Positions 1 through 55,124 of a stretch of 55,124 bases of DNA are shown here, in pieces. The stretch spans positions 1-55,124 of IMG/VR virus record IMGVR_UViG_3300010885_010349. One strand, given 5' to 3'. Position 1 is the first letter of the stretch. Each line of letters begins with the position of its first letter. Made by a program: the position numbers and the translations under genes. The notes beneath the pieces were generated by a model. It had not been told where the DNA came from and searched no databases. It saw only the letters and a list, made by a program, of their open reading frames with translations. Source of the DNA: a virus.

Positions 1-31
1 GTATTCTTTCAAGCGTTTTCCACTCTTCCAT
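1..31 (-). CDS. 5' end of a minus-strand gene, possibly NUMOD4/HNH homing endonuclease
   Basis: Only the first ten codons lie in the window, reading MEEWKTLERI leftwards from an ATG whose A is at 31. The start is well supported by context: on the minus strand a GATAAATA late-promoter-like octamer (59-52) is followed by an AAAGGGA ribosome-binding site (44-38) and, six bases later, the ATG. The other two ATGs just upstream run into a stop within fourteen codons. The W-K-x-L/I start after two acidic residues resembles the N-terminus of the NUMOD4 domain found at the front of many phage HNH homing endonucleases, but ten residues cannot prove this. Existence of a gene is more secure than its function. 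Confidence 0.4.
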   Translation of the reverse strand, partial: MEEWKTLERI

Positions 32-51
32 AATGCATCCCTTTGTACATT

Positions 52-59
52 TATTTATC
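52..59 (-). promoter_or_regulatory. T4-type late promoter octamer GATAAATA (minus strand)
   Basis: The octamer differs from the T4 late-promoter consensus TATAAATA only at the first base. It lies 20 bases upstream of the minus-strand ATG at 31, with a good ribosome-binding site between. It faces away from the plus-strand promoter-like site at 101-108, so the two structural transcription units look divergent. Confidence 0.45.
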
Positions 60-100
60 TAAATATTTTATTTTTATTCTAAATGCTGATATTTTGGAAT

Positions 101-108
101 GCTAAATA
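101..108 (+). promoter_or_regulatory. Late-promoter-like octamer GCTAAATA
   Basis: GCTAAATA resembles the T4 late consensus with two changes at the left end. It is 22 bases upstream of the ATG at 131, with an AAGAAGGA ribosome-binding site (113-120) between. The same CTAAATA core recurs before the genes at 34587 and 47014, which supports a shared late signal. Confidence 0.4.
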
Positions 109-130
109 GTACAAGAAGGATAAGAATAAT

Positions 131-1648
131 ATGACGACCGCAGTTAGTACAGCAGAAATATGGGCTAAAGTCGCCGCAGAACAAACTGTTGCGTTAGAGG
201 CAGCAAAGAAAGCACTAGTTCAAGCTACTGCTAATGCCGCAGCGGCAGCTAGAAATTTTAATACTTCCCAGCAAGCATTGGCTAATGCATATGCAACAGG
301 AGCTTCGGCGGCTCAAATTGCAGCGTTGAATGCAAATACAATTGCCTTATCTAACCAGCAAATAGTAGCAAATAGCCAAGTAAATAACGCGGCTCAAACC
401 GTACAAGCTACACAGACATCGCTAACCGAAGCAAATCAAAAAGTTGCAGCCAATCTAAAAGCAGAACAAACATCAATAGATCAACCAGCTGGTCCGGTTA
501 CGTCTGTGCCGGCTGCCAATACTGAAAATACGCCGCTGCCGGCCGTAGAAAATCCTTCGCCTGCTCAGGTGACAACTAATTTAGCACAAAATGCCGCAAC
601 AAATGAGGCTATACAAGACAAAAAACCTCCTGAATCTAATCTAGCACAAAACGCTGCAACAACCAATGAAGCCGCACAAGACAAAAAAGTAGTAAGTGGC
701 GACCCGCCAATTGATAGAAGAATGGCTGATGCGGATTATATTAATAATTTAATTCCAACTACAGGGGAACGCGGGGCACAAGGATTAACTCTTGCAAAAT
801 TAGATGCACAATCACAAGCAACAACGCAAGATGTTGTAAATTTTCAAGCAAAAGCAGATTGGCGTGTTAGACTAAGTTTGAGTCCCGGAGCACAGCAAGC
901 ACAATATTTGTATTACGCACAAGATCCAGGTATACTTGCTCCGCTTTTAGCAACAGACGGAGTTATATTCCCCTATACACCATCTATATCAGTTTCTTAT
1001 AATGCAAACTATGAACCAACTGAGTTGACTCATTCTAATTATAAATTCTTTACTTATAGAAATAGCAATGTTGATAGCATAACGCTTGGGTGTGATTTTA
1101 CTGCACAGGATACATTTGAAGCAAATTATTTACTTGCAGTGATTCATTTCTTTAGAACAGCAACCAAGATGTTTTATGGTCAAGATCAAAATCCCAAGAA
1201 CGGTACACCCCCACCATTGTGTTATCTAAGTGGGTTGGGTGCATTTCAATTTGATGCACATCCATTAGCAATAACTGGTTTTAATTATTCTTTACCAACT
1301 GATGTTGATTACATACGTGCAGGAAATAATCCTTCTCCCGCAGGAGTTAATAGAGAAAACAGCCCTTCTCAGCCTAAAGCAACAACAGGATTTTCTGTAG
1401 CAGGGGCTATTAGAATGCTAGGTAGTTTTATTAATCCGGGTGCTATCCAGTCAGCACCACAATTTAGAACACCAAGTAGCTATACAGCTACTAGAGAACC
1501 AACATATGTACCTACTAAAATTACATTAAGTATAACAGCAGTCCCAATTGTAACAAGAAATGATATCAGCAATAAGTTTAGTCTAAAGCAATATGCAACT
1601 GGTTCATTATTACGTGGAACTAAACGTGCCGGCGGAGGAATGTGGTAA
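131..1648 (+). CDS. Baseplate/tail-tube junction protein (gp48/gp54-like) with Ala-rich N-terminal extension
   Basis: Residues 1 to about 110 are Ala/Gln/Asn-rich with heptad-like spacing, probably a helical coiled coil, followed by a Pro/Thr/Asn-rich linker containing a 20-residue tandem repeat. Residues about 200 to 430 form a compact beta-rich domain with the sequence landmarks VIFPYTPSISVSYNANYEPT, FTAQDTFEANY and HFFRTATKMFYGQD. I associate these landmarks with the protein that caps or initiates the tail tube on the baseplate in T4-like aquatic phages; whether it is the gp48 or the gp54 equivalent cannot be told. It overlaps the gp53-like gene by one base (TAATG), so the two are translationally coupled. 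A good ribosome-binding site AAGAAGGA precedes the ATG. The N-terminal extension is unusual compared with T4 gp48/gp54. Confidence 0.5.
   Translation: MTTAVSTAEIWAKVAAEQTVALEAAKKALVQATANAAAAARNFNTSQQALANAYATGASAAQIAALNANTIALSNQQIVANSQVNNAAQTVQATQTSLTEANQKVAANLKAEQTSIDQPAGPVTSVPAANTENTPLPAVENPSPAQVTTNLAQNAATNEAIQDKKPPESNLAQNAATTNEAAQDKKVVSGDPPIDRRMADADYINNLIPTTGERGAQGLTLAKLDAQSQATTQDVVNFQAKADWRVRLSLSPGAQQAQYLYYAQDPGILAPLLATDGVIFPYTPSISVSYNANYEPTELTHSNYKFFTYRNSNVDSITLGCDFTAQDTFEANYLLAVIHFFRTATKMFYGQDQNPKNGTPPPLCYLSGLGAFQFDAHPLAITGFNYSLPTDVDYIRAGNNPSPAGVNRENSPSQPKATTGFSVAGAIRMLGSFINPGAIQSAPQFRTPSSYTATREPTYVPTKITLSITAVPIVTRNDISNKFSLKQYATGSLLRGTKRAGGGMW
578..688 (+). repeat. In-frame tandem repeat, 60-base period, two copies
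   Basis: The first copy encodes NLAQNAATNEAIQDKK plus a PPES spacer (578-637). The second encodes NLAQNAATTNEAAQDKK (638-688) with one extra codon. Synonymous differences (gcc/gct, gag/gaa, aat/aac) show the duplication is not recent. It lies in the linker of the tail-tube-junction protein, about residues 150-186. Confidence 0.85.
1634..1639 (+). promoter_or_regulatory. Ribosome-binding site GGAGGA deciding the gp53-like start
   Basis: GGAGGA ends eight bases before the ATG at 1648, ideal spacing, but only two bases before an in-frame GTG at 1642. This favours the ATG, which forms a TAATG overlap with the preceding stop. Confidence 0.7.
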
Positions 1649-1956
1649 TGGCAAACAATATATATCCAGCAACAAGTCCGTATTATTTTACGGATGAAGT
1701 CAACAATAATTTTTTAGATGTGATGATAAATCGTCCCATCCCAATGCAACCATCTGACATATATTGGGAAATAACAACTGTATACGAATATAGACCTGAT
1801 TTATTAGCTTATGACTTGTATTCAGATAGTAAATTATGGTGGGTATTTGCAAGTAGAAACCCAAATAGATTAAAAGACCCCTACTTTGATTTTGTTGCAG
1901 GTGTTGGTATTTACTTACCTAAGTTAGATATGTTAACTCAAACATTAGGAATATAA
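1648..1956 (+). CDS. 53: Baseplate wedge protein gp53-like
   Basis: This 102-residue protein has the signature of the T4 gp53 wedge family: after an N-terminal NNNFLD segment it shows YEYRPDLLAYDLY, LWWVFASRNPNRLKDP and DFVAGVGIYLP. gp53 binds the other wedge proteins and joins wedges around the hub during baseplate assembly. T4 gp53 is about 196 residues, so this is the shorter form common in environmental phages. The ATG at 1648 is chosen over an in-frame GTG at 1642 because of the GGAGGA site. It is coupled by TAATG on both sides, placing it in one operon with the tail-tube-junction and hub genes. Confidence 0.8.
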   Translation: MANNIYPATSPYYFTDEVNNNFLDVMINRPIPMQPSDIYWEITTVYEYRPDLLAYDLYSDSKLWWVFASRNPNRLKDPYFDFVAGVGIYLPKLDMLTQTLGI

Positions 1957-4544
1957 TGCCAGATACAAAAAATCAAAATCTAGCTAATGATGATAAACAA
2001 AATCCACCTATTATAGGAGAGATTACTAGTTTGTTACACAGGTATCCTCCTCCAGGAAGTCCGGCACCGGTACAAGCAACACCTACTACACAAAGTGGAA
2101 AAATAAATACTGAAGCTGCACAAACAAGTACACCAAAGCCGGGCAAAAGACCACAAAACCCACTAGCTAATTTTTCAAGTTATACGTATCAGATATCATT
2201 GTATATGATAACACCTGATGCATATGATGCATTTATTGAGTCTGGTAGAAAAAATATCAATGCCATAAATAATATATCTGCTGCCGGCGAACAAACTATA
2301 ACTCAAGTTAATCAACAAGCAGCTACAAGAGAAGCTGCGATTAATTCGGGGTTCGTACAAGGTGTAGGAGAAAGGGGAAGAACAACATCTCCGCCTTCCC
2401 CATCAGCACCAACAACAATAAAAAAAGGCGGCGCATTCTTAGTCGCACAGAGTGGTGGCATCAACAATACAAACTCAAAACGTGCTCCTGGATTTGATTT
2501 AGATTTTTATATAGATAATTTAAGATTAGATCAATCAATAGGTACTCCAGACGTTCAAGGTTCAACTAATGTAACAGCTTTTAAATTTGAAATTATTGAA
2601 CCATATGGATTTTCATTTCTAACAAAATTGCGTGAAGCGTCTAATGCTTTATTAGGAATGTCTAATACTGCCAATCTTAAAGCACTTACCGATCCGTCGA
2701 GACAGTGTTTTATTTTAGGTTTTAGATTTTTGGGATATGATAAAGATGGTTATTTGATTGATCCTACTAAAATTTCAGGAGTTGACGGTGATCCACAAGG
2801 AAATGCATTTGGACTTTATGAAAGATTTTATGACATTCAAATTAATAAAATAAATTTTAAACTTGATGGTAGAGCTGTTGTTTACAACATAGAAGCTGCG
2901 CCTGTACCTACTGTCGTGGCGTTTGGAACACGACATGGTGTAGTTTGGACAGGTGCAACTGTTGCAGGAAAAACTGTATATGAAGCCCTAATGGGAGGTT
3001 CAGAGATATCAGGTAGTCAGACTAATACTACTGCAAATACAAAAACAAAGAGACAAGGTGGCAATTCTATACCAATCGGATTACTTGCAAAACTAAACGG
3101 GGATCAAAAAATATTATATGATACTGGAAAGATTGGTATACCTGCAGAATGGGATGTAGTTTTCTTAGGAGAAGCTGATACAGAAATTAAAAACGCATCA
3201 TTAGTTAGTAAAGCAGACTTGGACAAGAGAAAATGGATACCAAGTGAAGCTACTAAAACCGCAGAGTCGAATGTAAATTCTGAGCAACTTCCACCAGATA
3301 GTACTATTCGTCAGATTCAGTTGGGTCAGGGTATTACCATTTTACAAGCAGTTAATGATATTATAAAACAAAGTTCGTATATGGAACAAGCGTTGACTAC
3401 ATTATACAACGCAGCAACAGAACCTGATACAGATACAAATTCACCTGAAGAACAAGTAAACAAAAATCCTAAAGAACTCAAATGGTATACAATGCATGCG
3501 GAAGTAAAAATCAAAGGATATGATGTTAAACAAAATGACTTTGTTTATAAAACTACTTATATAATTCAACCCTATTTAACTCCGGCTGTTCTAAGTTCCT
3601 ACGCAGCAATTGTTACAAAGTATTATGGCCCTTACAAAAGATATGACTATTGGTTTACTGGAAAAAATTCAGAAGTTATTAGCTACACCCAAGAATTAAA
3701 TAATGCATTTTTTGGTGTTACTATGGGGGGTGAAGGTGTAGGAAACCGACTTCCGGGAGGAAATGCTAATATCCCTACGATTGTAGGGCAACCCCAGGGT
3801 CAACCAGACCAAGGTAGATTGAATATAGGTATGGAAGCACAAAATTCATATATGACCAGTTTATATGACCCAAATAGTTTTTCTACAGTTAAACTTAATA
3901 TCATTGGTGACCCAGACTTCTTAATGCAACCTGCTCCTAGCAGCATAAATTCATTGTATAATCAATTTTATGGGACTGATGGTTATACTATAAATCCAAA
4001 CGGTGGACAAGTTTTTGTGGAACTATGCTTTAAAGAACCAACTGATTATAAAAATAGTACTGGTTTGATGGATATAAATCAATCAGTTTATATTTGGAAA
4101 TATCCAACCAAGATTCAACGTGAAATAGATCAGCGCGGGGGAGGTATTATAATTGAAGTACTTAGTCTTATTAGTACCTTTAAAGGTGGCAAATTTCAGC
4201 AAGAGATAACAGGAAGACTATCTACGTTTGATAACAACGACAAAGTAACCAATGCAGTTGACGGAAGAACTCCTGAAGCACAGGCTCGTGATCCAAACGG
4301 AGCATATCGAGGAGATAGAACCAACGTAACGCCTGCACCAACATCTACTGGAACAGGCACAACCAATGTTACTGGCTTTGGCAGCACTCCACCAAACACC
4401 TTTCTTGATCCTGCTCAAAAAGCGCAGTTGTCAATTGGAAATTACACTAACAATTTCTTAGATCCTATGCAACGTAGAACACAAAATCAAACTCTAACTG
4501 TACCTACAAAAACCGGACTAACTCAAGATGATGATGCAGGATAA
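1956..4544 (+). CDS. Probable baseplate hub protein (gp27-like position)
   Basis: An 862-residue protein lying between gp53 and the gp5-like spike. The first ~65 residues are a Pro/Thr/Gln-rich disordered leader. Then come several beta-rich segments: YTYQISLYMITPDAYDAFI near 70, FDLDFYIDNLRL near 180, TAFKFEIIEPYGFSFLTKL near 210 and FYDIQINKINFKLDGRAVVY near 290. A C-terminal beta domain (about 640-760: LNIIGDPDFLMQPAP, GGGIIIEVLSLISTFKGGKF) resembles the domains by which tail hub proteins hold the spike. It ends in another low-complexity tail. Position and fold style suggest the hub ring that carries the spike, but direct similarity to T4 gp27 is not obvious. No enzymatic motif is seen. Its ATG overlaps the gp53 stop by one base. 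Confidence 0.5.
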   Translation: MPDTKNQNLANDDKQNPPIIGEITSLLHRYPPPGSPAPVQATPTTQSGKINTEAAQTSTPKPGKRPQNPLANFSSYTYQISLYMITPDAYDAFIESGRKNINAINNISAAGEQTITQVNQQAATREAAINSGFVQGVGERGRTTSPPSPSAPTTIKKGGAFLVAQSGGINNTNSKRAPGFDLDFYIDNLRLDQSIGTPDVQGSTNVTAFKFEIIEPYGFSFLTKLREASNALLGMSNTANLKALTDPSRQCFILGFRFLGYDKDGYLIDPTKISGVDGDPQGNAFGLYERFYDIQINKINFKLDGRAVVYNIEAAPVPTVVAFGTRHGVVWTGATVAGKTVYEALMGGSEISGSQTNTTANTKTKRQGGNSIPIGLLAKLNGDQKILYDTGKIGIPAEWDVVFLGEADTEIKNASLVSKADLDKRKWIPSEATKTAESNVNSEQLPPDSTIRQIQLGQGITILQAVNDIIKQSSYMEQALTTLYNAATEPDTDTNSPEEQVNKNPKELKWYTMHAEVKIKGYDVKQNDFVYKTTYIIQPYLTPAVLSSYAAIVTKYYGPYKRYDYWFTGKNSEVISYTQELNNAFFGVTMGGEGVGNRLPGGNANIPTIVGQPQGQPDQGRLNIGMEAQNSYMTSLYDPNSFSTVKLNIIGDPDFLMQPAPSSINSLYNQFYGTDGYTINPNGGQVFVELCFKEPTDYKNSTGLMDINQSVYIWKYPTKIQREIDQRGGGIIIEVLSLISTFKGGKFQQEITGRLSTFDNNDKVTNAVDGRTPEAQARDPNGAYRGDRTNVTPAPTSTGTGTTNVTGFGSTPPNTFLDPAQKAQLSIGNYTNNFLDPMQRRTQNQTLTVPTKTGLTQDDDAG

Positions 4545-4561
4545 TATATAAGTAAATAATT

Positions 4562-6625
4562 ATGGCAGAAAATAATTTTAAACCAAAAGGTCAAGCAAAG
4601 CAAAGCGCACCTAGTGCAGGTGGCGGGGTACTACGTTCTGTTCCTGTATTAGGCGTAGTTAAAAATAATATTGACTCTACTAGAGGTGGAAGAATACAAG
4701 TTTATGTTTCTGACTTTGGTGCCCCTGATCCTGATAATAATTCAAGTTGGGCTACAGTAAGTTACATGAGTCCTTTCTTTGGTGTAACTCCTGCTAACGG
4801 AGGAAGTGGCTCAGAAGATTACGGTGATTATACCAAGAATCCCAGTTCGTATGGAATGTGGTTTAGTCCTCCTGATTTAGGAAGTACTGTAGTTTGTATT
4901 TTCATTAACGGTGATCCAAACTACGGGTATTATATCGGCGGCGTATTGCCACCGGAATTGTTACAGATGATTCCTGCAATAGGTGCATCAGAAAATATCG
5001 TAGCAAATGAAGCAGAAGCTGCAGGATTAGGTGGTGCAACTAAATTACCAGTAACTAATTTAAATACAAACAACTCAGCGATAACAGATTCGCAAGGATT
5101 TTTAACTGCACCTAAACCTGTTCACAGCTATTCAACTGCTATCTATACTCAACAAGGTCTAGTTCGTGATCCTATAAGAGGACCAATATCAAGTAGTGCA
5201 TTACGTGAAAGTCCATCAAGAGTTGGCTGGGGAGTAAGCACACCCGGTAGACCAATCTATCAAGGTGGCTTTACTGACAATGACATTCTTAAACAAGGTG
5301 ACGCAGAAAATACAGCACTAGAAGTAATTTCTCGCCGAGGTGGACACAGTATTGTAATGGACGACGGCGATGCTATTGGTAATGACCAATTGATACGTTT
5401 AAGAACTGCATTAGGTCATCAAATACTATTAAGCGATAACGGTCAATGCTTGCATATAATTCATAGCAACGGGCAAAGTTATATTGAGTTGGGTAAAGAA
5501 GGTACTATTGATATGTACTCAACTAACAGTGTTAATGTTAGAACGCAGGGTGATTTGAACCTACACGCTGACAACAATATAAACATTAATGCCAAAAAAG
5601 ATTTAAATATCGCAGCAGATAACATAAACATAAATGCCGAAAAGAATATAAGTTGGCGTGCAGGCGGAAATTTTAGTGGATACACGCTAGGTAAATATTC
5701 TATTAAGGTCACTGGTTCTATGAGTATGGCAGCAGCCGGCGAAGGTTCTTATGCTAGTGATGGCGTTATGTATGTTAATGGTAAAAAAGTAAATCTCAAC
5801 ACCGGTACTACTTCAAATACACCAGCATTTACTCCATTGATAACTCAAGTAGCACACACTGATACATTATCCGATCCAGTAAAGGGATATGCAGCAGCAC
5901 CTGGATTATTACTTTCAATTGTAAGTCGTGCCCCTGCTCACGCACCGTGGGCAAATGCAGGTCAAGGTGTAGATGTTAAAGTTTCAACCAGCGCTAGTGC
6001 TGCTTTTCCAGCACCCCCGACTTCCGCAGCAGCAGCCGCAACTACAAGTGCAGCAACTGCACCCACAAAAACTACTACTCCAGCAATAGCATCTACTGTT
6101 CCAGCAGCACCGGCAGCCAGTGACGCATTGAATAAAAACGTAACATCAGCAATGATTAGTGGTGCAGCTACTAACGCAGCTTCACTAGCACCTAATCTAT
6201 CAAAAGTTGGTTCGGGTGTAGTGACTGATGCTACAGGAAAAATTAATGCAGTAGTGGGTTCACTTGGTATGACTCCCCAACAAATGGAAATTGCCGGTAT
6301 ATTAAAACCAGGTGCAGCAACGTTAGTGACAGGGCTAGTTCAAGGTGGTTCTAACGTAGCATCGGCAATGACAAACAATCTTTTCACTGGCATACCCGGA
6401 GCAGAAAATCTATCGTCATTCACACAAAATATTGGAGCACAAGCAAATGCACAAGTTTCAAACTTTCAACAAGCGCAAGCTGGATTGACTCAAGCAGGTG
6501 TGATAACTGGAAACGAATCTCCTACTGCAATTGCAGGTTTAGTTAATGCTGCGTCACAAGTAGGTTTAAAAACCACAGTTGATTTTGTTAAAAATTCAAA
6601 CTCTACTAATTTTGGGAGAGGGTAA
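4562..6625 (+). CDS. 5: Baseplate central spike, gp5-like (OB fold and beta-helix, no lysozyme domain)
   Basis: Residues about 20-140 form the gp5/VgrG-type OB fold (VLGVVKNNIDSTRGGRIQVY, MWFSPPDLGSTVVCIF, GDPNYGYYIGG). Residues about 255-420 are a spike helix region: GGHSIVMDDG, IRLRTALGHQILLSDNGQ, then short repeats such as DLNLHADNNININAKKDLNI. About 230 Ala/Ser/Thr-rich residues follow. This is the membrane-puncturing spike at the tip of the tail tube. T4 gp5 carries a lysozyme between OB fold and helix; here that interval (about 140-250) shows no lysozyme motif, so peptidoglycan cutting must come from elsewhere or be absent. It overlaps the next gene as TAATG. The Ala-rich tail shares a segment with the next protein. 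Confidence 0.8.
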   Translation: MAENNFKPKGQAKQSAPSAGGGVLRSVPVLGVVKNNIDSTRGGRIQVYVSDFGAPDPDNNSSWATVSYMSPFFGVTPANGGSGSEDYGDYTKNPSSYGMWFSPPDLGSTVVCIFINGDPNYGYYIGGVLPPELLQMIPAIGASENIVANEAEAAGLGGATKLPVTNLNTNNSAITDSQGFLTAPKPVHSYSTAIYTQQGLVRDPIRGPISSSALRESPSRVGWGVSTPGRPIYQGGFTDNDILKQGDAENTALEVISRRGGHSIVMDDGDAIGNDQLIRLRTALGHQILLSDNGQCLHIIHSNGQSYIELGKEGTIDMYSTNSVNVRTQGDLNLHADNNININAKKDLNIAADNININAEKNISWRAGGNFSGYTLGKYSIKVTGSMSMAAAGEGSYASDGVMYVNGKKVNLNTGTTSNTPAFTPLITQVAHTDTLSDPVKGYAAAPGLLLSIVSRAPAHAPWANAGQGVDVKVSTSASAAFPAPPTSAAAAATTSAATAPTKTTTPAIASTVPAAPAASDALNKNVTSAMISGAATNAASLAPNLSKVGSGVVTDATGKINAVVGSLGMTPQQMEIAGILKPGAATLVTGLVQGGSNVASAMTNNLFTGIPGAENLSSFTQNIGAQANAQVSNFQQAQAGLTQAGVITGNESPTAIAGLVNAASQVGLKTTVDFVKNSNSTNFGRG

Positions 6626-8022
6626 TGGCTACTAATTTATTATCTGCTGCTGCAAGTCAAGTGTTGGGTGCTGGAAGTAACGTAGCATCAGCAATTGCTT
6701 CAGGTGGATTTGCATCAAACATGGCCACTAATGTAACAGGTGGATTGGGCTCATTAGCTACGTCACTTGGTGGAATTTCTTCAGGCGTAACAGGGTCTAT
6801 CTCTGGAATTACCGGAGGGACAGGTAATGCTATATCATCATTTGCAAATGGTCTAAGTGCCGCAGGCGTTGATTTAAAAACAGGAAAAATACCAGCACTA
6901 GAAGCTGCGGCTTCATCTGGTGAATTTAAAAGTCAAGTCGAGTCTGTTAAAGGTTTAGCAGGGTCTGCGTTTGGCGCAATAACAGATTCTTTCAAGTCGT
7001 TGAAAGCAGGTATACCGCAAGACTTAAAAGCAATTGCACAAAAAAACGCAGCAGAGCAAGCAGCAAACGATGTTAAACCAACAGGTACATTAGCATCTTT
7101 GCCCGGAGATTTAGCAAAAGCACAATCAGTATTGGGAGCAGCATCAGCAAATATCCCGGGACTGTCGGGTCTTGCTGGAAGTTTACCTGCGTTAGGTGCT
7201 GGATTAACAAGTGTAGGTTCTTCTTTAAATAGTGGTAGTGGGTTGAGTGCGTTACCGGGGGGCGGAGCCGCAGCATATGCTTTTGTAAATAATGCAACAG
7301 GAGCAAGTTTATCTTTGCCTTCATTGTCTGGAATAACCTCTGCTGCACAAAATGCATCAGCTAGTGTATTAAATGGAATACCCTCAGCCAATGCACTATC
7401 AAGTATAGGTACTTCTTTGTCGGTTGGCAATTCATCTATAAGTGGACTAGTCAACAAACTATCATCTAGTTTACCTGATCTAACAAAAAACATATCAGCC
7501 GGAACTCAAAGTTTATCATCATTAGCTAGTACCGGATTACCCGCCGGTGCTGCAGCCTCACTATCAGCAAGCATAAATTCTCTTAGTGCTTCTGGGGCAA
7601 ACCCAATAAAAATGCCAACAGTAGCAGTGAATACAACTGATAGGAGTGAAATAACCTCGCAAATCAGTAGCCTACTGGGTGACAAGAAAATTCCTGCTCC
7701 AAACTTTTCAGGCCTTCTTGCTACTACTAGCCGAGACCTATCACAAACTGAACTTAATGCATACAATGCAACTTCAAAAGAAATTACCACATTAGTAGAT
7801 TCACGTTTTGATGTAGACAAAGCTGAAAGAGATGCAAGATATGCACTCAGTAAAGCTAAACAAGATTTACCACAAGGTGACCCTGCTATAACTGCTTTAG
7901 AACAAGCAGTTGCGACAGCTACAAATAAATTAAACGATTTGGATAAAAAGATAGTGTCTCTACGAAATAAATTGTATACACTGACTACTGGTAAGCCACC
8001 GCCAAACACTGTAGCAGCATAA
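6625..8022 (+). CDS. Ala/Gly/Ser-rich structural protein of unknown role
   Basis: A 465-residue protein. Residues 1-330 are almost entirely Ala, Gly, Ser, Leu, Thr and Asn in imperfect, partly glycine-zipper-like repeats. Residues about 345-465 are more normal: a basic/acidic helical segment (DVDKAERDARYALSKAKQDL, then LNDLDKKIVSLRNKLYTL) likely forms a coiled coil. No known family is recognised. It sits between spike and gp25 and is coupled to the spike gene by TAATG, so a spike-associated or tail-lumen role is a reasonable inference. Its start shares a GSNVASA segment, and twelve identical bases, with the C-terminal tail of the spike gene, hinting that the two tails derive from one another. 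Long antisense reading frames here are composition artefacts. Confidence 0.6.
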   Translation: MATNLLSAAASQVLGAGSNVASAIASGGFASNMATNVTGGLGSLATSLGGISSGVTGSISGITGGTGNAISSFANGLSAAGVDLKTGKIPALEAAASSGEFKSQVESVKGLAGSAFGAITDSFKSLKAGIPQDLKAIAQKNAAEQAANDVKPTGTLASLPGDLAKAQSVLGAASANIPGLSGLAGSLPALGAGLTSVGSSLNSGSGLSALPGGGAAAYAFVNNATGASLSLPSLSGITSAAQNASASVLNGIPSANALSSIGTSLSVGNSSISGLVNKLSSSLPDLTKNISAGTQSLSSLASTGLPAGAAASLSASINSLSASGANPIKMPTVAVNTTDRSEITSQISSLLGDKKIPAPNFSGLLATTSRDLSQTELNAYNATSKEITTLVDSRFDVDKAERDARYALSKAKQDLPQGDPAITALEQAVATATNKLNDLDKKIVSLRNKLYTLTTGKPPPNTVAA

Positions 8023-8029
8023 ATACATC

Positions 8030-8479
8030 ATGCCCTCATACATTGGATTCAGTACTATAAATGCGTACAAACCGCAATCTACAAACCTTCCCACTGGTCC
8101 TGCTGCTGGTACGGGGTCGGTAGTAAACCCCTACAATGTAGGAAATCAATTTGGTTTAGTTGATTCACCATTGGTGGTACAAGATTTTGTTAATGTTCTT
8201 AATATTCGTCAAGGTGAAAAAGTAGGACAACCCGGATATGGCACTACATTGTGGTCATTTATTTTTGAACCAAATACCGCAGATGTTCAATTTCAACTAG
8301 AAAATGAAATACGCAGGGTAGCAAATAATGATCCTAGACTAATTCTTAACACAGTGAAAGCATATCCCCAAGAAAACGGAATATTACTAGAAGTTGAGTT
8401 AGCAATATCTCCGTTCAACCAAGCACTCGAACTAAGCGTATTTTTCAATAGTTCTACAAACCTTGCTATTTTGCAATAA
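8030..8479 (+). CDS. 25: Baseplate wedge protein gp25-like
   Basis: A 149-residue member of the gp25/sheath-initiator family. An N-terminal ~40-residue extension precedes the core: VQDFVNVLNIRQGEKVGQPG, YGTTLWSFIFEPN, then LENEIRRVANNDPRLIL and a final beta hairpin. gp25 is the wedge component with a sheath-like handshake domain and primes polymerisation of the contractile sheath; it is conserved across phages, pyocins and type VI secretion. The size matches T4 gp25 (132 residues) plus the extension. It begins eight bases after the preceding stop with no clear ribosome-binding site, so translation probably depends on the upstream gene. Confidence 0.85.
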   Translation: MPSYIGFSTINAYKPQSTNLPTGPAAGTGSVVNPYNVGNQFGLVDSPLVVQDFVNVLNIRQGEKVGQPGYGTTLWSFIFEPNTADVQFQLENEIRRVANNDPRLILNTVKAYPQENGILLEVELAISPFNQALELSVFFNSSTNLAILQ

Positions 8480-8506
8480 CTCTTAAAAATCCATATTTTC
8501 AAGTAT

Positions 8507-8514
8507 GATAAATA
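8507..8514 (+). promoter_or_regulatory. Late promoter octamer GATAAATA before gene 6
   Basis: The octamer lies in the 52-base gap between gene 25 and gene 6, 17 bases before the ATG at 8532, with an AAAGAGA ribosome-binding site between. It is flanked by a perfect six-base inverted repeat (AAGTAT at 8501-8506... ATACTT at 8512-8517), an arrangement also seen around the TATAAATA at 54642. Confidence 0.5.
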
Positions 8515-8531
8515 CTTAAAAGAGAATAATT

Positions 8532-11500
8532 ATGGCTACAAGTTCAAGACAATCAGCATTATTTGGCGTAAACGACTGGAAAGCAATTTACCAGACCTTT
8601 AATCAAGCCGATTTTAAAAGTTATGATTATGAAACTTTGCGTAAAAGTTTCATAGATTACTTACGTGCATATTATCCAGAAACTTTCAATGATTATATTG
8701 AAAGTTCTGAATTTATTGCATTACTTGACGTTATGGCTTTTATGGGTCAGGGTCTTGCGTTCCGCAATGATTTAAACACCCGTGAAAACTTCATTGACAC
8801 TGCTGAACGTAGAGATAGTGTTATCAAGTTAGCAAATCTTGTAAGCTATACTCCCAAACGTAATTTAGAAGCGCAAGGTTATTTAAAAGTAACTAATATT
8901 CGCACCACTCAAAATATCACCGACTTGAATGGGTTCAACTTAAGTAACGTACCAATATTATGGAATGACCCTGCAAATACAAGTTGGCTAGAACAGTTTA
9001 ATACAATTATTAATGCTGCATTAGTTAATACTCAACGAGTTGGTCTACCGGCAAACACTGCACAGATTCTTGGTGTGAAAACTGACGAATATACTTTGCA
9101 AATACCGGCAGGTAGCTTGCCTGTAATACCTTTTAATTCTACCGTTAACGGAATGAACATGAATTTTGAATTGTGCAGTGTAAGTACAGTAGGTGAAGAT
9201 TATGTTTATGAATTGCCACCTGCACCTACAAATAGATTCAACATGTTATATCGTAATGATAAATTAGGTTACGGTAGTCCTAACACAGGTTTCTTCTTCT
9301 ATTTCAAGCAAGGGTCATTGACTAATTTTGATTTCACGTTGCAAAATCAAATATCAAACCAAGTAATTGATATTGGCGATATACAGGGTGTTAACAACAC
9401 TGATACTTGGTTATATCAAATAAGTCAAGCTAATGGTGCATTTGGATTATGGAAAAAAGTTGACAACATTTATGCAGATGCATACTTACAAACCGAGTCT
9501 AGTATCAGAGAAATTTACTCAGTTAATAGTAGATTTAATGACCAAGTAAGTTACATATTTGGTGACGGTGTGTTCAGTCAGATTCCAGTAGGAAACTTTA
9601 GATCATATGTACGTGCAGGTAATGCATTGACATATACAATTCAACCTACAGAAATGCAAGGTCTTAGTGTCTCAATTAATTATGTAAGTAGGGTAGGCAG
9701 AGTTGAGACATTGACAATTGGATTGTCATTGCAAGTACCTGTGTCAAATGCTCAAGTTCGTGAATCACTTGCTGAAATTAAGCAACGTGCTCCAAGTCGC
9801 TACTATACACAAAATCGTATGGTTAATGGACAAGATTATAATAATTTTCCATACACACTATACAGTTCAATCATAAAAAGTAAAGCAATTAATCGTAGTA
9901 GTGTTGGTGTAAGCAAAAACTTAGATTTGCTTGATCCAACTGGTAAATACAGCAGCACTAACAGTTATTCAAATGACGGTGGAGTTTGGTTGGATAATAC
10001 TAACAGCTACTCATTACTAACTATAAACAGTCTCAGTGATATTACTACTTTCCTAACTAGTACATTGGCTGCAATTTTAGCAGACAACCGCTCACTACAA
10101 TACTATACTCAGAATTATGCTAGGTATGCAATAGGATCAACCACTGATACTGCATTAGTAAGTGATCTATCTTCAAATGCAGTTTATTGGCAGACTAGTA
10201 CAGTAGACGCTAACAGTAATACTGGTTATTTTTACAACATAACAAATGGTGTAGACACTGCAATACCAGTAGGTACCTACTCAACCTCTAACGCAAAATA
10301 CATTACAAAAGGCGCATTGTTAAAATTTATTGCACCTTCAGGCTATTACTTTGATAACAATAATAGACTAGTCAGTGGCATAGCAAGTCCGTCAGATATC
10401 ACCTACATTTGGACTACTGTGTTAAATGTAGTTGGTGACGGATACAACAATGGAACAGGTCAGTTTGCTAATGGTACAGGTCCAATCACACTAAATGGAT
10501 TTGTTCCGTCTAGTGCAATTATGACTACAGTTATACCTGCATTTAGTAATACTTTACCTAAATCAGTTACTGACGAATGTACAATTAGATTAGATTTACA
10601 ACAAAACTTCTCATTAGTTTTTAATAATAGTTTAACTATTGCACAAGCACGTTGGAGTGTAGAGCCATATAATACTAGTTCTTATTTTGTTAATTTTGAA
10701 AGTGTTGGCTACAACAGATACTCTGTAACGTATCGCTCGTTGGCATACTATTTTGGTAGTGTAGCTGATACTAGATTTACATATGAAGCGGGTAAGTTAG
10801 TATATGATCCCTTCTCTGGTATTATATTGCAAGACTTTGTTAAAGTTTTAGAAACAAACACACAACCTAATAGTAAGTATCCGTTGAGCCAACCAATTAC
10901 GGCTAGTATCATTGGACAAACAGTTCAAAGTGATGGGTATATAGATGATTTTGAAGTAGAAGTTGCTAGCATAGACGTATATGATAGAACAATAATAGAT
11001 AATCCAGACTTCTTTAATCAAGCAACTGGTTATGTAAATGGTAATACCAATATTGGTATATACGCATTTTTTGAAGAAATACAAGATGCTATTAATTTGT
11101 CACGTAAGCAATTGATATCTTCAACTCAAGTAATATATCAATATCCTACTCAATCACAAATTGAAATTGTAAAGTATGAGTATCCTGAAGGTCAATTATT
11201 TTATGCTTACTCAGACAATGTATTTTATATTACAGTGCAAGATCCAACCGTCTTGACATCATTTTATACTTTAGTAGCACAACCTCAATATTCAATGAAA
11301 CCAGGTCGTCAAGGTTTACAGTTTCAATATCGTCATAACAGTAATAATACTACACGTATTGATCCTGCTACAACAAACATTATTGACTTGTATGTAGTTA
11401 CTCAAGCGTATTATACACAATATCAGAATTATATTCAAGATAGTACAAATACAATACCTATACCAATGCGTCCAACTATCAGTGAATTAACTACGCAGTA

Positions 11501-11930
11501 TAGTCAAGTACAAGATTTTAAAATGCTTAGTGATAGTGTTATCGTAAACAGTGTTATATTTAAACCATTGTTTGGTGCTAAGGCGGCGGCTGCTCTTAGG
11601 GGAACAATCAAAGTTATCAAGAACTCTAACACTAATGCTAGTGACAGTGAAATTCGCAGTGCTGTATTAACACAAATCAATAATTATTTTAATATTAATA
11701 ATTGGAATTTTGGAGATACTTTTTACTTTAGTGAATTAAGCGCATATATTCATAGTGCCATCGGTGAACTTGTTAGTTCTTGTGTACTGGTACCAAACGA
11801 TCCCACAATGGCGTTTGGTGACTTGTATGAAATAAAATGTTTACCGTATGAAATATTTGTAAACGCTGCAACCTCAAGTGATGTGCTTGTAATAGCTGCC
11901 CTCACACCCGCCGAATTGCAGATAGCATAA
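8532..11930 (+). CDS. 6: Baseplate wedge protein gp6-like (baseplate J family)
   Basis: A 1132-residue protein. Its N-terminus carries the gp6 signature (LRKSFIDYLRAYYPETFNDY, EFIALLDVMAFMGQGLAFRN, DLNTRENFIDTAERRDSVIK, LVSYTPKR), and the C-terminus has FKMLSDSVIVNSVIFKPLF plus a closing domain near LSAYIHSAIGELVSSCVLVP. gp6 dimers form the continuous inner ring of the baseplate and control its hexagon-to-star change. T4 gp6 is 660 residues, so the middle (roughly 350-850, beta-rich, Asn/Thr/Ser/Tyr-rich) is a large insertion relative to T4. The start is supported by AAAGAGA and a GATAAATA octamer upstream. Confidence 0.88.
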   Translation: MATSSRQSALFGVNDWKAIYQTFNQADFKSYDYETLRKSFIDYLRAYYPETFNDYIESSEFIALLDVMAFMGQGLAFRNDLNTRENFIDTAERRDSVIKLANLVSYTPKRNLEAQGYLKVTNIRTTQNITDLNGFNLSNVPILWNDPANTSWLEQFNTIINAALVNTQRVGLPANTAQILGVKTDEYTLQIPAGSLPVIPFNSTVNGMNMNFELCSVSTVGEDYVYELPPAPTNRFNMLYRNDKLGYGSPNTGFFFYFKQGSLTNFDFTLQNQISNQVIDIGDIQGVNNTDTWLYQISQANGAFGLWKKVDNIYADAYLQTESSIREIYSVNSRFNDQVSYIFGDGVFSQIPVGNFRSYVRAGNALTYTIQPTEMQGLSVSINYVSRVGRVETLTIGLSLQVPVSNAQVRESLAEIKQRAPSRYYTQNRMVNGQDYNNFPYTLYSSIIKSKAINRSSVGVSKNLDLLDPTGKYSSTNSYSNDGGVWLDNTNSYSLLTINSLSDITTFLTSTLAAILADNRSLQYYTQNYARYAIGSTTDTALVSDLSSNAVYWQTSTVDANSNTGYFYNITNGVDTAIPVGTYSTSNAKYITKGALLKFIAPSGYYFDNNNRLVSGIASPSDITYIWTTVLNVVGDGYNNGTGQFANGTGPITLNGFVPSSAIMTTVIPAFSNTLPKSVTDECTIRLDLQQNFSLVFNNSLTIAQARWSVEPYNTSSYFVNFESVGYNRYSVTYRSLAYYFGSVADTRFTYEAGKLVYDPFSGIILQDFVKVLETNTQPNSKYPLSQPITASIIGQTVQSDGYIDDFEVEVASIDVYDRTIIDNPDFFNQATGYVNGNTNIGIYAFFEEIQDAINLSRKQLISSTQVIYQYPTQSQIEIVKYEYPEGQLFYAYSDNVFYITVQDPTVLTSFYTLVAQPQYSMKPGRQGLQFQYRHNSNNTTRIDPATTNIIDLYVVTQAYYTQYQNYIQDSTNTIPIPMRPTISELTTQYSQVQDFKMLSDSVIVNSVIFKPLFGAKAAAALRGTIKVIKNSNTNASDSEIRSAVLTQINNYFNINNWNFGDTFYFSELSAYIHSAIGELVSSCVLVPNDPTMAFGDLYEIKCLPYEIFVNAATSSDVLVIAALTPAELQIA

Positions 11931-11958
11931 GTAATATATAACCAAAGAGATTATAAAG

Positions 11959-14900
11959 ATGGCAACAAGAATTAGAACATTAGATTTTTTACCAGAAATA
12001 TTTAAAACAACTACTAACAGTCAATTTCTAGCAGCAACGCTTGATCAATTGGTAGCGCAACCCAATACTCAAAAGATACAGGGGTACATAGGTAGTAAAT
12101 TTGGTTATGGTGTTAACGCTAATGACTACTATGTTACAGAACCAACAAAAACTAGAACAGATTATCAATTAGACCCGGGTGTTGTTTTCTTAAAAGAAAA
12201 TGATACTACTGCAAAAGATTTTATTAGTTATCCAGGAATAATTGATGCTTTAAAATTACAAGGTGGAATAACAGATAACAATAATAGGCTTTTTAATAGT
12301 GAGTTTTATTCTTGGGATTCATTTACTAACTTAGACCCAATCATTAACTTCAATCAGTATTACTGGTTACCAACGGGTCCTGATAGTGTTACTATTTCTT
12401 CCGGTATTGTATATAATAAAGAGGACTATCTAGTTCAATCAGAAAGTTCTTTCTATTTAATTTCTTCAACTACTAATGCTACTCCAACAGCAAACCCAAC
12501 GCTAACTCTATTGCGTGGTGGAACTTATACTTTTACAGTAAATCAAGCAACTCAATTTTGGATTCAGGGAGTTCCCGGAGTTACTGGGTATAACACAGAG
12601 CAAATTCAAACTAGAGATGTATATGGAGTTACTAACAATGGTGCTACGCAAGGGGTTGTAACATTTTCTGTACCACAAAAAAATGCGCTAGATGATTATA
12701 ATTTCCCCGGAGATAATCGTGTTGACGTAATATCTACATTACCGTTTAGTCAAGTAAACGGCGCACCAGTAAATGAGATTGGTGGCATAGACGGCGTAAC
12801 TGCACTTGAGGGGTTGACCGTTATGTTTTATAACACCGGTATATATGATGAAATTGGTTATGTAGATAAATTCTACGACCAAACTTTATACGATCAAGAC
12901 GGTGGCGTACCATACAATGAAGCCGCTAACTATCCAGGTACTGCAATCTTTAATAATAATTACGAAGGTGGTTTCTATAGTGAAGTAAATGCAACTTTTT
13001 ATACTGTTACATTGCTTGGAACACAAGACAATCCAGTAATACAACTTCTCCCTGTAAGTGGAATCCCTACCAACGAGAGAATAACTGCAAACTATGGATC
13101 TGAGTGGGTAAACAAAGAATTTTATAGAAGCACAATAGGTGAAATTTCACAGATACCTTTTAACAGTGCAATACTAGACACACTATATTATCAAGATGGA
13201 ATCAATCCTAATAAAGTAGGAATAATTAGTATAATTGAAGATAATAATACTAGTGAGATTGATATTAATACTAGTATTTTAGGTAAAACAAACTACACTT
13301 CACCCAATGGAGTAGTATTTACCAATGGACTAAAAGTAATATTTCAAGGTAATGTATACCCTTCCAAATATATAAACAATGAATATTATGTAGAAGGTGT
13401 AGGCACTGCAATTGAATTAATCGATGTCACTACATTAATATCTCCCGGAACGTTTACCTCAGGTGAGTATACTCCTTTCGATACTATACCATATGATATT
13501 GGAAACTATGATAGTAGTTTGTATATTCCAGTAACACCGGATTATATTACCATAGCTAGAAATTCAATTAGTAGAAATCCATGGTCACGTAGTAATCGTT
13601 GGTTTCACATTGATGTTATTAATGCAACTGCCAAATATAATAATAATCCAAATTTAATTACTCTTTACACTACTCCGGCTAATAAAGCAAAAAGGCCAAT
13701 AATTGAATTTTATCCAAATCTTCGCCTGTTCAATACAGGCATCGTAGGAAAAAATCCAATCGACTTTATTGACAATAGAACTACTGATGCATTTACTTAT
13801 GTAGCAGGACAAGCTAGTTACTATCCTGACGTTGCAGGATGGTCAGGGTATGATGCTGTTGTTACTCCTGTAACAGGAAATATTACAACAGTAACAGCTA
13901 CGCAAACATTATCATTAGTAAATCAAGTTGCTCTTTCTAGTATAATCGGTTTACATGTCAACGACACTATTACTTTTGGTGGTTCTGTGTTTGGTAATAT
14001 TGTAGCAGGTAATATATATTATATCAATAGTATTCAAGGAACAAATATTGTAATATCTGAGGTGTTACAAGGCGTAGCGGTCACGTTAACTACTGCTTCA
14101 GGTACAATGTCTACAGTAATAACTCCGTACAGCACGTTTATTACTATACCCACAAGTAGTGTATTTGGATTATTTGAAAATGGACAATATATTACTGATT
14201 CGACGGGGGTGTTACCTTCGGTTACAATCGTTAATAATGTTGAAGTAGTAGGATCTAATACAGTATTAACTGTATCATGGTATAGCCCGACTACAGTGCT
14301 TGGCACATCTGTGGCATCAGTGGTTACTGCTGACACTTCTTTAGATAATTATGCATTGTTTAATGGTTCACGTATTGTATTTGCTGCTGACACTAATTTA
14401 AGTATCAGAAATAAAATATACATCTCAAGATTTTCTACCATTGAGAATAACACTACCCCTGTAATAACATTAACTGAAGCAGATGATGGACTAGTTTTGC
14501 CAGAAGAACAAACCGCAGTCTACAGAGGTTATAATTATAGAGGTAAAGATTTCTATTTTGACGGGGAAAATTGGATAGAAAGTCAACAAAAAACTCAACT
14601 TCAACAAGCACCTAAGTTTGATTTATTTGATTATAACGGAGTAAGTTTGGGTGATAGTACAGTATATGGAAGCACTTCATTTACAGGTTGTACATTGTTT
14701 TCATATGGAATTGGTAATGGAAGTGATGATACTGTTTTAGGTTTCCCATTACGATATAGTTCAGTTGATAATGTAGGGGACATAAGTTTTGATGTAACAT
14801 TGAATAATCAAACATTTAATTATGTTGAAGGAATTACCTCAATAACTGAAAAAGTAAATGTAGGATATGTATATAATTATACCACTGATTACAATGTAGT

Positions 14901-17900
14901 TAGGCAGTTAGGTTGGCAAACAGCAGTGTCTCCAAGTGTACAATATCAAATCTTTGATTTTAATTTTGTTGCCTCTAAGAACATCAATACTTTAACGTGT
15001 GACATTGCGCCGGTAAGTTCAGCCTCTACAAATTGGCCAACAATACAAGTGTATATTAATAACAATTATTTGACCAATACATTATACAATGTTACTACAA
15101 CTAGTGATTCAACTACGATAGAATTATTAGATTTACCTTTAGTAGATACTGTTATTCAGGTGTTAATAATCAGTGACCAAGTTAGTCCCACTGCTTATTA
15201 TCAAACACCTATCAACTTGAATAATAACCCGTTCAATGAAGATTTGACTTCAGCTAATATAGGTGATATACGAGGACAATATCAAAGTATTTTCTACAAT
15301 AATCCTAATATGATAGGTGAAGTATTTGGACCAAACAACTATCGTGATTTAGGTAATCTAGTGCCATGGGGTAACAGAATTATTCAAAATAGTGCCTCAC
15401 TAGTGTTACCGGGAACATTTTTACGTAATCAATCACATGAACTGTTTAATGCGTTGATGTACAACAGCAGACAATACATTAATTTTAAAAATTTATTAGT
15501 TGATATAATTAATAATACTGATTATTCTAGTATTTTATCTCCTTCGGTAATGCTTGATAATGCATTAGATCAAATTAATGCAGCATATACCGACAGTCAA
15601 CCATTCTTTTGGAGTGATATGTTGCCATCTAAGGCACCTTACATTTCAAATATCTATTCTTTTGCAAACTCACTTGATGTAAGTAGATACCCGTTAAGCA
15701 AAATTTATAATTTTGCTACTGCAAACTATTATGGTGTATTAGTTTATCTAACTCGTAACGGAGTTCAAACTCAATTAATTTCAGGTGTGGATTACACAGT
15801 AAGTTCAGACTCACCTTCTTTAACTATAACAACTGACTTATTACCAAATGATCAGATTACTATTAATGAATATAATCAAACATACGGTAGTTATGTACCA
15901 AACACCCCTACTAAGTTAGGTCTGTTCCCTGCAACTATTCCAAGTGTAACCCTAGATACAGCTTACAATCCCGCAACATATTTTATTGTAGGACACGATG
16001 GTTCATTCAATAAACTATACGGGGAATATAATCCTATCACTAATAAGTTAACAGATTTCAGAGACCAAGTATTACTTGAATATGAAACTCGTGTATATAA
16101 CAATTTAAAATTAAGTGAGACCGCCCCTGCTGGTTCGTATGAAGGAATACTTATTCCTGGGTTCTTTAGAAACACAGATTATACCTATGATGAGTTCTTA
16201 CAAATATACAGCGAATCATTCTTAAATTGGGTAGGACAAAACAGAATTGATTATAAAACCCAATTCTATAATAAAACTAATCAATTTAGTTTTAACTATA
16301 GAAACAGTGGCAACAAAATAAATGGTGCTGCAATTGAGCAAGGTTATTTCAGAGGTACATATTTATATTTCTATGATACCTCTACTCCTGACGAAACTCC
16401 ATGGGAAATGATTGGTCTTAGTAATAAACCAACATGGTGGGAATCTAGATACGGTGCTGCACCATACACAAGTGAAAACTTAGTTTTATGGGGTGATTTA
16501 GCAGCAGGTATAGATTGGAATAACGGTGCACCTTTTGTACGACCTAACTATGTGCGTGATGGATTATTAGACATAATACCGGTGGATAGCAACGGTAATT
16601 TAATAGCACCATTTGAATCAATTGTGGGTAACTACAATCAAAGTATATTTCAACGTGATTGGAAAGTAGGCGATGTTGGTCCAGTAGAATTTAGCTATCG
16701 TAGAAGTAGTTCTTGGCCGTTTGATTTAATGCGTATAGTAGCGTTAACTAAACCAGCAGATTTCTTTAATCTAGGTGTAGATGTAGATCACTACAAATAC
16801 AATGCAGAATTTAATCAATATCTAGTAAACAATAGAACACACTTATCAATAAGTAATATCCCTGTGTACGGATTAGGCACACCTGCAACTAGCTATATCA
16901 ACTGGATAGTTGATTATGAGAAACAAGTTGGAGTTGATGCGACTACCAACATCACGACATTACTGAATAACTTAGATGTTCGTTTAGTATATCGCATGGC
17001 AGGATTTAGCGACAAGAATTTACTACAATTCTATGTAGAAAAAAGTTCAGCTAATAGCAATAACAGTTCATTGTTAATCCCCGATGAAAGTTACGGATTA
17101 CTATTGTATGAAAATCAACCATTTGATAGAATTATTTACAGTAGTGTAATAATTCAAATAACTAAACCTAGTACAACTTCCAACTCATTTAGTTATAGGA
17201 TATATGGTAACTCACAGACCAATGCATATTTTAAAATAGCTACACCAGTTGCCGGTGGTCATGTTCAAGAAACCACAGTTGAAAAATTGACTGTAGTTAC
17301 TACCGATCAATTTTCTGATGTTACAACAATAATACCTTACGGTACTGAATTTTATAACCCAGAACAAGTATCACAATTTTTAGTAAGTTATGGTGAGTAC
17401 TTATCTAGACAAGGAGTTGTTTTTGAACAAATTGAAAATGGTATACCTATCACATGGCAGCAAATGGTTGCAGAATTTTTGTATTGGGCACAAATTGGAT
17501 GGGGTTTAGGAAGTATCACTACTATTAACCCTGCGGCTAACATATTATACATTGATAAAGAAAGTCAAATTGTTCAACCATTGACAATACATCAATCAAA
17601 CTTTGTATTGAATCAGAATCTATATCCAATAGCATTAAACAATATGGAGATAGTTCGTGATGGAACTTTATTCACTGCTAAACCATTGAATCAAGGTGAT
17701 ACTGTTGCATACAGTCAACTTAATATAAGTAACATTGAAAATGGTATTGTATTTGATAATGTAACATTGTTTAACGATGTAATTTATAACTTAATCACTG
17801 GACTAAGACAGAATCGTATTAGTGTGCGCGGAACAAAAACTGCCGAGTGGAATGGAAAAATAGATGCATTTGGATTTATACTTAATCAAGACAATATTCG

Positions 17901-20900
17901 AGAATGGAGTAAAGAAGTAAAATATACTCAAGGCTCTATTGTACAATACAAGAATCGTTTCTGGTCAGCAATAAGAATTGTACAAGCTGCTGAAATTTTC
18001 AATGAACTTGATTGGGTAGAAACTCCATACGATAATATACAAAAAGGATTATTGCCTAACAGTCAAACTCGCTCATATGAAAGTACATTGTATTATGATG
18101 TAAACAAAGCTAATTTAGAAAATGACGCTGACTTATTAAGTTTCAGTTTGATTGGATATCGCCCGCGTGATTATATGGCATTAGCTGATTTTACTGATAT
18201 AACTCAAGTCAATATATATCAAAACTTAATCAAAGAAAAAGGCACACTAAATGCTGCTAGTGCTTTCAAAGGTGCTAATTTACCACAAGGTGGAATTGAT
18301 TATGAATTGTACGAAAACTGGGCTATTCAATCAGGTGAATTTGGCGGAGTATTAAATAACAATTTTGTTGAGTTCAGATTAAGTCAACCCGATTTAACAG
18401 GTAATCCTTCTATTGTTGGATTGACAAATGGAACTGTTACTAACACCGGTGTACAGCAAGAAGTACAGTTGTACAATGTGTTTAATTACGGCAGACCAAT
18501 AACATCACCAAATGTTTTACCTACTATATCAAACACACAACCATCTACCTTGTATCCTACAGCAGGTTTTGTAAATTATAACGATGTTAAGATGGCTAGT
18601 TATTATTATTCTGGGTTAGGCACCGCACAAAATTCTGCCGGGACAGTTGTACCTATCAGTGAGTTTTATGTGCGTGATTACGTTTGGTTGGCAAATTATA
18701 TGGCAGATTGGCAAGTTTATACTCCTGCTAGTTTAGGATCAGTGATCAACGCTAAGAATAATTTAAACGGTACCGTAACTATTACTTTTAAATATCCACA
18801 TAACTTAACAAGATATCAAATTTTTGCAATTGCTAACTTCAATATCAATATTGACAATTACTATGTTGTAGCAACAGTAGTAGACCAATTTAACGTTATC
18901 ATTAATTTAGGACTGAATCCGCAAATAACAAACGTTACTGGATTGGGTATTGGTTTCAGAATGCAAAGTCAACGTGTTGCGACTGCACCTGAAATTATTA
19001 ATCTACCGTTATTAGATAACGAATTTAATAAGTTAAAAGTTTGGGTAGACACAAACAATGATGGTAGCTGGGCAGTTTATCGCAAGAGTTTAAACTATAA
19101 ATATACCAGTCAAATAGAGAATGTGGGTAGCGACTATTTTGGTAGTGCAGTTGCATACACTACTAATTTGGGATATTTAATTGGCGACAGCAGTATGGGT
19201 GAAGTTTATCGCTATAGATATTATCCAGAAACTAATTCATATTCTATAATTCAAACTATTACAAACGGAGCTTCATTTGGTTCAGTTATAACATATATTG
19301 ATGATTTGTTTATCATATCAGAACCAACTGGTGCAAAAAATGTTTACGTTTATCAGTTGATAACAACTCAAACTCAAAATATAGTAGAATTGTATCAAAC
19401 TATAGCAGCGCCATTAGGAGTAACTACCTGGGGAACCTCAACTGCATTGTCAGGTGACAAGAATTGGCTTTATATTTCTGACATAGATAACAATAATGTT
19501 TATGTATATCGTAAGTCTACAGTAACTAATTTGTATGAAAAAATAAAAACACTTACTGTCGCTGGCTTAGTAGCTGGTGATAACTTTGGTTATGCTCTCT
19601 CAACAGATTACTATGGTGATAATATTATAGTTGGAACACCGCAACAAGACTATAATGTTAACATTTCTAACTATGGGTATACGTATGTATTTGGTAGAAC
19701 TGTACAGAATTTTGAAGCGCAATCTACCAGTCAAGCATATATCCCATTGCAGTTTCAGTTAGCATGGACTCCTTCTGAGTTAACTACTACCGCTAATTCT
19801 ATATCAAGCAATGCAATTACTTTAGGTAGTGTAGCAGGACTAAGCGACGGTGTTAATGGAACACCTATCATATTCACCGGTACTCAGTACGGCGGAATCG
19901 CTGCTAATACAGTTTATTATGTTAAACTTATTTCTGGCTCAACAATTACCATATCATTGACTAGAGACGGAGCTACTCTTTCACTGACTAATAGTATTGG
20001 AACAATGACAGCAATTGGTCAAACATCTCCGTTGTTCGTTTCAGTCAACGGCACTTTAATCGATGATAGTTATTACGGCGTAGTGGGTTCTGTGTTAAAC
20101 ATTTATAGTGGGACTTCACCTGTGTTAAATGCAGGTGATATTTTAAATGTCAGCGGTACAAATTTTGTATTGGTGCAAACATTAACAAATGATGAGACTC
20201 CTAGAATAGGTGTTCAATTTGGTACTAGTGTTGAGACTAATCAATTTGCAAATGAAATATTAGTGGGTGCACCGTTTGAATTAAGTGCAGAAAATTATGA
20301 AGGCGCAGTACATAGATATACAAATGGTGGAGAAAAATACGGTACTATCATTGGTGCAGTGGATTGTAATATAACTACTCCAAGAACTGTGTTACTAAAC
20401 GGTTATAGAGCTGTACTTCCTATAGGTGATGCAGCTACAGTGGCAGCTAGTATTAACTTACTAACAATTACCAATGTGTATGCGTCTGCTTTGAATGGTA
20501 AATTAATCATATCATTAATTGATGTGAATTTAGGTGTTGCAGGAAACAAACTTTCATTGACTGTATTAGATACTGACACATTAGGTGAAATGGGCGTAAC
20601 ATTATACACAAACTCTCAGAAGATATATTGCCCTCACTTGAACGGTAGAACACAATTTGGTACTACTATAAAACTTAATGACTCAACTGGATCTATCATA
20701 GTTAGTGCCCCTGTTGGCGCACGTTTTTCAGGTACTACATTTGACTTCACTGATGATGAATTAGACAACGATACAGTATTTGACAACAATGCAACACAAT
20801 GGGTTGATTCTTTCACCAATGCAGGTGCAGTGTATATGTTCGATTATTTGTCAGTGTACAATGAGGACTTGAACAATCCAGGCAAATTTGTATATGCACA

Positions 20901-23900
20901 AAATACTAATGCACAAGATTTAGTTTATGGTTCACAACCATATTATGGTACTGCGCTAGACTTTAATGATAATAATGTGGTTATTGGTTCACCTAATTTC
21001 AATATAGGATCTGACTTCATTGGTCAAGTGGTAACTTATTACAGTGCAACGTCTGAACCAGATTGGACAGTGTATAGAAGTTCATCTGAAATAGTAGACA
21101 TTAACGGAGTATTCAACATTCAATTGTTTAGTGCTTCTACTAACGACACCCTACAAAACTTGGATTACATTGATCCACTACAAGGCAAATTATTAGGTGC
21201 AGTTGCAGAAAACATTGATGTAGTTTCTAATACTGATCCCGCTTCTTATAACAGTGTTTCTTTTACTCAAGGTGGATTAATTTGGGGTGCAGATAAAGTA
21301 GGGCAGTTATGGTTTGACACTAGTAACACTCGTTTTATGAACTATCATCAAAATGATATAAAATACAATAGTCAGTATTGGGGCAGAGTATTCCCTGGTA
21401 GTAATGTTGCAGTTTATTCATGGGTAGTAAGTAATGTGCCGCCTATATCATATCAAGGTCCCGGAACTCCGTACAATATTGATAACTATACAATCAGCGG
21501 TGTAGTGAATGCCGAAGGGTTAATTACCCCTGTATATTATTTCTGGGCAAGAAATACAAATATTATATTTGAAGAATTAGGAAAAACACTAGCTGATTCT
21601 ACTTTAGAATTTTATATTACACAGCCTGCAGCTACGGGAATTAGTTTCTTTACTCCATTATTACCAAACGTGTTTGGTCTATACAATTGCTTCGAGTATA
21701 TAAATGCAAAAGACACCGTATTGCACATTGGTTATGCTACTGGAGCAAATGATGATGTAACGCATTCTAAATACAGTCTGATACGTGCAAATTATGCAGA
21801 TGATTTCTTGTCGGGCGTTCCTGGCTCCGGTGCAGCGTATCAAAATCGTGCCTCTGTCGGTATAACAGAACCAATTGGTTTATACAATAGAATGTTAGAT
21901 AGTATGTGCGGAGTTGATAATGCCGGAGGCGTTGTACCTGATCCATTGTTACCAAAAGCTGTACAAACTGGTGTACTAGCTAGACCAAGACAAGGTTTCT
22001 TCTATGACAGATTTGGTGCATTGAAGAACTATTTACAATATGCTAACACGGTACTTGCACAGTTCCCTATTACCGAGTTGAGAAACGCACAGTTCTTATC
22101 AGAGTCCGGGGAATTCTTTAACACTAAAGATTATTGGAATTATGTAAACTGGTGGGCAACTGGTTATAGTGATAATACTAAAGCTGCGTTGCAAGTTCCT
22201 ATATATGCTGATTTGTCTACATTAAGTGTAGCATCAGGAACTATTGTCACTGTAGCGTCAAATGGTAATGCCAATAGTGAAACTTATATTTTAAGTAATC
22301 AAGGTGTTTGGGTTAGAATTGGACTTACAAATGGTACTATTGAATTCAAATCTACATTGTGGGATTATGCTGAGGGTAGATTAGGGTTTGGTGATAGTTT
22401 CTTTGACACAACACCGTATGATGAATATCCATCAACTGAAACTCGTTATATTGTTCGTGCATTGAACGAACAAATTTATACTAATGAGTTATTGATTTTC
22501 AGAAATAAGAGTTTGATTTTGTTGTTTGAGTACATTCAAAGTGAGACAATTGAAAGTCAAAATTATTTGACATGGTTAAACAAAACTTCATTTATGGATG
22601 TTTCGCATACAATTCGTGAATTAGTGCCGTTGCAAGTTTTCCGTTCAGATAATCAACTATTCTTAGAAGGTTACTTGAATGAAGTAAAACCATATCATGT
22701 AGTAATCAAAGAGTTTATATTCAAGTATACTAGAACTGATGTATTTGAAGGTGATATAACAGACTTTGACTTACCTGCACAATATAACTCTACCATACAA
22801 CAATTTATAACACCTGAGTTGGTATATTCATCGCCTGCTGGAGATAGCGAATACTTATACACTGATCCAATATGGCAAACTAATAACTACAGCCAATGGT
22901 TTAATAATTATGGATTGAGTATATCTGGAAAAGATAACTATCCAATATCTACATTAACTTCTTACATGAGTTTGAATTCAACTTCATGCTATGTTGATAA
23001 TACAAATGGATTTCCGGTAATCGGTGTAATAATGATCGGTGAAGAAAAGTTAAGTTATGCAAATAGAAACTTAGCAACCAATGAGTTAACTGGAATTTCA
23101 CGCGGAGCAGATAATACAGCTATTACTACTCACTTGCCCGGAGAGAAAATTCTTATTGACTTGCCTGCAGTATTAGTACTTTATGAAGGAAAAGCGTATG
23201 CAAATCCTCCTAAAGTTACTGCGTACATTGACTTGTCATTGTATCCTCCACCAAGGGTAGAAGCACAGTTTAAACCAATAATGAGTTTAGGCAGTGTTAT
23301 TGGAGTTAATGTTATTAATTCAGGAGAAGGATATGCAGTTCTTCCTAGAATTATTATTGAGCCGGCGTTTACTGTTTCTATTGATAGTACTAATGTAAGC
23401 ACAGTTGATAATACAATTATATTAGATACCCTTTCATTGCAAACAGGTGATTTAGTAGTGTATACTGTTCCTTCAGGTTCTACGGAAATTCAAGGATTAA
23501 TACCTAATCAAAGATATTATGTAAACTTATTAGAAACAGCACCTGTACCAATCTTTGCGCTTTATAGCATGTACCAAGAAGCATTGGAAGATCACGGTAG
23601 AATTCAATTAGTTACTACTGGTTCAGGAATTCAAAATTTTAGTGTTGGTGCAATCGCTAGCTGCGTAACAAGTTCAACTCCTACAAGAGAAAATAGCATA
23701 TCAATTAAATTTGATAGAACTACTTATAATTCACAAGTTATTCCGTGGTCACCAGGTAACTTCTACGGGTCATTCTATGCAGGATCATTCAATGACAGCA
23801 GGCGTGCAGCGTCATCATCGATATTACTACCATATACCCAAGAAACAGCATCAGAGCCAGTAAAATCAATTTTAGCTAGTGCAATGGGCGCAAGTTTTGA

Positions 23901-26900
23901 AATTTTGGATGCAACAAATCGTCAAACACTAACCTGGTCATCACGTACTAGAGATACTATACAAACATACAGTTCAAGTTATCCTACAACAGCCTATCAA
24001 AATGCTATAAGAATTAATCCATCATTGGGCGGAGCTGAAGTAGAAGGTTACATAGGATCAACAATTGGTTTCTATATAGGCATGCCTGTAAAATTTGCAG
24101 GGTCAGTAACAGGAACTACATTGGTCGATGGAACTACATATTATGTAGAATCATTAGTTAAGTTACCAAATCCAGACACAAGTATATTAGAAGATACTGG
24201 CTTCACTATTTGTTCTGCTGTTGACACTGACGGAGTTCCGATACCAAGCACAACGGTTCTACAAAATACTGCAACTATATCAACAGCCGGTCTAACATTA
24301 TATGTAGGTGAACTTACTAATTTAGAGGTAATGACTATAAATTATAGTGGAATCAGAACGGTTACAAATACATCTGTTACTAACAATTTTGTCACCGTTC
24401 AATTGACCCAAACTGGACAAAATGGTACAACTGGATTCTACGCTGGACTTTCTGTATTCTTTGTAGGAGACGTGTTTGGTGGAGTCGTGGAAAACGAAAT
24501 TTATTATGTGATAACTGTAATAGATAACGAAACAGTTGTCTTATCTACTAATAATGATCCAACTACTTTCTACATCTCTGCAACTTCTTCTTCTAATAAT
24601 TCTATTACATGTGCAAATACTATAGGACTAGCAGTCAATGAACCAATCATATTCACCGGTGGAGTATTTGGTGGAATAGTAGCTGGGCAGGTATATTATA
24701 TAAGAGAATTGTTTACTGGAAACACAACATTCTCTATTGCTACTTCAATCAACGGTCCTGCAGTTATATTGTCCGATGATACTGGATCAACTTGCTTACT
24801 AACAAGCCAAGCAAATGCACTACAGTTAACTACTGGAACAGGGTTGATGACATTAAATGTTGGTTTACCGATAAGTCCAGGACAAATAGTTGGACAACAG
24901 TTTACATTGTATCAAACTTCTATACCATATCTTAACAAATCCGGGATTGTTTCAAGTTTATTGACTAGAAGCGTTACTGCTTCTTTGCAGACTGTAAATA
25001 GATTATGCTTATCTCAAGTTGGTTTAGGTATAACTAACATCTATGACAATTTAGAATTTAACGTAGAAGAACAAATAGGTGGTCTAACTATTTCTGGAGG
25101 CCCTTACGCAGTTGCTTCAACCGGAATAACTACAGTAAATGTAACTATTACTAGTGGAACCGGCAATTGGTTAACTTTACCATTAGCATCAAATGCTGAT
25201 TTGACTGACGTTTTATATGTTGGTATGCCGTTGTACTTCTCGGGAACATCATTGGGTGGTGTATCTTTAAACAAAGTATATTATGTGTTCTCTATTGACA
25301 GTAGCCCTCCAAGTAATACAGGTAGATTTACACTATCAGAAAACGTAGACCTTTCAAGTATATATCCTGTAACCAATGATAATGGAATAATGACGGGCAC
25401 CGGTGATTCTTACGTAGTAGTAAGCAACAGTTTAGAGAATTCTGTTCAAGTAGCAACTATAAGTAATGCTAGCCCCACAGTTATTACTGTAACTGCCGGT
25501 GGTGCATTTGTTAATGGTGGTACTGTTAGATTTAATACAACTGGAACTTTGCCCGTGCCTTTAGATAGCAATATTACATATTACATTAAGAACATAAGTG
25601 GGGATACATTCAATATTGCATACACTCCAACTGGTCCGTCTATCAATACAATAACAGCAGGATTGGGAGACCATACCGTAACTCAAGTTCCAACATTGTT
25701 GGTTCAGCATGTATTGACAACCCCGATATTTGATATTAGTTATATGTTGGGTGGTTATTCAGCAACCATTGTGAACGCTGGATCTGGTTATGCAGTTGAT
25801 AACGTAATAACTATTTTAGGTTCAGTTTTAGGTGGTACTACTGCTGCGAATGACTTATTGTTAACAGTAGCAGCAGTTGATGCATCGGGCGGAATAACTT
25901 CTACTATTACTAGCGGGACACCAACTGGAGCAGTAGAACAATATTACTTTGATGTTGTTTCAGAAAACCAAGTATCAGTTTATAATAATCCTAATTTGAC
26001 ATCGCCGGTAAGTGGGCAGAATTTCTCTTATACCGGAATTAGATCAACTACTGTCACGGCTGTAACGGCATCAAATAATAGAATAACAGTAACAAGTTCA
26101 AGCGATTTTAATATTAATGACCTAGTAACATTTACTGGAATAATTAATGCTACATCTATCGAAATAGGTCAAACTTATCAGATACTAACATTGGGTACAA
26201 CAGATTATAGATTATCTGGTGCATTAACTAATACAGTAGGTAGAGTATTTGTCGCTACACAAACTTCTTCCGGAACAGGAACAGTTATATCATCAGTCTT
26301 TGGTGGATTAACAGCCGGTGATACTTATTATGTTTTAAGCAAGCCAACAGCAACTACAGTGACTGTTTCTGAAACAATGGGTGGGTCAGTATTTGATATA
26401 ACATCTAATGCGATCGGGACAATGACTATGGCAAAATCAGGTGATTATGTATTATTACCTGAACCGTTCTACTTTAGTCCAAGTATTGTAAAATACAATA
26501 AGCAATTGTATCAATGTGTTGTCAGTAACAATGACCTAGAATTTATATTTGGTAAATGGGAATTATTAGACTCTGGTGATAATAGATTAAATGCTTTAGA
26601 CAGAATCATTGGTTATTATCAACCCACAGTCAATATGCCAGGCGTTGATTTAACTCAACTAGTATCAGGAATAACATACCCAAATAGTACTTACATGGGT
26701 AACGCATTTGCTCCGGCAGATGAGTTCTCACTTGATACTATTTTAACAGATCAACCATTCTACCCAACAGGTATTGATTTAAAAGCTATTGTTTGGAATG
26801 GGTTAACTTATTTGATAGGTTCAGATACTTCAACTTACACTGCTATAAATTCAAGTAGTACTGGCAACAATTGGGGAATACAAAAAATATCTGCATATCC

Positions 26901-29900
26901 AATTGGTATATCAAATATGGTATACGCCGGTGGGAAATACTTGATTACAACAAATAACAATGCTACTCCTATATTAGTAAGCAACGATGGATTTAACTGG
27001 TCAGCTAGAACAGTTCCGTCAACTTCATTAAACGCAGTAACATATTACAACGGTATGTTTGTTGCAGTGGGCGAAAATATTGTAACGTCTATTGATGGAA
27101 TAAATTGGACTGAACGGTTTGCGTTTACTAACGGTTTAACTAATGTATTGAATGATGTGACTTATGTTAACACTACTGGATATAGCGGTTATGTAGCAGT
27201 AGGGCTTGGGCAAGAAATAATAAGTGGTGTTGCTACAGACTTCGGTATAATCTACAGAAGCCCTGACGGCATAACATGGACTCAAGTTTCTTTTAATGCT
27301 ACTCCTCTAGGATTTAATAGTGTTGCATATAACGAACAGGAAATTGTAGCAGTCGGTGATAATGGTATAATTTACTCAAGCATTAATAACATCAATACTT
27401 GGTTTGTACAAGATTCGGGTGTGTTTGATAATTTAAATCATATCATATGGGATCCTATAAGTCAATTATTTGTTGTAGTGGGCAACAATGGAGTTATATT
27501 AACATCTGATATATTTGGTATAACTTGGACAGCAGAAACATCAGGTGTAACTGAGGACTTATTAAGCACTGTCGTTAATACTTCAACTGGTGAATATATA
27601 GCTGTTGGGTTAAACAATACAATAATATCTAGTTCAGATTCAGTAACATGGTCATTGACTAATAATTTTAATCTACTACCAAGTGTATATGATGTACAAG
27701 GTGATACGTTTACAAATGGATATGGACCAGAAGAATTAGTAGCCGGTGTAGTATCTGACACCATAACAATGACAGTCAGAACTCGCCCAGGAACAAACTG
27801 GGATGAAACTATATATCAAAATGTAGGATATAACGTAGTTTCAACCGAAATCTTTCCAACTTCAGGAACTCAAACTGAATATAGTTTTGCTAATTTTGTA
27901 GCAACTCCTGCACAGTTGAGTGTTTTCTTGATACCATACTCAACTCAATTGAGTACTACAATTTATGAAGATATTGATTTTACGATTGATTGGATTAATA
28001 AAGTAGTAATTTTAAATAATCCACTAACATTTTTTGTGACTGAAGGTATATCTGATAGTATAAGAATTGATGTCTATGAAGTAGGAAACGGAGACCAACT
28101 AGTAAAAGCTAGCACAGAAACTGATCCTATAAGAACCAATAGTGTTACGGGATTTAATGAAATATATGTAGATGCAAATTATAGCGCAGGTATATTTCAG
28201 GGATCAGGTTTAATTAGACCAGCTACTGCACCTGATATAGTAATTGCAACACAAACTGATTCAGTACATAATACTATTTTATGTACAAGTGTAGATCACT
28301 TTATATTGAATGGTGCTATAACTTTCACCGGAGCAGTATTTGGTGGAATAATTGAAGACCAAATTTATTATGTAAAATCAATTGGAGTAAAATCACGTAC
28401 TATTACCCTATCTGAATCACGTAATCCAGTTTCAGGTATTGCCGGTGATACAGTTAATTTGACTAGTGACACTGGTTATATGACTATTGTAATACGAGCA
28501 AGCATTGCAGAAGCATGGACACCGCCCGCTGTATATAACAACGGAACTCAAATAGCATTAGGTGCATCTGAATCTGTAGTAAGAACAAAAGCAAGCAACA
28601 ATGCAATCACTACTATTAGTACAGGTGGGATGAATGTTGGTTCACCAATTGTGTTTAGTGACACTATGTTTGGGGGAGTAATAATTCCTCATCAAGTATA
28701 TTATGTAAAATCTATATTTGATATTAATGAATTTACTATTTCGGAAACATTAAACGGACCTACACTAGTGTTGACTAATTCCACTGGTGGTGCAATATTT
28801 ATAACAAATGATTTCGCTATTGGAACTGCATCTAATAACATAACTGCATCTATAATATTTGCTGCTTCAGTTAATACTTCAGATAATTTTATTTCATATA
28901 CATTGTTTGGAGAAACTCTACCAGTTCAGTATGGTTATACAATACCACAAACTCAAATATTTACTGGAAACGGTTCAGCAGCATCATTTAATTTAACTAA
29001 TTATGTCGGTGGCGATAACGCATTGAATGCTATTGTTGAAGTTGATGGTATTAGACAAACTAGTTCAGCCTATACTATAAGTGAAAATACCAATACAATA
29101 TTGTTCTATGTTCCACCTGCTGACGGTTCAGCTATTGCAATAACCTCATATAACTTAACTGACCGTCAATATTTAAATAGCCAGTATAATATTACAGGTT
29201 TGCCTGGTTCAGTGTTATTAAATATTACAGTAACTGCAACAACACATGAGGTAGCTTCTTTTGACGAAAATTCTCCTAACACGTATACTTTTGACCAAGA
29301 TACCCCGTCAGTGGTGTCCTTTGACCAAGAGTTAAATTATTTAACTGCAAGTTCACTTGCAGTGACACAATTATCAGTTAACTACCCGTTAATTTTTAGT
29401 AATCCTACGATAGGTGGAATTGTTGCAGGTCGAACATATTATGTAACCGAGATACTAAGTCCAACAACATTTACTATTTCTACTACTGTGGGCGGATTGC
29501 CTACAGTAGTAGCGTCTGATTCTGGTTCTATGGACGCAATTGTAAATGGATTAACAGTATCAAATATTATATCTATTAACAATCAAATTTCTAATCCTAT
29601 CGCAACATATGGTATATCTAACACTGCTACTGGAACAAATTACATAACTACTACGACTGATACCGGTTCTATGGTAGTAGACCAAACTATCATATTTAAA
29701 ACTGCACTAACTACTGCAGGTTCTTTTACGGTGGCAAGTAATTATCAAATTGTGTCATTGGGAGACACTGATTGGAATGCAATTGGTGCAAGTGCAACTC
29801 CGTACGTGGGAGAAATATTTATAGCTACAGGAGTTGGTTCGGGTACCGGAACTGCTTTACTCGCAAGCGCAGGAGGAATTAGTACATTGGGTCAAGTATA

Positions 29901-31509
29901 CTTTATCGATTCAATTGTTAATGCATACCAATTTACAATTAAAGACGAATATGGTGTAGTTATTGCACTAAGCACCGAAACTGTTAATCTATTAGCTGAC
30001 ACGGGCGGGGTTCCTGCAATAAGAATTACTACTGGAATAGATAATAAATTAACAGAAAATACAATAGTACGTATTGATGATGTGCTTGGTTCTACACAAT
30101 TAAACAATAATACATATTATGCAAAGATAATATCTACTACCGTAGTAGATTTGTATGAAGCACCGTATAATCCTGCATTGAATGCTCAAAATTATCCAAT
30201 AACATTTGTATCATCATACATATCAGGTGGTTATATTTGGTTAGACCAACTGTTCACTGTTACAGATACTGTAGCAACTTCTACCACTGCAAATGGAAAC
30301 AGAATCACAGTTGGTACTACTAATAATTTAACTACCGGAACTCCAGTATATTTTACTTTACTTGGATCACTTGTGGGTACTGATATTTTAGGTGGCATTG
30401 AAGGAAAAACTGAGTATTATGTATTGAATGTAAATCCAGAAATATTATCAGGTAACTTCATTGTAGGAAATGAATACGAAATTTCTTATCTTGGTAGTAC
30501 TGATTGGAATGTTGCTGCCGGAACTAGTAGTGTTGTCTATGCAGTTGGTGATATTTTTATTGCAGACACAGTTGGCACAGGTACAGGTCTTGCATTAGGA
30601 TTGCAAGAATTCACTATTACTGCAAATAGATATCCAAATGAAACTGAAGTTGTCTTATCAGATGCCACCGGAGCAATTAACGTTTCGTTGTTCCAACAAG
30701 TTAATGTAGATAGATTATGGGTAACAGTTAACGGGTATCGTGTCCCGTCAAGTAATTTAAAATTAAATCCATACAATAATTTGAGTATACTAACCACCAT
30801 AGAAACTGGTTCAGAAGTTATTATCACGAGTATGATGCCAACAGCGACTCCTAACGAAGCAGTTTACTTGTTGAATGTTTCACTACAGGGTAACCCTACT
30901 GTGTTCAGAGCCAACGTACAGACTAGAACATGGTTAACACATCCGTTACAAAACACTGATCAAGTTGTTTACTTAAATGATTTGGCAAGGGTAACTGACA
31001 GTATAGTACAAAATGTAACATGTCCTGCTGAAGTTGGCGGTGTTTATAGTATTGGGATAACTGCTGATAAGAACGCAATTTGTAATATTACTGTTTATAA
31101 CAATACCACTTTGACCAAAGTAGCTGCGGTAAATTACAAGATTGTTATTATTGATGCAGCACCAATATTACAAATTACCTCTGAAGTTACTACCGGAGAT
31201 TCACTGACAATCACTTCTGCTGAGGGTCGTTTGGTCTATATCAATGGAGAACAAATTGGATTTGGGGAATGCAATTTCACAGACAACTCAATATCACAAT
31301 TGACAAGAGGGGCAAACGGCACCGGAGTGCAAGTTTACATCCCCGAATTCACTGAAGTATTTGGAATAATCTCGTCAAATAAAATGTCAAATGTTTTATA
31401 TTCAGATACTTGGAACCCAATTCCTGGAATTTACAACATGGTAGAAGGTGATCCATTACAGATTGCTTATACACAAGGTGCAGATTTCTTAAGAACGGAT
31501 AGAAACTAA
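11959..31509 (+). CDS. Giant modular virion protein (6516 aa) in the gene 7 position
   Basis: One uninterrupted frame of 6516 codons, starting with a good ATG after AAAGAGA, between gene 6 and a gp8-like gene. T4 has gene 7 (wedge protein, 1032 residues) exactly there, so the N-terminal part (TLDFLPEIFKTTTN, KIQGYIGSKFGYG, YSWDSFTNLDPIINFNQYYW) may do the gp7 job; that is inference from order. Visible modules: FG-GAP-like propeller repeats (about 2385-3030), an IMIGEEKLSY...ISRGADNT segment (about 3690-3733) echoed at the C-terminus (about 6425-6460, YINGEQIGF...LTRGANGT), many ~75-residue FTG-x-FGGI-YYV modules (mostly 4025-6215), and an Asp-box region (about 4965-5235). No protease, lysozyme or transmembrane segment was noticed. 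Most likely a giant baseplate/fibre protein on the virion surface. There is no frameshift or stop along 19.5 kb, so it is under selection. Confidence 0.7.
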   Translation: MATRIRTLDFLPEIFKTTTNSQFLAATLDQLVAQPNTQKIQGYIGSKFGYGVNANDYYVTEPTKTRTDYQLDPGVVFLKENDTTAKDFISYPGIIDALKLQGGITDNNNRLFNSEFYSWDSFTNLDPIINFNQYYWLPTGPDSVTISSGIVYNKEDYLVQSESSFYLISSTTNATPTANPTLTLLRGGTYTFTVNQATQFWIQGVPGVTGYNTEQIQTRDVYGVTNNGATQGVVTFSVPQKNALDDYNFPGDNRVDVISTLPFSQVNGAPVNEIGGIDGVTALEGLTVMFYNTGIYDEIGYVDKFYDQTLYDQDGGVPYNEAANYPGTAIFNNNYEGGFYSEVNATFYTVTLLGTQDNPVIQLLPVSGIPTNERITANYGSEWVNKEFYRSTIGEISQIPFNSAILDTLYYQDGINPNKVGIISIIEDNNTSEIDINTSILGKTNYTSPNGVVFTNGLKVIFQGNVYPSKYINNEYYVEGVGTAIELIDVTTLISPGTFTSGEYTPFDTIPYDIGNYDSSLYIPVTPDYITIARNSISRNPWSRSNRWFHIDVINATAKYNNNPNLITLYTTPANKAKRPIIEFYPNLRLFNTGIVGKNPIDFIDNRTTDAFTYVAGQASYYPDVAGWSGYDAVVTPVTGNITTVTATQTLSLVNQVALSSIIGLHVNDTITFGGSVFGNIVAGNIYYINSIQGTNIVISEVLQGVAVTLTTASGTMSTVITPYSTFITIPTSSVFGLFENGQYITDSTGVLPSVTIVNNVEVVGSNTVLTVSWYSPTTVLGTSVASVVTADTSLDNYALFNGSRIVFAADTNLSIRNKIYISRFSTIENNTTPVITLTEADDGLVLPEEQTAVYRGYNYRGKDFYFDGENWIESQQKTQLQQAPKFDLFDYNGVSLGDSTVYGSTSFTGCTLFSYGIGNGSDDTVLGFPLRYSSVDNVGDISFDVTLNNQTFNYVEGITSITEKVNVGYVYNYTTDYNVVRQLGWQTAVSPSVQYQIFDFNFVASKNINTLTCDIAPVSSASTNWPTIQVYINNNYLTNTLYNVTTTSDSTTIELLDLPLVDTVIQVLIISDQVSPTAYYQTPINLNNNPFNEDLTSANIGDIRGQYQSIFYNNPNMIGEVFGPNNYRDLGNLVPWGNRIIQNSASLVLPGTFLRNQSHELFNALMYNSRQYINFKNLLVDIINNTDYSSILSPSVMLDNALDQINAAYTDSQPFFWSDMLPSKAPYISNIYSFANSLDVSRYPLSKIYNFATANYYGVLVYLTRNGVQTQLISGVDYTVSSDSPSLTITTDLLPNDQITINEYNQTYGSYVPNTPTKLGLFPATIPSVTLDTAYNPATYFIVGHDGSFNKLYGEYNPITNKLTDFRDQVLLEYETRVYNNLKLSETAPAGSYEGILIPGFFRNTDYTYDEFLQIYSESFLNWVGQNRIDYKTQFYNKTNQFSFNYRNSGNKINGAAIEQGYFRGTYLYFYDTSTPDETPWEMIGLSNKPTWWESRYGAAPYTSENLVLWGDLAAGIDWNNGAPFVRPNYVRDGLLDIIPVDSNGNLIAPFESIVGNYNQSIFQRDWKVGDVGPVEFSYRRSSSWPFDLMRIVALTKPADFFNLGVDVDHYKYNAEFNQYLVNNRTHLSISNIPVYGLGTPATSYINWIVDYEKQVGVDATTNITTLLNNLDVRLVYRMAGFSDKNLLQFYVEKSSANSNNSSLLIPDESYGLLLYENQPFDRIIYSSVIIQITKPSTTSNSFSYRIYGNSQTNAYFKIATPVAGGHVQETTVEKLTVVTTDQFSDVTTIIPYGTEFYNPEQVSQFLVSYGEYLSRQGVVFEQIENGIPITWQQMVAEFLYWAQIGWGLGSITTINPAANILYIDKESQIVQPLTIHQSNFVLNQNLYPIALNNMEIVRDGTLFTAKPLNQGDTVAYSQLNISNIENGIVFDNVTLFNDVIYNLITGLRQNRISVRGTKTAEWNGKIDAFGFILNQDNIREWSKEVKYTQGSIVQYKNRFWSAIRIVQAAEIFNELDWVETPYDNIQKGLLPNSQTRSYESTLYYDVNKANLENDADLLSFSLIGYRPRDYMALADFTDITQVNIYQNLIKEKGTLNAASAFKGANLPQGGIDYELYENWAIQSGEFGGVLNNNFVEFRLSQPDLTGNPSIVGLTNGTVTNTGVQQEVQLYNVFNYGRPITSPNVLPTISNTQPSTLYPTAGFVNYNDVKMASYYYSGLGTAQNSAGTVVPISEFYVRDYVWLANYMADWQVYTPASLGSVINAKNNLNGTVTITFKYPHNLTRYQIFAIANFNINIDNYYVVATVVDQFNVIINLGLNPQITNVTGLGIGFRMQSQRVATAPEIINLPLLDNEFNKLKVWVDTNNDGSWAVYRKSLNYKYTSQIENVGSDYFGSAVAYTTNLGYLIGDSSMGEVYRYRYYPETNSYSIIQTITNGASFGSVITYIDDLFIISEPTGAKNVYVYQLITTQTQNIVELYQTIAAPLGVTTWGTSTALSGDKNWLYISDIDNNNVYVYRKSTVTNLYEKIKTLTVAGLVAGDNFGYALSTDYYGDNIIVGTPQQDYNVNISNYGYTYVFGRTVQNFEAQSTSQAYIPLQFQLAWTPSELTTTANSISSNAITLGSVAGLSDGVNGTPIIFTGTQYGGIAANTVYYVKLISGSTITISLTRDGATLSLTNSIGTMTAIGQTSPLFVSVNGTLIDDSYYGVVGSVLNIYSGTSPVLNAGDILNVSGTNFVLVQTLTNDETPRIGVQFGTSVETNQFANEILVGAPFELSAENYEGAVHRYTNGGEKYGTIIGAVDCNITTPRTVLLNGYRAVLPIGDAATVAASINLLTITNVYASALNGKLIISLIDVNLGVAGNKLSLTVLDTDTLGEMGVTLYTNSQKIYCPHLNGRTQFGTTIKLNDSTGSIIVSAPVGARFSGTTFDFTDDELDNDTVFDNNATQWVDSFTNAGAVYMFDYLSVYNEDLNNPGKFVYAQNTNAQDLVYGSQPYYGTALDFNDNNVVIGSPNFNIGSDFIGQVVTYYSATSEPDWTVYRSSSEIVDINGVFNIQLFSASTNDTLQNLDYIDPLQGKLLGAVAENIDVVSNTDPASYNSVSFTQGGLIWGADKVGQLWFDTSNTRFMNYHQNDIKYNSQYWGRVFPGSNVAVYSWVVSNVPPISYQGPGTPYNIDNYTISGVVNAEGLITPVYYFWARNTNIIFEELGKTLADSTLEFYITQPAATGISFFTPLLPNVFGLYNCFEYINAKDTVLHIGYATGANDDVTHSKYSLIRANYADDFLSGVPGSGAAYQNRASVGITEPIGLYNRMLDSMCGVDNAGGVVPDPLLPKAVQTGVLARPRQGFFYDRFGALKNYLQYANTVLAQFPITELRNAQFLSESGEFFNTKDYWNYVNWWATGYSDNTKAALQVPIYADLSTLSVASGTIVTVASNGNANSETYILSNQGVWVRIGLTNGTIEFKSTLWDYAEGRLGFGDSFFDTTPYDEYPSTETRYIVRALNEQIYTNELLIFRNKSLILLFEYIQSETIESQNYLTWLNKTSFMDVSHTIRELVPLQVFRSDNQLFLEGYLNEVKPYHVVIKEFIFKYTRTDVFEGDITDFDLPAQYNSTIQQFITPELVYSSPAGDSEYLYTDPIWQTNNYSQWFNNYGLSISGKDNYPISTLTSYMSLNSTSCYVDNTNGFPVIGVIMIGEEKLSYANRNLATNELTGISRGADNTAITTHLPGEKILIDLPAVLVLYEGKAYANPPKVTAYIDLSLYPPPRVEAQFKPIMSLGSVIGVNVINSGEGYAVLPRIIIEPAFTVSIDSTNVSTVDNTIILDTLSLQTGDLVVYTVPSGSTEIQGLIPNQRYYVNLLETAPVPIFALYSMYQEALEDHGRIQLVTTGSGIQNFSVGAIASCVTSSTPTRENSISIKFDRTTYNSQVIPWSPGNFYGSFYAGSFNDSRRAASSSILLPYTQETASEPVKSILASAMGASFEILDATNRQTLTWSSRTRDTIQTYSSSYPTTAYQNAIRINPSLGGAEVEGYIGSTIGFYIGMPVKFAGSVTGTTLVDGTTYYVESLVKLPNPDTSILEDTGFTICSAVDTDGVPIPSTTVLQNTATISTAGLTLYVGELTNLEVMTINYSGIRTVTNTSVTNNFVTVQLTQTGQNGTTGFYAGLSVFFVGDVFGGVVENEIYYVITVIDNETVVLSTNNDPTTFYISATSSSNNSITCANTIGLAVNEPIIFTGGVFGGIVAGQVYYIRELFTGNTTFSIATSINGPAVILSDDTGSTCLLTSQANALQLTTGTGLMTLNVGLPISPGQIVGQQFTLYQTSIPYLNKSGIVSSLLTRSVTASLQTVNRLCLSQVGLGITNIYDNLEFNVEEQIGGLTISGGPYAVASTGITTVNVTITSGTGNWLTLPLASNADLTDVLYVGMPLYFSGTSLGGVSLNKVYYVFSIDSSPPSNTGRFTLSENVDLSSIYPVTNDNGIMTGTGDSYVVVSNSLENSVQVATISNASPTVITVTAGGAFVNGGTVRFNTTGTLPVPLDSNITYYIKNISGDTFNIAYTPTGPSINTITAGLGDHTVTQVPTLLVQHVLTTPIFDISYMLGGYSATIVNAGSGYAVDNVITILGSVLGGTTAANDLLLTVAAVDASGGITSTITSGTPTGAVEQYYFDVVSENQVSVYNNPNLTSPVSGQNFSYTGIRSTTVTAVTASNNRITVTSSSDFNINDLVTFTGIINATSIEIGQTYQILTLGTTDYRLSGALTNTVGRVFVATQTSSGTGTVISSVFGGLTAGDTYYVLSKPTATTVTVSETMGGSVFDITSNAIGTMTMAKSGDYVLLPEPFYFSPSIVKYNKQLYQCVVSNNDLEFIFGKWELLDSGDNRLNALDRIIGYYQPTVNMPGVDLTQLVSGITYPNSTYMGNAFAPADEFSLDTILTDQPFYPTGIDLKAIVWNGLTYLIGSDTSTYTAINSSSTGNNWGIQKISAYPIGISNMVYAGGKYLITTNNNATPILVSNDGFNWSARTVPSTSLNAVTYYNGMFVAVGENIVTSIDGINWTERFAFTNGLTNVLNDVTYVNTTGYSGYVAVGLGQEIISGVATDFGIIYRSPDGITWTQVSFNATPLGFNSVAYNEQEIVAVGDNGIIYSSINNINTWFVQDSGVFDNLNHIIWDPISQLFVVVGNNGVILTSDIFGITWTAETSGVTEDLLSTVVNTSTGEYIAVGLNNTIISSSDSVTWSLTNNFNLLPSVYDVQGDTFTNGYGPEELVAGVVSDTITMTVRTRPGTNWDETIYQNVGYNVVSTEIFPTSGTQTEYSFANFVATPAQLSVFLIPYSTQLSTTIYEDIDFTIDWINKVVILNNPLTFFVTEGISDSIRIDVYEVGNGDQLVKASTETDPIRTNSVTGFNEIYVDANYSAGIFQGSGLIRPATAPDIVIATQTDSVHNTILCTSVDHFILNGAITFTGAVFGGIIEDQIYYVKSIGVKSRTITLSESRNPVSGIAGDTVNLTSDTGYMTIVIRASIAEAWTPPAVYNNGTQIALGASESVVRTKASNNAITTISTGGMNVGSPIVFSDTMFGGVIIPHQVYYVKSIFDINEFTISETLNGPTLVLTNSTGGAIFITNDFAIGTASNNITASIIFAASVNTSDNFISYTLFGETLPVQYGYTIPQTQIFTGNGSAASFNLTNYVGGDNALNAIVEVDGIRQTSSAYTISENTNTILFYVPPADGSAIAITSYNLTDRQYLNSQYNITGLPGSVLLNITVTATTHEVASFDENSPNTYTFDQDTPSVVSFDQELNYLTASSLAVTQLSVNYPLIFSNPTIGGIVAGRTYYVTEILSPTTFTISTTVGGLPTVVASDSGSMDAIVNGLTVSNIISINNQISNPIATYGISNTATGTNYITTTTDTGSMVVDQTIIFKTALTTAGSFTVASNYQIVSLGDTDWNAIGASATPYVGEIFIATGVGSGTGTALLASAGGISTLGQVYFIDSIVNAYQFTIKDEYGVVIALSTETVNLLADTGGVPAIRITTGIDNKLTENTIVRIDDVLGSTQLNNNTYYAKIISTTVVDLYEAPYNPALNAQNYPITFVSSYISGGYIWLDQLFTVTDTVATSTTANGNRITVGTTNNLTTGTPVYFTLLGSLVGTDILGGIEGKTEYYVLNVNPEILSGNFIVGNEYEISYLGSTDWNVAAGTSSVVYAVGDIFIADTVGTGTGLALGLQEFTITANRYPNETEVVLSDATGAINVSLFQQVNVDRLWVTVNGYRVPSSNLKLNPYNNLSILTTIETGSEVIITSMMPTATPNEAVYLLNVSLQGNPTVFRANVQTRTWLTHPLQNTDQVVYLNDLARVTDSIVQNVTCPAEVGGVYSIGITADKNAICNITVYNNTTLTKVAAVNYKIVIIDAAPILQITSEVTTGDSLTITSAEGRLVYINGEQIGFGECNFTDNSISQLTRGANGTGVQVYIPEFTEVFGIISSNKMSNVLYSDTWNPIPGIYNMVEGDPLQIAYTQGADFLRTDRN
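19110..21060 (+). other. FG-GAP-like beta-propeller region inside the giant protein
   Basis: Residues about 2385-3030 repeat a pattern of Phe-Gly-x-(S/A/T) followed by aliphatic strands and (G/S)-x-P: DYFGSAVAYT, SFGSVITYIDDLFIISEPTG, NFGYALSTDYYGDNIIVGTP, QFGTSVETNQFANEILVGAP, QFGTTIKL...IIVSAP and YYGTALDFNDNNVVIGSP. This is the integrin-type FG-GAP propeller rhythm, typical of adhesive surface proteins. Two unrelated segments interrupt it: one FTG-x-YGGI-YYV module (about 2610-2686) and a 90-residue stretch around 20370-20620. Confidence 0.6.
24030..26440 (+). repeat. Array of about six degenerate ~75-residue beta modules (giant protein)
   Basis: Each unit reads roughly N-x-I-T, G-L-x-x-x-x-P-I-x-F-T-G, x-F-G-G-I-x-x-x-x-x-Y-Y-V, a turn, F-T-I-S-x-T-x-x-G-P and T-G-x-M. 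Clear copies begin near 24365, 24580 and 26050, with weaker ones near 24030, 25128 and 25447. Earlier isolated copies lie near 13886 and 19786. The copy at 26050 has another small module inserted in it. Divergence is large at amino-acid level, so this is old duplication, though AGTATTTGGTGGAATA is identical at 24663-24678 and 28335-28350. Confidence 0.7.
26850..27660 (+). other. Asp-box (BNR-like) propeller region inside the giant protein
   Basis: Residues about 4965-5235 repeat S-x-D-G-x-x-W near every 40-60 residues: VSNDGFNWSA, TSIDGINWTE, RSPDGITWTQ, TSDIFGITWTAE and SSSDSVTWSL, separated by strands such as FVAVGEN, YVAVGLG, IVAVGDNG, FVVVGNNG and YIAVGLNN. This alternation of x-AVG-x strand and Asp-box is the blade pattern of sialidase/BNR and photosystem-assembly-type propellers, here about five or six blades. 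No sialidase catalytic arginine triad was recognised, so a binding or structural role is likelier than cleavage. Confidence 0.65.
28250..30600 (+). repeat. Second array of FTG-FGGI-YYV modules with nested TDWN inserts (giant protein)
   Basis: Modules begin near 28250, 28570, 29320, 29640, 30040 and 30285. The copies at 29640 and 30285, like the one at 26050, contain an extra segment of the form Y-x-I-x-x-L-G-x-T-D-(W/Y)-x, then V-G-x-(I/V)-F-(I/V)-A-T and G-S/T-G-T-G, placed between the FTG strand and the YYV strand of the host module. This is a module inside a module, repeated three times. Confidence 0.65.
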
Positions 31510-31510
31510 A

Positions 31511-31518
31511 GATAAATA
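31511..31518 (+). promoter_or_regulatory. Late-promoter-like octamer GATAAATA after the giant gene
   Basis: It starts one base after the giant gene's stop and ends five bases before the ATG at 31524. That is too close to serve the first codon of that small gene with a normal leader, but it could drive the gp8-like gene at 31676. Confidence 0.35.
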
Positions 31519-31523
31519 AATAC

Positions 31524-31676
31524 ATGAACGAAAAAGTGGAAGAAAACAATCAAAAACAACCCGAGAAACCTGGTGTTAAGCCAAATGAACACGGGGGTTT
31601 TTATTTTTCTTCTAGCGTTAAAATAACAGACCCTGATACTAAAGAAGTATTAGTCCAGATGCGAGGCGATAATTAA
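31524..31676 (+). CDS. Small conserved-looking phage protein, 50 aa, unknown function
   Basis: A 50-residue frame running from ATG at 31524 to TAA at 31674-31676, which overlaps the ATG of the next gene as TAATG. The first half is charged and Pro/Gln/Asn-rich (EKVEENNQKQPEKPG), probably disordered. The second half, HGGFYFSSSVKITDPDT followed by KEVLVQMRGD, looks like a small beta hairpin. The tight coupling on both sides and absence of any other use of this 165-base gap support a real gene. I recall short proteins of this type beside baseplate genes of aquatic myophages, but no function is known to me. A chaperone or minor wedge part is possible. Confidence 0.65.
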   Translation: MNEKVEENNQKQPEKPGVKPNEHGGFYFSSSVKITDPDTKEVLVQMRGDN

Positions 31677-32296
31677 TGTCAGTAATAACACTATCATATA
31701 AAATAGAAGGATTTTTGAAAATCTACGACCCTAACGACGGGGAAATATTTGTAGACAAGAAAAATGCCATCAATTACGAAAATATGTCAGAAGCTATAGC
31801 TGACACATTAAGCAGTCGTGGTTACGGAGAAATATATCAAATGGCTTTTGGTAACGGCGGTGCAAGCGTTTCCGATACTGGAGTTATCACTTATCTTCCA
31901 CCTAACGTAATTGGACAAAATGCTGCATTATATAATCAAACTTACGCTAAAATCGTAGATGATACTAGCGTTTTTAACCTTGACCCAACTCGCAATAAGA
32001 TGACAGTTACTCACACAACGGGTAAGTTTTATACAGACATTCTAGTACAGTGTTTGTTGGACTATGGCGAGCCAGCAGGACAAGCTGCATTTGATAATAG
32101 TACGCAAACAGACAGTTCTTATATATTTGACGAATTGGGGTTACTTGCTAATTATGGTACGGATAGTGCAGGTTCAATAATTACTAGATTATTGACTCAC
32201 GTGATTTTTCACCCAGTGCAAAAGAGTTTAAATAGACAAATTCAGGTTGATTACACAGTCAGGATTCAAAGTCTGACTAACTTAGTAACAATTTAA
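31676..32296 (+). CDS. Baseplate wedge protein gp8-like
   Basis: A 206-residue protein in the position of T4 gene 8. Landmarks are YGEIYQMAFGNGGASVSDTG, ITYLPPN, LYNQTYAKIVDD, MTVTHTTGKFYTDILVQCLL, FDELGLLANYG and, near the end, TRLLTHVIFHPVQKSLNRQI. I associate this pattern with the gp8-type wedge protein of T4-like aquatic phages, where gp8 clamps gp7 to gp6 at the outer wedge. T4 gp8 is 334 residues, so this form is short. Assignment rests partly on gene order. Start overlaps the small 50-residue gene by one base. Confidence 0.55.
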   Translation: MSVITLSYKIEGFLKIYDPNDGEIFVDKKNAINYENMSEAIADTLSSRGYGEIYQMAFGNGGASVSDTGVITYLPPNVIGQNAALYNQTYAKIVDDTSVFNLDPTRNKMTVTHTTGKFYTDILVQCLLDYGEPAGQAAFDNSTQTDSSYIFDELGLLANYGTDSAGSIITRLLTHVIFHPVQKSLNRQIQVDYTVRIQSLTNLVTI

Positions 32297-32304
32297 GATA
32301 AATA
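32297..32304 (+). promoter_or_regulatory. Late promoter octamer GATAAATA before the fibre gene
   Basis: It begins right after the gp8-like stop and ends 23 bases before the ATG at 32328, with a strong GGAGAGA ribosome-binding site (32314-32320) between. Spacing is as expected for a T4-type late promoter with a very short leader. Confidence 0.5.
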
Positions 32305-32327
32305 ACAGATATCGGAGAGATTTTAAA

Positions 32328-33572
32328 ATGGCATATACAATTGTAAAAAGTAATGGTCAAGTACTGACTACCATTGCTGATGGTACTATTAATACAAGTA
32401 GTACTTCCCTACAGCTACCGGGCAGAAATTTTGCAGGTTACGGTCAATATTTGGACACAAACTTTGTTCATCAATTGGAAAACTTTGCTAATGCAAGTCC
32501 CCCTGCTAATCCATTAACAGGTCAGTTATGGTACGATACTAATAATCAATACTTATGCGTTTGCCCATCTGATGGTGCTACTGCTAGTAATTGGTTAATT
32601 CTTACTTCAACTTCAAGTGGTGGAACAACTACTTTTGGCGCTATAACAGTTACTGGTAATATACAAGCAAATAATGCTACAATAACAAATGCTATAGTTG
32701 GTGACACAATTACAGTACGTTTGGCTACAGTAACAGCAAACGCATCTATAGCAAATGCTAGCATTACAACCGGTAATATTGGAACATTAAACACAGCAGT
32801 AATCACAACCGGTGCTGCAGGTACATCAGGCAATTTAACTGGAACATGGACTCTTAATGGTACAGGAACTGCAAACTCTGTTGCAGGCACCGGACTTTAC
32901 GTGAATTCAGGTAATATTGTTATTAACAATGCCGGTAATACATATGGTATTAAGACAGACAGGTACATGTATGCAAATGGAACTGCAATCAGCTTTGCAG
33001 GTACTTATAATAATATTAACGTATACGATTATTTGACTGGATCAAATGCAGTTAGTCAGTTTGCAGGTATAATCGCTCCTTCAAGTGTTACTACAGCAAA
33101 TATCACAACTGGTGGAAATGTTACTTCAGGTAGTTTAACTGGTAATTGGACATTAACTGCTGGTAGTAGATTGTTAGCAACTTACGCTGACTTGGCTGAA
33201 CGATTTGAAGCAGATGCATATTATGATGCAGGTACTGTTGTAGAATTAGGTGGTGACAAAGAAATCACTAGTGCCAAATACGAATTAAGTGAAGATATTT
33301 TTGGAGTTATATCTGATACTGCTGCTTACTTGATGAATTCAGGTGCAGGAACTGACGCCACTCATCCACCGGTCGCAATGACAGGTAGAGTTCAGGTTAA
33401 AGTCACAGGTATTGTTAAAAAGGGTGACCGTCTAGTTAGTGCAGGTAATGGTATAGCAAGGGCTGCTAAAGCAGGCGAAGCAACTGCGTTCAACGTAATT
33501 GGCCGTGCATTGACAAATAAAACTGATGATTGTGTTGGTACTGTATTAGCAACTGTCTCAGTATCAAATTAA
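32328..33572 (+). CDS. Tail fibre-type protein with C-terminal peptidase-G2-like domain
   Basis: A 414-residue protein. The N-terminus (GQVLTTIADGTINTSSTSLQ, LPGRNFAGYGQYLDTNFVHQ, PLTGQLWYDT) is a head I recognise from many aquatic-phage fibre proteins, probably the virion attachment end. The middle (about 105-280) is Thr/Asn/Gly/Ala-rich beta-repeat sequence, including two copies of SGNLTGTWTL / SGSLTGNWTL. The C-terminus (about 285-414: YADLAERFEADAYYDAGTVV, FGVISDTAAYLM, VAMTGRVQVKVTGIVKKGDR) matches the layout of the peptidase G2/intramolecular-chaperone-type domain at the tips of fibres, which can trim itself after trimerisation. Self-cleavage is not shown here. It follows its own late promoter and GGAGAGA site. 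Confidence 0.65.
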   Translation: MAYTIVKSNGQVLTTIADGTINTSSTSLQLPGRNFAGYGQYLDTNFVHQLENFANASPPANPLTGQLWYDTNNQYLCVCPSDGATASNWLILTSTSSGGTTTFGAITVTGNIQANNATITNAIVGDTITVRLATVTANASIANASITTGNIGTLNTAVITTGAAGTSGNLTGTWTLNGTGTANSVAGTGLYVNSGNIVINNAGNTYGIKTDRYMYANGTAISFAGTYNNINVYDYLTGSNAVSQFAGIIAPSSVTTANITTGGNVTSGSLTGNWTLTAGSRLLATYADLAERFEADAYYDAGTVVELGGDKEITSAKYELSEDIFGVISDTAAYLMNSGAGTDATHPPVAMTGRVQVKVTGIVKKGDRLVSAGNGIARAAKAGEATAFNVIGRALTNKTDDCVGTVLATVSVSN

Positions 33573-33581
33573 AGGTAACAC

Positions 33582-34538
33582 ATGACATACGCACAATACG
33601 GACAAATAGCAGCAACGGACTTTAACACATTAGCAGGTGGAAATCCAACCACAACTTCTGGAACATTGAATGCAGTTTGGGCTACTGGTGGAAATGATAA
33701 AGGTTACGGACAGACTGCTTTAGCTAATGTCTCTGTCGGTAACACAGTCTTTGCATCTGGTCAATGGGCTAATTTAGTCAATATAACTTCTAACTGTGCA
33801 TCACATCAAGGTACTTCAATAACATCAGTAACTGCACCAACTACTGGTGGAACAATTACATATCTATCCGCAGTCCCAACAAACTTAACAACAATATACA
33901 CTAGTAGATTGAATGCAGCAACTCAAGGTTCAACTACTTCAAATGCTGCGGTTTACGCAAGCCCTTGGGCTAATGCATTGACATTTACGCATACTGTAAC
34001 TTTTGCAAACGGAGATGCAGCTAGATATTTCTTCAATTCGGGTGGTCAATTAAAATTAACTTGTGCCCAAGCTAATAGTACAGCAGGTATTAACTTATTG
34101 TTTAACAACTTAGCAAGTAATATCGGTACAGTTGCTATGAGTGCACCTACATCAGGTTCAGTAACCATAGTTGGTACATCATATAATGGTATCACAAAAG
34201 TAGGTGGCGGTGGTACTACTCCTACAATAAGCACAAACAGTGGTTATTATGCAATGACTACCTCAAATGCAAATGTGTTTACACAATTAGCTTCAACTGG
34301 TCCGTCGGGTTATTTAAGTACATTTATTCGTGTTATTGCTAAGAGTAATGGAACTCAAGGTAGCAACGGTGACGCAGGTTCTGTAATTACTTTATACACA
34401 GTTTGGGATGAAGTTCCGGATGGATTGACTGTTGGAACAGGTTCAACAACTACTGTTACAGCAGTCGCACCTGAATCAACCTATGTTGCTAACACATGGG
34501 GTACAATATCAGTTACCGGAACTGTTACCGGTTCATAA
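33582..34538 (+). CDS. Fibre- or adhesin-like virion protein
   Basis: A 318-residue Thr/Ser/Gly/Asn-rich, beta-predicted protein without enzymatic motifs. The N-terminus YAQYGQIAATDFNTLAGG and the GYGQTALANVSVGNTVFASG segment are a pattern I associate with small structural proteins encoded beside fibre genes in aquatic phages. The C-terminal third includes FIRVIAKSNGTQGSNGDAGS and VITLYTVWDEVPDGLTVGTG, a regular beta-sandwich-like stretch. AAAGG (33571-33575) precedes the ATG at good spacing and the gene starts nine bases after the previous stop, so they are cotranscribed. It probably forms part of the host-recognition tip. Function is inferred from place and composition. Confidence 0.5.
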   Translation: MTYAQYGQIAATDFNTLAGGNPTTTSGTLNAVWATGGNDKGYGQTALANVSVGNTVFASGQWANLVNITSNCASHQGTSITSVTAPTTGGTITYLSAVPTNLTTIYTSRLNAATQGSTTSNAAVYASPWANALTFTHTVTFANGDAARYFFNSGGQLKLTCAQANSTAGINLLFNNLASNIGTVAMSAPTSGSVTIVGTSYNGITKVGGGGTTPTISTNSGYYAMTTSNANVFTQLASTGPSGYLSTFIRVIAKSNGTQGSNGDAGSVITLYTVWDEVPDGLTVGTGSTTTVTAVAPESTYVANTWGTISVTGTVTGS

Positions 34539-34543
34539 TTTTT
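34515..34543 (+). terminator. Weak possible terminator at the end of the virion block
   Basis: ACCGG (34515-34519) and CCGGT (34528-34532) could pair around an eight-base loop, followed six bases later by TTTTT (34539-34543). The stem is short and overlaps the end of the coding sequence, so this is a weak candidate, noted because it sits at the boundary between the structural and accessory blocks. Confidence 0.2.
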
Positions 34544-34563
34544 AATCTTAGCTGTTGTATCCA

Positions 34564-34571
34564 TCTAAATA
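34564..34571 (+). promoter_or_regulatory. Late-promoter-like octamer TCTAAATA before the accessory block
   Basis: It lies 15 bases before the ATG at 34587 with TAGGAG (34576-34581) between. It is the same CTAAATA core as at 101-108 and 46974-46981. If active it would drive the whole coupled block that follows as a late operon. Confidence 0.4.
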
Positions 34572-34586
34572 CTCTTAGGAGTACAC

Positions 34587-34892
34587 ATGGATACAACGCT
34601 ATTAATCACCGAAGCCAAAGCTCGCTTCAATCATAACTCAGCTAAAACATATCTTAAAGACAAGTACGATAGTAAGTTTATCGTAGCTGACCAGTCTGGT
34701 CTTTGGAGAGCCAATTTAGAAACTATCAACTTTCTAAACTCATCAACTGATGAACAGGTAATTTTGATAGACACATTCAATAATCCTGTTAAAGTTAATA
34801 GAACTAGCTTACTATACAAACTTGCTGACACTTATAAGAATGTTATGGAAGAATGGCATAATGAATGGGCTGACCTAGAGAAAAAAAGATGA
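34587..34892 (+). CDS. Conserved-type small phage protein, 101 aa, unknown function
   Basis: A 101-residue mostly helical, charged protein: ARFNHNSAKTYLKDKYDSKF near the start, GLWRANLETINFLNSS in the middle, and SLLYKLADTYKNVMEEWHNE near the end. I recognise the style from small proteins adjacent to tail genes in T4-like aquatic phages but know no function. TAGGAG at correct spacing supports the ATG. Its stop overlaps the next gene's start as ATGA, so it heads the accessory operon. It could be a tail assembly or chaperone-type protein rather than part of the sugar pathway. Confidence 0.65.
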   Translation: MDTTLLITEAKARFNHNSAKTYLKDKYDSKFIVADQSGLWRANLETINFLNSSTDEQVILIDTFNNPVKVNRTSLLYKLADTYKNVMEEWHNEWADLEKKR

Positions 34893-35695
34893 CCAGAGGT
34901 GTATTGCTTTTTGCATTCAATAGCCCAAAATACAATTACTATGAAATGGCAGTCGCTACTGCTAAACGTATAAATCACTTTTTGGGTCTTCCTGTTACAC
35001 TAGTAACAGATAGTGAATCATTGCCTGTAAAACAATCATATGAATTTGATAATGTTATACTTGCACCCGCTGATAAAAGCAACCGAAGAGATTGGGGAGT
35101 TTGGTATAATAAAGGTAGATATCGTGCATATCAGTTTAGTCCGTATGATGAAACACTTTTATTAGATACAGACTATATGGTTAACTCTGATAAGTTATTA
35201 AAGACTTTTGATTTACCTACAGATTTTTGCTGTCATGATACCACTAGCTTTTTGATGCACCCAAAAGCTGCACAAGAAATGTTAAGTGTATATAGTTTCA
35301 ATACATTGTGGGCAACTGTAATCATGTTTAAGAAAACAAAAAGAGCAGAACAAATATTCAATTGTTTAGAAATGGTACAAAATAACTTTGAACATTATGC
35401 AAACATACATGGATTTATAGCAGCAACCTTTAGAAATGATTACGGGCTAACACTAGCAACTAGAATTGTCAATGGGCAGACAACTCCTAATGAAGATATT
35501 ATTCCGTGGAACTTATTGCATGTGGGTAAGAATACCAGTGCATATAGTAATACTAAAGATGAATTTAATACAGAATATACTGTTATGTTTGATAACTGGA
35601 ATAGGGGTAAGATTCGCAAAGAATATATCACTATAAAAGATACTGACTTTCATGTTATGAACAAGGAAAACTTTATGGAGCTGATAAGTGAATAA
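34889..35695 (+). CDS. GT-A-type glycosyltransferase-like protein
   Basis: 268 residues with a nucleotide-sugar-transferase layout: an N-terminal strand and helix (GVLLFAFNSPKYNYYEMAVA), a VTLVTDSE second strand near 36-43, and TLLLDTDYMV with the metal-binding DTD at 93-95, all in the order expected for a GT-A fold (compare GT8-like enzymes). A later HVGKNTSAYS/FHVMNKENF region has histidines that could complete the metal site. The sugar and acceptor cannot be read from sequence. It overlaps the preceding gene as ATGA and the next by eight bases. No signal peptide, so it acts in the cytoplasm of the infected cell. Confidence 0.6.
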   Translation: MTRGVLLFAFNSPKYNYYEMAVATAKRINHFLGLPVTLVTDSESLPVKQSYEFDNVILAPADKSNRRDWGVWYNKGRYRAYQFSPYDETLLLDTDYMVNSDKLLKTFDLPTDFCCHDTTSFLMHPKAAQEMLSVYSFNTLWATVIMFKKTKRAEQIFNCLEMVQNNFEHYANIHGFIAATFRNDYGLTLATRIVNGQTTPNEDIIPWNLLHVGKNTSAYSNTKDEFNTEYTVMFDNWNRGKIRKEYITIKDTDFHVMNKENFMELISE

Positions 35696-36443
35696 AGGTT
35701 TTGTAATAATGGCTCAGGATACTGGGAAAACAAGCTATACCAAATGTGCTGAAACATTAAAGAAAAGTATACTAAGAGTAATGCCCGATGCTAATGTAAC
35801 TATCATTACCACTGATATATTACCATACGGCGATCTAGCTAAAGATAGTGATTGGAAATTAATCAATGACTGGCAAGTGTATGAAGCAAGCCCGTACGAT
35901 TATACAATCAAGTTAGAAGCTGACATGTATATTCCGCGCAATATAGACCATTGGTGGGATGTATTAAAAGACAGAGAGGTAGTGGTGTCAAGTACAATCA
36001 GGAACTTCAAGCAAGAAGTATCTGATGTAAGATTTTATCGTAGATTTATAGATGACAACAATTTACCAGACGTGTATAATGCAATCACTTACTTTAAAAA
36101 GTCCGCTGTTGCTAAACAATTCTTTGCAATAGTTAAAGAAATATTTGAAAATTGGGAAGAATATAAAAAGATATTAAAATGCAATCCAAACGAACTAGCA
36201 ACAACAGACTGGGTCTATGCACTAGCGTGTCATGTTATGGGTGTAGAAAAAACCACACTTCCTATGTTTACTGAGATGAGCATAGTACATATGAAATCTT
36301 TTATTAACGGTAATCCTACTGATAATTGGACTGATACTTTTATATATGAATGTTTGCCCGATCAGATTAGAGTACAAACCGTACCTCAACAGTATCCATT
36401 TCACTATCATGTGAAGAATTTTTGTGATAAGATTGTAGTATGA
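35688..36443 (+). CDS. Second GT-A-like putative glycosyltransferase
   Basis: 251 residues, related in layout to the gene before it: KGFVIMAQDTGKTSYTKCAE first strand and helix, NVTIITTD second strand near 36-43, then TIKLEADMYIPRN with EADM at 77-80 in place of the DxD. The late segment MSIVHMKSFINGNPTDNW and FHYHVKNF has His residues that may bind metal. Replacement of DTD by EADM keeps an acidic pair but makes activity less certain. The start is a GTG at 35688 overlapping the previous stop by eight bases; an ATG at 35709 is possible but would remove the first beta strand. Likely cytoplasmic. Confidence 0.55.
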   Translation: MNKGFVIMAQDTGKTSYTKCAETLKKSILRVMPDANVTIITTDILPYGDLAKDSDWKLINDWQVYEASPYDYTIKLEADMYIPRNIDHWWDVLKDREVVVSSTIRNFKQEVSDVRFYRRFIDDNNLPDVYNAITYFKKSAVAKQFFAIVKEIFENWEEYKKILKCNPNELATTDWVYALACHVMGVEKTTLPMFTEMSIVHMKSFINGNPTDNWTDTFIYECLPDQIRVQTVPQQYPFHYHVKNFCDKIVV

Positions 36444-36784
36444 ACGACCAAGAAGATTATGTAATTGTTTGGGAAGCGCCTAAAATAGTACCACCTGAAT
36501 TAAGATTGTACTATGATGATGAGGGCAAAGTAATTTGTTATACCGGCGATAAATCTGTAGAAGGTAAATACATTGTTATCGATACACAAACATTTGCTGA
36601 AGCTAGACCTGATATTAGAGTAATCAACGGTAAGATTTCAAGAGTCAAACCAAATGCAGTGGTATATAAACTAATGCCAAATAATGAAGAAGGTGTTAGT
36701 TGTCACCCTGAAGATATTAGTATTATAGTTGATGATAAAGACAATCATACAAAATGGAAATTAAACATATATGAACTCCGGTGA
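36440..36784 (+). CDS. Small conserved-type protein of the accessory operon, 114 aa
   Basis: 114 residues, beta-rich, no cysteine cluster: an acidic start, ELRLYYDDEGKVICYTGDKS, GKYIVIDTQTFAEARPDIRV, INGKISRVK, then EEGVSCHPEDISIIVDD. I recall similar small proteins beside tail and radical-SAM genes in aquatic phages but know no role. It overlaps both neighbours (ATGA upstream, possible 14-base overlap downstream), so it is an integral part of the operon. A specificity or chaperone partner for the neighbouring transferases or radical-SAM enzymes is a guess. Confidence 0.6.
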   Translation: MNDQEDYVIVWEAPKIVPPELRLYYDDEGKVICYTGDKSVEGKYIVIDTQTFAEARPDIRVINGKISRVKPNAVVYKLMPNNEEGVSCHPEDISIIVDDKDNHTKWKLNIYELR

Positions 36785-37724
36785 TATCATTGATATGGCT
36801 GACTTAGATTGTATCTATCTAAGTTATGATGAACCACAAAAAGAAGAATTTTGGCTTAAAGTAAAAAACATGGTTCCATGGGCACAGCGTGTAGACGGTG
36901 TTAAGGGCAGTGATGCTGCACACAAAGCAGCAGCCGAATTAAGTAGTACTGAACGCTTCATTCTGATTGACGGTGATAACATGCCAGAAGAAAGTTTCTT
37001 CAACCTTCAATTAGATTTCACTGATAAAGATTCTAACTTCAGATTAGCACAGTATCGTTGGAAAGCTATTAATAGTATCAACGGGTTGCGCTATGGCAAC
37101 GGTGGTATGAGTAGTTGGACAAAGACTTATGTTGCTAATATGAAAACACATGAAAATCAAACAGACGGTGATGTAAGTCGTATTGCTGATTTTTGCATGG
37201 ATAGTAAAGATAACTTATACTGGGCAATGTATGATTGTTATTCTACTACTTATCCTAATTATACTCCGTTTCAAGCGTGGCGCGCTGGATTCCGTGAAGG
37301 AGTAAAAATGGTTCTTGACAAGGGCGCTAAGCCTGATATAGAAACTTTCAAAGAAACTGTTGCAAGTCGCAATTTAAACAACTTGACTATATGGCACAAT
37401 GTAGGTGCAGATGTTGAGAATGGCATGTGGGCTATTTACGGCGCACGATTAGGCACATACATGACCATGCTAACTGGCTGGGACTATACCAATGTACAAT
37501 GGTTTGATAACTATATTACACTTTGGGAAGAACAAGAACATAGAGATCCAGAACGTGAAGCAACACTGTTAGGCGCAGCACTATACGACAAACTTGGATT
37601 GCCTATGTGTACGTTGGGGAAAGAACAAAGTAAGTTTTTTAAACGTCACTACAACACTGACAAACATAATCTAGGTCCACTCGTAACAGAGATGGATGTT
37701 ATTCGTAGAATTGAAGGATGGTAA
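36771..37724 (+). CDS. Glycosyltransferase-like protein with DGDN motif
   Basis: 317 residues. The N-terminus runs LDCIYLSYDEPQKEEFW, PWAQRVDGVKGSDAAHKAA and TERFILIDGDNMPEESFF, the order of a GT-A-like Rossmann half with DGDN (67-70 counting from the ATG at 36771) as acidic metal site. The C-terminal half (FQAWRAGFREGVKMVLDKG, WAIYGARLGTYMTML) is helical. The last domain of the 1039-residue protein at 49306 is a homologue. An ATG at 36795 would begin MADLDCIYLSYDE and may be the true start; neither start has a clear ribosome-binding site, and translation probably continues from the preceding gene. Substrate unknown. Confidence 0.5.
   Translation: MNSGDIIDMADLDCIYLSYDEPQKEEFWLKVKNMVPWAQRVDGVKGSDAAHKAAAELSSTERFILIDGDNMPEESFFNLQLDFTDKDSNFRLAQYRWKAINSINGLRYGNGGMSSWTKTYVANMKTHENQTDGDVSRIADFCMDSKDNLYWAMYDCYSTTYPNYTPFQAWRAGFREGVKMVLDKGAKPDIETFKETVASRNLNNLTIWHNVGADVENGMWAIYGARLGTYMTMLTGWDYTNVQWFDNYITLWEEQEHRDPEREATLLGAALYDKLGLPMCTLGKEQSKFFKRHYNTDKHNLGPLVTEMDVIRRIEGW
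37713..37718 (+). promoter_or_regulatory. Ribosome-binding site GAAGGA deciding the next start
   Basis: GAAGGA ends five bases before the ATG at 37724, which forms TAATG with the preceding stop. The alternative ATG at 37718 overlaps the site itself and is unlikely. Confidence 0.65.
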
Positions 37725-39118
37725 TGAGTAGTGAACACCAAAGAATTCAAGACATTAAGATTAAAATAGAAAATGAAACTACTAGTTCTTTCTGTCTAGC
37801 AAAGTGGCACCATGTCACGATGTATTTGCAATCAGGAGAGACACATAGCTGTTATCACCCCAAGCCACACAAAATACCCCTAGCTGAATTAGCCGATAAT
37901 CCTTCAGCATTACATAACACAATGCACAAGAAACTTGAGCGCAAAGAAATGCTTGAGGGCAAGAAGCCAGAGGGATGCCAGTACTGCTGGAATATTGAAG
38001 CAATGGGTCCTGACTATATCAGCGACCGTCATATTCGCAATTCTTCAATTTTTAATGAAGAACGATATAAACAAACAGTAGAAGGTCCGTGGGACCAAAA
38101 CATTAATCCAGAGTATATAGAGATTAATTTTGGCAACGAATGTAACTTCAAGTGTGGTTACTGTCATCCAAAGTATAGTACTAGTTTTTATAATGAAATT
38201 AAAACTAACGGGCCTGTTACTACAGTAAAGAATCATCGGTGTGATATTGATTGGATGAAACTATATCAGCGTGAAGAAGAAAATCCCTATGTAGATGCAT
38301 TCTGGAAGTGGTGGCCTGAACTACGCAAGACATTGAACATTATGCGAGTCACCGGTGGTGAACCCACTATGCATACTAGCACATGGAAATTATTGAAAGA
38401 AATCAATAATGACCCAATGCCATGGTTAGAGTTGAATATTAACAGTAATTTAGGAACTAAGACAAGTCTAATTGAGAAATTAAGCGACAATGTTAAACAG
38501 TTATGCGATGACGGAAAGATTCGTGCATTCAAGTTATTCACTAGTTTAGATACCTGGGGTCCTCGTGCTGAATATATTCGTACTGGATTAGATTTAGAAT
38601 TGTGGGAAACAAACTTTCATACATATCTTACTAGAACCAACAGCCCAATCACGTTTATGATTACATTTAATATCTTTAGTGTAACAACGTTTAAAGATTT
38701 CTTAGCTAAGTTCTTAGAGTGGCGTGAGCAGTATGGTTGGTATGATGATACAAAAAGTCATCGTGTTCGATTTGATACCCCTTACTTGCGTGATCCAATA
38801 CAGTATGATATGAATATTCTTCCCAAAGAAGAATTTATGCCCTATATGCATGATGCATTAAAGTTTATGCTAGAAAACGTAGATGATAATGCTAGTAATA
38901 AATTTACTACAGTCGAATATGAAAAGTTCAAGCGAGTAGTGGATTATATGGCAGAGACAGTTTATCCAGAACACAAACTGATTGAAGGTCGTAGAGATTT
39001 TTATAACTGGTTCAACGAATTAGATGAGCGGAGAGAGACTGATATGTTAGCTGTATTTCCTGAGATGTTAGATTTTTATAGATTGTGTCAATCTACCAAT
39101 CAACTTAATCCATTATGA
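37724..39118 (+). CDS. Radical-SAM protein with N-terminal twitch Fe-S motif (1 of 4)
   Basis: 464 residues. The radical-SAM cluster motif CNFKCGYC (Cys 140, 144, 147) binds the 4Fe-4S cluster that splits S-adenosylmethionine; GGEP at 211-214 is the usual SAM-amino-group loop. Ahead of the core, Cys 24, Cys 43 and the CQYC pair (85, 88) match the N-terminal twitch half-SPASM arrangement that holds an auxiliary cluster. This architecture belongs to the twitch-domain radical-SAM family, several members of which are phage-encoded, with no proven substrate. SPASM/twitch enzymes usually act on peptides or proteins, sometimes sugars. Start chosen at 37724 from the GAAGGA site. Its stop overlaps the next gene as ATGA. 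Confidence 0.85.
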   Translation: MSSEHQRIQDIKIKIENETTSSFCLAKWHHVTMYLQSGETHSCYHPKPHKIPLAELADNPSALHNTMHKKLERKEMLEGKKPEGCQYCWNIEAMGPDYISDRHIRNSSIFNEERYKQTVEGPWDQNINPEYIEINFGNECNFKCGYCHPKYSTSFYNEIKTNGPVTTVKNHRCDIDWMKLYQREEENPYVDAFWKWWPELRKTLNIMRVTGGEPTMHTSTWKLLKEINNDPMPWLELNINSNLGTKTSLIEKLSDNVKQLCDDGKIRAFKLFTSLDTWGPRAEYIRTGLDLELWETNFHTYLTRTNSPITFMITFNIFSVTTFKDFLAKFLEWREQYGWYDDTKSHRVRFDTPYLRDPIQYDMNILPKEEFMPYMHDALKFMLENVDDNASNKFTTVEYEKFKRVVDYMAETVYPEHKLIEGRRDFYNWFNELDERRETDMLAVFPEMLDFYRLCQSTNQLNPL

Positions 39119-40317
39119 AAAATATTGATCAGAATGTTATTTGTTTAATGCCTTGGATACACACGCACATTTGGCCAAATGGCGATGCGTTTCCATGCTG
39201 CATGAGTGATACTAAAGAAGTATTTGGTAATGTTCATAAAGAATCTCTTAATGATTTGATGAATAACGACAACTATAAAAACATAAGAAAACAAATGCTT
39301 AATGGAGAAAAACCTACAGCATGTTCACGGTGTTATGAGTTAGAAGATACAGCAGACAGTTGGACGTTGCGTAAAAATAGTTTACAAAGTTTTAAAAATC
39401 ATTTACCTTACTTAAATGAAACCAAAGACGATGGTAGTATTAATGATTTTAGAATGAGATATTTAGATATTAGATTTAGTAATTTATGCAATATGAAGTG
39501 CAGGACATGTGGTCCTAGTTTGAGTAGTAGTTGGTATGATGATCAAATAAAATTACATCCAGAATCAGTAACAAAGAAATTCATTGATTTAAAATCTAAT
39601 CCTAATTTTATGAATGATTTAATGCCGCATTTAGATACAATAGAGGAAGTATATTTTGCTGGTGGAGAAGCGTTGATAACTCCACAACACTATGAGATTC
39701 TAGATTACTGGTTATCAAAAGGTCTTACACATATCAAACTGAGATATACAACTAACTTTAGTAATTTCCGTTATAAGGACAGGTCTATACTTGATTATTG
39801 GAAAAAATTTAATGATGTTCGTGTCGCTGCTAGTTTAGATACGCACGGTAAGATAGCTGAATATGCTAGAAAAGGAACTAATTGGGATGACATAGTATTA
39901 AACAGACAACAAATGATAATGCTTTGCCCAGATGTTTATTTTGAAATTACACCTACAGTGGGAATTTTTAGTGTGCATAGTCTATTTGATTTTCATAAAT
40001 CTTGGGTAGAAGAAGGATTATTGGACATCAATAACATAAGAATAAATATTTTGACACATCCAAGATACTTTTCAATTACTATCTTACCCAAAAATGAAAA
40101 AGAAAAAATTAGAGAACTGTATGAAGAATATTGCAACTGGTTAATTAAAAACAATGCAAAAGATAACATCATACGTGATGTAAAAGGAATCGTAAGTTAT
40201 ATGGATAGTGTAGACCACACTAATCTTTTGTCCGAATTTAAAAAACAAATTAAAGTAATAGATGATGTTAGAAATGAAAACTTTGCAGAAATATATCCTT
40301 GGGCTGAAAATATATGA
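39115..40317 (+). CDS. Radical-SAM protein with N-terminal twitch Fe-S motif (2 of 4)
   Basis: 400 residues. N-terminal cysteines at 10, 28, 29, 70 and 73 (ICLMPWIHTHIWPNGDAFPC, then CSRC) give the twitch pattern, with W-x-x-x-x-I-x-P-N-G-x-x-x-P-C-C spacing as in SPASM domains. The radical-SAM motif is CNMKCRTC (125, 129, 132). The SAM loop is GGEA (183-186), a conservative change from GGEP. The C-terminus is helical and charged. It is clearly paralogous in layout to the other three twitch genes, yet diverged well beyond easy nucleotide recognition, so they are not recent duplicates. It overlaps both neighbours as ATGA. Confidence 0.85.
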   Translation: MKNIDQNVICLMPWIHTHIWPNGDAFPCCMSDTKEVFGNVHKESLNDLMNNDNYKNIRKQMLNGEKPTACSRCYELEDTADSWTLRKNSLQSFKNHLPYLNETKDDGSINDFRMRYLDIRFSNLCNMKCRTCGPSLSSSWYDDQIKLHPESVTKKFIDLKSNPNFMNDLMPHLDTIEEVYFAGGEALITPQHYEILDYWLSKGLTHIKLRYTTNFSNFRYKDRSILDYWKKFNDVRVAASLDTHGKIAEYARKGTNWDDIVLNRQQMIMLCPDVYFEITPTVGIFSVHSLFDFHKSWVEEGLLDINNIRINILTHPRYFSITILPKNEKEKIRELYEEYCNWLIKNNAKDNIIRDVKGIVSYMDSVDHTNLLSEFKKQIKVIDDVRNENFAEIYPWAENI

Positions 40318-41642
40318 ATGACATAAAAAATCAAAGTAAATTTTGTATTTTGCCATGGTTAAATTTAAATACAAATCCAAATGGCAATTTAAAATTATGC
40401 TGTAGCATACAAGAAGATAAGTTTATTTTGCATAAAGACGGTACGCCGTTTAATCTGGGACATCATGCTATAGAAGAACTGTGGAATAGTGATTACATGA
40501 AAAATGTAAGACATAGTACAATTTTAAATCAAGAAGTGTCAGATTGTAATAGTTGTTATGATATAGAAAAAGTTTCAGGTCACAGTCCTAGAATGGGACA
40601 AAATGTGATGTGGGGCAGTCTATTGAAAAATGATAAACCGCTGTCTGATTTTGTAGATATATCATTAGCAGATGTTACAAAGCCATTAACGCAACTGCCA
40701 GTTAGTTTAGAACTTAGATTAGGTAATCAATGTAATCTACAATGTGTAAGCTGTTGGGGAATGAGTAGTTCATTGTTACATCAGGAAAGATCTGAATACT
40801 TAGATAAAAATCAAGTAAATGATCCTTCTTTATCTTGGTTAAAAACTAAATGGATATTAGATAGACAAGCTGTGGAATCTACTGATGTCCGTGATTGGTA
40901 TGAAACTGAAGCATTCTACGATAATTTTAGAAAGATGGCTCCAACTTTACAAAGATTATATACGACTGGCGGGGAACCTACCCTAATCAAAGCAAACTAT
41001 AAAATGTTTGAAATGCTTTTGGAAGCAAACAATACCTCATGTCATATAGAATTTACTAGCAACATGGCTGTATGGAATCATTCGTTCTACGATAAACTAG
41101 AAAAATTTAAGAATGTTGAAATACAGATGAGTGTTGACGGGGTAGATGCAGTTGGTGAATATATTAGATACCCTAGTGATTTTAAAAAAGTCAGAGAAAA
41201 TATTGACAAAGCAGTTGAATTGGCCTCTACTAGACCCGGATGGAAAATCAAATGCTATACTGTATTACAAGCTATGAACTTTAAACATGTAATGTCAATT
41301 TGGAGTATGCTTTATATATTGTCTGCTAAACATGACCAGCATATAACTTGGTGGCCAATAACATTATCTGCTCCGAAACATTTGTCATTGAGTGCTGTCC
41401 CACAAAATATCAGAGAAGAATATATTGAATTAATAACTGCACAGTCGAAAAATTATAGAAAATTTTACAATGATGCCCCTAATAGGTTTGTAGTTGGCGA
41501 CCATACTTTTAATGCATACAAAGATTCACTACTTAATACTACTTACAATGATGACATGAATAAAAGATTAAAATCTTTTGTAAATTTCAATGATAAGCAC
41601 CGTGGATTAACCGGCATTGAGTTATTTAAGGATATCTTATGA
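40314..41642 (+). CDS. Radical-SAM protein with N-terminal twitch Fe-S motif (3 of 4)
   Basis: 442 residues. Twitch cysteines are at 11, 29, 30, 78 and 81 (FCILPWLNLNTNPNGNLKLC, then CNSC). The radical-SAM motif is CNLQCVSC (140, 144, 147), GGEP lies at 219-222, and a MSVDGV strand near 276 is the usual 'SIDG' region of this family. Substrate unknown. Compared with copy 2 it has a longer insertion between the cluster motif and GGEP (about 72 residues against 50). It is coupled to both neighbours by ATGA overlaps, so all four successive enzymes from 37724 to 42610 would be made from one message. Confidence 0.85.
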   Translation: MNDIKNQSKFCILPWLNLNTNPNGNLKLCCSIQEDKFILHKDGTPFNLGHHAIEELWNSDYMKNVRHSTILNQEVSDCNSCYDIEKVSGHSPRMGQNVMWGSLLKNDKPLSDFVDISLADVTKPLTQLPVSLELRLGNQCNLQCVSCWGMSSSLLHQERSEYLDKNQVNDPSLSWLKTKWILDRQAVESTDVRDWYETEAFYDNFRKMAPTLQRLYTTGGEPTLIKANYKMFEMLLEANNTSCHIEFTSNMAVWNHSFYDKLEKFKNVEIQMSVDGVDAVGEYIRYPSDFKKVRENIDKAVELASTRPGWKIKCYTVLQAMNFKHVMSIWSMLYILSAKHDQHITWWPITLSAPKHLSLSAVPQNIREEYIELITAQSKNYRKFYNDAPNRFVVGDHTFNAYKDSLLNTTYNDDMNKRLKSFVNFNDKHRGLTGIELFKDIL

Positions 41643-42610
41643 ATGATAAACTAATAGCTATAAAACCAGTAGACAATCCTTATATCAATATAACATGGCA
41701 AGTAAGTGACTTCTGTAATTTTAAATGTAGCTATTGCAATCCGGGTAATTGGGCAGGCAAAAACCCTAAAAAAAATGAGCCAGAAGATTTTGATAAGATA
41801 GTAGAAAATTTAAATATAATTCTAACTGCACACGAAGCTAGGGGATATAAGGGATTTAAATTCTTTTTCAGTGGGGGCGAACCTACTGTTTGGCCACATT
41901 TATTACCTTTAATTAAATGGTTGAAAGAACGATTAGATGATCCACAAATAGCAATCAATACTAATCTAAGCACTAGTACTAATTGGTGGAAAGAAAACTA
42001 TCACTTGTTTCACGATGTTGTAGCTAGCTATCATATTGATTTTGCTAATACCCCCAGATACTTAGATAACTTAATTTTTTTACAAGACAAGGTAAACTAT
42101 CTATGTTGCAGAATGATGATGCAAGAAAATAGATTTGATGAGGTTATTGAATTTGGAGAAAAAGTAAAATCTATTTTACAAAATTATAACTTAGAATGGG
42201 TACCCCTATTTGATGATATTAGTGTTAATGTAGGTCCCTGGAAATATAGTGAGCCTAGAATGTATGAATTCTTTGAGACACACACGTTTGAATCACAAAC
42301 TAAAATCGATAAGCCAAACGGAAGTAAATGGAGAACTGCTAGTAAAGAAGTATATGATTCAGGAACAGAACAACCATTGAATGGTAACAGATTAGTAGCA
42401 GAACGAAAAAATTTCTTTTCTGGATGGAAATGCTATGTTGATGAAAGTTTGTTTATAAATAGCACTGGACATATAACTGCTGCTAGCTGCGGTCAAGGGC
42501 CATCATTAGGTAACATATACGATACTGTCACTACAGTAGCAGAACCAGTAATATGCAAAAAGCAGCAATGCACCTGCGGTACGGATATACTTATTACAAA
42601 GGAAATTTGA
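41639..42610 (+). CDS. Radical-SAM protein with C-terminal SPASM-like cysteines
   Basis: 323 residues. Here the radical-SAM motif is near the N-terminus (CNFKCSYC, Cys 26, 30, 33) with GGEP at 79-82, and the auxiliary cysteines follow the core: GWKC (265), Cys 284 in an ITAASCGQG loop, Cys 306, 311 and 313 (CKKQQCTC). That is the normal SPASM order, the reverse of the twitch genes on either side. SPASM proteins carry one or two extra Fe-S clusters and modify peptides, proteins or small molecules by radical chemistry. It overlaps the previous gene as ATGA and abuts the next (TGAATG). Its different layout suggests a distinct step in the same pathway. Confidence 0.82.
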   Translation: MNDKLIAIKPVDNPYINITWQVSDFCNFKCSYCNPGNWAGKNPKKNEPEDFDKIVENLNIILTAHEARGYKGFKFFFSGGEPTVWPHLLPLIKWLKERLDDPQIAINTNLSTSTNWWKENYHLFHDVVASYHIDFANTPRYLDNLIFLQDKVNYLCCRMMMQENRFDEVIEFGEKVKSILQNYNLEWVPLFDDISVNVGPWKYSEPRMYEFFETHTFESQTKIDKPNGSKWRTASKEVYDSGTEQPLNGNRLVAERKNFFSGWKCYVDESLFINSTGHITAASCGQGPSLGNIYDTVTTVAEPVICKKQQCTCGTDILITKEI

Positions 42611-43855
42611 ATGTCATTGTATTGTGCATTAGCATCAAATTCTATAAGTTTTGGATACGACGGGACTATAAGACCCTGTTGTGCAGTAGATACCTATTTT
42701 TGGCCTGGACAAAATCGACACCAACTAGCAAACTATGATAATAATGTAGTAAAATGGTTTAATAATACTGAATTGGTATCATTAAGAACAAAACTACTAG
42801 ATGGTAAATGGGACCCTATATGCAACATGTGCCGTACTAGAGAACAGCATGGTCAAGCTAGCACTAGACAAATATTTAATAATACATTAGATGATGTAGA
42901 AACTAGATTAAATAAAAACCTTCATACTTCTACCGCAGTCATACCTGATTTATCTAATATATTTTTATTGGATATAACAGTAGGTAATAAATGTAACAGT
43001 GCATGTTTGATGTGTAATGAATCTGCTAGTTCACTTTGGAAGAAAGAACAAGAAATCATTACTGGTGAAAAAATGAATTGGGTCACTCCAAATTGGTTCA
43101 CCGAAGAAAATATACCAAATTTAATTGATAACTTACCTAATCTTAGTGCTATACAGTTTCTAGGTGGAGAGCCTACAATTAATGAACCTCATATATTTTT
43201 ATTAAAACGATTGATTGCTCAGGGTAGAGCAAAAAATATAACATTAGGATATGTAACTAATTTGACCGGAGTATCAGATGAATTATTAGAGTTGTGGAGT
43301 CATTTTAGTACTAAACACATTACTATTAGTATAGATGGAGTAGGTCCAATAAATGAATATATCAGATACCCCTTCAGTTGGAATAAGGTAGTATCACAGT
43401 TAGAAAATTTAAAAGAAATTGCTAAACAGCATGGAAACTATCATATTGGATTAAGTCATACTGTAATTTCATTAAACTTGCTTACATTAGATAATTTAAT
43501 TGATTGGTGGGAAACACAGATTGAAACTAATTCAAGTATATTAAAAAGTTTACCACACATACAATGTGTAAATAATCCTGATTATTTTGACCCTATATAT
43601 ATGCCGGATCAAATGAAAGAAAAAGCTAAAGATACTTTACAAAGAGTAATTCAATTGTCTGCTGACCGTAATTTAGGAGAAAAGTATACACCGGCTATTA
43701 ATAACATACTTAATAATGTGATAAACAAACAAGTTGACAGTGAGTTGCAAACCACCAAATGGTTAGAAATGCAAAAATTTGTTAGTTCATTGGATAAGCA
43801 TCGTAATAGAAATATATTTGATTACATCCCTTATATGAAAGATTATTGGATATAA
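42611..43855 (+). CDS. Radical-SAM protein with N-terminal twitch Fe-S motif (4 of 4)
   Basis: 414 residues. Twitch cysteines are at 5, 23, 24, 71 and 74 (FGYDGTIRPCC, then CNMC); the radical-SAM motif is CNSACLMC (128, 132, 135); the SAM loop GGEP is at 185-188, and ISIDGVGPINEYIRYP marks the family's later core strand, nearly shared with copy 3 (VDGVDAVGEYIRYP). That shared EYIRYP segment makes copies 3 and 4 the closest relatives of the set. The ATG directly follows the stop of the SPASM gene. No substrate can be named. Confidence 0.85.
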   Translation: MSLYCALASNSISFGYDGTIRPCCAVDTYFWPGQNRHQLANYDNNVVKWFNNTELVSLRTKLLDGKWDPICNMCRTREQHGQASTRQIFNNTLDDVETRLNKNLHTSTAVIPDLSNIFLLDITVGNKCNSACLMCNESASSLWKKEQEIITGEKMNWVTPNWFTEENIPNLIDNLPNLSAIQFLGGEPTINEPHIFLLKRLIAQGRAKNITLGYVTNLTGVSDELLELWSHFSTKHITISIDGVGPINEYIRYPFSWNKVVSQLENLKEIAKQHGNYHIGLSHTVISLNLLTLDNLIDWWETQIETNSSILKSLPHIQCVNNPDYFDPIYMPDQMKEKAKDTLQRVIQLSADRNLGEKYTPAINNILNNVINKQVDSELQTTKWLEMQKFVSSLDKHRNRNIFDYIPYMKDYWI

Positions 43856-43856
43856 T

Positions 43857-45050
43857 ATGGGAATGATGCTAAACACCGAGTCATTTTACTATCTTGATAG
43901 TACTAAAGAATTACGTAGTGGATCAGTATGGTGGCAACACTTGAATTTTGTAGATAGTGATTACTACTATTATGAATTCAAGCATATGTCAGTTTTTCAA
44001 ATGTTTCCAATTGAAGATTTAATTCCTTTTAGAGACTTACAAAGAATAAGAGATAGAGAAATTAAATTGGTTATCAACAATAGCCATGAATCATTTCATA
44101 ATATTGTTCAAGGTATATATGAAGGATTGATTGTAGCAGCTAAATTACCACCCAGTCAAATTGTATTAATGTCAGAATCCGCAGATATATTATTTGAAAT
44201 TAGAAAATATAGTAAATTGTATAATGTAGAAGAAATGAAATGTGTATGGACACGAATTATGGAGTTTGACATAAAATCTAATAAACAATTGATGATGGCA
44301 ACGGATAACTATATTGAATCAACTACACTACAAGATAAAGTATACAATAAAAAATTTATTAACTTTAATAGAAGATGGCGATTACATCGCCCCATGTTAG
44401 TTAGTTTATTATATGTTAATAACTTACTAGATAAAGGGTATGTTAGCATGGCTACAAGTGATGATAATAGAACATGGCAAACTGTTTGGAATAGCATGTT
44501 AAGTTGTCATGCAAATACCCCTGAGATAGTTACTCTTTTGAAGAATAATGAACAACAGATATTAAATATGCCAAACTTGTATATTGATACAAACGATTTA
44601 ATTACAAACAGGGCAATATTAGATTCTTCTACAGATTACTTATACGAGAATACATATTTTAGTGTAGTATCTGAAACTAATTACTATACCAGCAATACAT
44701 TTGAAGACGGAACCCCGAATTATAGTTATCAAGGGTTTGGTAGACAGTTAACTGAAAAAGTTTTTAAAACTATAGCAAATAAACATCCTGCACTATTAGT
44801 ATCTCCACCTCACTCTCTAATTAAACTAAGAGAGTTAGGGTACAAAACATTCTCACCGTGGATAGATGAAAGCTATGATTTAGAGTTAAATGACTCTACT
44901 CGGATGTTAAAAATAGTAATAGAAATAAAAAGATTGTGTGAATTAACGCCTGACAAGTTATCAGAATTTTTAAATAATGTTAAATTAATCTGCGAATATA
45001 ATCAAAAAGTATTATTAAATCAAACAACATTCCTAACACAACTAAATTGA
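43857..45050 (+). CDS. GT-B/fucosyltransferase-like protein, paralogue of the gene at 48210
   Basis: 397 residues. A central FINFNRRWRLHRPMLVSLLY segment followed by DKGYVSM, and a C-terminal block (TYFSVVSETNYYT, then TEKVFKTIANKHPALLVSPP, LGYKTFSPWIDESYD), are shared in order with the gene at 48210. The TEK-x-F-K-x-I-x-x-x-H-P pattern resembles the donor-binding half of GT-B enzymes such as fucosyltransferases, where a Glu-Lys pair contacts the nucleotide sugar. No metal motif or membrane segment. This is inference from pattern; the donor could be the product of the sugar dehydrogenase nearby. Three possible start codons (43857, 43863, 43866) lie together. Its last nine bases overlap the end of the convergent minus-strand gene. 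Confidence 0.5.
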   Translation: MGMMLNTESFYYLDSTKELRSGSVWWQHLNFVDSDYYYYEFKHMSVFQMFPIEDLIPFRDLQRIRDREIKLVINNSHESFHNIVQGIYEGLIVAAKLPPSQIVLMSESADILFEIRKYSKLYNVEEMKCVWTRIMEFDIKSNKQLMMATDNYIESTTLQDKVYNKKFINFNRRWRLHRPMLVSLLYVNNLLDKGYVSMATSDDNRTWQTVWNSMLSCHANTPEIVTLLKNNEQQILNMPNLYIDTNDLITNRAILDSSTDYLYENTYFSVVSETNYYTSNTFEDGTPNYSYQGFGRQLTEKVFKTIANKHPALLVSPPHSLIKLRELGYKTFSPWIDESYDLELNDSTRMLKIVIEIKRLCELTPDKLSEFLNNVKLICEYNQKVLLNQTTFLTQLN

Positions 45051-46964
45051 TGTACGAGAAACAGTAGTTTTTCCAAAGTTTCGTTTTCTACCAAAATACA
45101 TATTTTCTAAGAAACGGTCTTCACTCATATCTTTATCTTCTGTTGTATCAAATTTATAAATTGCCGCAGTTTTTAAATTACTGTTATCTTGTATGTACCC
45201 CAAAAAATCAAAATTAAAACTTTGATATCGGGGCAAAGCACTTAAGTCTCGGTAATCAATAACATAGTTTCGTTGAAACTGCAATAGCTGTTCTCTAATA
45301 GGTGATTCAATGTTATAAGTTTCTTGCAAAAATGTATCTAGGGAATCAAATACATAGTTAATCATTTTGTCTTTGACCATATACAATGTAGTACGGTGCA
45401 TTAGATTCCATCCAAACACTTCAATATTTCCAATTTTAGGATGATCAATTCTTCCACTGGTCATCCAGTTAGCAAAATAACTGCGTGTTTCTGCAAATTG
45501 TAATCTAAACCATATATCTTTTTTAACCCATTCATATAGATTTTCATAGAAAACCGAATAGTCTATATCTTGTTTTGCTAAGTATCTGGCTATGTAAGTT
45601 GTTAACCCATTGATGTGAAAAGTTTGTATAAAGCTAGACCATACTAGGGTATCTAGCATTGCCTCATGCGGTATAGTTTTTGTTGATACCACTACATCAA
45701 TACTTTCATTTAAATCTTTATCACCGTAACTACCGCTCATGTAATCATATACAGCAACTGATTTTAATTTGTATAGTTTTTTCTGTAATAAATTCATCTC
45801 TGCGTTTTCTAGTAATTGACATTGTAGAATGTTAATTCCATTATGATTTCCTGCACGGAATATTTTCCAGAAAGCGTCTTTCCATGATTCTACAGTTTCA
45901 CCGGGTAATCCTAAGATTAGTTCTGTGTAAACAGGTATATTATTCTTGTCGCATAATGCAAAAATTTCATCAATCTTGTGTTGGTCAAGATTCTTACGTT
46001 TGATATTTTCTAATACATCTTGATCCATGCTCTGTACACTAACAGTAAGCCCCTGTCCAAAGTTGGGTGATTCTGTAATAAGTTTCTTAACTATATCAAC
46101 TACCTCATTCTTTTGATTCTTTGCCCATGTCATAGAGAAACTTTTTAAGTTGGTCCACTTCTTCTGTACTTCAATCAGCTTGTCTACTATCATGTTATCT
46201 CGTTCTACAAACATACCAAAGTTAGCATCAGTAATAGTAACAAATCCACAATGCTCCCCTATCCAATCTAACTCATCATATACTCGCTGTAAATCAAATT
46301 TCTTTACTTTGTTATATGTAAGACTGCCCCAATCACAAAATGTACATGCATAGGGACAACCACGATTTGTTTCTAGTGTGGCATTCCATATTATGTTAGG
46401 ATTTTCTGATATTATTTTATCAAATATACCTGTCAGATATGGACTAGGAATCTCATCTAACTCACTTATACGTTTAGGATCTCCAGTATTAATCATTCCA
46501 TTTGGAGAGTTAATTAACAGTCCTGATATATGAGTATAGTCTGAATCGAAATCTTCTAGTATACGTTTAAATGTCACTTCACCTTCCATTTTGATTACTA
46601 AATCCATAAACGGTTCTTTTTCAAACAATTTAGTATCTTCAATTGCAGGTTCCGGACCACCAAACACTATGGTGCATTTAGGATTAATTACCTTTATCAT
46701 GTGAGCCAATTTGTAATTGTAACGATGGTTCCAGACATACGTTGAGAAGGCCACTAAATCACTGGTGCTAAGTTTTAATGCTAATTCATCAATGGGTTCT
46801 CTACGCCATACCAAATGATGCAATTCCCAAGACTCTTTGATTTGTTCATCACTTAATGCGTAACTTAAAATTACTCCAGCAGAATATGGTAAGTAATAAG
46901 CATTGAATTCTTTAGGTCCTTGCTGAAAATTTGGTTGTACGAAACTAATTTTCTTTTTCTTCAT
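45042..46964 (-). CDS. Cobalamin-binding-type radical-SAM enzyme (minus strand)
   Basis: 640 residues. The N-terminal ~180 residues have the B12-binding-domain layout (KKISFVQPNFQQG, STSDLVAFSTYVWNHR, CTIVFGGPEPAIEDT, MEGEVTF), without the DxHxxG base-on histidine motif, as is usual in class B radical-SAM enzymes. The catalytic core has CPYACTFC (Cys 203, 207, 210), the strand VSVQSMDQDVLENIKRKNLD and the family strand LILGLPGETVESWKDAFWKI. A long C-terminus (about 430-640) follows. Enzymes of this type methylate unreactive carbons or phosphinates, or rearrange rings. It is the only minus-strand gene of the accessory block, convergent with 43857 and divergent from the dehydrogenase. No good ribosome-binding site precedes the ATG at 46964. 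Confidence 0.85.
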   Translation of the reverse strand: MKKKKISFVQPNFQQGPKEFNAYYLPYSAGVILSYALSDEQIKESWELHHLVWRREPIDELALKLSTSDLVAFSTYVWNHRYNYKLAHMIKVINPKCTIVFGGPEPAIEDTKLFEKEPFMDLVIKMEGEVTFKRILEDFDSDYTHISGLLINSPNGMINTGDPKRISELDEIPSPYLTGIFDKIISENPNIIWNATLETNRGCPYACTFCDWGSLTYNKVKKFDLQRVYDELDWIGEHCGFVTITDANFGMFVERDNMIVDKLIEVQKKWTNLKSFSMTWAKNQKNEVVDIVKKLITESPNFGQGLTVSVQSMDQDVLENIKRKNLDQHKIDEIFALCDKNNIPVYTELILGLPGETVESWKDAFWKIFRAGNHNGINILQCQLLENAEMNLLQKKLYKLKSVAVYDYMSGSYGDKDLNESIDVVVSTKTIPHEAMLDTLVWSSFIQTFHINGLTTYIARYLAKQDIDYSVFYENLYEWVKKDIWFRLQFAETRSYFANWMTSGRIDHPKIGNIEVFGWNLMHRTTLYMVKDKMINYVFDSLDTFLQETYNIESPIREQLLQFQRNYVIDYRDLSALPRYQSFNFDFLGYIQDNSNLKTAAIYKFDTTEDKDMSEDRFLENMYFGRKRNFGKTTVSRTSI

Positions 46965-46973
46965 CTATTATTT

Positions 46974-46981
46974 ACTAAATA
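46974..46981 (+). promoter_or_regulatory. Late-promoter-like octamer ACTAAATA in the divergent gap
   Basis: The 49-base gap between divergent genes holds ACTAAATA on the plus strand, 32 bases before the GTG at 47014. AAGGA (47003-47007) is six bases before that GTG. A minus-strand AGTAAATA (46976-46969) is only four bases from the minus-strand ATG and is less convincing. Confidence 0.3.
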
Positions 46982-47013
46982 ATTTTAATTAGTATATTAA
47001 ATAAGGAAATTTT

Positions 47014-48210
47014 GTGACAACAGTAGCAATGATTGGGGTAGGTAAATTAGGACAAGAATGTGCTGAAGTTATGGCACAACATTACGATGTGGTGGGTTAT
47101 GATGTAGAGGATAGAAATCCTGCTTTCCCTATGAGAAAAACAATTGAAGATGCGGTAAGTGGTAGAGATATTATCTTTATTGCAGCACCTACAGCACACG
47201 ATCCAATATACGGCGGAGAAACTCCAACTAGTCATTTACCTAACAAAGATTTTGACTATTCTATCGTTACTGGCATTCTGACTGAAGTTAACAAATATGT
47301 AAACAAAACTCAATTAGTTGTATTGATTAGCACTGTATTGCCCGGCACAGTTCGTAATATATTAGAACCTTGCATCACTAATGCTAGATTCATTTATAAT
47401 CCATATCTTATTGCTATGGGTACCACTAAGTGGGATATGGTAAATCCTGAAATGATTATCATTGGCACAGAAAATGGTAGTATAACCGGCGATGCAAAAG
47501 AATTGATTGAGTTCTATAAAGTGTTCATTGAGAATGATCCTAGATATGAAGTAGGGACTTGGGATGAAGCCGAATCTATAAAAATCTTCTATAATACTTT
47601 TATATCTACTAAAGTTGCATTGGTTAATATGATACAAGATGTTGCTGAAACAAATGGTAATATCAATGTAGATGTTGTCACTAACGCATTATCAAAAAGC
47701 ACACATAGAATTACTGGACCTGCATATATGAAAGCTGGCATGGGAGATGGCGGGGCATGTCATCCAAGAGATAATATTGCATTACGTTATCTAGCAGATA
47801 GATTAGATTTAGGATACGATTTGTTTGATGCTATAATGAAAGCACGAGAAGTACAAGCAGAACGCATGGCTAAAAAATGTTTGCAGTACGGCAAAAATGC
47901 TACTATTATCGGTAAAGCATATAAGCCTAGTGTACCGTATACAAACGGAAGCGGTAGTATGTTAGTAGGGCATTATATAGAACAACACGGTGGAACAGTT
48001 AACTACTATGATGCTAATACTGGTGATTTAGATTTGAAAACAGATAGCACAGATGTATATTTAATTGGTTACTGGGAACAATGGGTTAGGGACATTGATT
48101 GGAAAACAGAATCAAAACGAATTTATACTTTTATTGATCCATGGCGTGAAATGGGTGATGTGATCGGACATAAGGTTATTCATTATGGTAATACTAGGAA
48201 GATTAGTTAA
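47014..48210 (+). CDS. NDP-sugar (UDP-glucose/GDP-mannose-type) 6-dehydrogenase
   Basis: 398 residues of the family that oxidises a nucleotide sugar twice with NAD to the uronic acid (for example UDP-glucose to UDP-glucuronate). Seen: the NAD loop GVGKLG (8-13) with Asp 30 closing the first Rossmann strand pair; STVLPGT (106-112); substrate-site Lys 190 and Asn 194 (SIKIFYN); and the catalytic cysteine in GGACHPRDN (Cys 249), for the usual GG-x-C-x-P-K-D. All key residues are present, so it should be active. The N-terminal domain is somewhat short and divergent for UDP-glucose dehydrogenase (usually near 400-450 residues), so the exact sugar is open. GTG start with AAGGA. Overlaps the next gene as TAATG. 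Confidence 0.8.
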   Translation: MTTVAMIGVGKLGQECAEVMAQHYDVVGYDVEDRNPAFPMRKTIEDAVSGRDIIFIAAPTAHDPIYGGETPTSHLPNKDFDYSIVTGILTEVNKYVNKTQLVVLISTVLPGTVRNILEPCITNARFIYNPYLIAMGTTKWDMVNPEMIIIGTENGSITGDAKELIEFYKVFIENDPRYEVGTWDEAESIKIFYNTFISTKVALVNMIQDVAETNGNINVDVVTNALSKSTHRITGPAYMKAGMGDGGACHPRDNIALRYLADRLDLGYDLFDAIMKAREVQAERMAKKCLQYGKNATIIGKAYKPSVPYTNGSGSMLVGHYIEQHGGTVNYYDANTGDLDLKTDSTDVYLIGYWEQWVRDIDWKTESKRIYTFIDPWREMGDVIGHKVIHYGNTRKIS

Positions 48211-49283
48211 TGACCCCTACAACACTATTGCTAAAAATATGGCCAGAATTACAAAATCACCTAGACAAAATACATATTATTGATTCTCACTTACATACTT
48301 CATTTCCTATTACCGACGATGAAATAATTATAAAAGATATACTACAAGCAAAAAAAGAAGGAAAAAGTAAGTTTTTATTTTACTTAATAAGTGAAGGAAT
48401 TGTATTACATATACTTCAAAAGATTCATAATATTGCTAGTTTACTAAAAAATGATATAGATTCTAAAGATTTAATTTATGTTTGCGGCGCACCTGATGGG
48501 GCAGAGGTATATGAAAAATTACATAAACAATACTTTTGGGAAAATAAAATTTCAATAATATCAGTCAACGCACATTGGTTTAGTTTAAATTATTCAATAT
48601 TAAGTTCTTTGCCAGTTGAATATAATAGTAAATTAAAAGAAAAAATATTTTTATGTTTTAATAAAATGCCTAGAAAGCATAGACTAGACTTGTTAGAGTT
48701 AATGATACAACATGACTATATTGATAAAGGATATTATTCATTTGAAGGTCCAAACTTAAATTGGGATTTGTTATCCGATGATTATATAAACATAAAAAAG
48801 AATCGCAATAAATTCCCACTAAGATTGAATATTACAACAGATAGAAGTAATCCAGTTGATATTATACCAGATGATATAAAATATTTTGATGATAGTTATT
48901 TTAGCGTAATAACGGAAACATTTTTTTATACGGATCCTATGTATGGGGTTGACTCTCTCTTTATAACTGAAAAAACACTTAAATGTTTGGGCTGTGTGCA
49001 TCCTTTTGTCATGTTAGGTAGACCATATTCATTAAAAGAATTAAAAAGAATAGGGTACAAAACATTTAGTCCATTCATCGATGAATCATATGATTCTATT
49101 GAAAATAACGAAGAAAGATTGATAGCAGTCTTTAACGAAATACAAAGATTGATGTTAAAAACAAATATAGAATGGTTAGAATGGCAAACTAATATAAAAG
49201 AAATTGTAGAACATAACAAGCAGCACTTCCATTCATCAACTGATTATAGCACAACCAAAGACATTGAGAAATATTTCATATAA
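48210..49283 (+). CDS. GT-B/fucosyltransferase-like protein, paralogue of the gene at 43857
   Basis: 357 residues. Shared with 43857 in the same order: FNKMPRKHRLDLLELMIQHD then DKGYYSF; YFSVITETFFYT; ITEKTLKCLGCVHPFVMLGR; IGYKTFSPFIDESYD. The N-terminal third (HIIDSHLHTSFPITDDEIII, LIYVCGAPDGAEVYEKLH) is different from that of the paralogue, so acceptor specificity probably differs. Likely a soluble transferase using a nucleotide sugar; the TAATG coupling to the dehydrogenase suggests it uses that enzyme's product. Codon use here is especially AT-rich. Activity and family are inferred from pattern only. Confidence 0.5.
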   Translation: MTPTTLLLKIWPELQNHLDKIHIIDSHLHTSFPITDDEIIIKDILQAKKEGKSKFLFYLISEGIVLHILQKIHNIASLLKNDIDSKDLIYVCGAPDGAEVYEKLHKQYFWENKISIISVNAHWFSLNYSILSSLPVEYNSKLKEKIFLCFNKMPRKHRLDLLELMIQHDYIDKGYYSFEGPNLNWDLLSDDYINIKKNRNKFPLRLNITTDRSNPVDIIPDDIKYFDDSYFSVITETFFYTDPMYGVDSLFITEKTLKCLGCVHPFVMLGRPYSLKELKRIGYKTFSPFIDESYDSIENNEERLIAVFNEIQRLMLKTNIEWLEWQTNIKEIVEHNKQHFHSSTDYSTTKDIEKYFI

Positions 49284-49305
49284 GCAGTAGCTGTTTAAAT
49301 ATAAG

Positions 49306-52300
49306 ATGCTACGAGATGTCTTTTATTACGGCTCTAAACCCAATGTTCACCCAAGAGAAAAATTTGCAGCTTCAATAGAAGATGCTAGAAATCAATGCAC
49401 CACTGAGCATTTTTGGGTAATCAACGAATATTGTGAGTATCGCAATTTTGATTGGGACTGGGATTTTGAATTTTTACCTGATGAAGATGTATGGGCAGAA
49501 GAACACAATAATGTATGGCCTAGCTATCATCAAAAAGATAGTGGCACTTGGTTATGCCCTAAACAAGATAGTGAAATAGTTATCTATCGTGCTGATGTTG
49601 ATCCACTAAAAAGAAAAAACGAAAAAAATAACAATTGGGTACTATTAGATTTAGTTGATGAAACTAAATTTGATTTCAGCTGGCACCCAGATCCAACTAG
49701 CCCTCCATATGTATATGTATGGGGCAATAAATGGAATCCAGTAGAATTACAACCAGTATTAGAATATCATGCTCCTGATTCACATGAGGTTGATCGTAAG
49801 TATATGGATCAAATAGTTGAATTATTACCCAACGAACATTTCAAAGAAATACTACCTATTGATAAGTCTAAGTTTGATTTGTCATGGAGACCTGATCCAA
49901 GAGAACCTCCGTTTATCTATCTTTGGGGCAGCAAGTGGAATAAAGCAACAGTTGAACCAGTATTAGTTTATTACTGTCCCGGAGCAACGGATAAAAAATA
50001 TCTTGATAACCCTATCAATTTACTGCCTAGCATGGCTAATTGGGAAGTACCAAACAACATCGATACTGCTGCGTTTGATTTTAGTTGGAGACCCAATCCA
50101 AATGACCCACCTTACATATATCAACTGGGAACACAATGGCAAAAGACAGGTGGTCCGCGCTATATTTCACCCGAAATGCCTAGATTGAGTTCTGGTGAAG
50201 CTATTGGTCAGATAAAATATATTGACACACCAAAAGCAAAAAGATTGCCCAATAATGAAAATTGGAAAGTATCAACTGATATAGATGTTAGTAATTTTGA
50301 TTTTAGTTGGCATCCTGATGATACTAGTCAACCATATGTTTATAGATTTGGTACAATATTAGATAGAGATGATGGTCCTAGATATATTACACCCAATAAC
50401 ACCGGTGAATCAGTTTATATGGAAAGAATAGTTTTATCAAAGCCAATAGAAATATCTTATCCTAAATATTTATTGTCTACCTCATTAGAAGATTTGATCA
50501 ATCAACACCCTGACGAAATATTTTGGGCAGTAAATCCCCACATAGACTATACTAATTTTAATTTTGATTGGAAACCTAGTATTGAACAATCACAATACAT
50601 TCAAGTATTTGGTTCAAGTGAAAACACCAAAACACAAACTTTCTTAGTAAATTCTGTTATGTGGCTCAAGGGGAACACCGAGTATAATTGGGTAGAAGAA
50701 CAAGTAAAAAACAAAATTGATATGTTCTTTGTTGATAGAAGTAATAGCGAATCACAAATTAGATTTGAAAAACTCAAAATTAAATTTCCAAACATAACAA
50801 AAACAAGATATTTAAACAGTTGGGTCGATACAATAAATCGCTGTATCAATCGTTCTACTAGTAATTTATGCTGGATACTCAATAGTGAATTAGATTACGA
50901 TGGGTTTGATTTTGACTATTATCCTAACCCATGGCAAATGAAGATGGTTCATGTGTTTGGTACTCAATGGAGTCATTGGGGAACAACTTACTTGGTCAAT
51001 AGAGAAATTTTCCCCCAAGATACTAAGTATATAAAAATTATTGAACATCTATCTAACTTGAATTTTGTTAAAACTATAAAAGCTAAAGCATCTAATGTGT
51101 TGTATGATATAGTTTACATAGACCACGGCAATAAAGATTTATCTGATATCAATAACTTAATTGTTAAGTATGAAACTAATTATTTGAATACTTTTAAGAT
51201 TATGTTGGATAAACTTCCGGTCAAGAAAGAACATTATGTATGGGTAACCAGTACGATATGTGATTATAAAGACTTTGATTTTACTTATATCTGTGATCCA
51301 TTTTCCAAAGAACATTTGCATGTATTTCCCAGTGATAGGCAAAAGTTTGGAGATACATTTTTAATTGATGTTAATAAACTTAGAACATTAGTTAGTGAGA
51401 TGAACTCTTTGGAAGAGTACGGTAAAATTAACTATAATCAACATCAAAGAGTAAAACGATTATCTGCCCCGGTTATTATTACACCAGATGATACACATGT
51501 TTCTAGTGTGAATGCTGATTTTAGTTTTCCGTATGCTGTATTTGTGACTGAAGATAATAAAAATATCAATATGGTTGATACTGAACCAATGAATTTATGG
51601 AGCAATGAAACTAAAAATATTACTATTACTAGCACGGGAGGAACAAGAATTATAGTTCCAAAAGAAGCTAAACAGTATGTAAAGAAAGAGTTATACGATT
51701 ACCCCTACATCATTACAAATAGCAAACTTCTAGAATCTAACCCGCTAGACATTGTATTCTTTAGTAACGGTGAAACTAGTGCAGATAAAAATTATGAACA
51801 CTTGTTAAAAATAACACAGGGGTTACCTAACAAAGTTACTAGAATAGATGGTATAAATGGTCGTGTGAAAAGTCAACATACTGCTGCAAATAGTAGCAAT
51901 ACAGCATGGTACTTTTTGGTAAATGCCAAACTAAAAGTAACAGCAAAATTTGATTTTAATTGGCAACCAGACAGATTACAGATACCAAAACATTATATTT
52001 TTCACGCTACTAATCCAGTAAACGGACTAGTGTATGGGCATCAAGCTATTGTTGCTAACAATAAGAAACTCACGTTAGAGAACTTTGGAACTGGCTTAGA
52101 CTTTACTATGGATAGTGAACACGAAGTTGTCCCGGTTAACTGTGGTATAGGTATGTATAACAGTAGTGAGTGGGATACCTGGCGTACTGCGTTCCGTGAA
52201 TGTATTAAACTTAAAGCATCTGAAACAGAAGAAAATGAAATAAGATTAAATACATGGCTAACATTAGCAATCGGGGACTTTGCCGAATATAGTTTACAAG

Positions 52301-52425
52301 GTGCCCAACATGCTGTACAATATTATGAACAAGTCAACGGTGACCTCACACAATTACGACTAAGCTATGATTGGGTTTGGTTAAAAGAAAAATTTAATAA
52401 AATATATGGAATTAGAACAATATAA
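49306..52425 (+). CDS. Large modular repeat protein (1039 aa) ending in a glycosyltransferase-like module
   Basis: Repeats centred on F-D-F-S-W-(H/R)-P-(D/N) start at residues 122, 190, 257 and 331 (spacing 68, 67 and 74), each followed by P-P-Y-(V/I)-Y-x-(W/L/F)-G. Looser copies of a W-x-(V/L)-N...F-D-F-D pattern occur near 36-54, 406-425, 522-540, 644-662 and 867-887. Residues about 814-1039 match the DGDN protein at 36771: LDIVFFSNGETSADKNYE, TRIDGINGRVKSQHTAANSS, then WDTWRTAFRECIKLK. In that copy the DGDN is replaced by NAKL, so the metal site looks lost. The protein may be a chain of decayed transferase-derived modules acting as a binding scaffold, or a substrate. No signal peptide or membrane helix. 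No clear ribosome-binding site before the ATG. Overlaps the next gene by 20 bases. Confidence 0.55.
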   Translation: MLRDVFYYGSKPNVHPREKFAASIEDARNQCTTEHFWVINEYCEYRNFDWDWDFEFLPDEDVWAEEHNNVWPSYHQKDSGTWLCPKQDSEIVIYRADVDPLKRKNEKNNNWVLLDLVDETKFDFSWHPDPTSPPYVYVWGNKWNPVELQPVLEYHAPDSHEVDRKYMDQIVELLPNEHFKEILPIDKSKFDLSWRPDPREPPFIYLWGSKWNKATVEPVLVYYCPGATDKKYLDNPINLLPSMANWEVPNNIDTAAFDFSWRPNPNDPPYIYQLGTQWQKTGGPRYISPEMPRLSSGEAIGQIKYIDTPKAKRLPNNENWKVSTDIDVSNFDFSWHPDDTSQPYVYRFGTILDRDDGPRYITPNNTGESVYMERIVLSKPIEISYPKYLLSTSLEDLINQHPDEIFWAVNPHIDYTNFNFDWKPSIEQSQYIQVFGSSENTKTQTFLVNSVMWLKGNTEYNWVEEQVKNKIDMFFVDRSNSESQIRFEKLKIKFPNITKTRYLNSWVDTINRCINRSTSNLCWILNSELDYDGFDFDYYPNPWQMKMVHVFGTQWSHWGTTYLVNREIFPQDTKYIKIIEHLSNLNFVKTIKAKASNVLYDIVYIDHGNKDLSDINNLIVKYETNYLNTFKIMLDKLPVKKEHYVWVTSTICDYKDFDFTYICDPFSKEHLHVFPSDRQKFGDTFLIDVNKLRTLVSEMNSLEEYGKINYNQHQRVKRLSAPVIITPDDTHVSSVNADFSFPYAVFVTEDNKNINMVDTEPMNLWSNETKNITITSTGGTRIIVPKEAKQYVKKELYDYPYIITNSKLLESNPLDIVFFSNGETSADKNYEHLLKITQGLPNKVTRIDGINGRVKSQHTAANSSNTAWYFLVNAKLKVTAKFDFNWQPDRLQIPKHYIFHATNPVNGLVYGHQAIVANNKKLTLENFGTGLDFTMDSEHEVVPVNCGIGMYNSSEWDTWRTAFRECIKLKASETEENEIRLNTWLTLAIGDFAEYSLQGAQHAVQYYEQVNGDLTQLRLSYDWVWLKEKFNKIYGIRTI

Positions 52426-54610
52426 AAAAAAGATTGTAGAATCAAGACCACTAGAACCTGATGCGGATATTAAGCATCTTGCTATGTTGCAGGCTATTGC
52501 ACCTTATGCAAAAGCTAAAGTTCAAAAAAATGTAACTACTATTGATATAAAATATGCTTATAGAAAAACAAAGTTATTATTAATACTCTGCCCAGAATGG
52601 GCACCAATGTTTCCTCCCTTTAATCTTGCTAGATTGTCAGCAGTAGCAAAAGGTGCCGGATACGAATCTACTTGTATTGATTTGAATGTAAAAGCATACA
52701 ATTTGTCTAAACAATGGCAGAGTAATGGACTTATTGATTTTAATCCATGGGACGGGGCAAGAGATTGGAAATGGTTAGCACAAGACTACTATAGTGGTAT
52801 ACATCCGCATCTAAGTATTTTGTTAAATGAATACATAGAACAGATTGTTAAAAATCCCCCTGACGTTATAGGATTTACAATGTACTACACAAATGCAGAA
52901 CCAGTAAAGTACATGGTAAAAGAATTAAGAAAAAGATTACCAAATATTAAAATATTAGTCGGTGGACCTAACATTAGACCTTGTCAAGAACCGCATCACT
53001 GGAGTGGGGAAGATGATAACATGTTTGATTATGTTATTAATGGCGAAGGTGAATTACTTCTTTTAGAAATTTTAGAAGAAATTGAAAATGGAATAGTTCA
53101 CGACAAGGTTCAAAGACTATCTCAACCAGAAGAACAGAGATTAAATTTGAATGACTTGCCTATGCCTGATTATTCTAATTTCGATTTTAATGAGTATGAA
53201 TTTCCAAATGGAGTTAATAGTGAACTAAGTAGAGGCTGTACTGCAAAATGTACCTTTTGCGAAGAAACACATTTTTGGAAATATCGTCAACGCATGGCTA
53301 CTGATGTATTAAAAGAAATAGAAACACTGTACTATGAAAAAGGAACTGACATTGTTTGGTTCATTGATAGTTTGGTAAATGGAAATCTAAATGAACTCAG
53401 AGCCTTCTGCAAAGGAGTCATTGCTAAAGGCATGAAAATTAATTGGACAGGCTATGCAAGATGTGACGGTAGAATGGATTTAGAATTCTATCAAGATTTG
53501 GCTGATTCGGGTTGTCGCATGTTAAACTATGGAATAGAGTCTGGTAGTCAGCCTGTATTAGATGATATAGATAAAGGTGTTACTATTGCTGAGATGGAAC
53601 AGAACTTTAAAGATGGGAAGAAAACTGGTGTAAGTGCTTTTACTAACTGGATAGTAGGGTTCCCAACAGAATCATATCAAAATTTTTCAGATACGATGAC
53701 TTTTTTATGGCGAAATAGAAATAACAATATAGATAATATTGCTGCTGGATTTGGGTTTGGTTTAGGAATGGATACTATTGTCGGACAAAACCCTGACAAA
53801 TTTAATCTACTGGCACATAAGTATGCAGGTGGATGGATAACTAAAGATTTCAAACTTTCTAAATTTCATGTTATGGTTAGAATGAAAGTGTTTGCAGTAT
53901 TCTTGCAGCACCTATTAACCGAAAAATCAGTAACAATACCACAACGCGGTAATCTACCAATGCATCATTATAAAATTGTGTTTGATGATCCAACATTGCA
54001 AAAAGAAATTGAATATGAAAATTTTGATTACAACATAATACATCCTGGTATCAATCCTTTTGCTGATAGTTTAGTAAATGAAATATTTACATTGTTTAGA
54101 ATATTGTGGCGAACACGCGGAGGATTTACTGCTACTATTAAATTTGACCAAGATTTAGATATGATAGAATTTGGTGAAAGAAATGCTGGACCTTATTGGG
54201 CTAATCATAATTTTACTATAGATGATGAAGGTAATTGGAAAGCAAACTTTGATTATCATTATCAGCAACCAATTGCTATTATTAATCCAGCAGACCCGTT
54301 ATCAATAAAGTCACCGTTTTTTGCACAAGATTATTCTAGACAGCAATCTAATGCATCCATTAGGGCTAGAAAACTAGCTAAACCAAAATGGGGAGAGGGT
54401 GGTAGAAATCATGATGAATTTATGGAGTTGATAGAGGAAGAAAAATATTTAAATAGTACAATTGACTTTTCCTTTAAACATAATTGGCAAGGTGAAGGGT
54501 CGTGGGCAAACTCTGAAAAATATATTGTAGCTGTTCCTAGTTCACATACAACATCCCCAAAACATTATGCACCTATTAAATTTGACAAACTAGAAGCTAA
54601 GTCAAGTTGA
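52406..54610 (+). CDS. Cobalamin-binding-type radical-SAM enzyme (plus strand)
   Basis: 734 residues. After a ~55-residue leader comes the B12-binding layout: LLLILCPEWAPMFPPFNLAR, a strand-helix ending GAGYESTCIDLN, PDVIGFTMYYTNAEPVKYM, IKILVGGPN (182-190) and the family's NGEGE (212-216). The DxHxxG motif is absent (class B without a protein base ligand). The radical-SAM core follows: SRGCTAKCTFC (Cys 278, 282, 285), WFIDSLVNGN, the strand LNYGIESGSQPVLDDIDKGV and FTNWIVGFPTESYQNF. About 280 further residues, aromatic- and Asn-rich, have no recognised family. It is last in the accessory operon. Likely a methylase or ring-forming enzyme, substrate unknown. Confidence 0.85.
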   Translation: MELEQYKKKIVESRPLEPDADIKHLAMLQAIAPYAKAKVQKNVTTIDIKYAYRKTKLLLILCPEWAPMFPPFNLARLSAVAKGAGYESTCIDLNVKAYNLSKQWQSNGLIDFNPWDGARDWKWLAQDYYSGIHPHLSILLNEYIEQIVKNPPDVIGFTMYYTNAEPVKYMVKELRKRLPNIKILVGGPNIRPCQEPHHWSGEDDNMFDYVINGEGELLLLEILEEIENGIVHDKVQRLSQPEEQRLNLNDLPMPDYSNFDFNEYEFPNGVNSELSRGCTAKCTFCEETHFWKYRQRMATDVLKEIETLYYEKGTDIVWFIDSLVNGNLNELRAFCKGVIAKGMKINWTGYARCDGRMDLEFYQDLADSGCRMLNYGIESGSQPVLDDIDKGVTIAEMEQNFKDGKKTGVSAFTNWIVGFPTESYQNFSDTMTFLWRNRNNNIDNIAAGFGFGLGMDTIVGQNPDKFNLLAHKYAGGWITKDFKLSKFHVMVRMKVFAVFLQHLLTEKSVTIPQRGNLPMHHYKIVFDDPTLQKEIEYENFDYNIIHPGINPFADSLVNEIFTLFRILWRTRGGFTATIKFDQDLDMIEFGERNAGPYWANHNFTIDDEGNWKANFDYHYQQPIAIINPADPLSIKSPFFAQDYSRQQSNASIRARKLAKPKWGEGGRNHDEFMELIEEEKYLNSTIDFSFKHNWQGEGSWANSEKYIVAVPSSHTTSPKHYAPIKFDKLEAKSS

Positions 54611-54622
54611 AATAGTCATAGA

Positions 54623-54668
54623 TTTATCTACCCGAACTAGCTATAAATAATAGCTAAGGGTAGATAAA
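54623..54668. other. Large imperfect hairpin enclosing a late promoter
   Basis: TTTATCTACCC (54623-54633) pairs perfectly with GGGTAGATAAA (54658-54668). Inside, TAGCTAT (54638-54644) pairs with ATAGCTA (54650-54656), leaving AAATA as loop and a small asymmetric bulge (GAAC against A). Eighteen paired positions make it the strongest palindrome noticed in the gaps. It lacks a T-run after it, so it is not a standard terminator. It could end or protect upstream messages, or be a protein-binding palindrome around the promoter. The remaining ~100 bases to the next ATG hold no gene that I can support. Confidence 0.6.
54642..54649 (+). promoter_or_regulatory. Perfect T4-type late promoter TATAAATA
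   Basis: An exact match to the T4 late consensus, lying at the apex of the hairpin 54623-54668, upstream of the secreted-protein gene at 54771. It would give a leader of about 110 bases, much longer than the 10-25 base leaders implied at the other late promoters in this window, so the leader itself may have a role. Confidence 0.5.
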
Positions 54669-54770
54669 CACGATAAGAAAAATAATAAGTCTTACTGTCC
54701 TTCGTTATGCCTTTGTGGCTAATAGTTAATTCTACCTTTTATAAAAAATATAATAATAAAAGGATCGATA

Positions 54771-55124
54771 ATGAATTTAAAACAATTAGTGGCGGCACTG
54801 GGTATAGGTATTTGTGTGCTGGCTCAAGCACAATCAGACCCAATTGTGACTCAATCTACCAGTGACAGCAAGACTAGCAGCATCAGCGACAGCAAGACCA
54901 CAGTGGTCAGCCCTCCTCCTAGTGCTATTGCACCCAGCGTTACCAGCATCAATTCAGACATTTGCGTCACAGGCTTTAGTGGTGCTGCACAAACACAAAT
55001 ATTTGGCATCAGCTTTGGCGGCACACGAATTGACTACAACTGCGAACGTCTAAAGTTAAGCAAGACTCTGTATGACATGGGCATGAAAGTGGCTGCTGTT
55101 GCTGCCATGTGTCAAGACCGTAGA
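54771..55124 (+). CDS. Secreted/periplasmic phage protein, N-terminal part (cut by window end)
   Basis: 118 codons are visible with no stop. The N-terminus MNLKQLVAALGIGICVLAQA is a typical signal peptide, with likely cleavage after the AQA near residue 20. A Ser/Thr/Asp/Pro-rich linker follows, with a doubled SDSKT (31-35 and 39-43). Then a compact domain shows SDICVTGFSGAAQTQIFGIS, GTRIDYNCERLKLSKTL and MGMKVAAVAAMCQD, with three cysteines (64, 91, 114) that could form disulphides in the periplasm. AAAAGG (54758-54763) precedes the ATG at good spacing. Codons such as AGC, ACC, GTC and GGC are much commoner than in the genes to its left. Function unknown; an envelope-acting role late in infection is plausible. 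Confidence 0.7.
   Translation, partial: MNLKQLVAALGIGICVLAQAQSDPIVTQSTSDSKTSSISDSKTTVVSPPPSAIAPSVTSINSDICVTGFSGAAQTQIFGISFGGTRIDYNCERLKLSKTLYDMGMKVAAVAAMCQDRR

Follow-up and report, generated by a model that had tools for sequence, protein, structure and literature searches.

The closest described counterparts of the locus analysed here are the host recognition clusters (HRCs) of pelagimyophages. These occupy the region from the giant VrlC gene to gp14 and carry glycosyltransferases and radical-SAM (rSAM) cassettes beside tail-fibre genes, with no rSAM family or function given, and a UDP-glucose 6-dehydrogenase is found among the LPS-type genes of the same phages (PMC7029224). In the T4-like marine virus TARA_ERS488813_N000010, an A-type Fe-S carrier accompanies 12 rSAM genes, which were reported without a function and with neither order nor families stated (PMC5332604). 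Another virus with its own glycosyltransferases is the chlorovirus PBCV-1, whose capsid glycosylation is virus-encoded. That system is not known to us to involve an rSAM enzyme.

Here, we describe an island of about 20 kb that lies directly after the fibre genes of an uncultured giant phage, in a window of 55,124 nt (the whole stretch of DNA analysed). As in the HRCs, a hypervariable island follows a giant virion protein (6516 aa, phrog_10938, a putative counterpart of VrlC), sits beside tail fibres, contains glycosyltransferases and has a right side that varies among relatives. It differs in that the phage belongs to another lineage, its baseplate wedge matching at about 33% those of jumbo phages (e.g., Phosso and GAP32), and in that its rSAM genes form an ordered module of seven, including B12-types, when compared with the published description of the HRCs (PMC7029224). 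The marine virus resembles it in having many rSAMs and an A-type Fe-S carrier in a single phage genome, but was not described as having a glycan island (PMC5332604). Given these two reports, the claim of an earlier note on this DNA, that no described phage system has this gene set, was too strong: rSAM and glycosyltransferase genes in related phages are already known, their function being unreported. The lineage is common in environmental viromes, where baseplate matches number at least 593.

In our preferred reading, which we regard as an evenly balanced judgement, this is a phage-borne island that builds and diversifies a glycan, placed most probably on virion fibres and, as a second choice, on the host envelope.

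Layout of the island

The block is preceded by fibre genes on the plus strand, in agreement with the placement after tail-fibre genes that had been claimed. The first (32328-33572) encodes a fibre-like protein with a Peptidase_G2 (autoproteolytic chaperone) domain (PF11962, E = 2.8e-7) and keeps its position in relatives. The adjoining gene (33582-34538) encodes a structural-type protein of Ser/Thr-rich composition (29%); it has no family match and is a conserved neighbour in close relatives. The block then runs on the plus strand (34587-45050), the minus strand (45042-46964) and again the plus strand (47014-54610), so that all genes described below are on the plus strand except that of R6. 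ATGA/TAATG couplings are present for the genes from 34889 to 43855 and at 48210, as the earlier note had it; its view of the block as one operon did not stand, because the R6 gene (45042-46964) is on the minus strand. T4-type late promoters (TATAAATA) were not enriched, with 6 found vs 12 expected, and the sigma-70 and terminator scans gave counts no higher than those of shuffled sequence.

Radical-SAM enzymes

The seven rSAM genes of the window are all intact: there are seven PF04055 matches, and the CX3CX2C motif, read from the translations, is kept in 7/7 (CNFKCGYC, CNMKCRTC, CNLQCVSC, CNFKCSYC, CNSACLMC, CPYACTFC, and CTAKCTFC). Both this count and the division into four twitch-type, one SPASM-type and two B12-binding enzymes had been proposed from the letters alone, and both were borne out. 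The curated cut-off of NF033640, “twitch domain-containing radical SAM” (N_Twi_rSAM), is a whole-protein score of 170 bits; it is passed by R1 (37718-39118, 311 bits), R2 (39115-40317, 390 bits, with a SPASM match, PF13186, at residues 10-74), R3 (40314-41642, 265 bits), and R5 (42611-43855, 286 bits), all with an N-terminal twitch. These follow the N_Twi_rSAM pattern of an N-terminal C-x12-G-x4-C ... C-x2-C plus CX3CX2C (spacing from the translation), and seven cysteines (C10, C28, C70, C73, C125, C129, and C132) are invariant among 27 aligned sequences. R4 (41639-42610), at 40 bits vs 170, is without the N-terminal twitch and has five invariant C-terminal cysteines of auxiliary-cluster type.

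All seven genes are under purifying selection, with dN/dS between 0.018 and 0.12 (0.03 for R1). The four N-twitch paralogues, on which this selection is strong, form four separate old clades, R1 in a clade of its own. No characterised member of the NF033640 family was found in the literature searched. The N-twitch profile matches the auxiliary domain of BtrN (E = 2.6e-7), and the rSAM core matches cytosylglucuronate decarboxylase, among others. BtrN is a twitch rSAM dehydrogenase of an aminocyclitol. It shares with the island enzymes the single-cluster twitch auxiliary domain, but carries it at the C-terminus rather than the N-terminus. Since the substrates of BtrN and cytosylglucuronate decarboxylase are of sugar type, we counted these matches towards a glycan.

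SPASM/twitch rSAMs are best known for peptide maturation. It is conceivable, if improbable, that the island rSAMs act directly on the fibre proteins in the style of RiPP maturation (cross-links, epimerised residues, C-methyl groups) and that the glycosyltransferases then glycosylate them. SPASM/twitch and B12-rSAM relatives do modify peptides too, which counts against our own reading. The adjacent fibre genes would also suit this rival. The two B12-binding enzymes, whose B12-binding and rSAM domains both exceed the Pfam cut-offs, have C-methyltransferases among their nearest NCBIfam models: R6 (45042-46964, minus strand) is nearest to KedN5-type C-methyltransferases, and R7 (52406-54610) to PhpK and RiPP C-methyltransferase models, all below cut-off. 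However, the scores of 245 bits for R6 and 105 bits for R7 (TIGR03975) are far under the curated values of 700 and 282, respectively, and an N-terminal twitch is a domain order unlike that of RiPP maturases. Moreover, no precursor-like short ORF was seen, and the small proteins A and D have no obvious leader/core layout.

It is extremely improbable that the rSAMs produce modified nucleotides in a viperin-like defence or counter-defence. R1, R3, R4, and R5 weakly match pVip models and R1-R4 weakly match NF038283, but the latter scores (18-35 bits vs a cut-off of 180) reflect the common rSAM core only, and the additional twitch domains and glycosyltransferase neighbours are a poor fit.

Glycosyltransferases and the sugar dehydrogenase

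Five proteins of the block (B, C, E, F, and G) are putative cytosolic glycosyltransferases by profile, homology or predicted fold, in keeping with the at least five transferase-like proteins first noticed. B (34889-35695) is GT8/glycogenin-like, of GT-A type (profile against PDB glycogenin, E = 3e-6), and C (35688-36443, phrog_1903) is a GT8-like homologue that aligns jointly with it. Around them lie two small conserved proteins, A (34587-34892), with 61-83% identity and an equivalent position in relatives, and D (36440-36784), with 52-75% identity. E (36771-37724) has a conserved DxDN motif, and its model (pLDDT 80) has a predicted GT-A fold with a best Z of 9.8; its best Foldseek match is a PBCV-1 glycosyltransferase structure, a weak and generic GT-A match with TM at most 0.42 in the top row. 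Homology between the B/C and E profiles was not detectable. F (43857-45050) is a homologue of G (48210-49283), with 25% identity and a common C-terminal motif, and the model of G (pLDDT 88) has top fold matches of GT-B type, with a best Z of 11.4. Searching PDB sequences with profiles of E and of F/G yielded no useful match, and the folds were settled by the fold search. H (49306-52425, 1039 aa) combines a repeat array with an E-like C-terminal domain that is degenerate, the DxD-bearing motif IDGDN of E reading VNAKL.

The gene at 47014-48210, previously noted as an NDP-sugar dehydrogenase, was confirmed as UDP-glucose-dehydrogenase-like: the NAD-binding and central UDPG/MGDP dehydrogenase domains (PF03721 and PF00984) exceed the Pfam cut-offs, and phrog_9148 matches with E = 4e-97. 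As its score falls under the NCBIfam nucleotide sugar dehydrogenase cut-off (144 bits vs 190), we refer to its product as a putative UDP-glucose 6-dehydrogenase-like enzyme.

The model of G aligns best with T4 DNA glucosyltransferases, as would suit a system in which glycosyltransferases and rSAMs decorate modified bases of the phage genome; carbamoyltransferases in sister islands and QueC-like PP-loop genes in a second rSAM block of one relative (G001) point the same way. We consider such DNA hypermodification very unlikely. The Z of G is equally high with many GT-B enzymes that do not act on DNA, and the block sits with fibre genes, away from replication genes. PF00303 was found in 3/8 records, and the two checked (G004 and G005) are true thymidylate synthases by their FNIAS motif, not hydroxymethylases. 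A Tet/JBP search gave no match, but its control was silent too.

Conservation of the neighbourhood

The glycan-building reading draws further on gene order, which is conserved over 39 groups. Co-occurrence of the genes in the same order in other contigs had been set as the test of the earlier note, with scattered genes as the contrary outcome, and the neighbourhood proved strongly conserved. Because the identical set and order recur in dozens of other contigs, the island is not a chance grouping. Among 35 phage groups less than 80% identical to one another, glycosyltransferases are carried by 31, a C-terminal-cluster rSAM such as R4 is found within three genes downstream of R2 in 28, and R7 is present in 16. 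A fibre-gene homologue lies within the fetched flank in only 7/35, and this lack of universal fibre adjacency counts against fibres as the target.

In close relatives, the left part (fibre-A-B-C-D-E, i.e., fibre-GT-GT-GT) is fixed and ends with E, and the content to its right is replaced, differing in G017, G025, and G018/G026. A fixed left module with an exchanged right one resembles a serotype locus. In the equivalent slot, sister islands carry genes for an epimerase, a DegT aminotransferase, a dTDP-sugar 3,5-epimerase, a carbamoyltransferase, a C-methyltransferase, and a nucleotidyltransferase. A 303-kb relative has 19 rSAMs. The second rSAM block of G001 has ribonucleotide reductase genes among its neighbours, a further point against our reading.

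Among the cultured phages searched, R1, R4, E, and H had no match, R2 and R7 had only distant ones, and none had the full gene set; KVP40-type and K566 Vibrio phages have a related but reduced set, and Vibrio phage QD01, a distant cultured relative, has a twitch-rSAM gene. Six “bacterial” matches (L101, L103, L104, L106, L136, and L138) carry the fibre-GT8-GT8-E order and are likely phage contigs binned into MAGs; they were left out of the bacterial context. In the bacterial relative Jettenia, an N_Twi gene lies between Wzt/GT2 and GT2 genes, i.e., an O-antigen exporter and GT2.

This O-antigen-type context and the typical O-antigen sugar genes of the sister islands would also suit the same glycan pathway acting on the host envelope, where a remodelled O-chain or capsule precursor could exclude rival phages or spare progeny from loss on debris. 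The idea has been proposed for pelagimyophage glycosyltransferases and UDP-glucose dehydrogenase, and host O-chain modification, which those authors favour for similar clusters, speaks by analogy against fibres (PMC7029224). We see this target as a serious possibility, if a somewhat doubtful one. Domain and family searches found no flippase, polymerase, ligase or initiating phosphoglycosyltransferase in the block, and no protein of the block has a transmembrane segment, which inclines us to expect substrates in the cytosol, virion proteins for instance, although host machinery could supply the missing functions. Furthermore, in close relatives the block is linked to the fibre genes and, R6 apart, shares their strand.

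Fe-S carriers

An A-type Fe-S carrier gene is present in 8/11 island-type phages vs 13/50,697 phage records. One of the phages (G009) has IscU and two Fe-S carriers, IscU being found in 16/50,697 records. N_Twi genes occur in 14/15 baseplate relatives, and since a single relative is free of them, the carrier association is inseparable from lineage.

Proposed role of the island

The island would thus build a glycan, whose chemistry and target we infer as follows. NDP-sugars, in part host-supplied and in part phage-made (e.g., UDP-glucuronate via the dehydrogenase), would feed the pathway, and the cytosolic glycosyltransferases would join them into a short glycan. The twitch rSAMs, in a BtrN-like manner, may work along successive positions, where they would oxidise, epimerise or deoxygenate the sugar units, with the B12-rSAMs contributing methyl groups and the phage-encoded Fe-S carriers helping to load the rSAM clusters. 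Less surely, the glycan would be transferred in the cytosol to the adjacent virion fibre proteins, where it could alter adsorption or shield against defences. Exchange of the right module between phages would then change the decoration, akin to a serotype switch.

The glycan role is supported by the glycosyltransferase folds and families, the UDP-sugar dehydrogenase, the sugar genes of the sister islands and the Wzt/GT2 neighbours in Jettenia; gene order, the fixed left module, dN/dS, the four old clades and the Fe-S carriers were also counted in its favour. More speculatively, and in our view rather unlikely, at least five rSAMs form a phage-encoded assembly line, each taking its turn on a single nascent glycan or glycoprotein, so that the fibres acquire a decoration chemically unlike known bacterial or viral glycans, and interchangeable cassettes produce phage “serotypes”.

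Radical-SAM enzymes are oxygen-sensitive and costly, so a phage that maintains up to about 20 of them, and encodes Fe-S carriers as well, must benefit greatly from the product. The Vibrio phages with a reduced set offer a laboratory handle. If the product decorates virions or the host surface, the island would offer new sugar chemistry that can be tested, along with a route to rapid change of phage surface identity.

Radical-SAM genes of the block and their setting

The left 31 kb of the window, a linear virus record of 55 kb, is a contractile-tail baseplate module encoding a hub/lysozyme, a gp25-like wedge, a gp6-like wedge (closest cultured relatives, jumbo phages at ~33% identity), and a virion protein of 6516 aa (phrog_10938). 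Between this module and the block (34587-54610) lie three genes of structural type; one of them has the Peptidase_G2 domain that is typical of fibres. At the right end, the start of a phrog_20531 protein (54771-55124), cut by the window end, has a hydrophobic N-terminus, possibly a signal peptide.

All seven radical-SAM (rSAM) genes reported in the earlier note were confirmed and are intact. R1 (37718), R2 (39115), R3 (40314), and R5 (42611) carry an N-terminal twitch and score above the NF033640 cut-off, R4 (41639) has a C-terminal cysteine cluster, and R6 (45042-46964) and R7 (52406-54610) have B12-binding domains. The plus-strand genes are mostly translationally coupled; the proposal of one operon fails because R6 sits on the minus strand, which implies at least three transcription units. 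Comparing the window to its near relatives (L008; L090 for R7), dN/dS was 0.018-0.12 for all seven genes, with strongly diverged synonymous sites. Each of the four N-twitch genes belongs to a clade of its own that includes orthologues from other phages (and, for R1, also Bdellovibrionota genes); they are therefore retained distinct enzymes, not recent duplicates. Two N-twitch genes of distant relatives (G006:37975-38895 and G007:318146-319294) contain one in-frame stop each (TGA, TAG), and are pseudogenes or recoded.

Among the other proteins, B and C match the glycogenin (GT8) profile, E (no Pfam family, conserved DxDN motif) has a predicted GT-A model, and G, of which F is a homologue, has a confident predicted GT-B model. 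The dehydrogenase (47014) is UDP-glucose-dehydrogenase-like. H (49306-52425, 1039 aa) joins an E-like domain, in which the DxD motif is missing, to an array of about eight FDF(S/D)W-type repeats; its counterpart in L090, an incomplete gene, has at least 1358 aa. No membrane segments were predicted in any block protein.

Conservation and exchange of the neighbourhood

The 80 R2 relatives that came from a single scan of viral contigs were collapsed at 80% identity into 39 groups. Co-occurrence in the same order, the check proposed in the earlier note, was found across these contigs: the order E, R1, N-twitch genes, R4, and further rSAM, glycosyltransferase, and sugar genes is repeated at 95% down to about 35% identity. 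In the 35 groups whose flanks measure 5 kb or more on both sides, a glycosyltransferase family was present in 31, R1 in 29, R4 within three genes downstream in 28, R7 in 16, and the dehydrogenase in 12. Phage contigs with the order fibre-GT8-GT8-E-rSAM (L101, L103, L104, L106, L136, and L138) also occur inside bacterial MAGs binned as Betaproteobacteria, Verrucomicrobia, Pelagibacter, Rhodobacteraceae, and Rickettsiales, probably through misbinning.

When contigs were picked by the baseplate gene alone, as a natural experiment, 14/15 carried N-twitch genes. In those read out, the stretch from the fibre through A, B, C, and D to E is constant (about 50-88% identical), and gene content differs after E: G018/G026 keep R1, R4, F, R6, and G with the remainder replaced, G025 has a different rSAM set, and in G017 a single rSAM precedes unknown genes of one family, a gene of the sugar C-methyltransferase type, and a nucleotidyltransferase. 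Synonymous divergence from L008 is also uneven along the block, with ~0.6 differences per site from B to R1 (small genes excepted) and ~0.4 in R2, R5, the dehydrogenase, G, and R7, a drop that suggests recombination inside the island. The constant stretch, the variable content after E, and the uneven divergence together form the pattern of an exchangeable surface-structure cassette.

Other rSAM loci and published phages

G001, a near relative of 303 kb, carries 19 rSAM genes. Its second rSAM block, at 284-299 kb (L088, G001:283058-303057), comprises about nine or ten genes, including two QueC-like PP-loop genes, and an E homologue (41%) marks one of its ends. A comparable QueC-like/rSAM/rSAM cluster (L251) occurs in KVP40, and Vibrio phage K566 has several rSAM genes together, close to a ribonucleotide reductase. 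In G001, a PstS-type phosphate-transporter subunit gene directly follows the island (L090:559-1575).

An A-type Fe-S carrier occurs in 8/11 island phages, one of which also has IscU, an association not separable from lineage. Among 50,697 phage records, 13 matched the A-type carrier and 16 IscU, and some of these may be host sequence. G009 encodes IscU and two A-type carriers beside a DNA ligase (L158:808-1824), and A-type carriers are also found in G001, G002, G004, G005, G007, G008, G010, G013, G017, and G025.

The view that no described phage system has this gene set stands only in part: rSAM cassettes beside phage tail fibres (PMC7029224) and a phage that has an A-type carrier in addition to twelve rSAMs (PMC5332604) are in print, and the family, the ordered module, its fixed/variable boundary, and the B12-types were identified in the text consulted of neither paper.

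Bacterial relatives and proposed function

In Bdellovibrionota contigs (L098, L099, L100, and L102), R2 and R4 are neighbours, together with a third twitch-like rSAM, and in one such contig a carbamoyltransferase and a methyltransferase are close by. An N-twitch gene of Candidatus Jettenia is flanked by Wzt/GT2 and GT2-like genes. A link to glycans does not hold across the whole family, because a Paenibacillus member reads as lying amid acyl-carrier and ketosynthase-like genes.

For the island, the twitch domain's match to BtrN, a dehydrogenase of an aminocyclitol, and the gene company point to rSAMs that would act on sugars. Leaving the target aside, a glycan pathway is the best-supported reading, and we consider it likely. 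If the island does build a glycan, its target would more likely be virion proteins than the host envelope, since the block is linked to the fibre and contains no membrane or polymer-assembly genes.
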